A stretch of 64,000 bases of DNA from Tubulanus polymorphus (Eukaryota > Nemertea > Palaeonemertea > Tubulaniformes > Tubulanidae): assembly GCF_964204645.1 (NCBI RefSeq), contig NC_134032.1, positions 2,134,916 through 2,198,915 on the forward strand, written 5' to 3'. Position 1 is the stretch's first letter. Every line of letters begins with the position of its first letter. The notes under the pieces were generated by a model that saw only the letters and a program-made list of their open reading frames with translations, did not search any database and had not been told where the DNA came from. This document shows positions 1-64,000 of this stretch, piece after piece. The translations under genes were made by a program, and so were the position numbers.

Positions 1-300
1 AAACCATTCAGTAAAATTATGATTAGTTACTAATGACAACCTTCTCATCTCAATGACTTCAACGATTCAGTAAAATTTTGATTAGTTAGTTACTCACAAC
101 AACCTTCTCATTCTCAATGACTTCTCATTCTCGAAGACTTAAAAACTTCAGCACGATTATGATGACAGCAACGATTCAGTAATATTATAAAAAAAGTTAC
201 TGTAGACAGTCTTAATATTCCCTGATTCAGTAAAAAGTTTATCAGAAAAATGATTAAATAATATCTAATTCTCATTCAGTAAGATATTGATGAGTTAATG
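1..300. repeat. Degenerate short direct repeats
   Basis: Intronic DNA upstream of the first readable exon. The phrase ATTCAGTAAAATTxTGATTAG and the phrase CCTTCTCATTCTC recur several times at uneven spacing, which looks like a decayed minisatellite. No coding signal was seen. Confidence 0.5.
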
Positions 301-346
301 TCGACGACCTTCTCATTCTCGACGATCAAAACACTTTTTTTTCTAG

Positions 347-3300
347 ACGATACAAATCAGCACACGACTAAACCCGTCGCTTTGAAATATCCCGTAAGCG
401 AAGGACGCCGGAACATGAATCCAAGGCCAACGTTGAACGGTAGCGCGATAATGCTGCCTTGTTTATTCACCGGAATGTAAGTAAAGACCGATGAAATGAT
501 CGTTAAAAAAACGATACGCGGAGTCGGACTCGGGTCTTTCCTGCGCGATAGGCAGATTTACCACAGCTGTTTGTGTTGTGTGGTATATCCTCCTTTCTCG
601 TGACATATGTGTGATATCGTTCCTGCATATACCATGGAGGATGGTTGGAGTGTAAATAAAATCGTAATCGTAATTCGTAATCATAGATATTAGTGAAAAT
701 TAGTTCATTTTAATGAACTTTGAACTGGATTTTTAGGCTCCCAAATGGAAATTTCGCTAAACAAGGCATCAAGTATACATCAGATCGGTGTCCCCAATGA
801 GTGCATGGTAGAGTTTTACAGGAAAAATGATTTGCCGATGAGAGAAATTGATTCGAATTGAAATGAAATATAGAAGAAATTGAAGCGCGGTAACCGAGTA
901 ACCACTAGTGACACCTGGCGGATCCTCGCCTGCCATAAGCGGAATCCTCGATTGCCACAGTTAGCGGTGCCGGTTCCCCATTCTAATGACTGTTTGCACT
1001 TGACGGCCAATCTGACCGGCTGTGTCCATCTGTATCAATTACGACAAATTTTTTGATTTTCTTTTAAATATCGTCGTTGATTGGTTATTTCTCACTAGAC
1101 CGTACGTGGCCGTTGATTGGTACAGAGAGGCCGCCGGCAACGGAAGACAAAGCGTCAGCAGCGGGCAAAGCGTCAATGGCAGCCAAAGCGACAGCAGTAT
1201 GGAACCAGTCAAGGTCGGCTCCAACACAACCTCGTTGAAGATCGGTGACGGCGGTGCTGATATGGTGGAAGGAATCTATTATTGTAAACCTCGTAGACAG
1301 GATGAACCGAGAGCTTATTACAACGTAACCATCGAGCGTGAGTTTCCCTCTGTCAATAGACATTCGAATAGCCCCTTAGATAATAGATTACGAGCCAAAT
1401 TTTAGCACGGGTATGATCATTGAATTGCGACCCGATACTAGCAGGTACCGAGATTGATAGCACGAATATGGGAAGTGGTATGGCGGCGACAGCGCTATCC
1501 CTAAATTTATGCAAATTTTCTCATTCCAGAAAAGCCCGAATGGATTTCGAAGCCGAAAAACGTTCTGATATTTCCGAAGGAAGAGGCCGTATTCGAGTGC
1601 AAAGCTAAAGGCAAACCACAACCGGCGATTAGCTGGATCGTCGACGGTGTCGATTACGAACCCGGGAAATGGATCGGTAGGTCTTTACGAAATACAAATT
1701 CGATTAATTTGTTTTAGAAGATTCGTAGAGGAGTTATTGTTATTATCATTCTTATTATTATTATTTATTATTATCATTCTTATTATTATTATTATTATTA
1801 TTATTTATTATTATCATTTTTATTATTATTATTTACTATTATCATTATTATCTTCATATGTGATTAACACTTTATTTATTATCACTTTATTTTTATCAGT
1901 TTATTATTTTTTCTAAGTGCAATCCTCTATCAGGTTCAGCCTTTAGGGCTTGGGGTTGTCCTTCTTATATATGTGCCTATTTATCTATGAAATTATATTC
2001 AAACAAATTATGTTTATAAATCTTGTACATACCATAAGTAAATAAATCATTTGTTCATTGTTTCTAATCAATTTCATTTTTGCACGCGTCAAAATAAAAA
2101 AGATAAAAATAAAAATGTGCATTCCGCATGCAGAAATCTGTTATCGTTTCTTTTTTTTGAAAACAAGTAAAACACTCCCGCACTCGTCCCGATAAATAAC
2201 CTGATCACGCTTATATATAAATAATCTTGTGATCTTGTCTCACGGTCGCTTCTCAATTTTTACTGTTGCAGGTGAGCATTTCGGTAACGAAGTGCTTTCC
2301 AACCTGATTCAAGGTCGCAGACGCCCGAATTTCACCATTTAAATAATGAAAAAAATATAGTCCCCCTCCACACTTTTTTTGAATTTGGAATAAGGCATTT
2401 TATTTTATATTTTTAAAGAAAGGGGACGTAAAAATAAAAACCCTCGCCACTTCAGAAACAGGGTATTTCGGTGCGTGGCCTTAACATGTCTATTTGAAGT
2501 ATATACGAGCTTAATGCATAGTAGCCACCTGATAAACTAGTTTACCTTTAAGTACTAAGTCCGCCCCGTCGAGTTTGTTATTTAGCTAGCTTTAAAACTC
2601 ATGTTTTCCGTTTCGTCCGCACTATTTCAGATAGCCAGGCGAATTTCACCGTCACTGATGAGTCGTTCGCGTTCACATCCATGCGCGATGACGTCAAGTT
2701 CAAGGTCGTCCAGTGCCAAGCGTTAAACGAACACGGCGCGATCATTTCGCCCGCTTATGTCGGCGTGATGGGTAAATTTAGAAATTTCTTTTCTATCGCG
2801 CGAAATACCATATTATATCAGAAATATCTGATAATTGAAATAAGAGTAAATTACAAAAGAATTCTTTCACTTTCACTATACGATATACTACAAAAAATGG
2901 CAATTTCTAAAAATCAAAATTTAGCCCTGCTGGAGTATCACTAACACTTAGATCTGGACTCGAGTATCTTGGCCGAGATATACCATACCGGACCCGTAGC
3001 CAGGATTTGTAAGGGTCTGTCCGAATAAAGGCAAAGTTCTGCGAGGAAATTATGGTCGATTTCATGTAGCGTGTGGGTGCCGATTTTTTTGGTAAAAACA
3101 CGGCGGCATTTGCGTTTGTTTTTGAACACGAAGCATCTTTTTCTAACACCCAACTGAAGTTTATTTCGTTAGTGCGGGCAAACCTTTTTGTAGGCACTCG
3201 GAAAAAAATATATTTGGGGTTCGAACCCCAGCCACGCACGCAGGTCATCGGTATAATCAGTTATCGATGCGTTTTGTAGATCGTATTGAAGTAGCTAATA

Positions 3301-6300
3301 ACACGAATAAAGCGATGGACGCCAAGAAGCAAGTAGACCCGATTAAACTGCCGTGTTTGCTCTGGTACGACAGGCTGATGCCCCCTAGCGTCGAGTGGAG
3401 CCGTAACGGAACATCTATCAGCGAATCCGAAAAAGGATTCGAGGTAAATTTCAGTGCGTCATTGACGATTTGTCTTAGGGGTACCACGGTCTATCATTAA
3501 ACCGGGTCCAGGTTGGGGACCTTTCCCTAGGGGTAACTTTGATACCCAGTCTATAAAACCGGGCCCAGGTTATGGATTTGTCTCTAGGGGTAACTTTGAT
3601 ACCCGGTCTATCCTTAAACCAGGTCCAGGTATAGGACTTATCCCTAGGGTTACCTTTGATACTCGGTCTATAAAACCGGGTCTAGGTTGAGGTTTAACCC
3701 CTATAGGATAACTTTAAATTCAATTTTAATTGAATTCCAATTGTTTTTATGTCAATTACCCAGCGGTACAAATATTCGCTGATCATATTTTAATTAGGTA
3801 AAACCTTTGAGTAGAGGGAATGAGCTTGTGATCGACCCCGGCAAGTTCGACAAAGCAGATCCCTGGCTGGGAAAATACGTGTGCAAAGCGTCGTCCGGAC
3901 GAGAAAAGGCGAGCGTAGAACATATTATCAGGCGTAAGTTCACTATAGGGAAGATTATTTCATAATCATGGTTCATGTTTGCGTGGATTGAATACAATGA
4001 CACAATTAGAAAACATAAAAAACTAAGAGAGTAGTGACGTTTAGACTCAATTCTATGAGCCATTTTCAAAACTAAGATAGTAGTGACCTTTAGACTGAAT
4101 TCTATGAGACATTTTCAAAACTAAGAGAGTAGTGACGTTTTAGACTCAATTCTGTAAGACATTTTCAAAACTAAGATAGTAGTGACCTTTAGACTGAATT
4201 CTATAAGACATTTTCAAAACTAAGAGAGTAGTGACGTTTAGACTCAATTCTATGAGACATTTTCAAAACTAAGAGAGTAGTGACGTTAAGACTGAATTCT
4301 ATGAGCTATTTTCAGAAACTAAGAGAGTAGTGACGTTTAGACTCAACTCTATGAGACATTTTCAGAACTAAGAGAGTAGTGACGTTTAGACTCAATTCTA
4401 TGAGACATTTTCAAAACTAAGAGAGTAGTGACGTTAAGACTGAATTCTATGAGACATTTTCAAAACTAAGAGAGTAGTGACGTTAAGACTCAATTCTATG
4501 AGACATTTTCAAAACTAAGAGAGTAGTGACGTTTAGACTGAATTCTATGAATCATTTTCAAAACTAAGAGAGTTGTGACGTTTGAACTCAATTCTAGGAG
4601 CCATTTTCAAAACTAAGAGAGTTGTGACGTTTAGACTGAATTCTATGAGCCATTTTCAAAACTAAGAGAATAGTTACGTTTAGACTCAATTCTATGAGAC
4701 ATTTTCAAAACTAAGAGAGTAGTGACGTTTAGACTCAATTCTATGAGACATTTTCAAAACTAAGAGAGTAGTGACGATTAGACTCAATTCTATGAGCTAT
4801 TTTCAAAACTAAGAGAGTAGTGACGTTAAGACTCAATTCTATGAGACATTTTCAAAACTAAGAGAGTAGTGACGTTTAGACTCAATTCTATGATACATTT
4901 TCAAAACTAAGAGAGTAGTGACGATTAGACTCAATTCTATGATACATTTTCAAAACTAAGAGAGTAGTGACGTTTAGACTCAATTCTATGAGACATTTTC
5001 AGAACTAAGATAGTAGTGACGTTTAGACTCGATTATATGAGACATTTTCAAAACTAAGAGAGTAGTGACGTTTAGACTCAATTCTATGATACATTTTCAA
5101 AACTAAGAGAGTAGTGACGATTAGACTCAATTCTATGATACATTTTCAAAACTAAGAGAGTAGTGACGTTTAGACTCAATTCTATGAGTCATTTTCAGAA
5201 CTAAGATAGTAGTGACGTTTAGACTCGATTATATGAGACATTTTCAGAACTGAGAGAGTAGTGACGTTTGGACTTGAATTATTAAGTATAAGAAGAGTTT
5301 ATCTGAAATACTTTGAAAAAAAAAAACCGTTTAGACTATAACCTGAATGAGTCGTTTTTAAAACAGTCCTTATTTTCAAATGCTATTATCTTAGTTTGTC
5401 TTCGTGCTTGCGTCTCATCTTTAGAATCCGCTTGATTTGATTCTATCTGTGAATTTCAACAGGTCTCGCGGTCGAGAAACCAGCTCCGGCCATCGGCAAA
5501 CAGACGAACGTCATGCCAGCGATGCCACTTTGGTTGATCATCGTCATTATCGTCGGTGGGATCCTTTTCATCGTTATCGTCATCGTCATCGTTTACAGGA
5601 TTGCCGACAGTCGGCGCAACGGTGCCGATTATCCGGGTTAGTTTACATCGGGAATCCAGCGCAAAAAAAGGGTTGACCGGAATTTCCCAAAGTTTTATTG
5701 TCTTCTGTGAATTTACTTATGAATTTGGTTTGAATTTAAACTGGTCCTAAGTTTTTAAATTGGATATAGAAACACAATAATCTTAGACTGGTCTTAAGTT
5801 GTTAGATTGGCTATAGAACCAAACTGATTTTAGACTGGTACTAAGTTGTTAGATTGGTTATACATCCAAAATGAGCTTAGACTGGTCTTAAGTTGTTAGA
5901 TTGGTTATTGAACTAAAATGAGCTTAGACTGGTCTTAAGTTGTTAGATTTGCTATAGAACCAAAATGAGCTTAGACTGGTCTTAAGTTGTTAGATTGGTT
6001 ATAGAACCAAAATGAGCTTAGATTGGTCTTAAGTTGTTAGATTGGTTATAGAACCAAAATGAGATTAAACTGGTCTTAAGTTGTTAGATTGGTTATTGAA
6101 CTAAAATAAGCTTAGACTGGTCTTAAGTTCTTAGATTGGTTATTGAACTAAAATGAGCTTAGACTGGTCTTAAGTTGTTAGATTGGTTATAAAACCAAAA
6201 TGAGCTTAGACTGGTCTTAAGTTGTTAGATTGGTTATACATCCAAAATGAGCTTAGACTGGTCTTAAGTTGTTAGATTGGTTATTGAACTAAAATGAGCT

Positions 6301-7253
6301 TAGACTGGTCTTAAGTTGTTAGATTTGTTATAAAACCAAAATGAGCTTAGACTGGTCTTAAGTTGTTAGATTGGTTATAGAACCAAAATGAGCTTAGACT
6401 GGTCTTAAGTTGTTAGATTGGACATAGAACCAAAATGAGCTTAGACTGGTCTTAGGTTGTTAGATTGGTTATAGAACCAAAATGAGCTTAGACTGGTCTT
6501 AAGTTGTTAGATTTGTTATAAAACCAAAATTTGATACCAAAACCGGACGAGGATCTGATGACTAGAACTCAGTAGAGAACAAAGCTGTTGACCAGTGCAT
6601 ATGTATAATACTCATTTTGATATGATCCAACAATTATTTTTCTGATCATTTCAGTCGATAAACTTGAGAAAGCTTCCGGTAACGACCCTAAACAGGAGTT
6701 GAAGGACACGGGATTCCGCGATTTTTCGCCGAAAAATGCGAGACCCGCCCAAATCGACATTGATGATGAAGCATTCGAAAACTCTGCCAAAGTCGGAATC
6801 GTAAATCCCACACTGGTCGCCTCCGACGAGGACGGCCATCCCATGTTGGTCGGCTCCGACGACGATAACACGACTCAAGCAGACGATCCGGTCCAAACAC
6901 CGGAGCCGACCAACTCCACCGAGAACCCAGCACCGGAGCCGACCATCTCTACCGAGAACCCAGCACCGGAGCCGACCAACTCTACCAAGATCCCAGCACC
7001 GGAGCCGACCAAACCGACAGACGGACTGGAACTTGGAGCTCCAGATGATGGCGAAATGGGAGATGATGAAGGCGGCGGGGTTGGTGGCGCCATCGAGGAG
7101 AAAGATGTTTCACCAGCGCCACCTGCATCCGGCAATGTGAATGAGCAGGAAGCTGCTGTCGACGCCCCTCCTGCAGCTGATAACACAAATCAGCAACAAA
7201 CGGCTGTAGACGCAGATTCTACACCATTTTTCAACGAGTCAGCAATTATCTAG
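347..7253 (+). CDS. Immunoglobulin-superfamily single-pass membrane protein, 5' end outside window
   Basis: A cell-surface adhesion or receptor protein is likely. Eight exons join in frame: 347-476, 1099-1337, 1530-1676, 2631-2771, 3280-3443, 3798-3933, 5463-5636 and 6655-7253, giving 575 residues. Each pair of exons forms one Ig domain. Ig1 has the B-strand Cys in MLPCLFTG, the Trp in VDWYR and the second Cys in GIYYCK. Ig2 has PEWISKPKNV, FECKAKGKPQP, ISWIVDG and VVQCQA. Ig3 has KLPCLLW, VEWSRNG and KYVCKAS. Exon 5463-5636 carries the transmembrane helix (PLWLIIVIIVGGILF and on), followed by a basic stop-transfer. The last exon is an acidic, Pro-rich cytoplasmic tail of about 200 residues. 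Domain-boundary introns are phase 1, as usual for Ig genes. No FnIII domains lie between Ig3 and the membrane. The first exon starts mid-codon, so the signal peptide, and perhaps more Ig domains, lie before base 1. The ortholog is not identified. Confidence 0.85.
690..1000 (+). mobile_element. Decayed copy of the GTACCCGCAG-type MITE
   Basis: It shares the internal phrases GTTCATTTTxATGAACTTTG, CACCTGGCGGATCCTCGCC and GGAATCCTCGATTGCCACAG with the better preserved element at 56004-56335, in the same orientation. Its terminal repeats are eroded. It lies in the intron that splits Ig1. Confidence 0.6.
1735..1860. repeat. TTA/ATT-rich microsatellite
   Basis: Interrupted (TTA)n with ATC variants in the intron that splits Ig2. 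Confidence 0.9.
2272..2342 (+). CDS. Candidate alternative terminal exon of the Ig gene
   Basis: A pyrimidine-rich tract and CAG precede base 2272, within the intron that splits Ig2. Spliced to the exon ending at 1676 (phase 1), it reads in frame as GEHFGNEVLSNLIQGRRRPN plus FTI and then stops at TAA 2340-2342. That would cut the protein in the middle of Ig2, before the second Cys and the membrane helix. It could be an alternative 3' exon, a poison exon or a decayed duplicate of the half-domain exon. Nothing in the sequence proves that it is used. Confidence 0.35.
3475..3715. repeat. About 60-bp minisatellite, four units
   Basis: Units carry CTAGGGGTAACTTTGATACC, then GTCTATAAAACCGGG and CCAGGTT. 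They sit in the intron that splits Ig3. A fragment of the same unit (GTCTATAAAACCGGGCTTAG) recurs near 46001, just outside the large element. Confidence 0.85.
4015..5275. repeat. 49-bp minisatellite, about 25 units
   Basis: The consensus contains AACTAAGAGAGTAGTGACGT, then TTAGACTCAATTCTATGAGA and CATTTTCAA. Units vary by a few substitutions. The array fills most of the intron between Ig3 and the transmembrane exon. Confidence 0.95.
5740..6532 (+). repeat. 47-bp minisatellite, block 1 (about 17 units)
   Basis: The unit is GCTTAGACTGGTCTTAAGTT followed by GTTAGATTGGTTATAGAACC and AAAATGA. It fills the last intron of the Ig gene. The same family occurs at 15196-15455 and 57236-57720 in this orientation, and at 33246-33400 and 46815-48265 in the opposite one. 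Confidence 0.95.
6895..7012 (+). repeat. 33-bp coding minisatellite in the Ig protein tail
   Basis: The cytoplasmic tail carries about four copies of an 11-residue unit close to EPTNSTENPAP. The repeats stay in frame because the unit is 33 bp. It gives a Pro/Thr/Glu-rich linker between the juxtamembrane segment and an acidic region. Confidence 0.85.
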
Positions 7254-7296
7254 TCACGTGGTGGCATCATTAGCTGACAGTGCCAAATATATGTGT

Positions 7297-7537
7297 CAAT
7301 CTGCTGCCTGGACGACCTTCACCCCTTTAAACATTCGTCACCATTGTGTGTTAATGTCTTGACGATCAGTTGTTGAAAGTGTGCTGATAAAATGTCTAAT
7401 GTCTGGTGTTTGTAGTTCATTTTCAATTAAAAACGTCTCAGGTGAAGTTCTGAACACGTGTGAAGTGTGGACGATCAGTTTTTGAATATTTTAGATTGAG
7501 CTTGCCTAAGGGGTGGTCTCGTCCAGGCAGCAGATTG
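7297..7537. mobile_element. MITE with about 30-bp terminal inverted repeats, in the Ig gene 3' flank
   Basis: CAATCTGCTGCCTGGACGAC at 7297 is mirrored by GTCCAGGCAGCAGATTG ending at 7537; the subterminal CACCCCTT and AAGGGGTG also pair. Its interior (7370-7490) is the same sequence as the tandem units at 63541-63900. A rearranged relic with AAGGGGT and CCAGGCAACAGATTG sits near 56646-56710. Confidence 0.75.
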
Positions 7538-8440
7538 CTAACTAACTAGGCACTTGCGTATTATCTTAAACGCCTTTTCAACGCTATCCCAGACAAACTA
7601 ACGTAACAAAAATCTAAAATGTTTTGATATCGCGCATTTCTGTTAACGACATTATTGAGAGTATTTGTTTTTCTGTGAATGTTTTTTTTTTAAACAAGAT
7701 TACGTATTAATACTATAAAAAACCATTTTCGAGACGCTTTTTTGTTTTATCGTCGGAGGTAAGCGGTCTCTCCAGGTACGTTATAGAAAAGTGATATATT
7801 TCTATTTCATGAAAGGAAGCTTTTATCGAATCGATATTAACGATATTCTTCAAGACCTTTGAGTAATAAGGTTTCAGTGTATTTATACCGATTCGAGTCG
7901 AACCCTATTGGACTGTTCACGACGGAACCGCGGCATTTCAAGCGTTGTCCGCACACTGTAAGCAGCCAGCAGGACTCGAACCCACTTGTAAATCAGAACT
8001 GAAGGTCGATGCAACACCATCACGCCTTATCTCATTGGGAGCTACTGAGGTCGCACTTGGTATAATGGGCGTCGCGTTTGAAAATATTCTAACGGTTGAG
8101 TTGCATTTTACAGCATATCTAAGAAGGAAACTACCAATAAACTCAATAAGGACGTTGATCTTTTTCTATATATCAAGAAGGCTGAAAGGTAACTTAAACA
8201 ATTAGGGGTGTACAACGCCCTAATGACCTATGGATTGCTTAAATATTTGAGTTATCAATTCGGACAAATTTGAATTTTCCACACTTTTCTAGTGGCGCCA
8301 CTGTCGCGGGTTTAATCATAGTATTCAGGGCAGAAATCGGAAAATTAAAATGGCGTCGTCGAGGTTGATTTAAAGCGTATCTCTCCGTAAAATGTATCTG
8401 TCACATTCAATCTATATACAATTAAGTGGTTATTGATTCC
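7538..8440. other. Non-coding intergenic stretch
   Basis: Downstream flank of the Ig gene. No splice-consistent reading frame, inverted repeat or array was recognised. The frame at 7945-8205 lacks family resemblance and is not called. Confidence 0.5.
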
Positions 8441-9232
8441 AGATTGAGAGTATATAGAACTATCGGTTATAACGAGCAGATTTTCTGTTCCCGTGAAGTT
8501 CGTTGTAACTAGGTTCCGCTGTATATAGGACTATCGGTTATAAGGAACTGATTTTCTGGTCCCGTGAAGTTCGTTGTAACGAGGTTCCGCTGTATATAGA
8601 ACTATCGGTTATAACGAACAGATTTTCTGGTCCCCTGAAATTCGTTGTAACGCGGTTCCGCTGTTTATAGAACTATCGGTTATAACGAACTGATTTTCTG
8701 GTCCCCTGAAGTTCGTTGTATCGAGGTTCCGCTGTATATAGAACTATCGGTTATAACGAACAGATTTTTCTGGTCCCCTGAAGTTCGTTGTAACGCGGTT
8801 CCGCTGTATTTAGAACTATCGGTTATAACGAACTTATTTTCTGGTCCCCTGAAATTCGTTGTAACGCGGTTCCGCTGTATATAGAACTATCGGTTATAAC
8901 GAACAGATTTTCTGTTCCAGTGAAGTTCGTTGTAACGAGGTTCCGCTGTATATAGAACTATCGGTTATAACGAACTGATTTTCTGGTCCCCTGAAGTTCG
9001 TTGTAACGCGGTTCCGCTGTATATAGAACTATCGGTTATAACTAACTGATTTTCTGGTCCCCTGAAGTTCGTTGTAACGCGGTTCCGCTGTATATAGAAA
9101 TATCGGTTATAACGAACTGATTTTCTGGTCCCCTGAAGTTCCTTGTAACGCGGTTCCGCTGTATATAGAACTATCGGTGATAGCGAACAGATTTTCTGGT
9201 CCCGTGAAGTTCGTTGTAACGAGGTTCCACTT
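8440..9232 (+). repeat. 71-bp minisatellite, about 11 units
   Basis: The unit contains GGTTCCGCTGTATATAGAAC, then TATCGGTTATAACGAACTGA, TTTTCTGGTCCC and TGAAGTTCGTTGTAACG. The same sequence, reverse-complemented, forms one end of the MITE at 56710-56895. Confidence 0.95.
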
Positions 9233-9619
9233 TGTTGTGACGAAAATCGAGTATTGGGCGCCTGATATCGTTTTCGTCGCTTAATGGACGCGCAAAAAAC
9301 GAATATGGGCGTGTTTGCTAAACAGAGATCAAATTAAACACAAGCGCGTGTAAACAACGTTCGTTTTTGTCCTCATTAACTTTTTTTCCAATTTTCCGAT
9401 TCGTTCGTCGAGCGCGATAGCGCAATTAAACTTCAACGAGCCCGCGCGCGTGGTTATACGATAATTGCGCATTGATCATGTTGAGTTTACTCGCGTGGAG
9501 CGCGCGTTCTGAGTCGGTAGTCGCTGAATTAACGTTGAAGAGCTTTTTGCACCCGCTTTCAGAAGATGTGGTCTGATTTCCAGACACCGACACATAACTT
9601 GTGTGAACTTATTGACTCG

Positions 9620-10148
9620 TCTAAGATGATATAAAATCCCAGCACACTAAGAATAAAAAGAGTCTGAAATATTTCCTTGAGCTAGTGTAGTTTATTCAAC
9701 GTTTCGACTATATCCTAATAGTCATCTTCAGAAATACTGATGTTGTCCTCATTATAACCATTGATGAAACACTCTGAGTCCGTGTTGTAAAGATAATATA
9801 AAATCCCTGCACACTAAGAATAAAAAGAGTCTGAAATGTTTCCTTGAGCTAGTGTAGTTTATTCAACGTTTCGAATATATCCTAATAGTCATCTTCAGGA
9901 ATGCTGTATTCCTTGAGCTAGTGTAGTTTATTCAACGTTTGCACTATATCCTAATAGTCATCTTCAGGAATACTGATGTTGTCCTCATTATAACCATTGA
10001 TGAAACACTCTGAGTCCGTGTTGTAAAGATAATATAAAATCCCTGCTATATATAAAACATAAAAAGAGTTTGAAACGATTCCTTGAGCTAGTGACAAATA
10101 TGTAGTTATTTCAACGTTACGACTATATCCTAATAGTCATCTTCAGGA
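9620..10148 (+). repeat. 167-bp satellite, block 1 (about 3 units, one truncated)
   Basis: Units carry TAAAATCCCTGCACACTAAG, TTCCTTGAGCTAGTGTAGTT and TATTCAACGTTTCGACTATATCC split across adjacent phrases, then AATAGTCATCTTCAGGAA. The unit starting near 9906 is shortened. Block 2 lies at 11382-12405. Confidence 0.9.
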
Positions 10149-10199
10149 ATCCTCGGTTGTTAGTTGGATGATGTAAACACGTGTTGATTCGTAATGACG

Positions 10200-10360
10200 G
10201 GTTTCTATTGGCTGTTGATTGAGTGGTCTTGCGACTCGTCCGTCATATCGGCTGCTGTTCTCCACACGCGCGCGCGCTCCAGTCGCTGGTCTAGTCTGAG
10301 TAAACGTCGCCGACGCCAACAACAAAGCACGCACTGGACAGAGAAGAAGAAAACTTAAAG
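10200..10360 (+). promoter_or_regulatory. Candidate promoter and untranslated first exon, possibly for the GPCR at 14.0 kb
   Basis: A GC-richer patch contains TATTGGCT (CCAAT-like on the reverse strand) and CG-rich runs, and ends in AAACTTAAAG followed by GTAAACAG, a good donor at 10361. The nearest downstream acceptor before a start codon is TTTTTTTCAG, ending at 13980 and 60 bp before the GPCR ATG. Linking the two is inference from position and splice signals only. Confidence 0.3.
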
Positions 10361-11085
10361 GTAAACAGTTTTTAAAAATCTTAGCTTATTTCTATTTTCT
10401 GCTGCTTTATAAATTTCCACAATAGTTTCCGTCTTTTATCATTTCTTTTTCCATCTAAGTTTTTTTCGATATCGTTTTCCGTCTAAAGTTAATATTTGAG
10501 AACGAAATAAAGAGGCTAAAAGTTAAACAGATGGTGTGAATTTCATTTTTTTGAGATTCATATTCAATTTGCTGCATATTTTGGCCTCTTTTCAAAAATA
10601 GAAATACTTGGAAATCTGCCCAGATTTTGGGCTACCGTAAATGCAGAAAGTGTTATGTTCCAAAAAATGAAAGAATATTGAGTGGGTATTTATTTCCTCG
10701 GCGAATTCATTTAATATTCTTACAGAATAGCTTAAAGGTTTCTTCAACAAAACATCTAAGAGATTAATCGCAAATGCTGCCTGCTAGTATTTTCAATTTC
10801 AAAACAACACCTCAAAATGCAGTATAAAAGCTTCGCCCAAAGTGGCGTTCATCATCATAACGTTATTGCATTTTTTGGTTTTGAAATTTATTACAATTTT
10901 TGGTTTTGAATTCTAGAATATGAGAGCGCACTGGCAATAAGGACATGCCAGCAATCTCTTGGACATCACTCGATACTTTTCCATGATTGTCTAAAGTTAT
11001 TTAATGAATTTCGGTTTATTGATTATTGAGAAAATACTGGTCTTGTGGTTCAAAACTCATCGGCAACTTAGGCAGTACTAACGGC
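10361..11085. other. Non-coding stretch, possible intron
   Basis: AT-rich DNA with no frame, array or inverted repeat recognised. If the candidate first exon is real, this is its intron. Confidence 0.45.
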
Positions 11086-11088
11086 AGC

Positions 11089-11213
11089 CGTTATTGGCTG
11101 TAGATCTTTTTGGTAGCGTGCGGCCATCTATCGTTGAGACCAATTTTGATTGTCTGAATACTGCTCCTTCGATCTAAGACACCGCCCAAAAGATCTACAG
11201 CCAATAATTAAAA
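11089..11213. mobile_element. Small palindromic MITE
   Basis: TTATTGGCTGTAGATCTTTT at 11091 is mirrored by AAAAGATCTACAGCCAATAA ending near 11210. This is a 20-bp near-perfect terminal inverted repeat around about 80 bp. No transposase is present. Confidence 0.75.
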
Positions 11214-11237
11214 ACTATTGTTAATCAAATAGTAATT

Positions 11238-11332
11238 ATGGCTGTGATTGTAACATGATTGTCCAGGTTTCGCTGGTCGTTGCTCAGTAACGATTTAGAA
11301 AACGCCGTTGTGCAATTGCAATCACAGCTTTC
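11238..11332. repeat. Inverted repeat, possible second small MITE
   Basis: GGCTGTGATTG at 11240 pairs with CAATCACAGC near 11320. It lies directly after the 11089-11213 element and before the second satellite block. Confidence 0.5.
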
Positions 11333-11381
11333 CCTGGGAGCCTAGATCAAAGAAACCATCCATCAAAAACCGCGAGTCCGT

Positions 11382-12405
11382 GTTGTAAAGATCCCAGCAC
11401 ACTAAGAATAAATAGAGTCTGAAATGTTTCCTTGAGCTAGTGTAGTTTATTTAATGTTTCGACTATATCCTAATAGTCATCTTTAGGAATACTGATGTTG
11501 TCCTCATTATAACCATTGATGAAACACTCTGAGTCCGTGTTGTGAAGATAATATAAAATCCCTGCACACTAAGAATAACAAGAGTCTGAAATGTTTCCTT
11601 GAGCTAGTGCAGTTTATTCAACGTTTCGACTATATCCTGATAGTCATCTTCAGGAATACTGATGTTATCCTCATTACAACCATTGATGAAACACTCTGAG
11701 TCCGTGTTGTAAAGATAATATAAAATCCCTGCGCACTAAGAATAAAAAGAGTCTGAAATGTTTCCTTGAGCTAGTGCAGTTTATTCAACGTTTCGAATAT
11801 ATCCTAATAGTCATCTTCAGGAATACTGATGTTGTCCTCGATATAATCATTGATGAAACACTCTGAGTCCGTGTTGTGAAGATAATATAAAATCCCTGCA
11901 CACTAAGAATAAAAAGAGTCTGAAATGTTACCTTGAGCTAGTGCAGTTTATTCAACGTTTCGACTATATCCTAATAGTCATCTTCAGGAATACTGATGTT
12001 GTCCTCATTATAACCATTGATGAAACACTCTGAGTCCGTGTTGTAAAGATAATATAAAATCCCTGCACACTAAGAATAAAAAGAGTCTGAAATGTTTCCT
12101 TGAGCTAGTGTAGTTTATTCAACGTTTCGAATATATCCTAATAGTCATCTTCAGGAATACTGATGTTATCCTCATTACAACCATTGATGAAACACTCTGA
12201 GTCCGTGTTGTGAAGATAATATAAAATCCCTGCACACTAAGAATAAAAAGAGTCTGAAATGTTTCCTTGAGCTAGTGCAGTTTATTCAACGTTTCGACTA
12301 TATCCTGATAGTCATCTTCAGGAATACTGATGATGTCATCATTATAACCATTGATGAAACACTCTGAGTCCGTGTTGTACAGATATTATAAAGTCCCTGT
12401 TCACC
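11382..12405 (+). repeat. 167-bp satellite, block 2 (about 6 units)
   Basis: The phrase GAAACACTCTGAGTCCGTGT recurs at 11521 and 11688, giving a period of 167 bp. Each unit holds GACTAT-TAGGAT-ATAGTC (reverse strand), a perfect six-pair hairpin flanked by CTGAAGAT and GAAACGTT. Confidence 0.95.
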
Positions 12406-12894
12406 AAGAATAAAGAATAAAACGTATTTCTGTATTAGGATTACGCATAATTTACACACAATATCGCCTATAATGTACTTGTACCCTGGCACTGGAATTT
12501 ATATCATAACGTATATTAATATTCGGAATAAACATCTTCATAACTTAAAAAAACAAATGTACATTCAAATAACGAGTGATGACCAGAAAAGTGTTTAAAT
12601 AAACTACGCACAAGGAAATATTTCACACACTATTTTAGATTTTTTTTTGTCATCGTTACATTGTGAGATTTAAAACTCTATAGATCTATATTCAGGCATC
12701 ACTAACGATTAATGTCGTTAACGGATAAAGTGTGTGTTGCTGGTATTTGTCTAATTGACCGCGCGTTGAGTAATGACGAACTGTCGACTCGATTGATGAG
12801 AAAAATGTTGCGGCATCGAAAAAAAAATCGTTAACTTCGTTATGAAGTTTTGTCGATCACCGGTAAATTGCTCGGTGACTCAAATCTGATTATA
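12406..12894. other. Non-coding stretch
   Basis: AT-rich flank between the 167-bp satellite and the 40-bp array. Nothing further was recognised. Confidence 0.5.
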
Positions 12895-13360
12895 GAACTC
12901 TGGATCCAGTTCCACAGTTGTGTGGGTTTTATTTGACTCTGGATCCAGTTCCACAGTTGTGTGGGTTTAATTTGATTCTGCATCTAAATTCAACGGTTGT
13001 GTAGATTTGATTTGACTTTGAATCCAGTTCCACAATTTTATGGGTTTTATTTGACTTTTGAATCCAGTTCCACAATTTTATGGGTTTAATTTGACTTTTG
13101 AATCCAGTTCCACAGTTTTATGGGTTTAATTTGACTATTGAATCTAGTTCCACAATTTTATGGGTTTAATTTGACTTTTGAATCCAGTTCCACAATTTTG
13201 TGGGTTTAATTTGACTTTTGAATCCAGTTCCACAATTTTATGGGTTTAATTTGACTTTTGAATCCAGTTCCAGAGTTTTATGGGTTCAATTTGACTTTTG
13301 AATCCAGTTCCACAGTTTTATGGGTTTAATTTGACTTTTTAATCCAGTTCCATTTCCATT
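12895..13360 (+). repeat. 39/40-bp minisatellite, block 1 (about 11 units)
   Basis: A variant of the GTTCCACAGTTGTGTGGG family: the unit is GTTCCACAATTTTATGGG, TTTAATTTGACT and TTTGAATCCA, 40 bp here rather than 39. Further blocks lie at 20236, 22947, 30165 and 46035. Confidence 0.95.
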
Positions 13361-13968
13361 CCCAGTTCCAGTCCCATTCGTCTGGGGTTAATTTCACTCA
13401 GTTCCACAGATTATTTTGTGTGTGATCTACATCGTGATTTGTCGAATCCTGGTCTGTAGTAAAAACCAACTTGAGAGTTCAGTGTTTCAATGAAACGTAA
13501 AATTACGCTAATTTGTTTACATCGCCGATGTCGAGTACGTAGACCCTTTTCAGACGGTATTCCGAACCCGGTGAATTATTTCGTATGATAAAAGTGTCTC
13601 TTTAAACACTCTCAATTCGGCTCGCGTTTCGTTAGTGTACAATAATGAGCTCACTGTCACCGGCTCGATTGAGTCAATCGTTCATTAAGCGGTATCACAC
13701 AGCGGTATCAGAAAAATTGACGTGTTGAATTTACATCGAGGAATTGATGAGAATGATTAGTCGTAGATGTAATAGAAATGCTTGACTCTCAAACCGGATG
13801 AGGTGGGGTCGAACCCCATTGGGCCCGTGCTACGCGGGTTGGACTCGAATGGGTTCGAATCCCGTTGAACCCGCGGCTGATCGTCAGTGTAACCTGACTC
13901 ACCGATATCCGCGGATAGCAACTAATTCCATCTTTCCGTATACGAATGATTTCATTCCATTTTCTCGA
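13361..13968. other. Upstream flank of GPCR 1
   Basis: Mostly non-repetitive. At 13805-13870 the tRNA T-arm-like phrases GGGTCGAACCCC and GGGTTCGAATCCCGTT occur close together but do not fold into a full tRNA. An acceptor TTTTTTTCAG ends at 13980. Confidence 0.5.
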
Positions 13969-14039
13969 TCTTTTTTTCAGAAAGAAGTCGATTCCAACAG
14001 CTTTAGAATTAGAAGAGCTAAACTATCTCGAGACCAGCC

Positions 14040-15056
14040 ATGATGACGAACGCGAGCGTCGGTGGGTTCAGCGCAGAATTTTGCGAAATGACCAAGACGA
14101 ATTTACTGTGCGACCCGTTCTACGTGAACATGTTTTACATCCTCGGTCGTTACGCTATTTACGTCGTTGCGGCAATCGGCATCGTCGGGAACGTCCTGAC
14201 CCTGTTGGCGGCCGGTGGTCAGGCCTTGCGTAGCTCTGCCTCGTGGTACATGTGCTCTATAGCGGCCGTCGACACGGTTTACCTGTTCATGCGACCCGTT
14301 TTGGCGTACGGCCACGAGAACGAGTACGTTTGCAAACTGATGCAAGCCTGGCTGTTCACGGCGAATACGGCGGGCACCTGGACGGTCATAGCGATGACCG
14401 CCGAGAGGGCGTTCGTCGTGCTCTTCCCGTTCAAAGCTACCGAATTCTGTACGGTGAAAAAAGCCATCGCAATCACGGGGGCTATATTCGTTCTGGCATG
14501 TCTAGGGGGAGGGCCGGCTTACGCGTTTTACGATACCATCAAAATCTGCGACCTGTTCGCCTGTTTGTCGAGCAATCACATAGGCGAGCCTCTGTACGAC
14601 TTCTGGTCGCACGTCATCAACAGTTTACTATTCTATCTGCCGATACCGAGCCTGTTTCTGTTCAACACGGCGATCGTGATGACGTTGCTGCGAGCGGCGG
14701 CGTCCACCTCGGAGATGACCGCCGCCACGAAGACGACCAAAGCGTCGAAAGAGAAAGAACTGACGGTGACGCTGATGTCCGTGTCGGTATCGTTTCTGGT
14801 TTTGAACGTGCCGTTTTGCGTGAATTTCTTCGTCCAGGATCTCTACAATTACATCAAGTTAGCCTGCACGAGCCTCCTGCACTCCCTGATCATGTTCGAC
14901 TCGTCGGCGCAACTTCTGCACGTGATCGGACACGCGATCAACGGTTACATCTACTGCATTCGCAGCCCGAATTTCAGAAACCAGTTGTCCTACATGTTTA
15001 AGTGTCAAACTCCCCCGACCAATAAGTCGTCGGCTAGCTCGGCCGCCAAGGCTTGA
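14040..15056 (+). CDS. Class A (rhodopsin-like) G-protein-coupled receptor 1, intronless coding region
   Basis: A plasma-membrane receptor of 338 residues with seven hydrophobic segments near residues 31-58, 66-88, 100-126, 140-163, 187-217, 241-266 and 284-309. Class A landmarks: GN at 50-51 in TM1, Asp78 in TM2, ERA at 122-124 in place of DRY, NVPF at 256-259 in TM6 where CWxP normally sits, and NGYIY at 301-305 in place of NPxxY. Cys98 before TM3, with Cys170 or Cys175 in loop 2, can form the usual disulfide. Asn4 is a glycosylation site. The layout resembles lineage-expanded invertebrate peptide-receptor-like orphans; the ligand cannot be read from sequence. The start ATG follows an in-frame acceptor region; a second ATG follows at codon 2. 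It converges with GPCR 2. Confidence 0.9.
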   Translation: MMTNASVGGFSAEFCEMTKTNLLCDPFYVNMFYILGRYAIYVVAAIGIVGNVLTLLAAGGQALRSSASWYMCSIAAVDTVYLFMRPVLAYGHENEYVCKLMQAWLFTANTAGTWTVIAMTAERAFVVLFPFKATEFCTVKKAIAITGAIFVLACLGGGPAYAFYDTIKICDLFACLSSNHIGEPLYDFWSHVINSLLFYLPIPSLFLFNTAIVMTLLRAAASTSEMTAATKTTKASKEKELTVTLMSVSVSFLVLNVPFCVNFFVQDLYNYIKLACTSLLHSLIMFDSSAQLLHVIGHAINGYIYCIRSPNFRNQLSYMFKCQTPPTNKSSASSAAKA

Positions 15057-15195
15057 GTTACGGTCCTCAAAAAAGAGCTTTTTCACCTTCGAATTTGTTT
15101 TTTTTTTTCACCATTAGCTTTATATTTTGCGACTCCAAATTTTTAACAAGGGGCGATACGATAAGTAAAAAAGTGGTATTAAATCTTACGACCAG

Positions 15196-15455
15196 GTCAT
15201 AGACTGGTCTTGAGTTGTTAGATTATAGAAATAGATTGAGCTTAGACCGGTCTTAAGTTGTTAGATTGGCTATAGAACTAAAATCAGCTTAGACTGGTCT
15301 TAAGTTGTTAGATTGGCTATAGAACTAAAATCAGCTTAGACTGGTCTTAAGTTGTTAGATTGGCTAAAGACCTAAACAACAATAAACTTAAATTGGTCTT
15401 AATAAGGTTGTTGGATTGGTTAGGGAGACGAAAAAGGTGTAAGACTGGTCTCAAA
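15196..15455 (+). repeat. 47-bp minisatellite, block 2 (about 5 units)
   Basis: Copies of AGACTGGTCTTAAGTTGTTA and GATTGGCTATAGAACTAAAA directly downstream of GPCR 1, becoming degenerate towards 15450. Confidence 0.9.
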
Positions 15456-15710
15456 TTTAAGCTACGACTTCGCCCTTGGCCCAGGGTCCGGTTTCCTGAA
15501 AAAGTATAAACCTAAAAAGCGGTTAAGTTTGAATTCTTGTTCTCATCGAAAACGCCAGGTGGCGAATTATTAAATTGTAATCAAACTTTGAATTCGAGTT
15601 GAACTTTATCAGGTAGTAACCGGACTTAAAAGTTTTTAAAATTCGCACCATCACAATTACATATTTAGCTTAATACTGCACATATTTTTGCGAAACTAAG
15701 AATTGATGAC

Positions 15711-15960
15711 ACACTGTTGGCTAATAATGTAAACCACAATCAGTCGCTGGCCGGTTCAGGCTTGTTGGAAGATTGTCAACACGAACTGGATACGAATTTT
15801 ACGATTAACAAAAAATTCTGTGAATTGGACCGATCCTGCAACTACTTAAACTGTACTTCGATTTCCGATTTCAAAATCCAACCTCTATTTCGTTCCCTGT
15901 GGGTTTGATTGGTCGGTTTGTTAATGAAACCCTAAGGTAATTGCGTGAATATTTCAAATG
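15711..15960 (+). repeat. Dispersed repeat, copy 1 of 3
   Basis: AACCACAATCAGTCGCTGGC, GGAAGATTGT and TGTACTTCGATTTCCGATTT match 27640-27830 and 31700-32065, in introns of EF-hand genes C and D. The 63-codon frame here is a product of the repeat. In this copy the end runs without interruption where copy 2 contains a SINE, so it serves as an unoccupied reference site. Confidence 0.7.
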
Positions 15961-16288
15961 GAATCGGCGAAAATCGTTGTCACTTTATGGACATTCAAAA
16001 AAATCCACGATACAAACAGGTACACACCGGCTTTTACTTAATTCCTCTTTCTTAAATGTTTAATAAATTCTACATCAGTTGTGGTCACGTTGCTTGTTGT
16101 TTTTAGTTGTCGTTCGGAGACATGAAGACGACGCCTTTTCTTTTTCTATTCGGATAAACGGATTCTGTTTTTGTGTGAAATGCCTGCAGTTTGGTGATCT
16201 CCACCAATGTAGAGATGAACAAATTTGCCGATAGATTTCAATTTGATCTTCGTCAAAAACATCCGCTATTTTATCTTTTATTGCTACT

Positions 16289-16575
16289 TAATGACACAGT
16301 CTTATAGCATTTTTCTGGGGCATATATCTTACTGACACAGTCTTATAGCAGCTTTCTGGGGCATATATCTTACTGACACAGTCTTATAACAGCTTTCTGG
16401 GGTATATATCTTACTGATACAGTCTTATAGCAGCTTTCTGGGGCATATATCTTACTGACACAGTCTTATAGCAGCTTTCTGGGGTATATATCTTACTGAC
16501 ACAGTCTTATAGCAGCTTTCTGGGGCATATATCTTACTGATACAGTCTTATAGCAGCTTTCTATATCTTACTGAC
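16289..16575 (+). repeat. 41-bp minisatellite, about 7 units
   Basis: The unit is TGACACAGTCTTATAGCAGC then TTTCTGGGGCATATATCTTAC, in the region between the two convergent GPCR genes. Confidence 0.95.
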
Positions 16576-16714
16576 AATTTTTGGGTTATCGATATTTAAG
16601 TTATAGTGTAATCTATTGTGACGAATGGCGCTAAACGGTCGTGGACAAAAATGTATCTTTTGGCCATAGAATGCACTACCTGCATTTACGGTCTTATGTT
16701 TATTGTGAACGACA

Positions 16715-17677
16715 TTAGTGACGAATCGTTGAACATTTACAGAAATGTCGACAAAAATACGCGCGCATGTCTTTGCCCAGTAGGAGATATACGTAAAAAT
16801 TGATACAGTAGTTGAGGGCTTGTAGACGCGAGGCGACCTGTACCATTCTCTCGTCCACGACCGCGTGAACTCCGAGCGTGTTTAGCAACGAGATTAACAT
16901 CGACGGGAAAGTCGTAGCCGTAAAAACGACGGATACGGTGACCAGCATGACGGTCGTGCGGGTAGCGGTGGCCGACTTCCTATCGGTCGAGCGCGGGCCT
17001 TTACGCGCGAAGAGTAGAACCACGATGGCCGTGTTAGCCGCCGCGATCAGGAACTGCGGCACGAAGTAGCATAGACTTCCGACAGCGGTCATGTATTCGT
17101 CGTGCCGACCCGGTACGGTGTAACAACCCAGCGATACCGTAAAACGCATGCTGAAGAAAAAGCCCGACGACAGCGCGAAGCAGCCGACCGTGACGCAAGC
17201 CACGGCGCTTCGGGCGAAGGTTTTCGTGCAGATTAGGCGCGACGACAGCGGGAACGAAACGACGGCCAGACGCTCGAGCGATATAGCGACGACGAGCCAG
17301 GAACTGTTACAGTACGACGCGAGGAACACGACCTCATAGACGGCGCAGGCGGCCGCGCTGTTTACAGGCACGCCGCCGAAGCCTAGTTCCCGTAGCCAGA
17401 AATGCAACAGCGGCATCGCCTCCAAAGCGACGCAGACGAGCATATCGCTAACCGACAACATTATGAGATAATTCGAATAGGACAAGGCGCGGAACTGTCG
17501 GCTGCCGGCTATCAGCAAAGTGCACGTGTTCCCGAACGCACCCGACGCGAACAGAATCGGTAACAATACCAGCGAAAGCAGACGCGTGCGACCCGACTCG
17601 TTTACCGTGGACATCAGTATTATATAGCTGTTGTAAGGTCGGCCGATCGCGGCGATATCGCTGCTGCTAGAATTCAT
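16715..17677 (-). CDS. Class A G-protein-coupled receptor 2, intronless
   Basis: A 320-residue receptor with seven hydrophobic segments. GN at 49-50 in TM1 is followed by TCTLLIAG, close to VLTLLAAG of GPCR 1. ERL at 135-137 replaces DRY, and NFYVY at 293-297 replaces NPxxY. Cys111 before TM3 and Cys185 in loop 2 are suited to a disulfide. The short N-terminus has Asn2 and Asn26 in NxS sites. The C-terminal tail is short (about 20 residues) and Cys-rich. The two receptors point towards each other about 1.7 kb apart. They share topology and the altered DRY position but are too divergent to be recent duplicates. The ligand is unknown. Confidence 0.88.
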   Translation of the reverse strand: MNSSSSDIAAIGRPYNSYIILMSTVNESGRTRLLSLVLLPILFASGAFGNTCTLLIAGSRQFRALSYSNYLIMLSVSDMLVCVALEAMPLLHFWLRELGFGGVPVNSAAACAVYEVVFLASYCNSSWLVVAISLERLAVVSFPLSSRLICTKTFARSAVACVTVGCFALSSGFFFSMRFTVSLGCYTVPGRHDEYMTAVGSLCYFVPQFLIAAANTAIVVLLFARKGPRSTDRKSATATRTTVMLVTVSVVFTATTFPSMLISLLNTLGVHAVVDERMVQVASRLQALNYCINFYVYLLLGKDMRAYFCRHFCKCSTIRH

Positions 17678-17699
17678 CGTCGTTCGGATTCAGATTTTT

Positions 17700-18837
<1,138 letters not shown>

Positions 18838-18921
18838 AACAGGTTGACGTATAGGTAATCACGTTCTGATAGGAATCCCCCATGAGTATTAAAGCTCGCT
18901 CGTCGGTAGTGCCGCGGCAAG

Positions 18922-19085
18922 GGCCACCTTTTCAGTAGTCGGAATTAGTCGACTATAGTCGAACTAAACGAAACCGAATGTCCGTTAGTCGGAACTATAT
19001 TCCGGAAATGTTTCGAAAGTCAAGCGCGTTTGGTGGTTTGTTCCGACCACTAGTCGACTAGATACGAAAACCGAATTTGGCACAG
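18922..19085 (+). mobile_element. TAGTCGACTA-type palindromic MITE, copy 1
   Basis: It contains TAGTCGACTATAGTCGAAC, CGAAACCGAATGTCCG, ATATTCCGGAAAT and CACTAGTCGACTAGATACG. The same series occurs in reverse at 21738-21895. Confidence 0.7.
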
Positions 19086-19208
19086 GTTATCGCACTACAG
19101 TCGTTATAAACGGTACGTGCCATTGAAATATTTGCTCGTAACTGTCACATGTATAGATTCACTTTTGCGTGTTAGATAAGGCTCTGCCAAAACTCGGTTG
19201 AGCCTATA

Positions 19209-19725
19209 TAGGCATATTGTAATCCTTCTCAGGGATTCGAACCTGATGACATCGCGAGACTCTGCCACGTTCCTCCCTCGGCAGGGATTCGAACCTGATG
19301 ACATCGCGAGACTCTGCCGCGTTCCTCCCTCGGCAGGGATTCGAACCTGATGACATCGGACGACTCTGCCCCGTTCCTCCCTCGGTAGGGATTCGACCTG
19401 ATGGCATCGTGAGACTCTGCCACGTTCCTCCATCGGTAGGGATTCGAAGCTGATGGCATCGTGAGACTCGGCCACGTTCCTCCGTCGGTAGGGATTCGAA
19501 CCTGATGACATCGGACGACTCTGCCCCGTTCCTCCCTCGGTAGGGATTCGACCTGATGGCATCGTGAGACTCTGCCACGTTCCTCCATCGGTAGGGATTC
19601 GAAGCTGATGGCATCGTGAGACTCTGCCACGTTCCTCCATCGGTAGGGATTCGAACCTGATGGCATCGTGAGACTCGGCCACGTTCCTCCGTCGGTAGGG
19701 ATTCGACCTGATGGCATCGTGATTA
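19209..19725 (-). repeat. 52-bp minisatellite with tRNA-like boxes, about 10 units
   Basis: On the - strand each unit reads TGGCAGAGTCTCACGATGCC then ATCAGGTTCGAATCCCTACC and GAxGGAGGAACG. GGTTCGAATCC is a perfect pol III B-box and TGGCAGAGT is A-box-like, but the spacing is too short for a tRNA. The sequence matches the terminal repeats of the MITE at 21259-21597. The period is not a multiple of three, so all three - frames stay open by rotation. Confidence 0.9.
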
Positions 19726-20235
19726 TCTCCGTCAAGCAGCTTCATGCATGTGTTATTTCTTTTGAATTTGAATCTTGAATAATTTCGTTTCAAATGACAG
19801 AAATGTAACAGTATAAATCTTAATACTTCTAAACTATCGATATGAGCTTATACCTTGCAATAAATAACCCGTTAAAAGTCATGTATCATAAATAAAACGA
19901 CTTTTCTACAGCCGCAACAAACTGATCCGCGCGATGAAATTCGATATGTAATCAATCTCTCCATCGACTTCAGTATCTATTTCTGCACAGAACTCAATTC
20001 CGTCGCACCAAACCACGCCGGTGTGTCATCCGGTACAAACCGATTCAGAAATAGATTTTATCCGTTCGAAAATATCACACAGAAATAGTGTGACATGGAT
20101 CGTGTCAAATTCTGTCCCGTCCCCGATTAGAGGGCGCGTGTTCACGCGTGAACTACTCACTCGATACTAAACAATTAAGGCTATCGAAACGATGATGGGG
20201 CACAATCACTTCCAGGACCATTTTATTTTGCCTCT

Positions 20236-20715
20236 GGGTTTGGCTCTGGATCCAATTCCACAATTGTCTGGGCATAATTGTTCCAATGCAGTTCCACCGT
20301 TGTGTGGGTTTAATTTGACTCTGGGTCCAGTTCCACAGTTATGTGGGTTTAATTTCACCGTGGGTCCAATTCCACGGTTCAGTTGTCTGGGCTTAATTTG
20401 ACTCTGGATCCAGTTCCACAGTTGTATAGGTTTAATTTGACTCTGGATCCAGTTCCACCGTTGTGTGTGTTTAATTTGACTCTGGGTCCAGTTCCACAGT
20501 TATGTGGGTTTAATTTCACCGTGGGTCCAATTCCACGGTTCAGTTGTCTGGGTTTAATTTGACTCTGGATCCAGTTCCACAGTTGTATAGGTTTAATTTG
20601 ACTCAGGATCCAGTTCCGCAGTTGTGTGGGTTTAATTTGACTGTGAACTCAGTTCCGCAGTTGTGTGGGTTTAATTTGACTCAGGATCCGATTCCACAGT
20701 TATGTGGGTTAAACG
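20236..20715 (+). repeat. 39-bp minisatellite, block 2 (about 12 units, irregular)
   Basis: GTTCCACAGTTGTGTGGGTT, TAATTTGACT and CTGGATCCA units with variants. It lies just downstream of the 3' end of EF-hand gene A. Confidence 0.9.
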
Positions 20716-20797
20716 CTTCGATGCAGAAAAAAACTACAAGAATAGGTCTATAGTATTTATTAACAGGCGTATGATTACTTGTTATTATTATTCAAGT

Positions 20798-20803
20798 TTT
20801 ATT
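20798..20803 (-). terminator. Polyadenylation signal of copy A, overlapping its stop codon
   Basis: AATAAA on the - strand; its TAA is the in-frame stop. Copy B has the same TTTGTCAATAAAA sequence about 45 bp beyond its own stop. Confidence 0.65.
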
Positions 20804-22544
20804 GACAAATATCTGCAACAGCTGATTCTGTTTTCTGACGATTTGAATTATTCTTTTTTTTATGATCTTCGACGACCACCTGGAGAAGACGTTTCATTAT
20901 CGGTTGAAGATTCTCTTCAATCTCGGATCTAAGAAATATCGCGAGTTCCGCAAACGATATTCCCTCCTTTCCGTCGGTGTCGCATTCTTCGAGTTTTTTC
21001 CTTATTTCTTCGTCGCGCTCGCCGTGCTGACCGAGAATTGCCAGGAAACTTTCCAATTCCCCCTTCTCCAACGATCCGCTTTTGTCTTTGTCGTATGCGA
21101 CAAAAATACGTTTCCATTTGTGATTGACTATTTGGCTGAAATCGTAAAATCGACCTCATGAAGTAAAGGTGAATTTCGAGACCGCAGTGTTAGATTTCAG
21201 TTTGTTTTTTTTATCCATTTGAGACTTTACTGCAAAATATACCGAGTAACAACCGAGACATCCTCCCTCTGCAGTGACTCGAACCTGATGGCATCGCTAC
21301 ACTCAGCCACGGCACGAACCCCTGCCACAGTAGACCGGGTGCGCAGGTACATGCGCAGCTTTCCGAACGAAAACTGGCGGCACCAATCAGATTGCTCGTT
21401 GTATAATCGTTGAGGCAAATTTCAAGGAAGAACTATAAATGGGAAAACCCGGGCTAAAATAAAACGGGATTTCTGATTGGCTAAAAATCACATCATCTGA
21501 ACTGTGCATGTATCTGCGCACACGGTCGATTATGGCAGGGTTTCGTGCCGTGGCAATCTTGATGCCATCAGGTTCGAATCCCTGCCGGGGGAGGATGCAA
21601 CCGAGACAGTAATTATAAATATTGACAAAATGATGTTCAACCTTTTTGGTGGTGAAGTTATTTTCAAGATCTCAATAGAGGTAACGATACCGAAATTGGG
21701 GGACACACGGGGCGATTTCGCCGGTAAAATCGCCCGGGCCAAATTCGGTTTTCGTATCTAGTCGACTAGTGGTCGGAACTAATGACCGAATGCGCTTGAT
21801 TTTCGAACTATTTCCGGAATATAGTTACGACTATCGGACATTCGGTTTCGTTTAGTTCGACTATAGTCGACTAACTCAGATAACCGAAGGTGGCCCAGTG
21901 TGTTAGGCTTTACGGAGATCCTTTAGCATCGAGCGCCGTATTCAACCGACCAATTATTCACGTGATTTATGAAAGGTGGCGCCACCGGCTGGTCGTTCGA
22001 TTAATGAAAGGTGGCGCCACCGGCTGGTCGTTTAATCAACTCGGCGCTGTTATATCAAATGGAATGTTTACGATTTAAGTGAAGGGGCACTTCATTTGAA
22101 AAATACCAAAACATTTCTTACCATTGTACAGTTCGATAAACACGTTATTAACTATTATTGACATACCTTAGCCATACCAGTGTGAACTCATAAAACCCTA
22201 TTTTATCAGACCGGGATTCAGAGGGATACTGTCGTTCCAATTCCTGTAGAATATATAAAATTTGTCAAATTAGCTTCTGCATTTCCAGTAGATATCGTCT
22301 GCGAGATATCGATTTTTATTCAATACACAGAATAGAATTTTATCATCGCGAAAAGTCCTAATACCTCGCTGAGCTGACGATCGGAGAGCACATCTGATAC
22401 CGTTTCACGCGAAACCTGCAGCGTTTCTCCATCGAACTGTTCGATACAAACCCGTAGCACTGGTTTGAAAGACCTGGTGAGGTTGCCGGCTCCGATCTGG
22501 TATTGCCGGAAAATCCCATCGCATATATCTAAGTAGGAGTCCAT
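20799..22544 (-). CDS. EF-hand calcium-binding protein, copy A (197 aa)
   Basis: Three exons on the - strand: 22544-22365, 22243-22167 and 21135-20799, with introns in phase 0 and phase 2, all GT-AG. The start is the ATG of MDSYLDICDG, aligned with the other copies. Residues 1-60 form a helical region with FDGETLQVS, perhaps a vestigial first EF-hand. The third exon holds loop DKDKSGSLEKGE, a canonical EF-hand, and loop DTDGKEGISFAE, which has Lys at position 5 and Glu at position 6. Length and layout recall soluble invertebrate sarcoplasmic calcium-binding proteins or calexcitin; that assignment is inference. The C-terminus is about 20 residues longer than in B-D. Its TAA stop (20801-20799) lies inside the AATAAA of 20803-20798, in sequence that is 3' UTR in copy B. 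Confidence 0.85.
21259..21597. mobile_element. 339-bp MITE with 9-bp target duplication, Mutator-like
   Basis: It is flanked by CAACCGAGA at 21250-21258 and again at 21598-21606. The ends are CATCCTCC and GGAGGATG, and the inverted repeats run for about 100 bp and include GATTCGAACCTGATGGCATC-like sequence. A 9-bp duplication with long terminal repeats is typical of Mutator-like elements; the family call is inference. It sits in intron 2 of EF-hand copy A. Copy B has the uninterrupted site at about 24395-24410. Confidence 0.8.
21738..21895 (-). mobile_element. TAGTCGACTA-type MITE, copy 2 (inverted)
   Basis: Reverse-orientation counterpart of 18922-19085, with CGTATCTAGTCGACTAGTGG, TTCCGGAATATAGT and CGACTATAGTCGACTAA. 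It lies in intron 2 of copy A. Confidence 0.7.
21965..22040 (+). repeat. Two-unit tandem repeat with GGTGGCGCCACC palindrome
   Basis: ATGAAAGGTGGCGCCACCGG and CTGGTCGTTxxATxA occur twice in a row in intron 2 of copy A. Confidence 0.85.
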
Positions 22545-22585
22545 CGCAATTTGTGACCGCATTGCTTCGCGTGTGTGCGTTAACT

Positions 22586-22635
22586 GTCGAATATGCCTGG
22601 TTTCCAAGGTCCGTTACGCCCACCGACTATAAAGG
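22586..22635 (-). promoter_or_regulatory. Conserved proximal promoter block of copy A
   Basis: The - strand reads CCTTTATAGTCGG, then ACCTTGGAAACCAGGCATAT and TCGAC, 42-90 bp upstream of the ATG. Equivalent blocks precede copies B (25684-25733), C (29493-29545) and D (33043-33093). The TATA-like element is clearest in B (TTATAAAG) and C (CTATATAG). Confidence 0.55.
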
Positions 22636-22757
22636 TTTGGACGAGCATGTAAGGATTATTTATAAACGAGTAAACTAAAGTCAACCATACTTTTTTCTAT
22701 AGTTTGAAAGGCGACCTCTGTTTAACCCGATTTAATAATATTCAATTACGTTAATTT

Positions 22758-22818
22758 GACAACGGGCGATCTACTGCTCGTCACGCCACCTGGTGGAATA
22801 GCTGGTGGGTTCCCCAAT
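22758..22818. mobile_element. MITE fragment (GTACCCGCAG family)
   Basis: CTACTGCTCGTCACGCCACC and GGTTCCCCAAT match one end of the element at 26260-26605. A similar fragment at 25862-25937 sits at the same place upstream of copy B, so it predates the A/B duplication. Confidence 0.6.
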
Positions 22819-22946
22819 TTGGATTGTGACAAGCCACATTTTATTTTTGCGAAGATCAAGCTCTTTTTATTGAGTTAGAATAGTGTATTTTGAGTTTGTG
22901 TGTTTATTCGGCCACAATTAGAAATACCCTAGCCCTTTTTGGTTCA

Positions 22947-23692
22947 ATTGACTCTGGATCCAGTTCCACAGTTGTGTGGGTTTAATTTGACTGTGAATCC
23001 AGTTCCACAGTTGCGTGGGATTAATTTGACTCAGGATCCAGTTCCACAGTTGTGTGGGTTTAATTTGACTCTGAATCCAGTTCCGCAGTTGTGTGGGTTT
23101 AATTTGACTGTGAATCCAGTTCCACAGTTGTGTGGGATTAATTTGACCCTGGATCCAGTTCCACAGTTGTGTGGGTTTAATTTGACTCTGGATCCAGTTC
23201 CACAGTTGTGTGGGTTTAATTTGACTCTGGATCCAGTTCCACAGTTGTGTGGGTTTAATTTGACTCTGAATCCAGTTCCGCAGTTGTGTGGTTTTAATTT
23301 GACTGTGAACTCAGTTCCACAGTTGTGTGGGTTTAATTTGACTCTGGATCCCACAGTTGTGTGGGTTTAATTTGACTGTGAATCCAGTTCCACAGTTGTG
23401 TGGGTTTAATTTGACTCTGGATCCAGTTCCACAGTTGTGTGGGTTTAATTTGACTCTGGATCCAGTTCCGCAGTTGTGTGGGTTTAATTTGACTGTGAAT
23501 CCAGTTCCGCAGTTGTGTGGGATTAATTTGACCCTGAATCCAGTTCCACAGTTGTGTGGGTTTAATTTGACTCTGAATCCAGTTCCACAGTTGTGTAGGT
23601 TTAATTTGACTCTGAATCCAGTTCCGCAGTTGTGTGGGTTTAATTTGACCCTGGATCCAGTTCTACAGTTGTGTGGGTTTAATTTAACCTGA
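22947..23692 (+). repeat. 39-bp minisatellite, block 3 (about 19 units)
   Basis: Very regular units: GTTCCACAGTTGTGTGGGTT, TAATTTGACT and CTGGATCCA (or GTGAATCCA). The 39-bp period keeps PVPQLCGFNLTLD open in frame. It lies between EF-hand copies A and B. Confidence 0.97.
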
Positions 23693-24066
23693 CTCTCATG
23701 ATTGCAGAAAAAGTCGCCTTTAATTTTTTTTCTATACCTCCCATCATAATAAACTGCAATTTTCGCTCAATTTGAATTTTTTTCTGCGATCAAAGTTTTC
23801 CGTGGATAATAATCAAATAATAAAAAAAAGTTATCATTATTTTCGCCGTTCCCATCCATTTAGAACGCCTTTTTCATTTTTTATCTCGACAAACTTGCAT
23901 TATTTGCCTACGGGCTATCTGATTTCCCGCCTCTCCTTTCGACGACTAGACGAAAGTCGAATAGTTCGGCTGCGAAACAGAAAGCGTAGCTAAAAAAATG
24001 TATAATTCATCTCAACTTTTATTGACAAATATCTACATCAGCTGATTGTTTTCATGACGATTGAAA

Positions 24067-24777
24067 TTAGGCGACTGCGCGATAATCTTCGACGGCCTTT
24101 TGGATAAACTCATCCATTTTCGTGTCGAGTATTTCCTTGATCTCAGATCTGACAAATTTCTCAAGTTCCTCGAACGATATTCCCTCCTTTCCGTCGGTGT
24201 CGCATTCGGTGAGTTTTTTCCTTATTTCTTGCTCGCGCTCGCCGAACTGACCGAGGAATGCCAGGAAACTTTCCAATTCGTTCTTCTCCATCGATTCGCT
24301 GTTGTCTTTGTCGTATTCGACGAAAGTATATTTCCATTTGTGAAGGGCAGCCTTGCTGAAAATGTCAAATCAATGCCATGAATTGAACGACTAGTAACCA
24401 AGACAAAAATTATAGAAATAGACGAAATGATCTTCAAACTTTTATTTCCATGATGGCGATGTATCGAATCAGGTAACAATACTAGACAAAATAATACCGA
24501 ACAGCTTGATGCAAGCGCTACGATGTTGTGAGATGTTATATCAAATGGAATGTTTGCGATTTAGGTGAAGGGGCACTTCGTTTGCAGAAAAAACAAAAAA
24601 ATTCCGTACCACCCTGCAGTTTGATAAAAGCGTTGTTAGCGTAAATGCTAAAATTGACTTACCTAAACCATTCCTGCGCGAGTTCATGAAACCCTATATC
24701 ATCAGATCGGGAATCACGGGGATACTTTCGGTCCAATTCCTGGATAGAATATATCAAATTCTTCATATTAACTTTCG

Positions 24778-24826
<49 letters not shown>

Positions 24827-24854
24827 GATAACGATAACGATAACGATAACGATA

Positions 24855-24921
<67 letters not shown>

Positions 24922-24952
24922 TAAGGATAACAATAATAATAATAATAATAAC

Positions 24953-24984
<32 letters not shown>

Positions 24985-25642
24985 TAATAATAATAATAAT
25001 AATAAGTCATTTATATAGCGCAGTTTTCCATAGTATTAAAGTTCAAATGCGCTCCTGCGGGTGCATTACGAGTTGAAGTAAGCACAGAGCAGTTTAGTTT
25101 TAATGAACGTTTTGAACCGAGGTAGTGACATATTTAACGCAGCATGTGGAAGGTCGATATAGTTATTCCAAAGTCTAGGAGCAATCCGCGAAATGAAACC
25201 TTCTCTTCTTAATCCGCCGCTAGGGTTCAGCTGCAACAACAGATGGTGGGAATTTATTTGTATGGTCTTTAAAAAGGTTGTATCGTTCGATATCTTTCTT
25301 ATTTGACTAGGGGTCGGGCATATAGTTTCGATTTGAAAGTGATGAAAAATGCGGTTTCATTTTCATTGCTCTACCACCAAAATTAGAAACTGCATTATGC
25401 GAGATATCAATTTTATCCATTTCCGACCAAACACCCATATAATCATCTTTTCTTACCTCGATGAACTGACGATCGAACATAACCCTGAACACAGAGTTAC
25501 GCGAAATCCTCATCGGCGTATTTCCGTCGAACCGTTCGATGCATTTCTCTACGATTCGTTTGAAAACATTCTCATCGAAGCGACCGATCTGATATCGGTC
25601 GAAAATCTCCCGGAAGTATTTTAGGTAGTTTGTGTAGTCCAT
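24067..25642 (-). CDS. EF-hand calcium-binding protein, copy B (183 aa)
   Basis: Exons 25642-25457, 24739-24663 and 24355-24067, with the same intron phases (0, 2) as copy A. Exon 1 encodes MDYTNYLKYFREIFDRYQIG and ends at FIE before GTAAGA. Exon 2 encodes ELDRKYPRDSRSDDIGFHEL and ends at WFR. Exon 3 has loop DKDNSESMEKNE, in which the usual Gly at position 6 is Glu, and loop DTDGKEGISFEE. Both loops therefore deviate from consensus in this copy. The stop follows EDYRAVA, and AATAAA lies about 45 bp further on (24023-24018). Intron 1 carries a compound trinucleotide array and a retrotransposon tail. The upstream flank is closest to that of copy A. Confidence 0.86.
24780..25007. repeat. Compound microsatellite (AAT)n-(AACGAT)n-(GAC)n-(AAT)n
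   Basis: In intron 1 of copy B. The central (GAC)n is strikingly GC-rich within AT-rich flanks. Poly-Asn/Asp and poly-Ser/Leu frames across it are artefacts. Confidence 0.97.
25008..25310 (-). mobile_element. Retroelement 3' region with (ATT)n tail
   Basis: On the - strand, GCGCATTTGAACTTTAATAC, TATGGAAAACTGCGCTATAT and AAATGACTTATTATT run into the microsatellite. The identical end occurs at 28990-29130. A shared 3' end followed by a simple repeat is typical of SINEs. The 5' limit is not resolved. Confidence 0.6.
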
Positions 25643-25683
25643 CGCAATTTGTGACCGCTTTACTTCCTGAGCTTACGTTCAAT

Positions 25684-25733
25684 GTCGAATATGTCTGGTT
25701 TCCAAGGTCTGTTTCGACCAACGACTTTATAAC
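25684..25733 (-). promoter_or_regulatory. Conserved proximal promoter block of copy B
   Basis: TTATAAAGTCG, then ACCTTGGAAACCAGACATAT and TCGAC on the - strand, at the same spacing from the ATG as in the other copies. Confidence 0.55.
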
Positions 25734-26259
25734 GCTACAGGGCAGGTTTAGACGAGCAGGTTTAGTCGAATAAACGAATGTCGACAATATTTTCTATACA
25801 GTTTAAAAGGCGACCTCTGTTTAACCCGGGGCAATAATATTCAATTAGCATAGCGATTAATATGTAATTTTGACAACGGACGATCTACTGCTCGTCACGC
25901 CACCTGGTGGTATAGCTAGTTTTGCGGGTTCCCCAATGGATTACGCCGAACAGCATTTTATTTCTGCGAAGATCAAGCTCTTTGTATAGACTAAGTGTGC
26001 CTGCATAGTAAGGCCACGCTAAGAAATACCCTTGTTTCTAATCAGCCCTTTTTGGAAACGCGTGACGAGGGCGACAGATTTTTATTTTTACCTACTTTTT
26101 TTACGAAATGCAGAAATGAAAAGCCTTTTTCTAAATTCTAAAAGTGACGAGGGCGACTAATTTTTTTTGTTATTTGAACGGCGAGATTTAGGTGCCGACG
26201 GAATTCACGGGGACGAAAGAACTTCGTTACCGAAATAACCTGCCACAGTCGTATTGGGG

Positions 26260-26605
26260 TACCCGCAGTGATACTGTGGCAATCGAGGATTCCACTCATG
26301 GCAGGCGAGGATCCGCCAGGTTCGCTAGTAGATAGTTGGTCGTCCGCGTTCGATTTCCTTCTACATTTCAATTAAATCTAAACGAACCTTTCTCTTAGAT
26401 AAATAAATTATCTATGAAAGGTATATCGATATCTGATTAGAAGAAAGTATTTCATATTTGGTGAGTCCTGTGATAGTATATGGATACAGCAGTCTAAAAA
26501 TCCAGTTCAAAGTTCACTTAAAATTAACTAATTTTGACAGCAAGTAACCTACTGCTCGTCGCGCCATCTAACGGGATAGCGGGTTTTGCGGGTACCCCAT
26601 TGCAA
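26260..26605 (-). mobile_element. MITE with GTACCCGCAG termini, reverse copy
   Basis: It runs from GGTACCCGCAGTGATACTGT to TTTTGCGGGTACCCC. The internal phrases GGATCCGCCAGG and ACTGCTCGTCGCGCCATCTA match 56004-56335 in reverse. A second partial copy (26608-26720) follows directly, starting ACCCGCAGCCGGGCTACTGT. Confidence 0.75.
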
Positions 26606-26720
26606 ACCCGCAGCCGGGCTACTGTGGAAATCGAGGATTCCACATATGGCAGGTGAGGATCCGCCAGGAGTCGCTAGTAGTAGAGAGTTGGTAGTCCGCG
26701 TTCAATTTCCTTGACTACAT

Positions 26721-27040
26721 ACGAACGACTTCTTGCCAAAAGTAACACAGGCATTATATACACTGCTGTGAATACAAGCAGATAGGTTTTTTTGAAAGCA
26801 TAAAGCCCCCGCACACGAGCGAATTTTGCATACGCATTTAGCGCTGCGCAAAATTGATTGGACCTAAGTTAAAATAATGGTAATTTCTAAAATTTTAAGA
26901 CTATTTTTATTATTTTGTGGTCAGTAGCCTCAAACCTATCCATATCTACCTCGAAACGGATTATTTGATTTTAGACGAAAGTCGACGAATAACTTCGATA
27001 ACTAAACAACAGCTACGAATATATCATAGAAACATTTATA
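26721..27040. other. Non-coding stretch between copies B and C
   Basis: AT-rich. The last 100 bp match the region at 31030-31130 (CTACCTCGAAACGGATTATT), so they belong to the C/D duplication unit. C's AATAAA lies at 27046-27041 on the - strand. Confidence 0.5.
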
Positions 27041-27119
27041 TTTATTTCGGGCAAACAATAACGTGTCAACTTATATTTACAAATAACTAAAAATGTTTTG
27101 CTATCAACGATCAAAAATC

Positions 27120-29054
27120 TCATTCCCAATAATCTTCGATGGCTTTCTTCACGAAACGTTCCATTATCGGGTCGAGTTTATCTTTAATTTCGGATTCAAC
27201 GAATTTCCCGAGTTCCTCGAACGAAATTCCCTCCTTTCCGTCGGTGTCGCATTCTTCGAGTTTTTTCTTTATTTCTTCCTCGCGCTCGCCGATCTGACCG
27301 AGAATTGCCAGGAAACTTTCCAATTCTTCCTTCTCCAACGATCCGCTGTTGTCTAAGTCGTATTCCGCGAAAGTATCTTTCCATTTTTCGAGGATTTTTT
27401 TGCTGAAATTGTGAAATCGATGTCATGAAGTAAAAGTGTATATCAGTGATGATACCGCGGTGATTGATTCAAATGGATCGCAGTTTGTTTTCTTAGCAGC
27501 CCGTAGATTGGGTAAATCGTTACAATTAAGACAAACAATAAAGAAATTTAAAAAATTGAAAAGAAATGGACAAAACGATCGCCAAGCTTGTGATTTATTC
27601 AGTTATATCCCGTAGTCTCGAGGCATCCAACCAAATTAACCCCAATTAATCAGTGAATTAGTTGTTTGTCGGTTCAGTTCAAACTGGTTGAAAGATTGTT
27701 TGAATGAACCGGAACCGATTTTCCCAATTATGTACTTCGATTTAAACAAAAAAATACTGTAAATTCGACCGCTGATCACACAACTATATTTGTACTTCGA
27801 TTTCCGATTTCGAAATCAAAACCCCGGGCGCAGTGGCCGAGTGGGTTAAGCCAGCGATCACTGGTCCCGTCAATCCAGGGTCTATGGTTTCTGGCGACAG
27901 AGTTTCTTGGTCGAAGGTTTAAAAGAAACATCGAACTCGCTTATATAATGCGCTGCGTGGCGCTCCGTGGGTTGAGGAAATTAAAAAAAAAAAAACAACC
28001 ATCAAACCCCTGTTTCGCTCCCGGCAGGCGTGACTGGGTTTGCAAGGCACACCAAATCATAACAAATCATACAAAATCTACTCATCAAAAACATAACATT
28101 ACTTTCAATTTACTTTGTTGACGTCGTAAAAATATTCTCTCGTAATTAATTTGTTACGCAGTAGCTGTACTGATTGGTGATTGTATTCCGATTCTCGTAT
28201 CAAATATATTCAGGAAGCCGGTATCGGGCAAACATGACATTCAAGATGGCCACGAGGGCGACCATCGTTCAAGATGATAAACCGCGTTTTTAATAGGGGT
28301 GGGATATTGCACCTGCTTCAATTGCCGCTAACGCTGACCGTTAGATTAGGTGCCAACTTAAATGTTAGGTCCACCCTGATTCAAAGATCGGCTATTTACC
28401 GTACCTGAACCATTCTTGTGCGAAATGATGAAACTCAATATCATCACTTGTAGAATCTTTGGGCGGATATCTTTCTTTTAGTCCCTGAAAATACACGTAT
28501 ACATTTCTCAAATTAGGTTTTGCGCACTCCCGCCGGGTCCAGTTCCGCACTTTCGAGTTAACCCATCAGCACTCGGGAATGTCACTATGTAGTGTCAATT
28601 ACTCCTTAGAAAATTCGAGGGCTAAGTTCATCTCGATACCGAATAGCTCATTTGCTGTTGTTTATTGCCATGCATTACAAATTCGTGTTGTTTTATAGTA
28701 AATAGTCAAGGCTTTCATATGATGTAAGATTTGATGAGGTGGGCCATCAAAATCGTGTCCTCCCCACCCCGAATTTCATCCAATCTACTTGGATTTGAAG
28801 AGCGCGCTAAGATCTGTCATGTTCCGACCCCAAATACTCGAAAAATTGAAATGGGAGGATGTTGATTTCTGTACGGTATATTGAGAGGCGCCTATAGTTT
28901 ATCATAAACTATTGGGTTCGAATCCCACTATTGTTGTTTTTACGCTGCTACGAAAAAGTGACGGGCGGATTCGGGTGGCTTAAGGAGTATGTCGGATATG
29001 AGCAGGAGCGCATTTGAACTTTAATACTATGGAAAACTGCGCTATATAAATGAC

Positions 29055-29133
<79 letters not shown>

Positions 29134-29456
29134 GCAGGACGGATATGTGCAGCTTGAGTGCTAATGGGTTAATGAGTGCTAATGGGTTAACTCATTGAAA
29201 ATGAACTAACTTTAACTCAGAATTAACTGATAGTTTGATAGATAGGAATTTTTTATCGTAAAAAAAAAAAAAAAATTCTTACCGCCACGAAGCCGCTATC
29301 GTCGACCACGGAGCACAGATTGTTAGCCGAAATATCCGGTAATTCTCCATCGAACCGATCGATAGATATCTTTAAGACTTGCTTGAAAACCTTCTCTTCA
29401 CTGCTACCGATCTGATAACCGTCAAAAATATCCCGGAAAAAATCGACGTAGTCCAT
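27120..29456 (-). CDS. EF-hand calcium-binding protein, copy C (178 aa)
   Basis: Exons 29456-29283, 28484-28405 and 27402-27120, phases 0 and 2. Exon 1 encodes MDYVDFFRDIFDGYQIG and IDRFDGELPDIS. Exon 2 (80 nt, one codon longer than in A and B) encodes GLKERYPPKDSTSDDIEFHH and ends at WFR. Exon 3 has the canonical loop DLDNSGSLEKEE and the altered loop DTDGKEGISFEE, and ends EDYWE. Intron 1 holds a nested stack of mobile elements (28535-29235) and intron 2 a SINE with target duplications (27826-28000). Flanking and intronic sequence pair this copy with D. Confidence 0.86.
27640..27825 (+). repeat. Dispersed repeat, copy 2 of 3
   Basis: AACCCCAATTAATCAGTG, GAAAGATTGTTTGAATGAAC and TGTACTTCGATTTCCGATTT match 15711-15960 and 31700-32065. 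It is interrupted at its end by the SINE. Confidence 0.65.
27826..28000 (+). mobile_element. tRNA-derived SINE with poly(A) tail
   Basis: It begins GGGCGCAGTGGCCGAGTGGG, a tRNA-like 5' head with an A-box, and ends in a run of A about 13 long. ATCAAAACCCC (27815-27825) and ATCAAACCCC (28001-28010) flank it as target duplications. The related repeat at 15.9 kb lacks the insert. It lies in intron 2 of copy C, antisense to the gene. Confidence 0.8.
28562..29186. mobile_element. piggyBac-like MITE in a TTAA site
   Basis: TTAA at 28558-28561 is followed by CCCATCAGCACTCGGGAA. The other end is GAGTGCTAATGGG followed by TTAA at 29187-29190, with a second nested end at 29156-29172. Termini starting CCC, with a TTAA duplication, are diagnostic of the piggyBac superfamily. 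Copy D has the unoccupied TTAA (32578-32581). A SINE-like unit sits inside. Confidence 0.82.
28885..29132 (+). mobile_element. SINE-like unit nested inside the piggyBac-like MITE
   Basis: A T-arm-like phrase, ATTGGGTTCGAATCCCACTA, is followed by a body and the 3' end GCGCTATATAAATGACTTAT, then (TTA)n. It shares its 3' end with 25008-25310. Confidence 0.6.
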
Positions 29457-29492
29457 CGCAACTTTTTGGCCGCTTTAATGTCTATGCGCAAG

Positions 29493-29545
29493 CGTCGAAT
29501 ATGTCTTATTTACAAGGTGCATTTTGACCACAACGACTATATAGG
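29493..29545 (-). promoter_or_regulatory. Conserved proximal promoter block of copy C
   Basis: CCTATATAGTCGTTG and ACCTTGTAAATAAGACATAT with TCGACG on the - strand. Confidence 0.55.
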
Positions 29546-30019
29546 CCAAGACAGGTTTAGACGTCTCTGCAGGTCGTTACGTTTTAAAACCGTGGACAAT
29601 CCCATTCAATTAGATATATTCATTGCATATGCGTGACGTCCTGACGACGAACCGTGACCGAAAATACGTTTTAGTATTTTTATCATGCTTCGAGATATGT
29701 AAATACTGTCAAAATTATGATATCATTTTTGACGCGTCCAAGGACGCGTGAACCCTTTTATTGGCGAATTTAGAAAAAATTCTTCACAAATTTTGGGGAA
29801 TTTTTTGCGACTTTTCGAACAAATTTTTCCAAAACCTGCCTTTAATATGTTCCGAGAATGGAAGTCAACAGCCAAGATGCCGGGCGGGATACCGAATTTT
29901 AAGTCCGAAAGAATCGCAGCCCCAATACCCGACCGACTTCATGCAGGATTTTGACTCCAAAAGAGTTGATTATCTATTCTTATTCGATAGATTCGATGTT
30001 TCGAATAAATTCTATCGTT

Positions 30020-30104
30020 GCGCAAGGTTGACGTTCAAAAACGGCCACGTTTGCACAATACTGGTTGGTTGGGACTCATAATCGGAATGGTGGTCGTGTC
30101 TCTT
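30020..30104 (+). pseudogene. Fragment of the SLC18-like transporter gene
   Basis: TTGACGTTCAAAAACGGCCA, then ACTCATAATCGGAATGGTGG and TCGTGTC align with 34511-34590 of the transporter (TGACGTTCAAATACGGCCAC, TAATCGGAATGGCGGCCGTG). Small indels break the frame and a stop follows FKNGHV...VGWDS. Weaker resemblance may extend upstream to about 29930 (DFMQDF against DLQDGF). It lies about 4 kb upstream of the intact gene in the same orientation. Confidence 0.7.
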
Positions 30105-30164
30105 TTACTCTTTTAACTCTATTCTTGTTGTGAGCGAGTGATATTGTTTTGATAAAAAAGTTCG

Positions 30165-30880
30165 AACCCGGTTCCACTGTTTTATCGGTTTAATTTGACT
30201 CTGAACCCAGTTCCACAGTTGTGTGGGTTTAATTTAACTCAGGATCCAGTTCCACAGTTGTGTGGGTTTGATTTGACTTTGAACCCAGTTCCACAGTTAA
30301 ATGTGTGGGTTTAATTTGTTTCTTGATCCAGTTCCACTTGTGCGTAGTTTAAATATGTCTCTAAGTCCCGTTTAACAGTTGTGTGGGATATATTCGTCTA
30401 TTAGCCCAGTTCCACAGTTGTATGGTTTTAATTTGTCTCTGGGTCCACTTTAACATTTGTGTGGGTTTAATTTCACTCTGAACCCAGTTCCACAGTTGTG
30501 TTGATTTAATTTCACTCTGAACCCAGTTCCACAGTTGTGTGGGTTTATTTTGTCTCTGGGTCCACTTTTACAGTTGTGTGGGTTTAATTTCACTCTGAAC
30601 CCAGTTCCACAGTTGTGTGGATTTAATTTAACTCAGGATCCAGTTCACAGTAGTGTGGGTTTAATTCGCTTCTTGATTCAGTTCCACAGTTGTGTGGGTT
30701 TGATTTGACTCTGAACCCAGTTCCACAGTTGTGTGGGTTTAATTTGTCTCTGGGTCCACTTTAACAGTTGTGTGGGTTTAACTTGGCTCTGAACCCAGTT
30801 CCACAGTTGTGTGGGTTTAATTTGTCTCTGTCTCCAGTTCGAGAATTATGCGGCGGTTTAATTGATTCCAAACCCAATTC
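30165..30880 (+). repeat. 39-bp minisatellite, block 4 (about 18 divergent units)
   Basis: GTTCCACAGTTGTGTGGGTT units alternating CTGAACCCA and CTGGGTCCA. It lies between EF-hand copies C and D. Confidence 0.92.
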
Positions 30881-31216
30881 TACAATTCCACGTTATTGCT
30901 ATCGCGGTTACGTTATTATTTTAATCACCGTTCAAAAAAAAAAAATTCAGCAATCATAACCGTAAGAAAAAAGACTTTTTTCAAGACTACTTTCACTAAT
31001 CTTTACTCAGTAGCCGCAGCCATTTACATATCTACCTCGAAACGGATTATTTTATTTGATTTTAGCCGAATTATTTGGCTTCGATAGATAAACAACAGCT
31101 ACGAATAATTTACCATAGAAACATTTATATTTATTTTTCCAGGTGACAATGACGTGTCGACTGATATTGACAAATAATCACTAAAAATGTTTTTTGCTTT
31201 CCGACGATCAAAAATA

Positions 31217-33011
31217 TCACTTCTTAAAATCTTCGGTGGCCTTCTTGATGACACTTTCCATTATCGGGTCGAGTTTATCTTTAATATCGGATTCAACGAA
31301 ATTCTGAAATTCCTCGAACGATATTCCCTCCTTTCCGTCGGTGTCGCATTCGTCGAGTTTTCTCTTTATTTCTTCCCCGCGCTCGCCGTGCTGACCGAGG
31401 CTTGCCAGGAAACTTTCTAATTCTTCCTTCTCCAACGATCCGCTGTTGTCTACGTCGTAAAGCGCGAAAAAATGTTTCCATTTTTCGAGGATCGTTTTGC
31501 TGAAATTGTGAAATCGATGTCATGAAGTAAAGGAGAATATTTAGACTGTGGTTAGCGATTTCAGTTCGTTTTCTTAACGACCCGCAGTTTGGGTTAATCG
31601 TTACAATTACGACAAATAAAAAAAAATGGCAAAAAGATCGCCAACCTTGTGATATATAAAGTTATTCAGAAATATCGATGTTTCCAACAAATCTAGGCAT
31701 CCAACCAAATTAACCCCAATCAGTCACATGCCGGTTCAGACTGTTTGGATCGCTATATCTTTATTAGCATCACAATTATCATTGATATGATAATAATTAC
31801 GATAATAGTTATGATTATTACTATCAAAATAATCATTATCAATTCTATGATTATATTTGTTGAAATTTGCTGTAATCTCTGCTGTATTGTTGGGTGTTAT
31901 CATAACTTGTGGAGTGAATAAACTGAAGCTGAAACTGGAAGATTGTTTGAATGAACCGGGACCGAAATTATAACGAATTGTGTTCCTAGATTTAAACACA
32001 GGATTCCGTTAACTCGACCCTTGATCACACTGTTATATATCTGTACTTCGATTGTTTTAACCGTTAGATTGTTACTCCACAACAAATTTAAAGACCCCCC
32101 CCCAGACTGCATGCTTATCCTACGAATGTAAATCAAGACGGCTTCCCCTGGTGGCCATGTTAGATGAGCGATGACCATCAAATTCATTTATGAAGCCCGT
32201 ATCGGGCCAACATGACATTCAAGATGGTCCAAAGGGTGGCTATCCTATAAGATGATGAACGGCATTTTCTATTGCAGCGAGACGCATTTCATCCACGTCA
32301 TCACTCGCTAACACGCCCCCACCCCCCCATCCCCGATTAACTGTTTATATGTTAGATTTTCAGTTTAAGCCCGATTCAAAAGACCCGATATTTACTTACC
32401 TGAACCAAAAGTGTGCAAAATGATGAAACTCAATATCATCGAGTGAAGTATTTTTAGGCGGATACTTTACACGCAGTTCCTAGAAAATACAGGTATACAT
32501 TTCTCAAATTAGGTTTTGCACTTCCGGGTCCAGTTCCGCAATTCCAAATTGACATTCAACTCTTGAGTTAACTAATTAAAAATGAACTGACTTTAACTCA
32601 GAGTTAACTCCATTCCCTAACGGTGGTTTGTCGATGAGATCTCGAATTTAGGAGCGACTGCACTTAAAGTTTCCCTGATGATTTATGTACCTAACCTAAC
32701 ATAACCATAACACTATTCTTCGTTAACATTAGCGCACAGTGGTCATGTGACCCAACTGCAGTTAGACCCGAATTTTTACATCGTTTGATAAATAGAAGTT
32801 TGTTATTATGAAATAAAGTTCTTACCGCCATAAAATTGGAATCGCCGACAACGCCGAGCAACTGCATGGGCGGAATCTTCGGCGAATTTCCATCAAACCG
32901 ATCGATACATATTTTCAAGACAAGCTCGAAATCCATCCCTTCACGGTAAATGATCTGATATGTTTCAAAAATTTCCCGGAACAAACCGACGTAGTTACTT
33001 AAGCGGTGCAT
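31217..33011 (-). CDS. EF-hand calcium-binding protein, copy D (182 aa)
   Basis: Exons 33011-32826, 32479-32400 and 31499-31217, phases 0 and 2. Exon 1 starts MHRLSNYVGLFREIFETYQI and contains IDRFDGNSPKIP. Exon 2 encodes ELRVKYPPKNTSLDDIEFHH and ends at WFR. Exon 3 has the canonical loop DVDNSGSLEKEE and the altered loop DTDGKEGISFEE, ending TEDFKK. AATAAA is at 31135-31130 on the - strand. It is the most upstream member of the array. The TATA-like position reads CCTTTTAGTCG, weaker than in B or C. Confidence 0.86.
31700..32065 (+). repeat. Dispersed repeat, copy 3 of 3, with an ATTATC-rich insert
   Basis: AACCCCAATCAGTCACATGC and GGAAGATTGTTTGAATGAAC match the other copies. About 180 bp rich in ATTATC/GATAAT repeats (31745-31925) separates the halves. 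Confidence 0.6.
32525..32615. mobile_element. GGGTCCAGTTCC MITE, unoccupied copy
   Basis: GGGTCCAGTTCCGCAATTCC through CTTGAGTTAACTAATTAAAA to TTTAACTCAGAGTTAACTCC. It is the uninterrupted counterpart of the split element in copy C. Confidence 0.65.
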
Positions 33012-33042
33012 CGCGAATTATTGGCCGCACCTGAGTGTGTTA

Positions 33043-33093
33043 GCGTCGAATATGTCTGGCTTACGAGGTGTGTTTTGACCAGCGACTAAAAGG
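33043..33093 (-). promoter_or_regulatory. Conserved proximal promoter block of copy D
   Basis: CCTTTTAGTCGCTGG and ACCTCGTAAGCCAGACATAT with TCGACG on the - strand. Confidence 0.5.
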
Positions 33094-33245
33094 TCAGGAC
33101 AGTTTTCGACGCGTTGGTCGCTGTTGGTTACGTTTTAAAACCCTGGACAATCCCATTCAATCAGATGACCATTACATACGCGTGACGTCCTAATGACGAA
33201 CCATGACCGAAAATGCTCTTTAATACTCCATTTTTATCGTGCTTC

Positions 33246-33400
33246 GACAAGTCTAAGCTCATTTTAGTTCTATAGCCAATCTAACAGAGCTTAAGACCAG
33301 ACAAAGCTCATTTTAGTTCTATAGCCAATCTAACAGCTTAGGACCAGTCTAAGCTCATTTTAGTTCTATTGCCAATCTTACAACTTAAGACCAGTCCAAG
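33246..33400 (-). repeat. 47-bp minisatellite, block 3 (about 3 units, inverted)
   Basis: AAGCTCATTTTAGTTCTATA, GCCAATCTAACA and CTTAxGACCAGTCT, opposite to the blocks in the Ig gene. Confidence 0.9.
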
Positions 33401-33464
33401 CAGAGGGTAAGGGTTAGGATTAGGCTAAAAGGCTATAGCTAGTTAAAAATTTAGGGTCATCAGT

Positions 33465-33560
33465 CTGTTAGGTGCCCCTATGGCTCAAGAGGATAGAGCA
33501 CTGCGCTAGTACTAATTACCCGTGGTCGAATCCCAATTTTCGTGGTTTTGTTACTTAAAA
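33465..33560 (+). mobile_element. tRNA-like SINE head
   Basis: TATGGCTCAAGAGGATAGAG, then CCGTGGTCGAATCCCAATTT: an A-box-like and a B-box-like element at tRNA spacing, without complete tRNA stems. Confidence 0.4.
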
Positions 33561-33682
33561 TTTTCTAAAAGTTCAGCAGTACCGGCACTGTAGAAATCCC
33601 GATCGGAGTACAGCTGCCGGCACTGTAGGTATACGGCGTTTTATTTGATGCTAATTAGCGTAATTCGTGTATTGTTAGTCTA

Positions 33683-33735
33683 TTATGAGTGTATTGTGAG
33701 TGTATTGTGAGTGTATTGTGAGTGTATTGTGATAA
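33683..33735 (+). repeat. 11-bp tandem repeat
   Basis: About five copies of GTGTATTGTGA in the upstream flank of the SLC18-like gene. Confidence 0.9.
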
Positions 33736-34090
33736 GGTATCGGAGAGGGAGAATACGAACAAAAACAGACACAGACGACAATGCGTTTAACGCCAAGCAT
33801 CAAAGAGAGACCCAGATACCTTGACTTAATTCCAGTCACCTTAATCTTCTAAGATAAACATCTATGGGTTAAAAGCATTTGATTGAGCATCGCTTTTGCG
33901 TTATTCAAACACCAGATTGGAGACATATTTTTGCGATATAATTTGCTGAATCCGTTACTAGTGGATTTGCATATATCAAATTGTTGAAATTAACCCGATT
34001 TATTCCAATCATTTTGAATGCATCGATTGTTACGTCATTTTATATGTGAGCGGTGCATACTTTGACGAAATCCGACGACCACACATCGGC

Positions 34091-35503
34091 ATGAAGCTAG
34101 TTAAAGACGATACAAGCCTCGTCGAAACGGACGAAATAGTTGGTAACGACGCCGAATACGGAGCTATCGTCAACCGGTCTTCTCGTACCGGTGACCAGTC
34201 CTGTCGCACCGGTGACCAGTCTAATAGTAGCGGTAACCAGTCCGATGACCGACTTAGTAAGAAGCCGTCGTCGTGTGGATGGTCTTATAACGTACGTCGC
34301 AAGGCGAGCCCTATAGTCATCGTGTCCATTGTCGGATTATCGGCGATGATTTTGAATACAGTCTCGGGAACGATTCTGACCGTCGGCGTCGATCTGCAAG
34401 ATGGATTCCGCAATAACTCGCCGAAAACCGATCGACACATCGCCAAAAATGTGGCGATTATCATAGCCACGTTCGACTCGGGACTGGTGCTAGGGAGCGT
34501 TTTCTGCGGCAGGCTGACGTTCAAATACGGCCACGTCTTCACATTCTGGTTCGGATTGGTAATCGGAATGGCGGCCGTGTCGATTTCCGCGTCCGCGACA
34601 GTTTGGTGGATGCTGGCAATTCTACACTTTTTGGTCGGTATTTCTCAGTCGTTTTTGCAGAACGCCGGTGCTACTATGGTGGCTATCGAATTCGAAAGCG
34701 TTCCGAGAAGGATTTCAGCGATGGCCGCCGTGAATAGTCTCTCGTACAGCGGCATCGGTTTCGGCTACGCGACCAGTCTATACGAAATACGACGGTTCGG
34801 TCGCGCGGTACCGTTTTGGATTCTGTTCGCGGCTCTGGTCGCGGTCGCGGCCATTCGCGCTCTCGTCAAAATAGACAACGCCGGCGCCGGTATTTCAGGC
34901 GATAAACCCATCCAACTGGACGTGATAAAATCGATGTTGACCGACGGACAAACGTTAGCGATATTCGGACTGAAATGTCTCTACATTTTCGTAAGCAACG
35001 TACAATTCGTGTTCGCTCCGTTGCTAATCGTCGAAAGGTCGCTAGACGCGCAGCACTGGCAGATAGCTACAGTCATGCTGGCGTCGGCAACGCTATTCCT
35101 TATTAGTACGAACATCTTCGGGATAATGGTGGCAAGAACTAGACGATACCGTTGGGTCCATTTTCTTGTTCATTGTTTGACGGGTGCGATCTCATTCGTG
35201 ACGTACCCGTTCATAAGCGACGTCTGGCACGCGCTCGGTCCCGATATTCTTTGCACATTGGCGATCGCTCTTTTGAATTGCTTCTATTTCTCCTGGCTTT
35301 CCGATGTGGCCGATAAGAAATTTGAAAGTAATTACGAGACTATGTACGCGATAGATGGCGCTGTGTCTCGTATTGTAGCGCTATTATTGATGTTAATAGT
35401 TGGGGCTGTACAACCATTTGTTGGATACTCGGCTATTTTCATAGGTGTCGGTATTATGGAATTCGTTTACTCTTTCGCCTCGCTTGCTGTGAGGGATATT
35501 TGA
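34091..35503 (+). CDS. SLC18-like (vesicular amine transporter family) MFS transporter, intronless
   Basis: A 470-residue, 12-helix major facilitator protein. The start is the ATG at 34091; the open frame extends to 34046, but no upstream in-frame ATG exists. A Ser/Asp-rich N-terminus of about 75 residues has three copies of TGDQS-type sequence. Resemblance to SLC18 (VMAT/VAChT) lies in YEIRRFGRAVPFWILFAAL after the sixth helix, HWQIATVMLASATLFLISTN with IFGIM, and NYETMYAIDGAVSR, the counterpart of the family's VYAIAD segment. In helix 1 the position usually held by Asp in vesicular amine transporters reads Asn (MILNTVSGTIL), so amine/proton exchange may be altered. AATAAA at 35514-35519 gives an unusually short 3' UTR. 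The lack of introns suggests a retrocopy or intron loss. The substrate is unknown. Confidence 0.82.
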   Translation: MKLVKDDTSLVETDEIVGNDAEYGAIVNRSSRTGDQSCRTGDQSNSSGNQSDDRLSKKPSSCGWSYNVRRKASPIVIVSIVGLSAMILNTVSGTILTVGVDLQDGFRNNSPKTDRHIAKNVAIIIATFDSGLVLGSVFCGRLTFKYGHVFTFWFGLVIGMAAVSISASATVWWMLAILHFLVGISQSFLQNAGATMVAIEFESVPRRISAMAAVNSLSYSGIGFGYATSLYEIRRFGRAVPFWILFAALVAVAAIRALVKIDNAGAGISGDKPIQLDVIKSMLTDGQTLAIFGLKCLYIFVSNVQFVFAPLLIVERSLDAQHWQIATVMLASATLFLISTNIFGIMVARTRRYRWVHFLVHCLTGAISFVTYPFISDVWHALGPDILCTLAIALLNCFYFSWLSDVADKKFESNYETMYAIDGAVSRIVALLLMLIVGAVQPFVGYSAIFIGVGIMEFVYSFASLAVRDI

Positions 35504-35513
35504 TAGGGCACGA

Positions 35514-35519
35514 AATAAA
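35514..35519 (+). terminator. Polyadenylation signal of the SLC18-like gene
   Basis: AATAAA 10 bases after the stop codon and about 50 bases before the large inverted-repeat element. Confidence 0.6.
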
Positions 35520-35980
35520 ATTAAAATCCAGGGCCTGGTTTTGTAGACTGCAGTTAACTTTAACCTCGAACGCGTTCTCAAATGTTTTGATACTTTCTCA
35601 GTTTGTATCAAAAATATTGCCGATATTTGGTCCTTAAGTCCTAAAAAATGATAAATTTACAGTGTAAAATCGTACAAACGTGTCATCTATACCACAAAAC
35701 ACTTTATTTCCTGACCAATTTATGATGTTATGTGTGGGCCATAGACCTCAATATCTGCCTGTGATCTCAACTTTCAATTAAGATTACATGAGCTACTCGT
35801 GCCCAAAACGCGGCAGGCGCACAATAGAAAGTTACGCGCATGGTACTTTTATTGTCGCCGACATAGAGGACCGATATTTTGCTAATTGGATTCGGGAGGT
35901 TTAAACCTCCCAAGGTCAATTTACTAAAATTGTGACCTTCAGGGAGATTCTACGAAAGGCCGATCGTTATCAATTTTGGT

Positions 35981-37907
35981 TGAACTTGATACCATAATGC
36001 TCACTGGTTTTAATGTCAAACCATGTAGTCCATATTTGGTAAGTTGTAAATTACGTAAAACCGAAAGAAAAACCCATTATTGGATCCTAATTACACGAAT
36101 TACTTGAAATATCTAATAAATGAAATGTATACACAATACCAATAAGAACAACCTGATTTGATTCTGTTCGGAATTCATTCCTATATTTTCGTCATAAAAA
36201 TCGGAGGCAGTATTTCTCATTGATTTTTTCAACAGCGTCATTTCAGCCATGGACTGTAAAAAAACGTTACTGATTCCATGGTTAAGCTCGTTTTCGAGTA
36301 AAATATTGCATGTGATTCATTTCTCGTTGTGGTTTTGTCAAAGCTATATTTTCACAGTCCGATCAGTGATACAAATAGCTAGTCAGTTACCAACGGTATA
36401 GCCAATAATCTACAGAACCACCCGAATAGCGAAAATTAGCAAATTGAACCAGTGATACCAGTTTTTGTCATGATTTTATCGAACATGTCATTCAATAATC
36501 GATGTGATCGGGTAAAAACTCGCCCCGTAAAGGTCCCTTTCAGTAAAAATCCCCTAGTTAAATATACCCCAAGGTAAAGGCTCCCGGTAAAAAACCCGAA
36601 TAAAGATTTTCCAGTGTCTAGTTGGATGTTCTTTTCTTGTTCCTCTGTATACCTGTATACCTTCTCTATCAGATAGAAATGTTGTTAACTGCAACTATCC
36701 GTTAATCAAACTGTTGAATTATTTTTGATAATCGGGAGTGATGAAAATTAGGAATGAAAATTAACGGTTTAGCTACTTATATTTAGTTTAAAATCATGTG
36801 TTCTGCTTTAACAAATGCACTTTTTTATCTAAAAATATTATCTGACCCGAGTGCCTCAATCAAGGCTACATCAACAGTCCATCTCACTGATTACTTTATC
36901 ACAAATAATCACCAGCCATTGAAATGTTTAATCCTCATACAATACAATACAATTATCTCAAATCTAAATTTCATGAGATAAATGCCCCTAGATTTCATAG
37001 GTTTTATTCCAACTGTTGCGACAGTCATATCAAAACTGTACTATTCATATCAATAGACGTTAAACTGGACTGTTAATATATGAAAAGTCTTTAAGACCAT
37101 ATCATATATCTGAAGTGCGCTATGTTTTGCCTTGCAGTAATAATTTGATTTGTCACATGATTACTCCATTTCTTCATATAATTTCCAAATAAACGAATAC
37201 ATTTCCATTGTTATGTTAAATGACATCAGCAAAAGCAAATAGACACAAACTACTACACTTCTGTGTTTAGGATGGTTTAAGAGATTGGACGCCGATTGAT
37301 ACGAAAAGTAGATTTCATGCAATCATTTTCTTTCTTTAAAATCGTTGCGAATTAACGCGCGAACAGTGTTCGACTCTGGACGAACGGTTAATGGAATTTT
37401 ATCGGGTTAGTCTTTCTATAGCCGACTAGCTATTGAATACCAGTGATTAAGCCATAAGTAAATAAAGAAGTTACTTGGGATGTTTAATCAATTGATGACA
37501 ATGTACAAGTAAAACCAGGCCTATGAGACACCCGTAATGTAAAATGATATCATGCAAGATATTCATATAAGCGTATTTTAGTCCTGATTTGAATGAATGT
37601 ACCCACGTTTTAGGCAATGAATCGAGACTTGGTTTTATCCCATAGCGTCATCGCTAGTACATGCTTGAGATGAGATTGTTGGTTTATATTTTGAACTCTG
37701 TAAAGAAGTTTTGTACATTTAAGCTTGAATGACGCACTGTGATGAACTATTGTACGAAATAACATATTTAATTCAATGAAAGAATCTTAATGCTCCAAAA
37801 GGAATATAAGTGTAGTTAAGATTAATTTTTTTTAATTTATTTTAATGAAAACCGATGATATAAAATAATTTAGCTTATTATCCCCAAAGTAAAAATCCCC
37901 CGGTAAA
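35981..37907. other. Unique left interior of the 10.4-kb element
   Basis: AT-rich and without genes. Around 36500-36610 the phrase GTAAAAATCCCC and variants recur (also near 37890 and, inverted, near 38893), a short degenerate motif internal to the element. Confidence 0.5.
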
Positions 37908-40900
37908 ATATTCCCAATATTTGATTTAACTAACATAAAATCAACACAATTTATTATGTCTAAAAAAACTCAACTCATAGATTCTAGATTTAATTGCACT
38001 TCTGTTAACTAAAGATGATAGTAATGATGTATAGATGTATAATATGATGACCGAACGTTTGATGAGGAATAACTACTGTGGTTAGATACAATTCTCATTC
38101 TTAGGATACGAATCGGTTGATTGAATTCGGTCATTTAAACTACTAGCTAATTTACAGTGGTCACTATTGAAACGATTAATTGAAGTGCCCTTGAAATCAA
38201 GATAGATTCCTGTTGCGTAAATTAACTAATTTTTAAGCGACCACCTTCTATTGTCGGTATTCGGTTAGCTCTTGGTTAGCCAGAAGTTTTACCATACAGA
38301 CTCGGACTTGATGATTGAATTAAATCTTAGAATCAAAATATTGTCACTGGAGTAAATATATATTCCTTATTACACTTTCAGCAGTGATCATATTTTACAT
38401 GTAAATTGAAGGTATTACTGTCATCTAAAGTTAATAAGGTACTAGAATCGCAAAATTTAAGTTGTTCAAAACCAACATGAAAATGAGAAGTAAATACACA
38501 ATATCCATGTATGGTGAATAACGAGACAAATCCCACAATGAATTCAGCAAAAAATCTTCTACGAGCAATGTTTCGGCTAATGCTATTAGCCATCATCAGG
38601 CCCCCGTCAACATGAAAATATTGATACGTAAATCGAATCCATATCATAAGCATACTATACCACAAGTTAAAAAGAGTTATTTAGTTCGAATTAAAAGATA
38701 GTATGAATAAAATTATGAAAAGATAGTATAAAAAGTTCATTAATTTCATTTATTCTATGAATTTATTTAAAGATTTATTTCAACAAAAGAGATCAATGCA
38801 CGGTTAAATATATTGCAGTTGTATTGTGGATGAATATGTTTGAATAAATATCGTGCTTTCAAATGTTCTTGAAAAATCGCCAAGTGAGGATTTTACCTAG
38901 GGGATTTTTACCTACAACCATCTAAAATGCCCCAGGCCCTAAATCCAGTAGGTTTATGGCGAAAGGTTAAGATTAGGAATGTATTAGCAATATAATTTTT
39001 TGAAACAATATTTGGTCTCCCGATGATTTGATTTGCAGGTCAGACTTATTGTTGACCAAAGTTCTTAAAGTGAATTGCTTTAAAGTAATAAATATCAATG
39101 AAACAATATCATAAATTTTGAAGTGAGTTATTTTGTAATAATCCAATTTAAGTGCACTCCGATGCATGCTAAATTCTTATAAATTCATTTATAAATTTAA
39201 TTTATACATTTTCCCTCCTCACTTATTCATTCTATATTAGTTTTACTAATGAACATAACAGTGGCTTGTGCCTAATGTCAATAAGCAGCGATTGGGTGCC
39301 GCCTCTCTGTGTTAATCTATCACGAAAGATTTAACTCGATTAGAGCCGCTGAAAACGTATTTCTTTGCAGCCTAGAGTTTATGCATACATGTTCTAAATC
39401 AAGACAATATGCTCTATATCAGAGCCTATACTAAAGCATGCACTCATAATTCGTTTAAGAGTCCGAGGCTTAATTGTGAGAGTTGTTATACAATGAGTAA
39501 TTAAATGGTTGGATTACAATGGGAGAGATCATTTCATCAGCCACATCGTTGCCCCAGGGAGTTAGTTATATTCGTTATAGCCAAAATACCTTGACCATGG
39601 ACTCTAAAACGCTTTAATGTCTAAATCGTTTTAGAGTCCATGACTTGACAGAATATAGAAATTTGCCCAGAAAAAGTTATGCATATTCCAACAAAAAAGA
39701 ATCAATAAAGACTTATATTTTGAATTTAAATGAAGAGACAAGTAGTACTTTAAAGGTTAACTATTTATTTCGACGCACGAGCTTTCGCTTCTAATGTATA
39801 GAAGCTTCAATGAGTGAATTATTAGAATTGGTACATTTAGTAAATTCCGGAAACAAAACCTAGTCTTAAGAACTACCATTAACCAAGTTTCAAAGAATTT
39901 TGTTCCCTTATGATATTGAATGGTGTGAAATTGAAGTGTCCCTAATGATATATCTTTATGTAAGTTCAACTAACTTACCCAGTTAGTGATGATAGTTGAA
40001 TAATTAACAAAATAATAGTTGGAATATCGTTTAGGACAAATTAGGATTTTACCGGGTAAGTTTTTTCCTAATAGGCTACCTTTTTGAAGAGCATGCATCC
40101 TGAGATACGTATACAAAAATTCGTTTGATGCTAAATGCAGAGTTTTCACGGTAGAACATATTTGGACATCAATTAATCACGTGAAGGGTAGAAATGACAA
40201 TTTGTCACTGCTGAGCTTATTTCCCTTCACTCAACTTTTTTTAAAGTTTTTTCAATATTCTCTAATCCGACATTATATACGCTGCGTACTAACTGTACAC
40301 AATTTCGGGTTTGGGTTGTTTTTGAAAAAAAACAGATTCCCAGCAAATTGTAATTTTTGGGTTCTTGAAAACGGTCAATATGTTATAGCAGGTTAATGTA
40401 AAACCGCATAGAATAGCTACAATGAACAACATGTATCCAGGAAAATATATATTTCAGAACACGATCGATTTCACTGAATTTAGCCTCATCATGTAGGATA
40501 AAATGAACTTCTGTTGATATTGCGATTGTGCTGTCGTTAGCTGTCCCATAGCTTATTCGACTCGCTATCGAAAGTAACAAAACAATGGTCACATGTGTCA
40601 ATGAACTTATCGCTATTCGAAGTAATGTGCGTATTGAAAAATTTCTCAAGCACTTCGAATTTCCGATTGCTTAAACGCCAAATTTGCATTCGAAATATTA
40701 AGCCGATCTATTCTAATTCATACCTGGTCGTGTTATAAGCAATTCAAGCGTTTAGTTTGTACTTTAAAATAAAATGAAATAGATTGATTGATGAAATACA
40801 AATCAAGTCAAACAAACTCAACTAACTGACTACTACTGAGTTATTTTTATTCGATGAAAGAACATATTCTAGTTAGTTGAAAGAACATATTCTAGTTCAT

Positions 40901-41910
40901 TGGCTCGAACCTTGATTATTGTCTAAGTTGTACTATAACTAACATGCCAATGGATGTGTACATGCGCCTCTCTGATTGGCTAGAATCCTTGCATTCGATG
41001 GCGGCATCAGTGAACTAACGGGGAAATTAGAATTGTATGTTTGACCACGGATTCTTTGTTTTTGAGTCCATGGTTTTGGATCTGGTTTTATCGTGAGTTT
41101 GATTAACGTACATTGTAGAGAACAATGGTGGGGATTCGAATAACGTGCATCCTTTATTCAGAAAGAGTATCATTACGTATATACATATAGAAATTATTAC
41201 AATAACTTTAATCAGAATTATCTCATCACGCAGAACCAGTGAAATAGCCGTTGTAAAGCCGCAAAGTAAATTGAATGAATGAGTAGGTGCTCACGCATTT
41301 GTTTCCATTTCATAAGAATCAATTCCAAACAGATGAATCAGATTCGAATTTTTGCTTCTTCGTTATGCGAAGTTTTTTTTTATATCAGAGACTCTTATAC
41401 GATTTAGGTTTTAGAGTCCATGGTTATATGAATATCTTATGATTTCTCAACTTTCATCAAATACTTAGGAATGCCATTGAACGTTTGGGTAAAAAGTTCT
41501 GCTAAATTTGATTACCATCGGCTTTTTAGATAATCTCCACGAAGGTCACAATTTTAGTGATTTGACCTTGGGAGGTTTAAACCTCCCGAATCCAATTTGC
41601 GAAATATCGGTCCTCTTTGTCGGCGGTAATGAAAGAATACATAGAGCGAAGTTTCTATTGTGCGCCGGCCGCATTTTGTTCACGAATAGCTTACGTAATA
41701 AATTGAAAGTTGAGATCATAGGCGGATATAGCGCTCTATGGCCCACGTTCAATTCATAAACTGGTCCGCAAATAAAGTGTTTAGAAGTATAATTGACACG
41801 TTTGTACGATTTTGCGCTGTAAATTTATCATTTTTCAGGACTCAAGGACCAGAAATTGGCAATATTTTTGATACAAACTGAGAAAGTATCAAAACATTTG
41901 GGAACGTGTT
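37908..41910 (+). repeat. 4,003-bp tandem duplication, copy 1
   Basis: It begins ATATTCCCAATATTTG and ends GGGAACGTGTT. It matches 41949-45951 at a constant offset of 4,041 bp with no indel; the small reading frames in both copies are identical. It includes the right terminal repeat of the 10.4-kb element. Confidence 0.95.
39596..39654. repeat. Inverted repeat CATGGACTCTAAAACG
   Basis: CCATGGACTCTAAAACG pairs with CGTTTTAGAGTCCATGAC across 12 bp. Single copies of the half-site occur near 41075 and 41413, and all recur at +4,041 in copy 2. Confidence 0.8.
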
Positions 41911-41948
41911 AGGACACGAAATCGGCGTGTACATATTCGATGTATACG

Positions 41949-44900
41949 ATATTCCCAATATTTGATTTAACTAACATAAAATCAACACAATTTATTATGT
42001 CTAAAAAAACTCAACTCATAGATTCTAGATTTAATTGCACTTCTGTTAACTAAAGATGATAGTAATGATGTATAGATGTATAATATGATGACCGAACGTT
42101 TGATGAGGAATAACTACTGTGGTTAGATACAATTCTCATTCTTAGGATACGAATCGGTTGATTGAATTCGGTCATTTAAACTACTAGCTAATTTACAGTG
42201 GTCACTATTGAAACGATTAATTGAAGTGCCCTTGAAATCAAGATAGATTCCTGTTGCGTAAATTAACTAATTTTTAAGCGACCACCTTCTATTGTCGGTA
42301 TTCGGTTAGCTCTTGGTTAGCCAGAAGTTTTACCATACAGACTCGGACTTGATGATTGAATTAAATCTTAGAATCAAAATATTGTCACTGGAGTAAATAT
42401 ATATTCCTTATTACACTTTCAGCAGTGATCATATTTTACATGTAAATTGAAGGTATTACTGTCATCTAAAGTTAATAAGGTACTAGAATCGCAAAATTTA
42501 AGTTGTTCAAAACCAACATGAAAATGAGAAGTAAATACACAATATCCATGTATGGTGAATAACGAGACAAATCCCACAATGAATTCAGCAAAAAATCTTC
42601 TACGAGCAATGTTTCGGCTAATGCTATTAGCCATCATCAGGCCCCCGTCAACATGAAAATATTGATACGTAAATCGAATCCATATCATAAGCATACTATA
42701 CCACAAGTTAAAAAGAGTTATTTAGTTCGAATTAAAAGATAGTATGAATAAAATTATGAAAAGATAGTATAAAAAGTTCATTAATTTCATTTATTCTATG
42801 AATTTATTTAAAGATTTATTTCAACAAAAGAGATCAATGCACGGTTAAATATATTGCAGTTGTATTGTGGATGAATATGTTTGAATAAATATCGTGCTTT
42901 CAAATGTTCTTGAAAAATCGCCAAGTGAGGATTTTACCTAGGGGATTTTTACCTACAACCATCTAAAATGCCCCAGGCCCTAAATCCAGTAGGTTTATGG
43001 CGAAAGGTTAAGATTAGGAATGTATTAGCAATATAATTTTTTGAAACAATATTTGGTCTCCCGATGATTTGATTTGCAGGTCAGACTTATTGTTGACCAA
43101 AGTTCTTAAAGTGAATTGCTTTAAAGTAATAAATATCAATGAAACAATATCATAAATTTTGAAGTGAGTTATTTTGTAATAATCCAATTTAAGTGCACTC
43201 CGATGCATGCTAAATTCTTATAAATTCATTTATAAATTTAATTTATACATTTTCCCTCCTCACTTATTCATTCTATATTAGTTTTACTAATGAACATAAC
43301 AGTGGCTTGTGCCTAATGTCAATAAGCAGCGATTGGGTGCCGCCTCTCTGTGTTAATCTATCACGAAAGATTTAACTCGATTAGAGCCGCTGAAAACGTA
43401 TTTCTTTGCAGCCTAGAGTTTATGCATACATGTTCTAAATCAAGACAATATGCTCTATATCAGAGCCTATACTAAAGCATGCACTCATAATTCGTTTAAG
43501 AGTCCGAGGCTTAATTGTGAGAGTTGTTATACAATGAGTAATTAAATGGTTGGATTACAATGGGAGAGATCATTTCATCAGCCACATCGTTGCCCCAGGG
43601 AGTTAGTTATATTCGTTATAGCCAAAATACCTTGACCATGGACTCTAAAACGCTTTAATGTCTAAATCGTTTTAGAGTCCATGACTTGACAGAATATAGA
43701 AATTTGCCCAGAAAAAGTTATGCATATTCCAACAAAAAAGAATCAATAAAGACTTATATTTTGAATTTAAATGAAGAGACAAGTAGTACTTTAAAGGTTA
43801 ACTATTTATTTCGACGCACGAGCTTTCGCTTCTAATGTATAGAAGCTTCAATGAGTGAATTATTAGAATTGGTACATTTAGTAAATTCCGGAAACAAAAC
43901 CTAGTCTTAAGAACTACCATTAACCAAGTTTCAAAGAATTTTGTTCCCTTATGATATTGAATGGTGTGAAATTGAAGTGTCCCTAATGATATATCTTTAT
44001 GTAAGTTCAACTAACTTACCCAGTTAGTGATGATAGTTGAATAATTAACAAAATAATAGTTGGAATATCGTTTAGGACAAATTAGGATTTTACCGGGTAA
44101 GTTTTTTCCTAATAGGCTACCTTTTTGAAGAGCATGCATCCTGAGATACGTATACAAAAATTCGTTTGATGCTAAATGCAGAGTTTTCACGGTAGAACAT
44201 ATTTGGACATCAATTAATCACGTGAAGGGTAGAAATGACAATTTGTCACTGCTGAGCTTATTTCCCTTCACTCAACTTTTTTTAAAGTTTTTTCAATATT
44301 CTCTAATCCGACATTATATACGCTGCGTACTAACTGTACACAATTTCGGGTTTGGGTTGTTTTTGAAAAAAAACAGATTCCCAGCAAATTGTAATTTTTG
44401 GGTTCTTGAAAACGGTCAATATGTTATAGCAGGTTAATGTAAAACCGCATAGAATAGCTACAATGAACAACATGTATCCAGGAAAATATATATTTCAGAA
44501 CACGATCGATTTCACTGAATTTAGCCTCATCATGTAGGATAAAATGAACTTCTGTTGATATTGCGATTGTGCTGTCGTTAGCTGTCCCATAGCTTATTCG
44601 ACTCGCTATCGAAAGTAACAAAACAATGGTCACATGTGTCAATGAACTTATCGCTATTCGAAGTAATGTGCGTATTGAAAAATTTCTCAAGCACTTCGAA
44701 TTTCCGATTGCTTAAACGCCAAATTTGCATTCGAAATATTAAGCCGATCTATTCTAATTCATACCTGGTCGTGTTATAAGCAATTCAAGCGTTTAGTTTG
44801 TACTTTAAAATAAAATGAAATAGATTGATTGATGAAATACAAATCAAGTCAAACAAACTCAACTAACTGACTACTACTGAGTTATTTTTATTCGATGAAA

Positions 44901-45951
44901 GAACATATTCTAGTTAGTTGAAAGAACATATTCTAGTTCATTGGCTCGAACCTTGATTATTGTCTAAGTTGTACTATAACTAACATGCCAATGGATGTGT
45001 ACATGCGCCTCTCTGATTGGCTAGAATCCTTGCATTCGATGGCGGCATCAGTGAACTAACGGGGAAATTAGAATTGTATGTTTGACCACGGATTCTTTGT
45101 TTTTGAGTCCATGGTTTTGGATCTGGTTTTATCGTGAGTTTGATTAACGTACATTGTAGAGAACAATGGTGGGGATTCGAATAACGTGCATCCTTTATTC
45201 AGAAAGAGTATCATTACGTATATACATATAGAAATTATTACAATAACTTTAATCAGAATTATCTCATCACGCAGAACCAGTGAAATAGCCGTTGTAAAGC
45301 CGCAAAGTAAATTGAATGAATGAGTAGGTGCTCACGCATTTGTTTCCATTTCATAAGAATCAATTCCAAACAGATGAATCAGATTCGAATTTTTGCTTCT
45401 TCGTTATGCGAAGTTTTTTTTTATATCAGAGACTCTTATACGATTTAGGTTTTAGAGTCCATGGTTATATGAATATCTTATGATTTCTCAACTTTCATCA
45501 AATACTTAGGAATGCCATTGAACGTTTGGGTAAAAAGTTCTGCTAAATTTGATTACCATCGGCTTTTTAGATAATCTCCACGAAGGTCACAATTTTAGTG
45601 ATTTGACCTTGGGAGGTTTAAACCTCCCGAATCCAATTTGCGAAATATCGGTCCTCTTTGTCGGCGGTAATGAAAGAATACATAGAGCGAAGTTTCTATT
45701 GTGCGCCGGCCGCATTTTGTTCACGAATAGCTTACGTAATAAATTGAAAGTTGAGATCATAGGCGGATATAGCGCTCTATGGCCCACGTTCAATTCATAA
45801 ACTGGTCCGCAAATAAAGTGTTTAGAAGTATAATTGACACGTTTGTACGATTTTGCGCTGTAAATTTATCATTTTTCAGGACTCAAGGACCAGAAATTGG
45901 CAATATTTTTGATACAAACTGAGAAAGTATCAAAACATTTGGGAACGTGTT
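41949..45951 (+). repeat. 4,003-bp tandem duplication, copy 2
   Basis: Second copy, separated from the first by 38 bp (41911-41948) that match neither flank clearly. No difference from copy 1 was noticed in the lines compared by eye. Confidence 0.95.
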
Positions 45952-46034
45952 CTCGGGGCTTATTGAATTAATTATCAATTAACCCCCGGGTTTAAGTTAA
46001 TACTAGTCTATAAAACCGGGCTTAGGTCTATAAC

Positions 46035-46280
46035 AGCTGGGTGGGTTTAATTTGACTCTGGATCCAGTTCCACAGTTGTGTGGGTTTAATTTGACTACGG
46101 ACCCAGTTCCACAGTAGTGTGTGGGTTTAATTTGACTGTGGATCCAGTTCCACAGTTGTTTGGGTTTAATTTGACTACGGACCCAGTTCCACAGTAGTGT
46201 GTGGGTTTAATTTGACTGTGGATCCAGTTCCACAGTTGTCTGGGTTTTATTTGACTCTGGATCTAGTTGCACAGTTGTGT
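46035..46280 (+). repeat. 39-bp minisatellite, block 5 (about 6 units)
   Basis: GTGGGTTTAATTTGACTCTG and GATCCAGTTCCACAGTTG units. It lies just outside the right end of the 10.4-kb element, next to a fragment of the about 60-bp repeat of the Ig gene intron. Confidence 0.92.
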
Positions 46281-46814
46281 GAGAATAATTGGATTTTGTA
46301 TTCAGGATTTTAAGATGTGTAGGCATGAAAACACGATATACACAATTTTGGCGGCTAGCCCTACCAATATGTCGCCTATGTCACTATAACGTAATGATAT
46401 CACAATAGGAAATTCATATAGTTGCTATAAATTGATTTAGAAAGTTTAAAGAATGTTTGAAAAATAAGAACTTGGCCATTAGTACCCTGGCACTCAGTTT
46501 TGGTATTACAAACATTTTTTCTAGAGAAAATTCAGTGTTTGAATTTCAATTTCAGTATGTGTGTGTTCGCACTCAAAAAGGCCTTCGTTTACAAATTATG
46601 AATTTTGCCTTTATGAGAAATCCTCTTATTCATATGGATTGGTATTATACTATAAATGATCGTTAAGCTGTATTCAGTGTTTCACGCCAGGTGACTGTAA
46701 TTATTTAAATATTCCTAGCGTTCTATTTTATTCTATCATTGCGACGTACATTACCACTACGCTACTATGCTGAAATTCGAATTCGACTTTTAGGTAGGCT
46801 AATATAATACCGGT
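46281..46814. other. Non-coding stretch
   Basis: A 69-codon frame at 46457-46666 has no family resemblance or splice context and is not called. Nothing else was recognised. Confidence 0.45.
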
Positions 46815-48265
46815 CTAAGTTCGCGTTTGTTCTATATACGATCTAACAATTTCAGACCAGTCTCAGCTCATTTTGGTACTATAACCGATCCAACATTTTA
46901 AGACCAGTCTAAGCTCATTTTGGTTCTATAGCCAATCTAACAACTTAAGACCAGTCTAAGCTCATTTTAGTTCTATAACCGATCCAACATTTTAAGACCA
47001 GTCTAAGCTCATTTTGGTTCTATAACCAATCTATAACGACTTAAGACCAGTCTAAGCTCATTTTAGTTCTATAACCAATCTAACAATCTTAGACCAGTCT
47101 AAGCTCATTTTGGTTCTATAACCAATCTAACAACTTAAGACCAGTCTAAGCTCATTTTAGTTCTATAGACAATCTAACAATCTAAGACTAGTCTAAGCTC
47201 ATTTTGGTTCTATAGCCAATCTAACAACTTAAGACTAGTCTAAGCTCATTTTGGTTCTATAGCCAATCTAACAACTTAAGACCAGTCTAAGCTCATTTTA
47301 GTTCTATAGACAATCTAACAATCTAAGACTAGTCTAAGCTCATTTTGGTTCTATAGCCAATCTAACAACTTAAGACCAGTCTAAGCTCATTTTAGTTCTA
47401 TAGCCAATCTAACAATCTAAGACTAGTCTAAGCTCATTTTGGTTCTATAGCCAATCTAACAACTTAAGACCAGTCTAAGCTCATTTTAGTTCTATAGACA
47501 ATCTAACAATCTAAGACTAGTCTAAGCTCATTTTGGTTCTATAGCCAATCTAACAACTTAAGACCAGTCTAAGCTCATTTTAGTTCTATAACCAATCTAA
47601 CAACGTAAGACCGGTCTAAGCTCATTTTAGTTCTATAACCAATCTAACAACTTAAGACCAGTCTAAGCTTATTTTAGTTCTATAACCAATCTAACAACTT
47701 AAGACTAGTCTAAGCTCATTTTGGTTCTATAGCCAATCTAACAACTTAAGACCAGTCTAAGCTCATTTTAGTTCTATAACCAATCTAACAACTTAAGACC
47801 GGTCTAAGCTCATTTTAGGTCTATAACCAATCTAACAACTTAAGACCAGTCTAAGCTTATTTTAGTTCTATAACCAATCTAACTACTTAAGACAAGTCTA
47901 AGCTCATTTTAGTTCTATAACCAATCTAACAACTTAAGACTAGTCTAAGCTCATTTTGGTTCTGTAGCCAATCTAACTACTTACGACCAGTCTAAGCTCA
48001 TTTTGGTTCTATAACCAATCTAACAACTTAAGACCAGTCTAAGCTCATTTTAGTTCTATAGCCAATCTAGCAACTAAAGACCCGTCTAAGCTCATTTTGG
48101 TTCTGTAACCAATCTAACAACTTAAGACCAGTCTAAGCTCATTTTAGTTCTATAGCCAATCTAGCAACTTAAGACCAGTCTAAGCTAATTTTGGTTCTAT
48201 AGAAAATCTAACAACTTAAGACCAGTCTAAGCTCATTTTGGTTCTGTAACACCACGATCTAACGA
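46815..48265 (-). repeat. 47-bp minisatellite, block 4 (about 31 units, inverted)
   Basis: AAGCTCATTTTGGTTCTATA, GCCAATCTAACAACTTAAGA and CCAGTCT. This is the longest block of the family. TTTTAG and TTTTGG variants alternate in runs, suggesting two- to three-unit higher-order duplication. Confidence 0.96.
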
Positions 48266-48780
48266 CTTTACATCAGTTTTAGACTCAAAACCACTAACGG
48301 AACTCTCCAAATGTGTTTTACTGGGTAAGGTTTAGTTAAGAATTTCTCAAAAGATGTAGGTTAAAAGTAAAAGGCTGGCCTAAATATCGAGCAGTATTGC
48401 GTGCCTGATCAGTAGATAGGTGAAAATTACAAAATCTAGAAAGACCTAAAACAGTATTTAATCGCTGTATATCATAACATAGTTTTATTTCCAGGATAAA
48501 AGGTTCACGGGGTCGGCGTTCTGAGTTCAATGTTCAACGAGGACATGCTCAGTCGAAGTGTTATACAATATAGACTAACATGCACTGGCCTATAGACGTA
48601 GTCTGCGAAGACGTTTCGAACGAAATACGCCGTCATGGAACTAAAACAGAAGTAAGTAAATATTCATGCAAATATAAACACGCGTTATGATAAAATGCGC
48701 TCGGTTTGTTTCATTTCGAAAATGAGATAATCCATCACGAAATAAATATACGCATTTAGCTCGTCAGTGAAGCTAGCTCG
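48266..48780. other. Non-coding stretch
   Basis: No gene or repeat recognised. It is followed by MITE-end relics (AACTCGCAACTGTGGAACTG near 48818). Confidence 0.45.
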
Positions 48781-48867
48781 TTGACTGGAACCAATTTCAA
48801 CTCGGAGTTATCGCCAACTCGCAACTGTGGAACTGCATCGAGGATGCAGTCTGAAATTGAATTATTA

Positions 48868-49130
<263 letters not shown>

Positions 49131-49172
49131 ATCATTTGTCCGACTGAAAAGAATCAAACAGTTTGTTGTTCA

Positions 49173-49308
49173 GGATTCAGTTCCACAGTGTTGCGAGTTC
49201 CACAATTGCGAGTTGAGATTTAGTAACTCGGAGTAAACTCATTTCGAAAATGAATTAACTTTAACTCGCAATTAACTCTAACTCACACAACACCGTGGAA
49301 CTGGGTCC
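49173..49308. mobile_element. GGACCCAGTTCCACAG-type MITE, copy 1
   Basis: AGGATTCAGTTCCACAGT at the left pairs with CCGTGGAACTGGGTCCT at the right; the interior is GAGTTA/TAACTC-rich with TTTCGAAAATGAATTAAC. Confidence 0.75.
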
Positions 49309-49381
49309 TGTGCCATATAGAAACCCAACCTTGGTTTTCTATCGGTTATATAATCATTGCTACGAAATGTTATCATTCATC

Positions 49382-49705
49382 ATGGCGTGCGGTCGTCGGT
49401 CTCATGCGACGCAACGCGACAATCGCGTTGGAGGCACTCGCATAAAACATTTGACACATAATACAATACAAATTGCTGAAAACTATGAAATCTGGCTGAA
49501 AGATAAGTTTCCAGTTTCTAGGCGCCATTTTGTGGCGGTTCCTCGAGGTCCAAATTGTTGCGGCAATTTGCGCTCATTTTTAACACATAAGTTTAGTTTT
49601 GGGACTACGTGCGTGTATGCTACAAGCGCGTTTGAATCTGAATGCAATAAAGCTCGCGCAGTCAAATTACGTAATTCCAAGGCTTTATTTGAAACATTGA
49701 AATGA
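49382..49705 (+). CDS. Unrecognised 107-codon reading frame
   Basis: MACGRRSHATQRDNRVGGTR and so on to RNSKALFETLK. The ATG at 49382 has a good context (ATCATGG). The product is basic with Cys pairs (PNCCGN) and no obvious membrane segment. Codon composition looks less repeat-like than the surroundings. The longer upstream frame starts inside a MITE and is not preferred. It could be a small gene, an exon or a fragment of a mobile-element protein; no family is recognised. Confidence 0.3.
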   Translation: MACGRRSHATQRDNRVGGTRIKHLTHNTIQIAENYEIWLKDKFPVSRRHFVAVPRGPNCCGNLRSFLTHKFSFGTTCVYATSAFESECNKARAVKLRNSKALFETLK

Positions 49706-49709
49706 TTTA

Positions 49710-50180
49710 TCGTCACAGATTTACCGAATATTGAATTGATGACCTAATTGCTAATGCAATAATAGGCGAATTTGTTAAATCCATTCATATTCTAAAGTCG
49801 ATATGAGTGTTGTTTACATTCTTGTTACTGCCACTTTCGGGTCGGGTTTCTAGATTATTTCGAATGTGCTCACTTTTTACAACGAATTAACAACTAATTC
49901 GATCGTAGCCGAATAGCTTTAGCTCCAGTCGATTTTTGGCTAACGTGCATATAAAAACTAAGGCAGTGGAATTCGTCGACGCATTAATGTTTAGTCGCGC
50001 GCGGCCCTTAACGAAACTTTTAACAATATTTTCAAAAGGAATTGTCCAAGTATGCACAAATACGTGTACTTCGTTTCGGCCGGTCGCTTTGGATTTATTC
50101 CTGAGCTGGGACCGGCTTCGATAGACTGGTATTATCGGCTCGAATTAGCAGATGCTAACCCGGGGTTAAAGTTAGAACAC
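49710..50180. other. Non-coding stretch
   Basis: A 62-codon frame (49936-50124) is not convincing. Nothing else was recognised. Confidence 0.4.
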
Positions 50181-50181
50181 T

Positions 50182-50280
50182 GGACCCAGTTCCACAGTCG
50201 TGAGTTAGAGTTAACTCTCAGTTAAAATCAATTCATTTTCAACGAGTCAAATCATAACTCACAACTGTCGAACTGGGTCC
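50182..50280. mobile_element. GGACCCAGTTCCACAG-type MITE, copy 2 (99 bp)
   Basis: GGACCCAGTTCCACAG at the left, and CAACTGTCGAACTGGGTCC at the right as its inverse. The interior is GAGTTAGAGTTAACTCTCAG then AACGAGTCAAATCATAACTC. A partial second copy follows at 50281-50345. Confidence 0.85.
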
Positions 50281-50780
50281 AGGAGTTAAAGTTGACTCTC
50301 AGTTAAAAGTTAGTTCATTTTCAATTAAGTTAACTTATTTATCTATTAATAGTTATTATTTAGTTATTCAATTAGTTACTAGGAACTGGACCCCGATCAT
50401 TAAAACCTGATCTAGTGTGTTCTCATTATGGTGCTGAAGAAGACGTTAGCTTCGCATTATCAACATGTTTTTTTCAAATCGTCCCTTTACGCTTTTCGGG
50501 TCTATCGGGTTACAACATTAATTATTTAAAAATTTTCTAATTCTTAGAACGCCGGATAAAAAACTAGTTCATATTTTCAGATACGACGCGAGCTTCAATA
50601 TACTGCGTGACCTGGATCCGTTTTATAGACATATTGTCACAATATATCATAACCAATTTAGTTTTAATTTGTGTCCCTAGATTAGATTAGAGGTCGGCAA
50701 TCTTTGACTGGAAGACAATACCGAAAGCCAAATACATCTACGGCCCAGTAGTTGCCGAAACAAACTGAGAAAGTTCGAAA

Positions 50781-53700
50781 ATGCTGCCAAGGAGCGGCGC
50801 CGATGTCGATAAACAGACCCTAGCGCCCTCTGCTGGCAGTACCGAAAACGATGTCAGTAGACAGACGCCGGCGACCTCTGGCGGCGGTGATGAAAAAGAT
50901 CTCAAGCCAGCGAGCTCCGAAAACGGAACCGACGGCCCGAAACGAAACGGCAATACATCGAGAACGCCAACGACCTGTTTCAACGAAACCGGAGCGATCA
51001 TAGCGAACTCTGGCGGCGGTTACGAACACGACGACGACGTCTCGCAGACGCCAGCGGCCCCTGACGGCGGGTACGGATGGCTGATCGTATTCGCGTCGTT
51101 CATGTGCGATTGCATGGCAGACGGCGTCGCCTTCTCGTTCGGAGTTCTGATGGACGAGTTCTTGGACTATTTCCGCGAAAGCAACAGCAAAACCTCCTGG
51201 GTCGGGTCCTTATTTCACGGTATACCGCTAATAGCCGGACCGCTGGCTAGCGCGCTCATCACGCGTTACGGATGTCGGTGGGTTTGCATGGCCGGCGGCG
51301 TGTTAACAAGTCTAGGCTTCATAATAAGTTTCTTCGCTGTAAATATCGATTATTTATGCTTCAGTTTCGGGTTGCTATCCGGTTTCGGTTTATCGCTAGT
51401 CTACACTCCGGCCGTCGTCATAGTCGCGTTCTATTTCGACAAGAAGCGCTCGTTCGCTACCGGACTAGCGGCATCTGGTAGCGGAATCGGTTCCCTCATA
51501 TTCGCCCCTCTGATCGAGTATCTGATCGGTATCTACGGTTGGAAGGGCACGTTATGGATACTCGGCGGTATCATGCTGAATTTCGTCGTTTGCGGCGCCC
51601 TCTTTCGGCCGGTCGAGACGAAATCGCAACGGACGATACGCCGGAACTTGCGGACTTTCGACGAAATTCTTTCTAGGGAAAATAGCGAATGCGGCGGAAA
51701 CGACGCCGCGTCGGATCTGGATAAGACGCTCGTAGCGCGTCATAACGGCCGTAGGCCTAGTCGCAATATGCTGAATCTGATACAGACCTCGGTCGTCAAG
51801 TCGGATATAGAAATACCGACTTTCATCGACGGACGCCCGTATCGTCGCGGGGGAGATCGGGAAGATGGAGGAGCAACCGTCGATTTAGATGAACCAGGCG
51901 CCGCTTCGAGCATCGCGAACGGTCGCCTTCAAAACGGCCAAGTTCGAATCTTCAGCGACAGCGAAAACGAAGAACCCTTATTAGAACCAAACCAGTGCAA
52001 TAAAAATCATATTTCCCATAGATGCGGGCTCGAAAGCGCGCGCCTGACCGCTAAACACAAAAGCCTAGCTCACTGCGTCAGTACCAGCAGGATTATGGTA
52101 CCTTTACCCGACTACCGACGAGGCGCTGTCAGTTTCAGCTGTCCGAACGTTTTCGACAGCGACAGCGAAGTAGAGACCGCTGCGCCCGGTAGAGAGGACA
52201 GACGGGCAGCCGGCTGCTGCGATCGGAAACTCGTGCGCAAAGTCTGGAGCGAAATGTTCGACTTAAACATCCTTAAACAACCGACGTATTTCCTATTTTT
52301 CGTGTCGAATTTCATCTTGTACGTCTGGTACGACGTCGCCTATTTCTTTCTGCCCGAGTTCGCCACGCAGCAGGGCATCAGCGCCCAGAACGCCGCCTGG
52401 AGCGTCGCCATATTGGGCGTGATGAACACTATCGGTCAGATATTCTTCGGCTATCTCGGCGACCTGCCCCGTCTACGCACGGCGTACGTCTACGCCGTTG
52501 CTATCGGTCTGTGCGGCATCGCAACCACGTTCACGCCGCTTTGCACGGATTTCGCGTCGATCTGCGTCTATAGCGCGCTGTTCGGGTTTTTCATCGGCGC
52601 CGACTACGCGCTCTGCTCTGTGATAATCATCGAAATTCTCTCGCTGCAACAGCTGACCAACGCGTACGGTATGATGATGTGCGGTCAGGGGATAGCTAAT
52701 CTCATCGGTCCACCCATAGCTGGTAAGTTCACTAAAGTGCGGTGTAGGTTTCCGGATTAAAGATTAACATCAGGTGAATGAAGCAACTAAAGAGTCCAAG
52801 GTTTACTATTAACTTTAAACGTTAAACTCTTAGCTTTTAACTAGTTCATTTGACGCTTTCGCTACTAGTGCATGTAGCTAGCAGCTTCACCAGGTAAATG
52901 ATCGATGAAGCTAATACATTAGTAGCGAAAGCTAGTGCGTCAGATAAATTAGTCAAAAGTTAACAGTTTAAAGTATTTCCGTCGAGTACTGTACCCTTTC
53001 CTATGGTTTTGCCGATATTTTCTAAATTTGGATTGATCGCCAATGGTTTTTCTACGCGACCCGGCCCTGCGGTATTGCATTTAGCCACCGGCGAAATCCG
53101 CCATCTTTTTTCTTGGCGTTCTCGCAGTAGAACGCGTTGGATTTTAATGGTTTCGTCCGTCTGATAAACTAGTTGATCTATAAAGTACAACTCGTCCCTG
53201 CAATTAACTGATATCTATCTCAGAGTAGAGTAAACATCATCAGAGGAACAAAAACACAACAATAATTATTGTGATTTGTTCCTCTGATGATGAGGCTTAG
53301 TTAAAGCTTAAGCCGGGCGTTGGTCGACGTTGCGACGCGACGCGATCGTCGCATTGCGTCACAAGTGGCCGCGCAAGTCGGTTGCGACGCGATTGTCAGC
53401 GACTGAGTGCGACTAGTTGCTGCCAGTCGCAACAGCACGCAGGTCGGTTGCGACGGTCGCGTCGCATCGCAGAAAGTAGAACATGTGCGACTCATCGCGG
53501 CTGGCGTCGCTGGAAGTCGCAACCCGTCGCTGGCGGTCGCAAGGTAGCGTAGGTTAGTGAGTCGTTGCGACGCGATCGTCGCTGGCGGTCGCAGTGAGTC
53601 GCGTCGCAGTGAGTCGCAAGCCGTCGCAAGGCCGACCTACGCCCGCCTTTAGAAACTGTCAGGAAAATAAACTGTTTTACAGATCTAACTGGCTTTTTAT

Positions 53701-55081
53701 TTGTTTACTACTCGTCCCGTTGTTTCAATAAAAAAAAGATGAAATTGAAGTAGAGGCTCGCTCCAATTTTAATTTTCTGTTGGTGGAAAATGTAAATTTT
53801 CATCAATCGTAATTCTGAATAAATCTAGATTTTAGAAATTGAATGGCCAGTGAACCAACCGGTAACCGATCATTACTCGAGCCCCAGTGAACCAACCGAG
53901 AACTGATCATTACCCGAGTTCTAGTGAACCAACCGAGAACTGATCATTACTCGAGTCCCAGTGAACCAACCGAGAACTGGTCATTACTCGAGTCTCAGTG
54001 AACCAACCGAGAACTGATCATTACTCGAGTCTCAGTGAACCAACCGAGAACTGATCATTACTCGAGTCCCAGTGAACCAACCGGTAACTGATCATTACTC
54101 GAGTCCCAGTGAACCAACCGAGAACTGATCATTACTCGAGTCCCAGTGAACCAACCGAGAACTGATCATTACTCGAGTCTCAGTGAACCAACCGAGAACT
54201 GATCATTACTCGAGTCTCAGTGAACCAACCGAGAACTGATCATTACTCGAGTCTCAGTGAACCAACCGAGAACTGATCATTACTCGAGCCCCGGTGAACC
54301 AACCGAGAACTGATCATTACTCGAGTCTCAGTGAACCAACCGCGAACTGATCATTACTCGAGTCTCAGTGAACCAACCGAGAACTGGTCATTACTCGAGC
54401 CCCAGTGAACCAACCGGCAACTGATCAAAGTAATCGCCTCCCTCTCCTGGCTCTCACTCTCCCTCTCCCTCTCCTGGCTCTCCCTCTCCCTATCCTGGCT
54501 CTCCCTCTCCCTCTCCTGGCTCTTCCTCTCCTGGCTATCCCTCTCCCTCTCCCTCTCCTGGCTCTCCCTCTCCCTCTCCTTGTCATTTAAATCGTTTTTT
54601 GTAGTAGTTTCTGTCACAGATATCGATGTTAGCGCCTTGTTTTTAAACCCACGCACACGACAATGAAAACAGCTGTGACGGAAACATGTTTCGAGCGTGT
54701 CTACGTGTCGTGTGCGTTTACGAGAAGCGAGAAACACGGTTTCGCGAAACGGCGCCGTTTCCGAGATCAAACATGGTTCTTGGCGTTTCCCTGTGTCGTG
54801 TGCGTTGGGCTTTAGAGAACGGTAATTGGAAGCTTCGCGTCTCATTTCGTATCACCTCTTATTTATTTTCAGGTTTGCTATACGACTACACCGGGTCGTA
54901 CAACGCTACGTTCATCGCCGGCGGGGTCTGCATCGCTATTTCCGGTTTCATGATGTTCTCCGTTTCGTTGATCGAGAAATGCGACAACGCTCGTGAACAG
55001 CGCCACCTACAGCGAGAACTGGACGAACAACGGCGCCATCTAGCGGATAAAGAATTGTCCGCTGCCGTGCCGCTGGTCTGA
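50781..55081 (+). CDS. SLC16 (monocarboxylate transporter-like) protein, two coding exons
   Basis: A 716-residue plasma-membrane MFS transporter. Exon 50781-52722 ends CCCATAGCTG before GTAAGT; exon 54873-55081 restores GLLYDYTGSYNATF, a conserved SLC16 segment in the last helices. The SLC16 signature DGGYGW (residues 95-100) precedes helix 1. Helices 1-6 span about 100-285, then a 200-residue acidic and basic cytoplasmic loop, then helices 7-12 from about 500. Helix 8 reads VMNTIGQIFFG where lactate-type MCTs have the Asp/Arg pair FVDMVARP, so Asp is Asn and Arg is Gln. This suggests an orphan-type member rather than a proton/lactate carrier. The N-terminus has a repeated DVxxQTPA motif. The single intron (52723-54872) holds two MITEs and a 37-bp array. 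Confidence 0.9.
52834..52976. mobile_element. Palindromic MITE in the SLC16-like intron
   Basis: TTTTAACTAGTTCATTTGAC with GCTTTCGCTACTA pairs with TAGTAGCGAAAGC and AAATTAGTCAAAAGTTAAC. The arms are about 55 bp with small gaps. Confidence 0.75.
52960..53198 (-). CDS. Unrecognised open exon-like frame inside the SLC16-like intron
   Basis: On the - strand, TTAATTGCAG precedes an open frame (DELYFIDQLVYQTDETIKIQ, then LLRERQEKRWRISPVAK) that ends at a stop at 52960. The amino-acid composition is protein-like. It may be a fragment of a mobile-element protein or a nested exon; no family is recognised and no second exon was found. Confidence 0.22.
53233..53292. repeat. Perfect hairpin-forming inverted repeat
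   Basis: CATCATCAGAGGAACAAA pairs with TTTGTTCCTCTGATGATG around a 24-bp loop. Confidence 0.9.
53311..53648. mobile_element. PIF/Harbinger-like MITE, GTCGC-rich
   Basis: TTA at 53308-53310 and 53649-53651 flank termini AGCCGGGCGTTGGTCG and, inverted, AGGCGGGCGTAGGTCG. A 3-bp TTA duplication fits PIF/Harbinger. The interior is packed with GTCGC/GCGAC words (TTGCGACGCGAT, GTCGCAGTGAGTCGC) and is much more GC-rich than its surroundings. Confidence 0.7.
53847..54427 (-). repeat. 37-bp minisatellite, intronic block (about 16 units)
   Basis: The + strand reads CAGTGAACCAACCGAGAACT, then GATCATTACTCGAGTCC. It is the reverse complement of the large array at 59361-63457. It lies wholly within the SLC16-like intron. 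Confidence 0.97.
54435..54585. repeat. CTCTCC/CTGG-rich microsatellite
   Basis: CTCTCCCTCTCCTGG in variable repeats, adjoining the 37-bp array. Leu/Pro and Glu/Arg frames here are artefacts. Confidence 0.95.
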
Positions 55082-55164
55082 CGAAACTTATCGCGTTAGG
55101 ATTATGAATTTGGCTTCGTTTGGACCTAATCGGTAGTTGGCGTCCAGACCATCGAGATGATCGA

Positions 55165-55375
55165 AAGCATAAACAGTGGTTTAAGCCGCTTATTGGGCTC
55201 GATAATTCGCAGTTCCTGGGTTCGAATCCCAGCGGTGTCGCATAGTTTTTGATCTAGTCTTTTGAGAAAGCTCGAATATGCTATTAATATCAGGAGTGGC
55301 GCTCAGTGGGTTGAGACCGACCCACTACTAATGCCCTGGATGGGGCTCCGGTTAACAACAAAAATACCGAATATG
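55165..55375 (+). mobile_element. tRNA-like SINE fragments
   Basis: CCTGGGTTCGAATCCCAGC makes a perfect tRNA T-arm (five pairs), but no D or acceptor stem is present. GTGGCGCTCAGTGGGTTGAG follows at 55296 and resembles the 3' body of the SINE at 27950-27977 (GTGGCGCTCCGTGGGTTGAG). ACAACAAAAATACCG ends the unit. Confidence 0.45.
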
Positions 55376-55394
55376 CGATTAGTTAAGTGTTCGA

Positions 55395-55700
55395 CTACTG
55401 GTTAACGGCCTGATTGGTTGATTGATTGTTTGAATAGCTGATTTACTAATGAATTGACTGATTGTATGGTCGATTGGTTAATTGGTATTTGCTGGTTGGT
55501 TGATTGATTGGTTGATCGATTGATTGATTGATTGATTGATTTGTTGATTGATCGGTTGATTGATTTGTTGGTTGATCGGATGTTCGATTGCTTGATTGAT
55601 TTATTGATTGATTGGTTGATTGATCGGTCGATTGATTTGTTGGTTGATTGGCTGGTTGATTGGTCGATTGATTGGATTGATTGGTCGATTTATCAGTATG
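55395..55700 (+). repeat. GATT-rich degenerate tetranucleotide repeat
   Basis: TTGATTGATTGG and variants throughout; it generates a spurious Ile/Asp/Trp-rich frame. Confidence 0.95.
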
Positions 55701-56003
55701 GCGTATCTTTCAAATCATTGGTGCTGACAGAATATCTGTGTATTACAATCATATGAATAACAAACTAGCTGTGATATTATCGGGACCTTGTGGCTTGATC
55801 AGGGATCAGAAAACAGGTCCCGCGTCAGTATTTAGCTGCTCTCAGGGTCGCTGTACCCTGCATCCCTTCAGACGTACATCGCCGTCCATACAAACAGCGA
55901 TCTTCAACATTTCAAATGAGATAATGAACTGCAGTTTGCAGTGACCTAACGAACACCAACAAACATATTACACATTTCCTCTACGGGGACTAGTAACAAT
56001 GGC

Positions 56004-56335
56004 GTACCCGCAGCTATCCCACCAGGTGGCGTGACGAGCAGTAGGTTGTTCGTCGTCAAAATTAGTTCATTTTCGATGAACTTTGAACTGATCTTTTTTT
56101 TTCCTGAATCCATATGTTATCGCAGTACCCACCAAATATACAATACTTTCATTCTGCTCATATATCGGACAAAGTCTCCATAAATAATTGATTCATTTAA
56201 GAGAAAAGTTCGTTTTGATTTAATTGAAATGTCGAAGTAACCGAACGCAGACGACCAGCCATCTACTGGCGACACCTGGCGGATCCTCGCCTGCCATACG
56301 GGAATCCTCGATTGCCACAGTGGCACTGCGGGTAC
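56004..56335 (+). mobile_element. MITE with GTACCCGCAG termini, best preserved copy
   Basis: GTACCCGCAG at 56004 and CTGCGGGTAC ending at 56335. CAATG precedes and CATTG follows, extending the symmetry. Internal markers: ACCAGGTGGCGTGACGAGCA, CACCTGGCGGATCCTCGCC and CGATTGCCACAGTGGC. Confidence 0.82.
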
Positions 56336-56375
56336 CACATTGATAGTGAATGACCAACCGCAGTATTATATCCCT

Positions 56376-56486
56376 GGACCCAGTTCCACAGTCGTGAGTT
56401 AGAGTTAAATCTGGGTTAAAATTAGTTCATTTCCAATGATTTAACTCTCGAGTCAAATCTTAACTCAGAACTGTGGAACTGAGTCC
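56376..56486. mobile_element. GGACCCAGTTCCACAG-type MITE, copy 3 (111 bp)
   Basis: GGACCCAGTTCCACAG at the left and CTGTGGAACTGAGTCC at the right; the interior is GAGTTAGAGTTAAAT and TAACTCTCGAGTCAAATC. Confidence 0.85.
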
Positions 56487-56709
56487 TGTATGATAAAAAG
56501 AAAGTGTTTCTATTTTACAGTTGCTGGGATACTGCTACCCCGATCATTGGTCTCATAGATAATCAAGTCCCTGTGGTTCCCTTGCCATGAATAATGACAA
56601 ATCAGATCGTACAGACTTCAGGTCCAGTCATATGATGGTTGTCCGAAGGGGTACACGGTCCAGGCAACAGATTGCCCGAAGGGGTGAAGGTTACAGGCAG
56701 CAAATTGAT

Positions 56710-56895
56710 ACAGTGGAACCTCGTTACAACGAACTTCACAGGACCAGAAAATCTGTTCGTTATAACCGATAGTTCACTGTTATATCTAGTATGAAATTAA
56801 TCAAATGTTCCTACTTGGGACGAAATTCTATATTTGTTGTTGGTTGGTCTGATGAATCGTTGTATCCGAGTTCGTTGTAACGAGGTTCCACTGCG
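56710..56895. mobile_element. MITE with CAGTGGAACCTCGTTACAAC termini
   Basis: CAGTGGAACCTCGTTACAAC at the left is mirrored by GTTGTAACGAGGTTCCACTG at the right. The left arm continues GAACTTCACAGGACCAGAAA and CGTTATAACCGATAG, which is the 71-bp unit of 8440-9232 in reverse. Termini starting CAGTGGAACC are common in Tc1/mariner-pogo-type elements; that family call is inference. Confidence 0.82.
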
Positions 56896-57235
56896 CGTGC
56901 ACGATTACTAATTTACACGGAATATTATTTCATCTCAGGGTTGTCTACGGGTATACATCAAAAATCATATCTCACGCTCAGGTCCATACAGCCTCGATTG
57001 TGGCTCTGAATTCATCGCCCGAACATAATTATAGTCGGTAAAATGTTCTAGACACTGATTTCGACGCGTACTTTATTCGTAGTTGATCTTGCATAGAATC
57101 CAATTTTGTCCAAGCACAGTTCATGATACCTGGAATGATTCGTATAAGATTCAGCGTGTTTTGCGTTCGGTGTATTTTGCATACAAGAACCAGTTTCACA
57201 GTCGTGACTTAGTCAAAACGTGATCTTGAATCATA
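56896..57235. other. Non-coding stretch
   Basis: Nothing recognised except a MITE-end relic (AACCAGTTTCACAGTCGTGA) near 57188. Confidence 0.45.
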
Positions 57236-57720
57236 AGGCTGGTCTCAGGTTGTTTGATTGGTTATAGAAAATGAGCTGAGACTGGTCTTAACTTGTTAGA
57301 TTCGATATAGAACCAAAATGAACAGAGTTTGTTAAGTTTTTTTGTCGGTTATGAGTTTTAGACTAGTCGTAAGTTGTTAAATTGGTTATGGAACCAGAAT
57401 AAGCTTAGACTGGTCTTAAGTTGTTAGATTGGATATAGAACCGAAATGAGCTTAGACTGGTCTTAAGTTGTTAGATTGGTAATAAAACCAAATTGAGCAT
57501 AGTTTGGTAGGTTTTTTAAGTTGGTTACGAGTTTAGACTGGTCTTACGTTGTTAAATTGGTTATTGGACAAAAATAAGCATAAATTGGTCTTAAGCTGTT
57601 AGATAGGGTTTATACCTGAAATGAGCTTAGACTGGTCTTAAGTTGTAAGATTAGTAATAGAACCATAATAAGTCAAAATAGGCTGGTCTTAAGTTGTTAG
57701 ATTGTAGCCTAGAACCGAGA
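57236..57720 (+). repeat. 47-bp minisatellite, block 5 (about 10 divergent units)
   Basis: GACTGGTCTTAAGTTGTTAG and ATTGGTTATAGAACCAAAAT variants, more diverged than the other blocks. Confidence 0.88.
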
Positions 57721-58564
57721 TGGCCTAACAGTGGAATTAAATCTAAAATGTCTTGTATCGTCAATAAACTATTTTATTTTCAGTATTTTATGTTATGATC
57801 GTATTTTGCTGTCGTGGTAAGATTCAGTATCGCGGTTTGGAGTTGTTATATCGGGATAAAGAGTTGTATTTGATAGGTGGAATTGTTGTACGTTGTAGCG
57901 ATCGACCTACGTCATTGTTATATACGAACGTGTCTTATAGAATATGTCCAACTTTTATGAAATAAATTCGGCCTCTTACAGAGAAGTTTCATTAAGTTGT
58001 GGTTCGTCTCTTGTGGTGGTTGACCTCAGTCGAAGGGATATATTCATATAATCTGGAGCTCACTAGACTATGCTCTTGTGTAAGTCTTTGAGAGAAGGAG
58101 AGGGTTGGAGATACCTCGCCCTAGACTCATGATGCTGTAGTGGAACCCCCTGGCAAACCACCACCAGGTTTTTTCTAGAACTGAACTTCCTTATTTAGTC
58201 TTCGAACTGGTAAGAATAAACTCCAGATACACCGCCTTTCTTTCTATACTAAGCTATTGGTTCATCTTCCAACCAAAGATATCTAAGTTGAAGCCCCGAA
58301 CAGGGTACACGTACACATATCATTGATTTGGCTCGACTTAAAATGTGTGTAAAAAGTTTCTTACTAATACAATGATCATTCCTGGCATTGGAGGATTTTA
58401 AAAACATTTATCAAACACTCCCAAAAACAGATTTCAAAGGAGCAGGAAATGTAATTTTATTTTTCAGATTCTAATAACGAATAGATTGATCAAAACGGAG
58501 CGAATAAGCGAAAGGAAGTTTGAAAGTGTCGTTTCATGGGGAGCAGGTATGTGCACCAGTGGTT
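57721..58564. other. Intergenic stretch with a possible 3' UTR end
   Basis: TATTTTATTTTCAG at 57768-57782 looks like an acceptor, and AATAAA at 57960-57965 could end a transcript, but no coding frame joins them. An open, splice-flanked segment at 58467-58545 (ATTTTTCAG before, GTATGT after) was noted but not called. Confidence 0.35.
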
Positions 58565-59094
58565 CTAAGAATGAACACACCTTCCAAGACAGCGTCTTCG
58601 GAATCTGTCCAGCAATTCATCGGCCGTCAAATCCTTTTCTTTTGCCACAGTCATGGCCCACATAGACGCGAAAATCCCACAGAGGGGAAGCACGAGTGTG
58701 AACGACTCACCTAAAAATAGATATTCTTCGGTACCAGCTTCATAAACCTAGTCACAGATCCTGTATATTACACTACAAGCGCTACTTGATATATTAGAAA
58801 ATATTAGATTGATTTATGTCTAAAATTGATAAATGTGTGAATAACTTACTGATCATCGTAGATAATGTTTTAAACCCTGGAAAATATTTTCGAAGATATA
58901 TCGGGTTTAAAATGGAGGACTATGACATCCGAAGAAATATAGTAGTGAAAATCGTCACAAAACAGAAAACTGAAACTAGAAATATTCATAATTCATAATC
59001 AACTTACGTGTTCAGTAGAACTATCTGAATTCAGTTGTGAATCTAGTTTTGCCGCGGTCTAATATATAACACCAGCCAGACAGTTGTTTTTCAT
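58565..59094 (-). CDS. Possible two-exon gene for a 55-residue membrane protein
   Basis: Exon 59094-59073 encodes MKNNCLAG up to a GT donor (phase 1). Exon 58710-58565, after TATTTTTAG, continues ESFTLVLPLCGIFASMWAMT, then VAKEKDLTADELLDRFRRRC, and stops at TAG. The frame, phase and protein-like composition agree: one transmembrane helix followed by an amphipathic charged helix, as in small mitochondrial or ER membrane proteins. The donor GTGTTA is weak, and an alternative donor GTGTGT at 58583 could lead to further exons. No family is recognised. Confidence 0.38.
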
Positions 59095-59360
59095 CGCGAT
59101 CTGGTAACTGAATATTACAATGTAAATTTACAGCGTGTTCGATTCAAGTGATCGATAGAAATTTGAAACCATTTTAGTCGAGTTGAACATTTCAGCAAAT
59201 TCAGCTGCGCTTTATCCTGGTTTACAGTCAGTAAATATCGTCCGTATGTTCTAACTAATAATGTCGCTACTGTGTTTTAACAAATTAATCTCGACTGAGC
59301 TAGAAACAGACCACGTTATGTGTTTTATAGTTAAACCTTTTATTTTGTGTGGTGTTAAAA
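59095..59360. other. Flank before the large array
   Basis: Non-repetitive, AT-rich. Would contain the promoter of the possible small - strand gene. No motif is convincing. Confidence 0.4.
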
Positions 59361-62300
59361 TGACCAGTTCTCGGTTGGTTCACTGGGGCTCGAGTAATGA
59401 GCAGTTCTCGGTTGGTTCACTGGGACTCGAGTAATGATCAGTTCTCGGTTGGTTCACTGGGACTCGAGTAATGATCAGTTCTCGGTTGGTTCACTGGGAC
59501 TCGAGTAATGATCAGTTCTCGGTTGGTTCACTGGGACTCGAGTAATGATCAGTTCTCGGTTGGTTCACTGGGACTCGAGTAATGATCAGTTCTCGGTTGG
59601 TTCACTGGGAATCGAGTAATGATCAGTTCTCGGTTGGTTCACTGGGACTCGATTAATGATCAGTTCTCGGTTGGTTCACTGGGACTCGAGTAATGATCAG
59701 TTCTCGGTTGGTTCACTGGGACTCGAGTTATGATCAGTTCTCGGTTGGTTCACCGGGACTCGAGTAATGATCAGTTCTCGGTTGGTTCACTAGGACTCGG
59801 GTAATGATCAGTTCTCGGTTGGTTCACCGGGACTCGAGTAATGATCAGTTCTCGGTTGGTTCACCGGGACTCAAGTTATGATCAGTTCTCGGTTGGTTCA
59901 CCGGGACTCGAGTAATGATCAGTTCTCGGTTGGTTCACTAGGACTCGAGTAATGATCAGTTCTCGGTTGGTTCACTGAGACTCGATTAATGACCAGTTCT
60001 CGGTTGGTTCACTGGGACTCGAGTAATGATCAGTTCTCGGTTGGTTCACTGGGACTCGAGTAATGATCAGTTCTCGGTTGGTTCACTGGGACTCGAGTAA
60101 TGACCAGTTCTCGGTTGGTTCACTGGGACTTGAGTAATGATCAGTTCTCGGTTGGTTCACTAGGACTCGAGTAATACCAGTTCTCGGTTGGTTCACTGAA
60201 ACTCGAGTAATGATCAGTTCTCGGTTGGTTCACTGGGACTCGAGTAATGATCAGTTCTCGGTTGGTTCACTGGGACTCGAGTAATGATCAGTTCTCGGTT
60301 GGTTCACTGGGACTCGATTAATGACCAGTTCTCGGTTGGTTCACTGGGACTCGAGTAATGATCAGTTCTCGGTTGGTTCACTGAGACTCGAGTAATGATC
60401 AGTTCTCGGTTGGTTCACTGGGACTCGATTAATGACCAGTTCTCGGTTGGTTCACTGGGGCTCGAGTAATGACCAGTTCTCGGTTGGTTCACTGGGACTC
60501 GAGTAATGATCAGTTCTCGGTTGGTTCACTAGGACTCGATTAATGATCAGTTCTCCGTTGGTTCACTGAGGCTCGAGTAATGATCAGTTCTCGGTTGGTT
60601 CACTGGGACTCGAGTAATGATCAGTTCTCGGTTGGTTCACTGGTGCTCGAGTAATGACCAGTTCTCGGTTGGTTCACTGAGACTCGATTAATGACCAGTT
60701 CTCGGTTGGTTCACTGGGACTCGAGTAATGATCAGTTCTCGGTTGGTTCACTGAGACTCGATTAATGATCAGTTCTCGGTTGGTTCACTGGGACTCGAGT
60801 AATGACCAGTTCTCGGTTGGTTCACTAGGACTCGAGTAATGACCAGTTCTCGGTTGGTTCACTGAGACTCGATTAATGATCAGTTCTCGGTTGGTTCACT
60901 GGGACTCGAGTAATGATCAGTTCTCGGTTGGTTCACTGAGACTCGATTAATGATCAGTTCTCGGTTGGTTCACTGGGACTCGAGTAATGATCAGTTCTCG
61001 GTTGGTTCACTGGGACTCGATTAATGACCAGTTCTCGGTTGGTTCACTGGTGCTCGAGTAATGACCAGTTCTCGGTTGGTTCACTGAGACTCGATTAATG
61101 ACCAGTTCTCGGTTGGTTCACTGGGACTCGAGTAATGATCAGTTCTCGGTTGGTTCACTGGTGCTCGAGTAATGATCAGTTCTCGGTTGGTTCACTGAGA
61201 CTCGATTAATGATCAGTTCTCGGTTGGTTCACTGGGACTCGAGTAATGACCAGTTCTCGGTTGGTTCACTAGGACTCGAGTAATGACCAGTTCTCGGTTG
61301 GTTCACTGAGACTCGATTAATGATCAGTTCTCGGTTGGTTCACTGGGACTCGAGTAATGATCAGTTCTCGGTTGGTTCACTGAGACTCGATTAATGATCA
61401 GTTCTCGGTTGGTTCACTGGGACTCGAGTAATGATCAGTTCTCGGTTGGTTCACTGGGACTCGATTAATGACCAGTTCTCGGTTGGTTCACTGGTGCTCG
61501 AGTAATGACCAGTTCTCGGTTGGTTCATTGAGACTCGATTAATGACCAGTTCTCGGTTGGTTCACTGGGACTCGAGTAATGATCAGTTCTCGGTTGGTTC
61601 ACTGAGACTCGATTAATGATCAGTTCTCGGTTGGTTCACTAGGACTCGAGTAATGACCAGTTCTCGGTTGGTTCACTAGGACTCGAGTAATGACTTGTTC
61701 TCGGTTGGTTCACTGAGACTCGATTAATGATCAGTTCTCGGTTGGTTCACTGGGACTCGAGTAATGATCAGTTCTCGGTTGGTTCACTGAGACTCGATTA
61801 ATGATCAGTTCTCGGTTGGTTCACTGGGACTCGAGTAATGATCAGTTCTCGGTTGGTTCATTGGGACTCGAGTAATGATCAGTTCTCGGTTGATTCACTG
61901 GGACTCGAGTAATGATCAGTTCTCGGTTGGTTCATTGGGACTCGAGTAATGATCAGTTCTCGGTTGATTCACTGGGACTCGAGTAATGATCAGTTCTCGG
62001 TTGGTTCACTGGACTCGATTAATGATCAGTTCTCGGTTGGTTCACTGGGACTCGAGTAATGATCAGTTCTCGGTTGGTTCACTGGGACTCGATTAATGAT
62101 CAGTTCTCGGTTGGTTCACTGGGACTCGAGTAATGATCAGTTCTCGGTTGGTTCACTGGACTCGATTAATGATCAGTTCTCGGTTGGTTCACTGGGACTC
62201 GAGTAATGATCAGTTCTCGGTTGGTTCACTGGGACTCGAGTAATGATCAGTTCTCGGTTGGTTCACTGAGGCTCGAGTAATGACCAGTTCTCGGTTGGTT

Positions 62301-63457
62301 CACTGGGGCTCGAGTAATGACCAGTTCTCGGTTGGTTCACTGGGACTCGAGTAATGATCAGTTCTCGGTTGGTTCACTGGGGCTCGAGTAATGATCAGTT
62401 CTCGGTTGGTTCACTGGGACTCGAGTAATGACCAGTTCTCGGTTGGTTCACTGGGACTCGAGTAATGATCAGTTCTCGGTTGGTTCACTGGGACTCGAGT
62501 AATGATCAGTTCTCGGTTGGTTCACTGGGACTCGAGTAATGATCAGTTCTCGGTTGGTTCACTGGGACTCGAGTAATGATCAGTTCTCGGTTGGTTCACT
62601 GGGACTCGAGTAATGATCAGTTCTCGGTTGGTTCACTGGGACTCGAGGAATGATCAGTTCTCGGTTGGTTCACTGAGGCTCGAGTAATGACCAGTTCTCG
62701 GTTGGTTCACTGGGACTCGAGTAATGACCAGTTCTCGGTTGGTTCACTGGGACTCGAGTAATGATCAGTTCTCGGTTGGTTCACTGGGACTCGAGTAACG
62801 ATCAGTTCTCGGTTGGTTCACTGGGGCTCGAGTAATGATCAGTTCTCGGTTGGTTCACTGAGACTCGAGTAATGATCAGTTCTCGGTTGGTTCACTGGGA
62901 CTCGAGTAATGACCAGTTCCCGGTTGGTTCACTGAGACTCGAGTAATGATCAGTTCTCGGTTGGTTCACTGGGACTCGAGTAATGATCAGTTCTCGGTTG
63001 GTTCACTGAGACTCGAGTAATGATCAGTTCTCGGTTGGTTCACTGAGGCTCGAGTAATGATCAGTTCTCGGTTGGTTCACTGGGGCTCGAGTAATGATCA
63101 GTTCTCGGTTGGTTCACTGAGACTCGAGTAATGATCAGTTCTCGGTTGGTTCACTGGGGCTCGAGTAATGATCAGTTCTCGGTTGGTTCACTAGGACTCG
63201 AGTAATGATCAGTTCTCGGTTGGTTCACTGAGACTCGAGTAATGATCAGTTCTCGGTTGGTTCACTGAGACTCGAGTAATGATCAGTTCTCGGTTGGTTC
63301 ACTGGGACTCGATTAATGACCAGTTCTCGGTTGGTTCACTGGGGCTCGAGTAATGATCAGTTCTCGGTTGGTTCACTGGGACTCGAGTAATGACCAGTTC
63401 CCGGTTGGTTCACTGGGACTCGAGTAATGATCAGTTCTCGGTTGGTTCACTGGGACT
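59361..63457 (+). repeat. 37-bp minisatellite, main array (about 110 units)
   Basis: The unit is GATCAGTTCTCGGTTGGTTC, ACTGGGACTCGAGTAAT; nearly every unit carries the palindrome ACTCGAGT, with a GATTAAT variant in place of GAGTAAT. The variants ACC/ATC, GGG/GAG and TGGTGC recur in blocks of about 11-12 units between 60640 and 61830, which is higher-order structure. The period is not a multiple of three and each unit has TAATGA, so no protein is encoded. Confidence 0.98.
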
Positions 63458-63540
63458 TTCTTTAAGATTTTGTGGAATTGCTGGATGTTGTTTCATCCGG
63501 GTAATGTACATGTTAGTCTGATTCCGTCAGATATGTATTA

Positions 63541-63900
63541 CTGTAACGTGAAGTGTGGATGATCAGTTTTTGAAAGTGTGCTGATAAAATGTCTAATGTC
63601 TGGTGATTGTAGTTCATTTTCAATTAGAAATGTCTCAGGTGAAGCACTGAACACATGTGAAGTGTGGATGTTCAGTTTTTGAAAGTGCGCTGATAAAATG
63701 TCTAATTGATGTTTGTAGTTCATTTTCAATTAGAAATGTCTCAGGTGAAGCACTGAACACATGTGAAGTGTAGACGATCAGTCTTTGAAAGTGTGCTGAT
63801 AAAATGTCTAATATCCGGTGTTGGTAGTTCATTTTCAATTTGAAATGTCTCAGGTGAAGTTCTGAATGTGAAGTTCATGTGAAGTGTCGACGTTTTTGCA
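63541..63900 (+). repeat. About 110-bp tandem repeat, three and a half units
   Basis: TGTGAAGTGTGGATGATCAG, TTTTTGAAAGTGTGCTGATA, AAATGTCTAATGTCTGGTG and TTCATTTTCAATTAGAAATG recur at about 105-118-bp steps. It is the same sequence as the interior of the MITE at 7297-7537. Confidence 0.92.
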
Positions 63901-64000
63901 AAATAGACTGTTTTCGGGTCACCCGCCCTCGACGTTTTCCGTCGTTTCATACGACAATAATATAGACACGACTGTCAGACCACATCGTGTTTGTCGTTTG

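Follow-up and report, generated by a model that had tools for sequence, protein, structure and literature searches.

Tandem repeat families sharing their units with small inverted-repeat transposons in the nemertean Tubulanus polymorphus

The question of how satellite arrays start is an old one, still open since the first stages have usually been erased. It is raised by a 64-kb stretch of DNA from Tubulanus polymorphus (Nemertea), the whole of which we call the window, where tandem arrays and inverted-repeat elements lie side by side. Counting non-coding families with a unit of at least 30 bp and at least three copies, we found ten, of which seven (39, 47, 49, 52, 57, 69/167 and 71 bp) are linked to elements and three (37, 41 and 106 bp) are not. 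The majority of the longer-unit minisatellite families have probably arisen from small non-autonomous cut-and-paste transposons, pieces of which were tandemised.

Tandem units and inverted-repeat elements in the window

The alignment score of each unit with its element was compared with those of 500 dinucleotide shuffles. No shuffle reached the score of the 39-, 71-, 52-, 47-, 49- and 57-bp units against dispersed inverted-repeat elements, nor that of the 109- and 33-bp units against the inverted-repeat structure at 7297; for the 37-bp unit, 144 of 500 did. The original prediction that four array families share units with MITEs therefore stands for 39, 71 and 52 bp, whose units beat all 500 shuffles against the MITE segments, and is unsupported for the fourth, of about 110 bp, as set out below. 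Four further families outside that prediction have ties to inverted-repeat elements as well: 47 bp (five arrays), 49, 57 and 69/167 bp. The mark of a MITE, numerous short copies that are dispersed and have inverted ends, is found for the 71-, 39-, 52-, 49- and 57-type elements, each with at least 40 scored places, the query’s own included.

Six of the ten unit families (all except 57, 41, 37 and 106 bp) have two inverted copies facing each other elsewhere in the sample, as against 7 of 400 random 47-bp segments drawn from non-tandem parts of the window. Since the sample was fetched around 39-, 52- and 71-type elements, the fair count is three of seven families (47, 49 and 69 bp), with a chance probability of about 2e-4. 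Satellites borne by Helitrons or Helentrons come without terminal inverted repeats and without target duplication, and such an origin does not fit the inverted termini of the 71-, 52-, 39-, 47- and 57-type elements.

The 52-bp array (19231–19722, forward strand, 9.5 units) has its counterpart in the first 52 bp of a 339-bp element at 21259–21597 (forward strand), which is flanked by the 9-bp target duplication CAACCGAGA; an ungapped alignment of 50 bp, with seven mismatches, joins the unit to bp 3–52 of the element. Among the best 40 scored copies of this family, the other 39 are 98–99% identical, and 9-bp flanking duplications with at most one mismatch accompany 21 of 30 copies (two of the 30 had no exact termini), whereas a control of mismatched pairs gave 0 of 28. 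The array differs from the present, near-uniform family at seven of 50 aligned bases and at the two terminal bases, which argues for its derivation from an older relative of the element.

Five arrays of the 39-bp family, all on the forward strand, lie at 12904–13352 (39/40 bp), 20239–20710, 22941–23692 (19.5 units), 30164–30830 and 46033–46281. Starting at the terminal base and running inward, their unit can be aligned with the elements at 50182–50280 (38 bp), 56376–56486 (21 bp) and 49173–49308 (27 bp, gapped). The rest of the element is kept in none of 19 arrays (two equal the threshold), and no multi-unit element stage was seen among them, so that the path for this family is read from sequence alone. 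PIF/Harbinger transposons make a 3-bp CWG or TWA target duplication. Among 30 copies of the 39-type element, 25 were readable; 18 of these had CWG at either side, and in 12 of the 18 the two flanks were the same, which makes the bulk case for this target motif a weak one. At locus L039 a 108-bp copy with CAG at either side is nested in a second element of this type, an outer part of about 95 bp being duplicated and the target duplication clear, and L040 holds a dimer sharing CAG; the tandem repeats in L016 and L045, of 104 bp and 20/40 bp respectively, end off any exact CWG site. The 39-, 47- and 57-type elements may be candidate PIF/Harbinger members with a presumed CWG-type target.

The 57-bp array (3499–3715, reverse strand, about 3.4 units) repeats the terminal segment of an inverted-repeat element of roughly 160 bp, copies of which were read in L072–L074; no whole element of this type was seen within the window. 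At L071 such an element carries a 57-bp duplicate of its own end, as a dimer intermediate would. The 49-bp array (4019–5274, forward strand, 25.6 units) corresponds to part of one arm of a hairpin element that is dispersed in the genome and some of whose places are partial (e.g. L075–L080, L087 and L088). The 69/167-bp unit is likewise paired with hairpin elements: its copies at 9600–10160 are related to those of L056 and L059, the latter a hairpin with about three and two units of 67–69 bp, and the same family forms a 167-bp array of 6.2 units at 11386–12414.

The structure at 7297–7537, predicted to be the MITE behind the arrays of about 110 bp, does share their unit (a 97-bp match) and contains 1.2 units of a 109-bp satellite, of which the 106-bp array at 63548–63866 (forward strand, three units) is a local member. 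This core forms many arrays on contigs C6, C8, C9, C10 and C12, and repeated genome copies of the structure as a whole were not found: a genome query with its 67-bp left end returned only itself, a missing match that does not prove rarity, and a MITE origin of these arrays is unsupported. Two tandem 33-bp copies at 56639–56707 are diverged relatives of its end, so the structure may be a low-copy or old element. An element origin was rejected for the 37-bp arrays, the largest of the window among them, since the genome search returned no place other than the window’s own arrays. Arrays of the 41-bp unit lie mainly on C8 and C6; shorter copies, few in number, occur on C1, C2, C3 and C6, and in the three single places read the unit was unaccompanied by an inverted element.

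Intermediates between single-unit elements and free arrays

Across the linked families we see a series of dispersed single-unit copies, copies with several units and one or both ends, and free arrays without ends; all three stages of a satellite-carrying MITE are found for the 71- and 47-bp units. The multi-copy intermediates that the original prediction called for are thus present, as elements that keep their own ends and hold about 3–9 units of 71 bp or 4–9 of 47 bp. Together with the widespread single-unit elements and the presence of element termini inside the 39-, 52-, 57- and 71-bp units, they support the proposed direction from element to array.

The 71-bp array of the window (8450–9231, reverse strand, 11 units) repeats the left terminus of a pogo/Tigger-like element, the rest of which was not found beside it. 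A single-unit element lies at 56711–56893 (forward strand, terminus CAGTGGAACCTCG), with which the unit shares an ungapped alignment of 64 bp. We take the terminus as the mark of the pogo/Tigger family, and the name is given on that assumption; as in this Tc1/mariner group, the terminus CAGTGGAACC is combined with a TA target, TA being present on both sides in four of eight readable copies (10 examined). Of 20 fetched array loci, 14 keep the element’s interior or its right end at scores exceeding the 99% level of the shuffles, 11 doing so above every shuffle, and no far end was scored in the other six.

The 71-bp arrays read have in common the junction TTCTATATA–CAG: TTCTATATA follows 60 of 79 array units and none of 11 single-unit elements, and CAGCGG is found in 46 of 61 inner units as against the TGG form in all 11 single-unit elements. 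This single shared junction suggests one founding duplication followed by dispersal, although the 71-bp query itself held the junction and arrays with others would rank lower. There is also local turnover of units: 40 of 79 have their nearest relative in their own locus, as compared with 10 on average and 20 at most when labels were shuffled.

For the 47-bp unit, both element ends score above every shuffle in four of 12 fetched loci (L124, L127, L130 and L132), where they enclose 4–9 copies of the segment, and one or both ends are missing in the other eight. Of the five arrays in the window, the one at 57239–57704 (reverse strand) keeps the element’s right end, with the left at, not above, the threshold; that at 15200–15376 (reverse strand) lies in a degraded element whose right end exceeds every shuffle and whose left equals the best; the 30 units at 46829–48250 (forward strand) have traces of element interior at both edges and no termini above threshold; and those at 5736–6530 (reverse strand, no ends above threshold) and 33246–33401 (forward strand) are free-standing. 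Single-unit 47-type elements were read in L074, L030 and L039 only, the pairs of the latter two loci resembling two abutting elements in opposite orientation.

Possible modes of seeding and expansion of the arrays

Four of the seven linked units (39, 52, 57 and 71 bp) start at the outermost bases of their element, a rule noticed after the fact and with rough element lengths, and the presumed target motif is found at the junctions of three (CTG for 39 and 57 bp, TA for 71 bp). The first duplication may have occurred when copying of the terminal segment restarted at the element end, by template switching during replication or in the repair of a transposition gap, or else when an element landed in an internal target motif of another copy of the same kind. 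Slippage between short direct repeats within the element is the suggested start for the 47- and 49-bp units. Elements carrying an array would then probably spread through transposition, and unit number would shift through unequal exchange, chiefly in distal regions, until the element ends decay.

Internal direct repeats predict unit length only weakly: the proportion of spacings doing as well was 15% for 47 bp, 16% for 39 bp (where the example direct repeat is located elsewhere in the element) and 23% for 49 bp, and it rose to 65% for 57 and 71 bp, 74% for 69 bp and 88% for 52 bp, so that slippage as a general seed is unsupported for the last four. Because the seeds differ between families, the single general amplification process originally envisaged finds no support. 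Its companion claim of repeated origin holds between families (seven of ten) and may not extend to individual arrays, the 71-bp arrays read sharing one junction.

If each array had arisen separately from an element close by, many times over within a family, the resemblance of 71-bp units to those of their own locus would be accounted for, and the shared junction might be an effect of how the loci were selected, the queries being the window’s own arrays; such separate origins nevertheless appear unlikely, given the prevalence of CAGCGG and of the TTCTATATA junction in arrays as against the absence of that junction from single-unit elements, and given one unit variant common to the fetched 39-bp arrays. 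Somewhat less improbable, while still a minor contender, is seeding solely by nested or double insertion at target motifs in or beside an element’s own kind, with direct repeats expanding afterwards. The nested copy of L039, the dimer of L040 and the 57-type element that directly abuts a 47-type element at CAG in L074 all speak for such insertions, but in the 71-bp array elements and in L071 the additional units sit at a single side, and no outer remnant of a host copy was seen. The most doubtful reading is capture, in which satellites came first and were picked up by transposons, arrays being the source and elements the carriers, a model described for miDNA4 in the review PMC12628747. It would fit the 109-bp satellite, with its many arrays and one inverted-repeat structure, and may apply to the 47-bp unit, which sits mid-element in L074, yet it is at odds with the elements’ own termini inside the 39-, 52-, 57- and 71-bp units.

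Concerning chromosomal position, 33 of 38 71-bp arrays, 33 of 36 47-bp arrays and 28 of 39 39-bp arrays lie within 3 Mb of a contig end (in each case among the best 40 scored, of 822, 1191 and 643 candidates, respectively), whereas 0.28 of the twelve large contigs lies within that distance and only 6 of 39 single-unit 71-type elements (best 40 scored) do so. That this clustering is a bias of the search, which scored the best 40 candidates per query with queries from a distal locus, or of the assembly, is a possibility we hold to be the less probable one. The 39-, 57- and 52-type elements are distal-rich too, and the contrast between the 39-bp arrays and their element is weak (P 0.05); against such a bias, the array matches are spread over nine (71 bp) and ten (47 bp) contigs, and the single 71-type elements, also the best 40 from a distal-locus query, are not distal. 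We tentatively propose that cut-and-paste transposition might be the main source of minisatellites in this genome, through end-restarted copying in excision repair or self-insertion, which would leave terminus-anchored duplicates in one family after another, with these seeds expanding distally. If so, the minisatellite landscape near chromosome ends would mostly be a record of transposon ends.

Relation to known systems

A literature search found no paper combining nemerteans, transposable elements and satellite DNA, and among the papers naming T. polymorphus that it covered, titles and abstract openings show one on genome size and none on repeats. The conversion of MITEs into satellites is already known; what is new is its density, the terminus-anchored units and the distal bias. 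One genome here keeps the single-unit, several-unit and free-array stages for at least two unrelated elements, and partial series for others, so that copy-number series, junctions and chromosome position become comparable across families, and the distal bias makes the question of where seeds expand directly testable.

The Xstir arrays of a Xenopus MITE (Hikosaka and Kawahara, 2004), as summarised in the reviews PMC12628747 and PMC9659126, similarly show element, element-plus-array and free array side by side with an element-derived unit, whose source may be internal sequence according to one review and is the TIR in the table of the other. Unlike what these summaries give for Xstir, several unrelated element families occur here in 64 kb, and four units begin at terminal bases. 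In miDNA4, a satellite-bearing Tc1/mariner MITE of Xenopus (Scalvenzi and Pollet, 2014, as outlined in the same reviews), copy number varies inside the transposon and free arrays result from loss of ends, as here, but its tandem repeat is said to have been captured, whereas four of our units include the element’s terminus. The double insertion of transposable elements (McGurk and Barbash, 2018, in the account of PMC12628747) fits the dimer of L040 and the two elements that abut in L074, as repeated insertion at the target duplication, with L039 as its nested form; the one-sided 71-bp arrays, in contrast, do not need repeated insertion. Tetris, a foldback element of Drosophila virilis with the 220-bp unit TIR-220 (PMC4079207), has tandem repeats in its terminal inverted repeats that seed longer arrays, an amplification thought to be favoured by the chromosome environment. 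From what is described there, Tetris represents one family in a beta-heterochromatic setting, whereas T. polymorphus presents seven, with shorter units (the longest 69/167 bp) and a distal location.

Array families and their link to inverted-repeat elements

The window (C8:2134916-2198915, in an assembly of 267.8 Mb and 77 contigs) contains ten array families identified by Tandem Repeats Finder, with units of 57, 49, 47, 71, 69/167, 39-40, 41, 52, 37 and 106 bp, counting non-coding arrays of at least three copies of a unit of at least 30 bp and excluding microsatellites, repeats with shorter units or just two copies, and a 33-bp repeat within an ORF at 6898. The repeats are interspersed among genes, including two ORFs that match 7tm_1 receptors and two that match MFS transporters (14040-15056, 16715-17677, 34046-35503 and 50781-52760); the last, a monocarboxylate-transporter ORF, matches a protein of Tubulanus polymorphus at 100% identity with 98% query coverage. 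The host is therefore a palaeonemertean ribbon worm and neither a bivalve nor an insect. The stretches 20800-22620 and 24000-24780 are similar, lie in tandem with long motifs in common, and are probably duplicated gene copies.

The original prediction derived four arrays (39, 71, 52 and ~110 bp) from MITEs. For the 39-, 71- and 52-bp units, shared sequence with the named elements is borne out, their scores being reached by 0/500 dinucleotide shuffles each, and the same holds for the 47-, 49- and 57-bp units against elements outside the window (0/500). The link of the 69-bp unit to hairpin elements rests on inverted pairs that face each other and on the reading of two loci (L056, L059), not on the shuffle test. 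These unit-element matches make seven of the ten families (39, 71, 52, 47, 49, 57, 69) element-linked, the 37-, 41- and 106-bp families being left out; the linkage is wider than predicted, with one predicted member (110 bp) unsupported. Genome-wide, we scored 40 places per element type, the query's own included, these being the best 40 of 1292 candidates for the 71-type, 605 for the 39-type, 1983 for the 52-type, 251 for the 49-type and 536 for the 57-type.

Concerning the ~110-bp array, the presumed MITE (7297-7537) has inverted repeats of ~28 bp enclosing 1.2 units of a satellite, and no second copy of it was found. In a genome search its 67-bp end matches only itself; the core consists of 109-bp satellite sequence, which forms many arrays, the large ones above all at C6:20-22.7 Mb, with others at C8:0.7-0.95 Mb, C9:1.1-2.3 Mb, C10 and C12. 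Local members are this structure and an array at 63548, and one locus (L082) carries units in both orientations. At 56639-56707 a diverged 33-bp relative of the structure's end is present as a doublet. The 37-bp repeat forms an array of 111 units (59359-63457) and, 5 kb away, a second, inverted one of 16 units (53847-54427); it matches the 71-type element no better than chance (144/500 shuffles), the genome search found it nowhere beyond these two arrays, and it is a local minisatellite for which no link to a transposon was seen. The 41-bp unit (16287-16562), whose arrays lie chiefly on C8 and C6 and which has short copies on C1, C2, C3 and C6, could be a further, unrecognised element end.

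Unit anatomy and intermediates

The 39-bp unit is the first 39 bp of one element arm, from the terminal G of GGACCCAG, and the 52-bp unit is bp 1-52 of a 339-bp element (ungapped alignment over bp 3-52). The 57- and 71-bp units run inward from the terminus GGGCCCGGTTTCATAGA and from terminal CAGTGG, respectively. Four of seven units thus start at an element terminus, against an expectation of ~0.4 with random starts (chance ~2e-4, tolerance 2 bp; a post hoc statistic based on rough element lengths). The 47-bp unit is an internal segment of a ~145-bp element (L074), flanked by two motif copies like AAGACCAGTCTAAG ~47 bp apart, and the 49-bp unit is the stretch of a hairpin arm between AAAAACTA in the arm and a second AAAAACTA in the loop (a spacing of 51 bp in L075). 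In L074 (~65-380) a 57-type element directly adjoins the 47-type element with CAG in common, and a single target may thus serve more than one element family. Two 47-type elements adjoin in opposite orientation in L030 and L039.

Among 20 of the 39 places with 71-bp arrays outside the window, arrays have ~2 to 9 units; in 14/20 loci (~3-9 units) they run on into the interior of the element or its right end, with scores exceeding all shuffles in 11. The first unit opens with TA|CAGTGG in several loci (e.g. L097, L104, L105). Both element ends accompany 47-bp arrays of 4-9 units in 4/12 fetched loci, very clearly in L124 and L132; L126 and L134 show the right end only, weakly. In the window, the 47-bp arrays at 15200 and 57239 retain remnants of element ends, and no end scores above threshold at 5736, 33246 and 46829. 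In L071, a 57-type element, the terminal 57 bp are present twice, and L059 is a hairpin element whose two arms carry about three and two 67-69-bp units. The rest of the element was found beside 0/19 39-bp arrays (14 fetched, five in the window), but the loci sampled for this family include an element inserted into another of its kind and bordered by CAG at each side (L039), a dimer with CAG in common (L040) and a 104-bp tandem of two units (L016). Recurrent conversion, as originally proposed, holds across families and is not demonstrated for each array; the element-to-array case is real and well supported, and the process is one already known.

Seeding, spread and age

Slippage between direct repeats inside the element is suggested as the seed for the 47- and 49-bp units, with repeats as good occurring at 15% and 23% of spacings, respectively; direct repeats do not predict unit length for 52, 57, 69 and 71 bp. 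For terminus-anchored units, we infer that either copying would restart at the element end or an element would insert into an internal target motif; in either case the junction would be made up of the terminus and the target motif. Internal insertion does happen, as the nested copy in L039 shows. Restarted copying at the element end is favoured by the one-sided 71-bp structures and by the L071 doublet.

The 71-bp arrays suggest one founding duplication followed by dispersal, since the TTCTATATA junction follows 60/79 array units (the query itself contained it, and arrays with other junctions may have escaped) and CAGCGG occurs in 46/61 inner units, both being absent from single-unit elements (0/11 each). 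As to turnover, the nearest relative lies within the own locus for 40/79 array units, where shuffling of the labels gives 10 on average. Divergence of array units is 0.085 within loci, 0.110 between loci and 0.134 to single-unit elements, whose mutual divergence is 0.089, values compatible with either age order of arrays and elements. Arrays older than all element copies, which would count against the original prediction, are partly what one family shows. At 7/50 aligned positions the 52-bp array unit departs from the window copy of its element, and the present family is 98-99% identical, so this array derives from an older relative.

Chromosome position and known systems

Counting as distal the 3 Mb next to contig ends (0.28 of the twelve large contigs, contig ends taken as chromosome ends), and sampling the best 40 candidates per query, we found distal arrays in 33/38 (71 bp), 33/36 (47 bp) and 28/39 (39 bp) cases, against 6/39 for single-unit 71-type and 11/38 for 49-type elements. 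Other elements are distal-rich (39-type 23/39, 57-type 28/39, 52-type 15/37), and the 39-bp array-element contrast is weak (P 0.05).

Published accounts describe Xstir and miDNA4 of Xenopus as MITE-borne arrays turning into free satellites (PMC12628747, PMC9659126). Tetris of Drosophila is described with tandem repeats within foldback termini (PMC4079207), and a review tabulates several further cases. Our literature search found no nemertean account of element-derived satellites. What is new here is how many element-linked families a single stretch holds, that units are anchored at element termini, and that 71-type copies with one unit and those bearing arrays differ in where they lie on the chromosomes.
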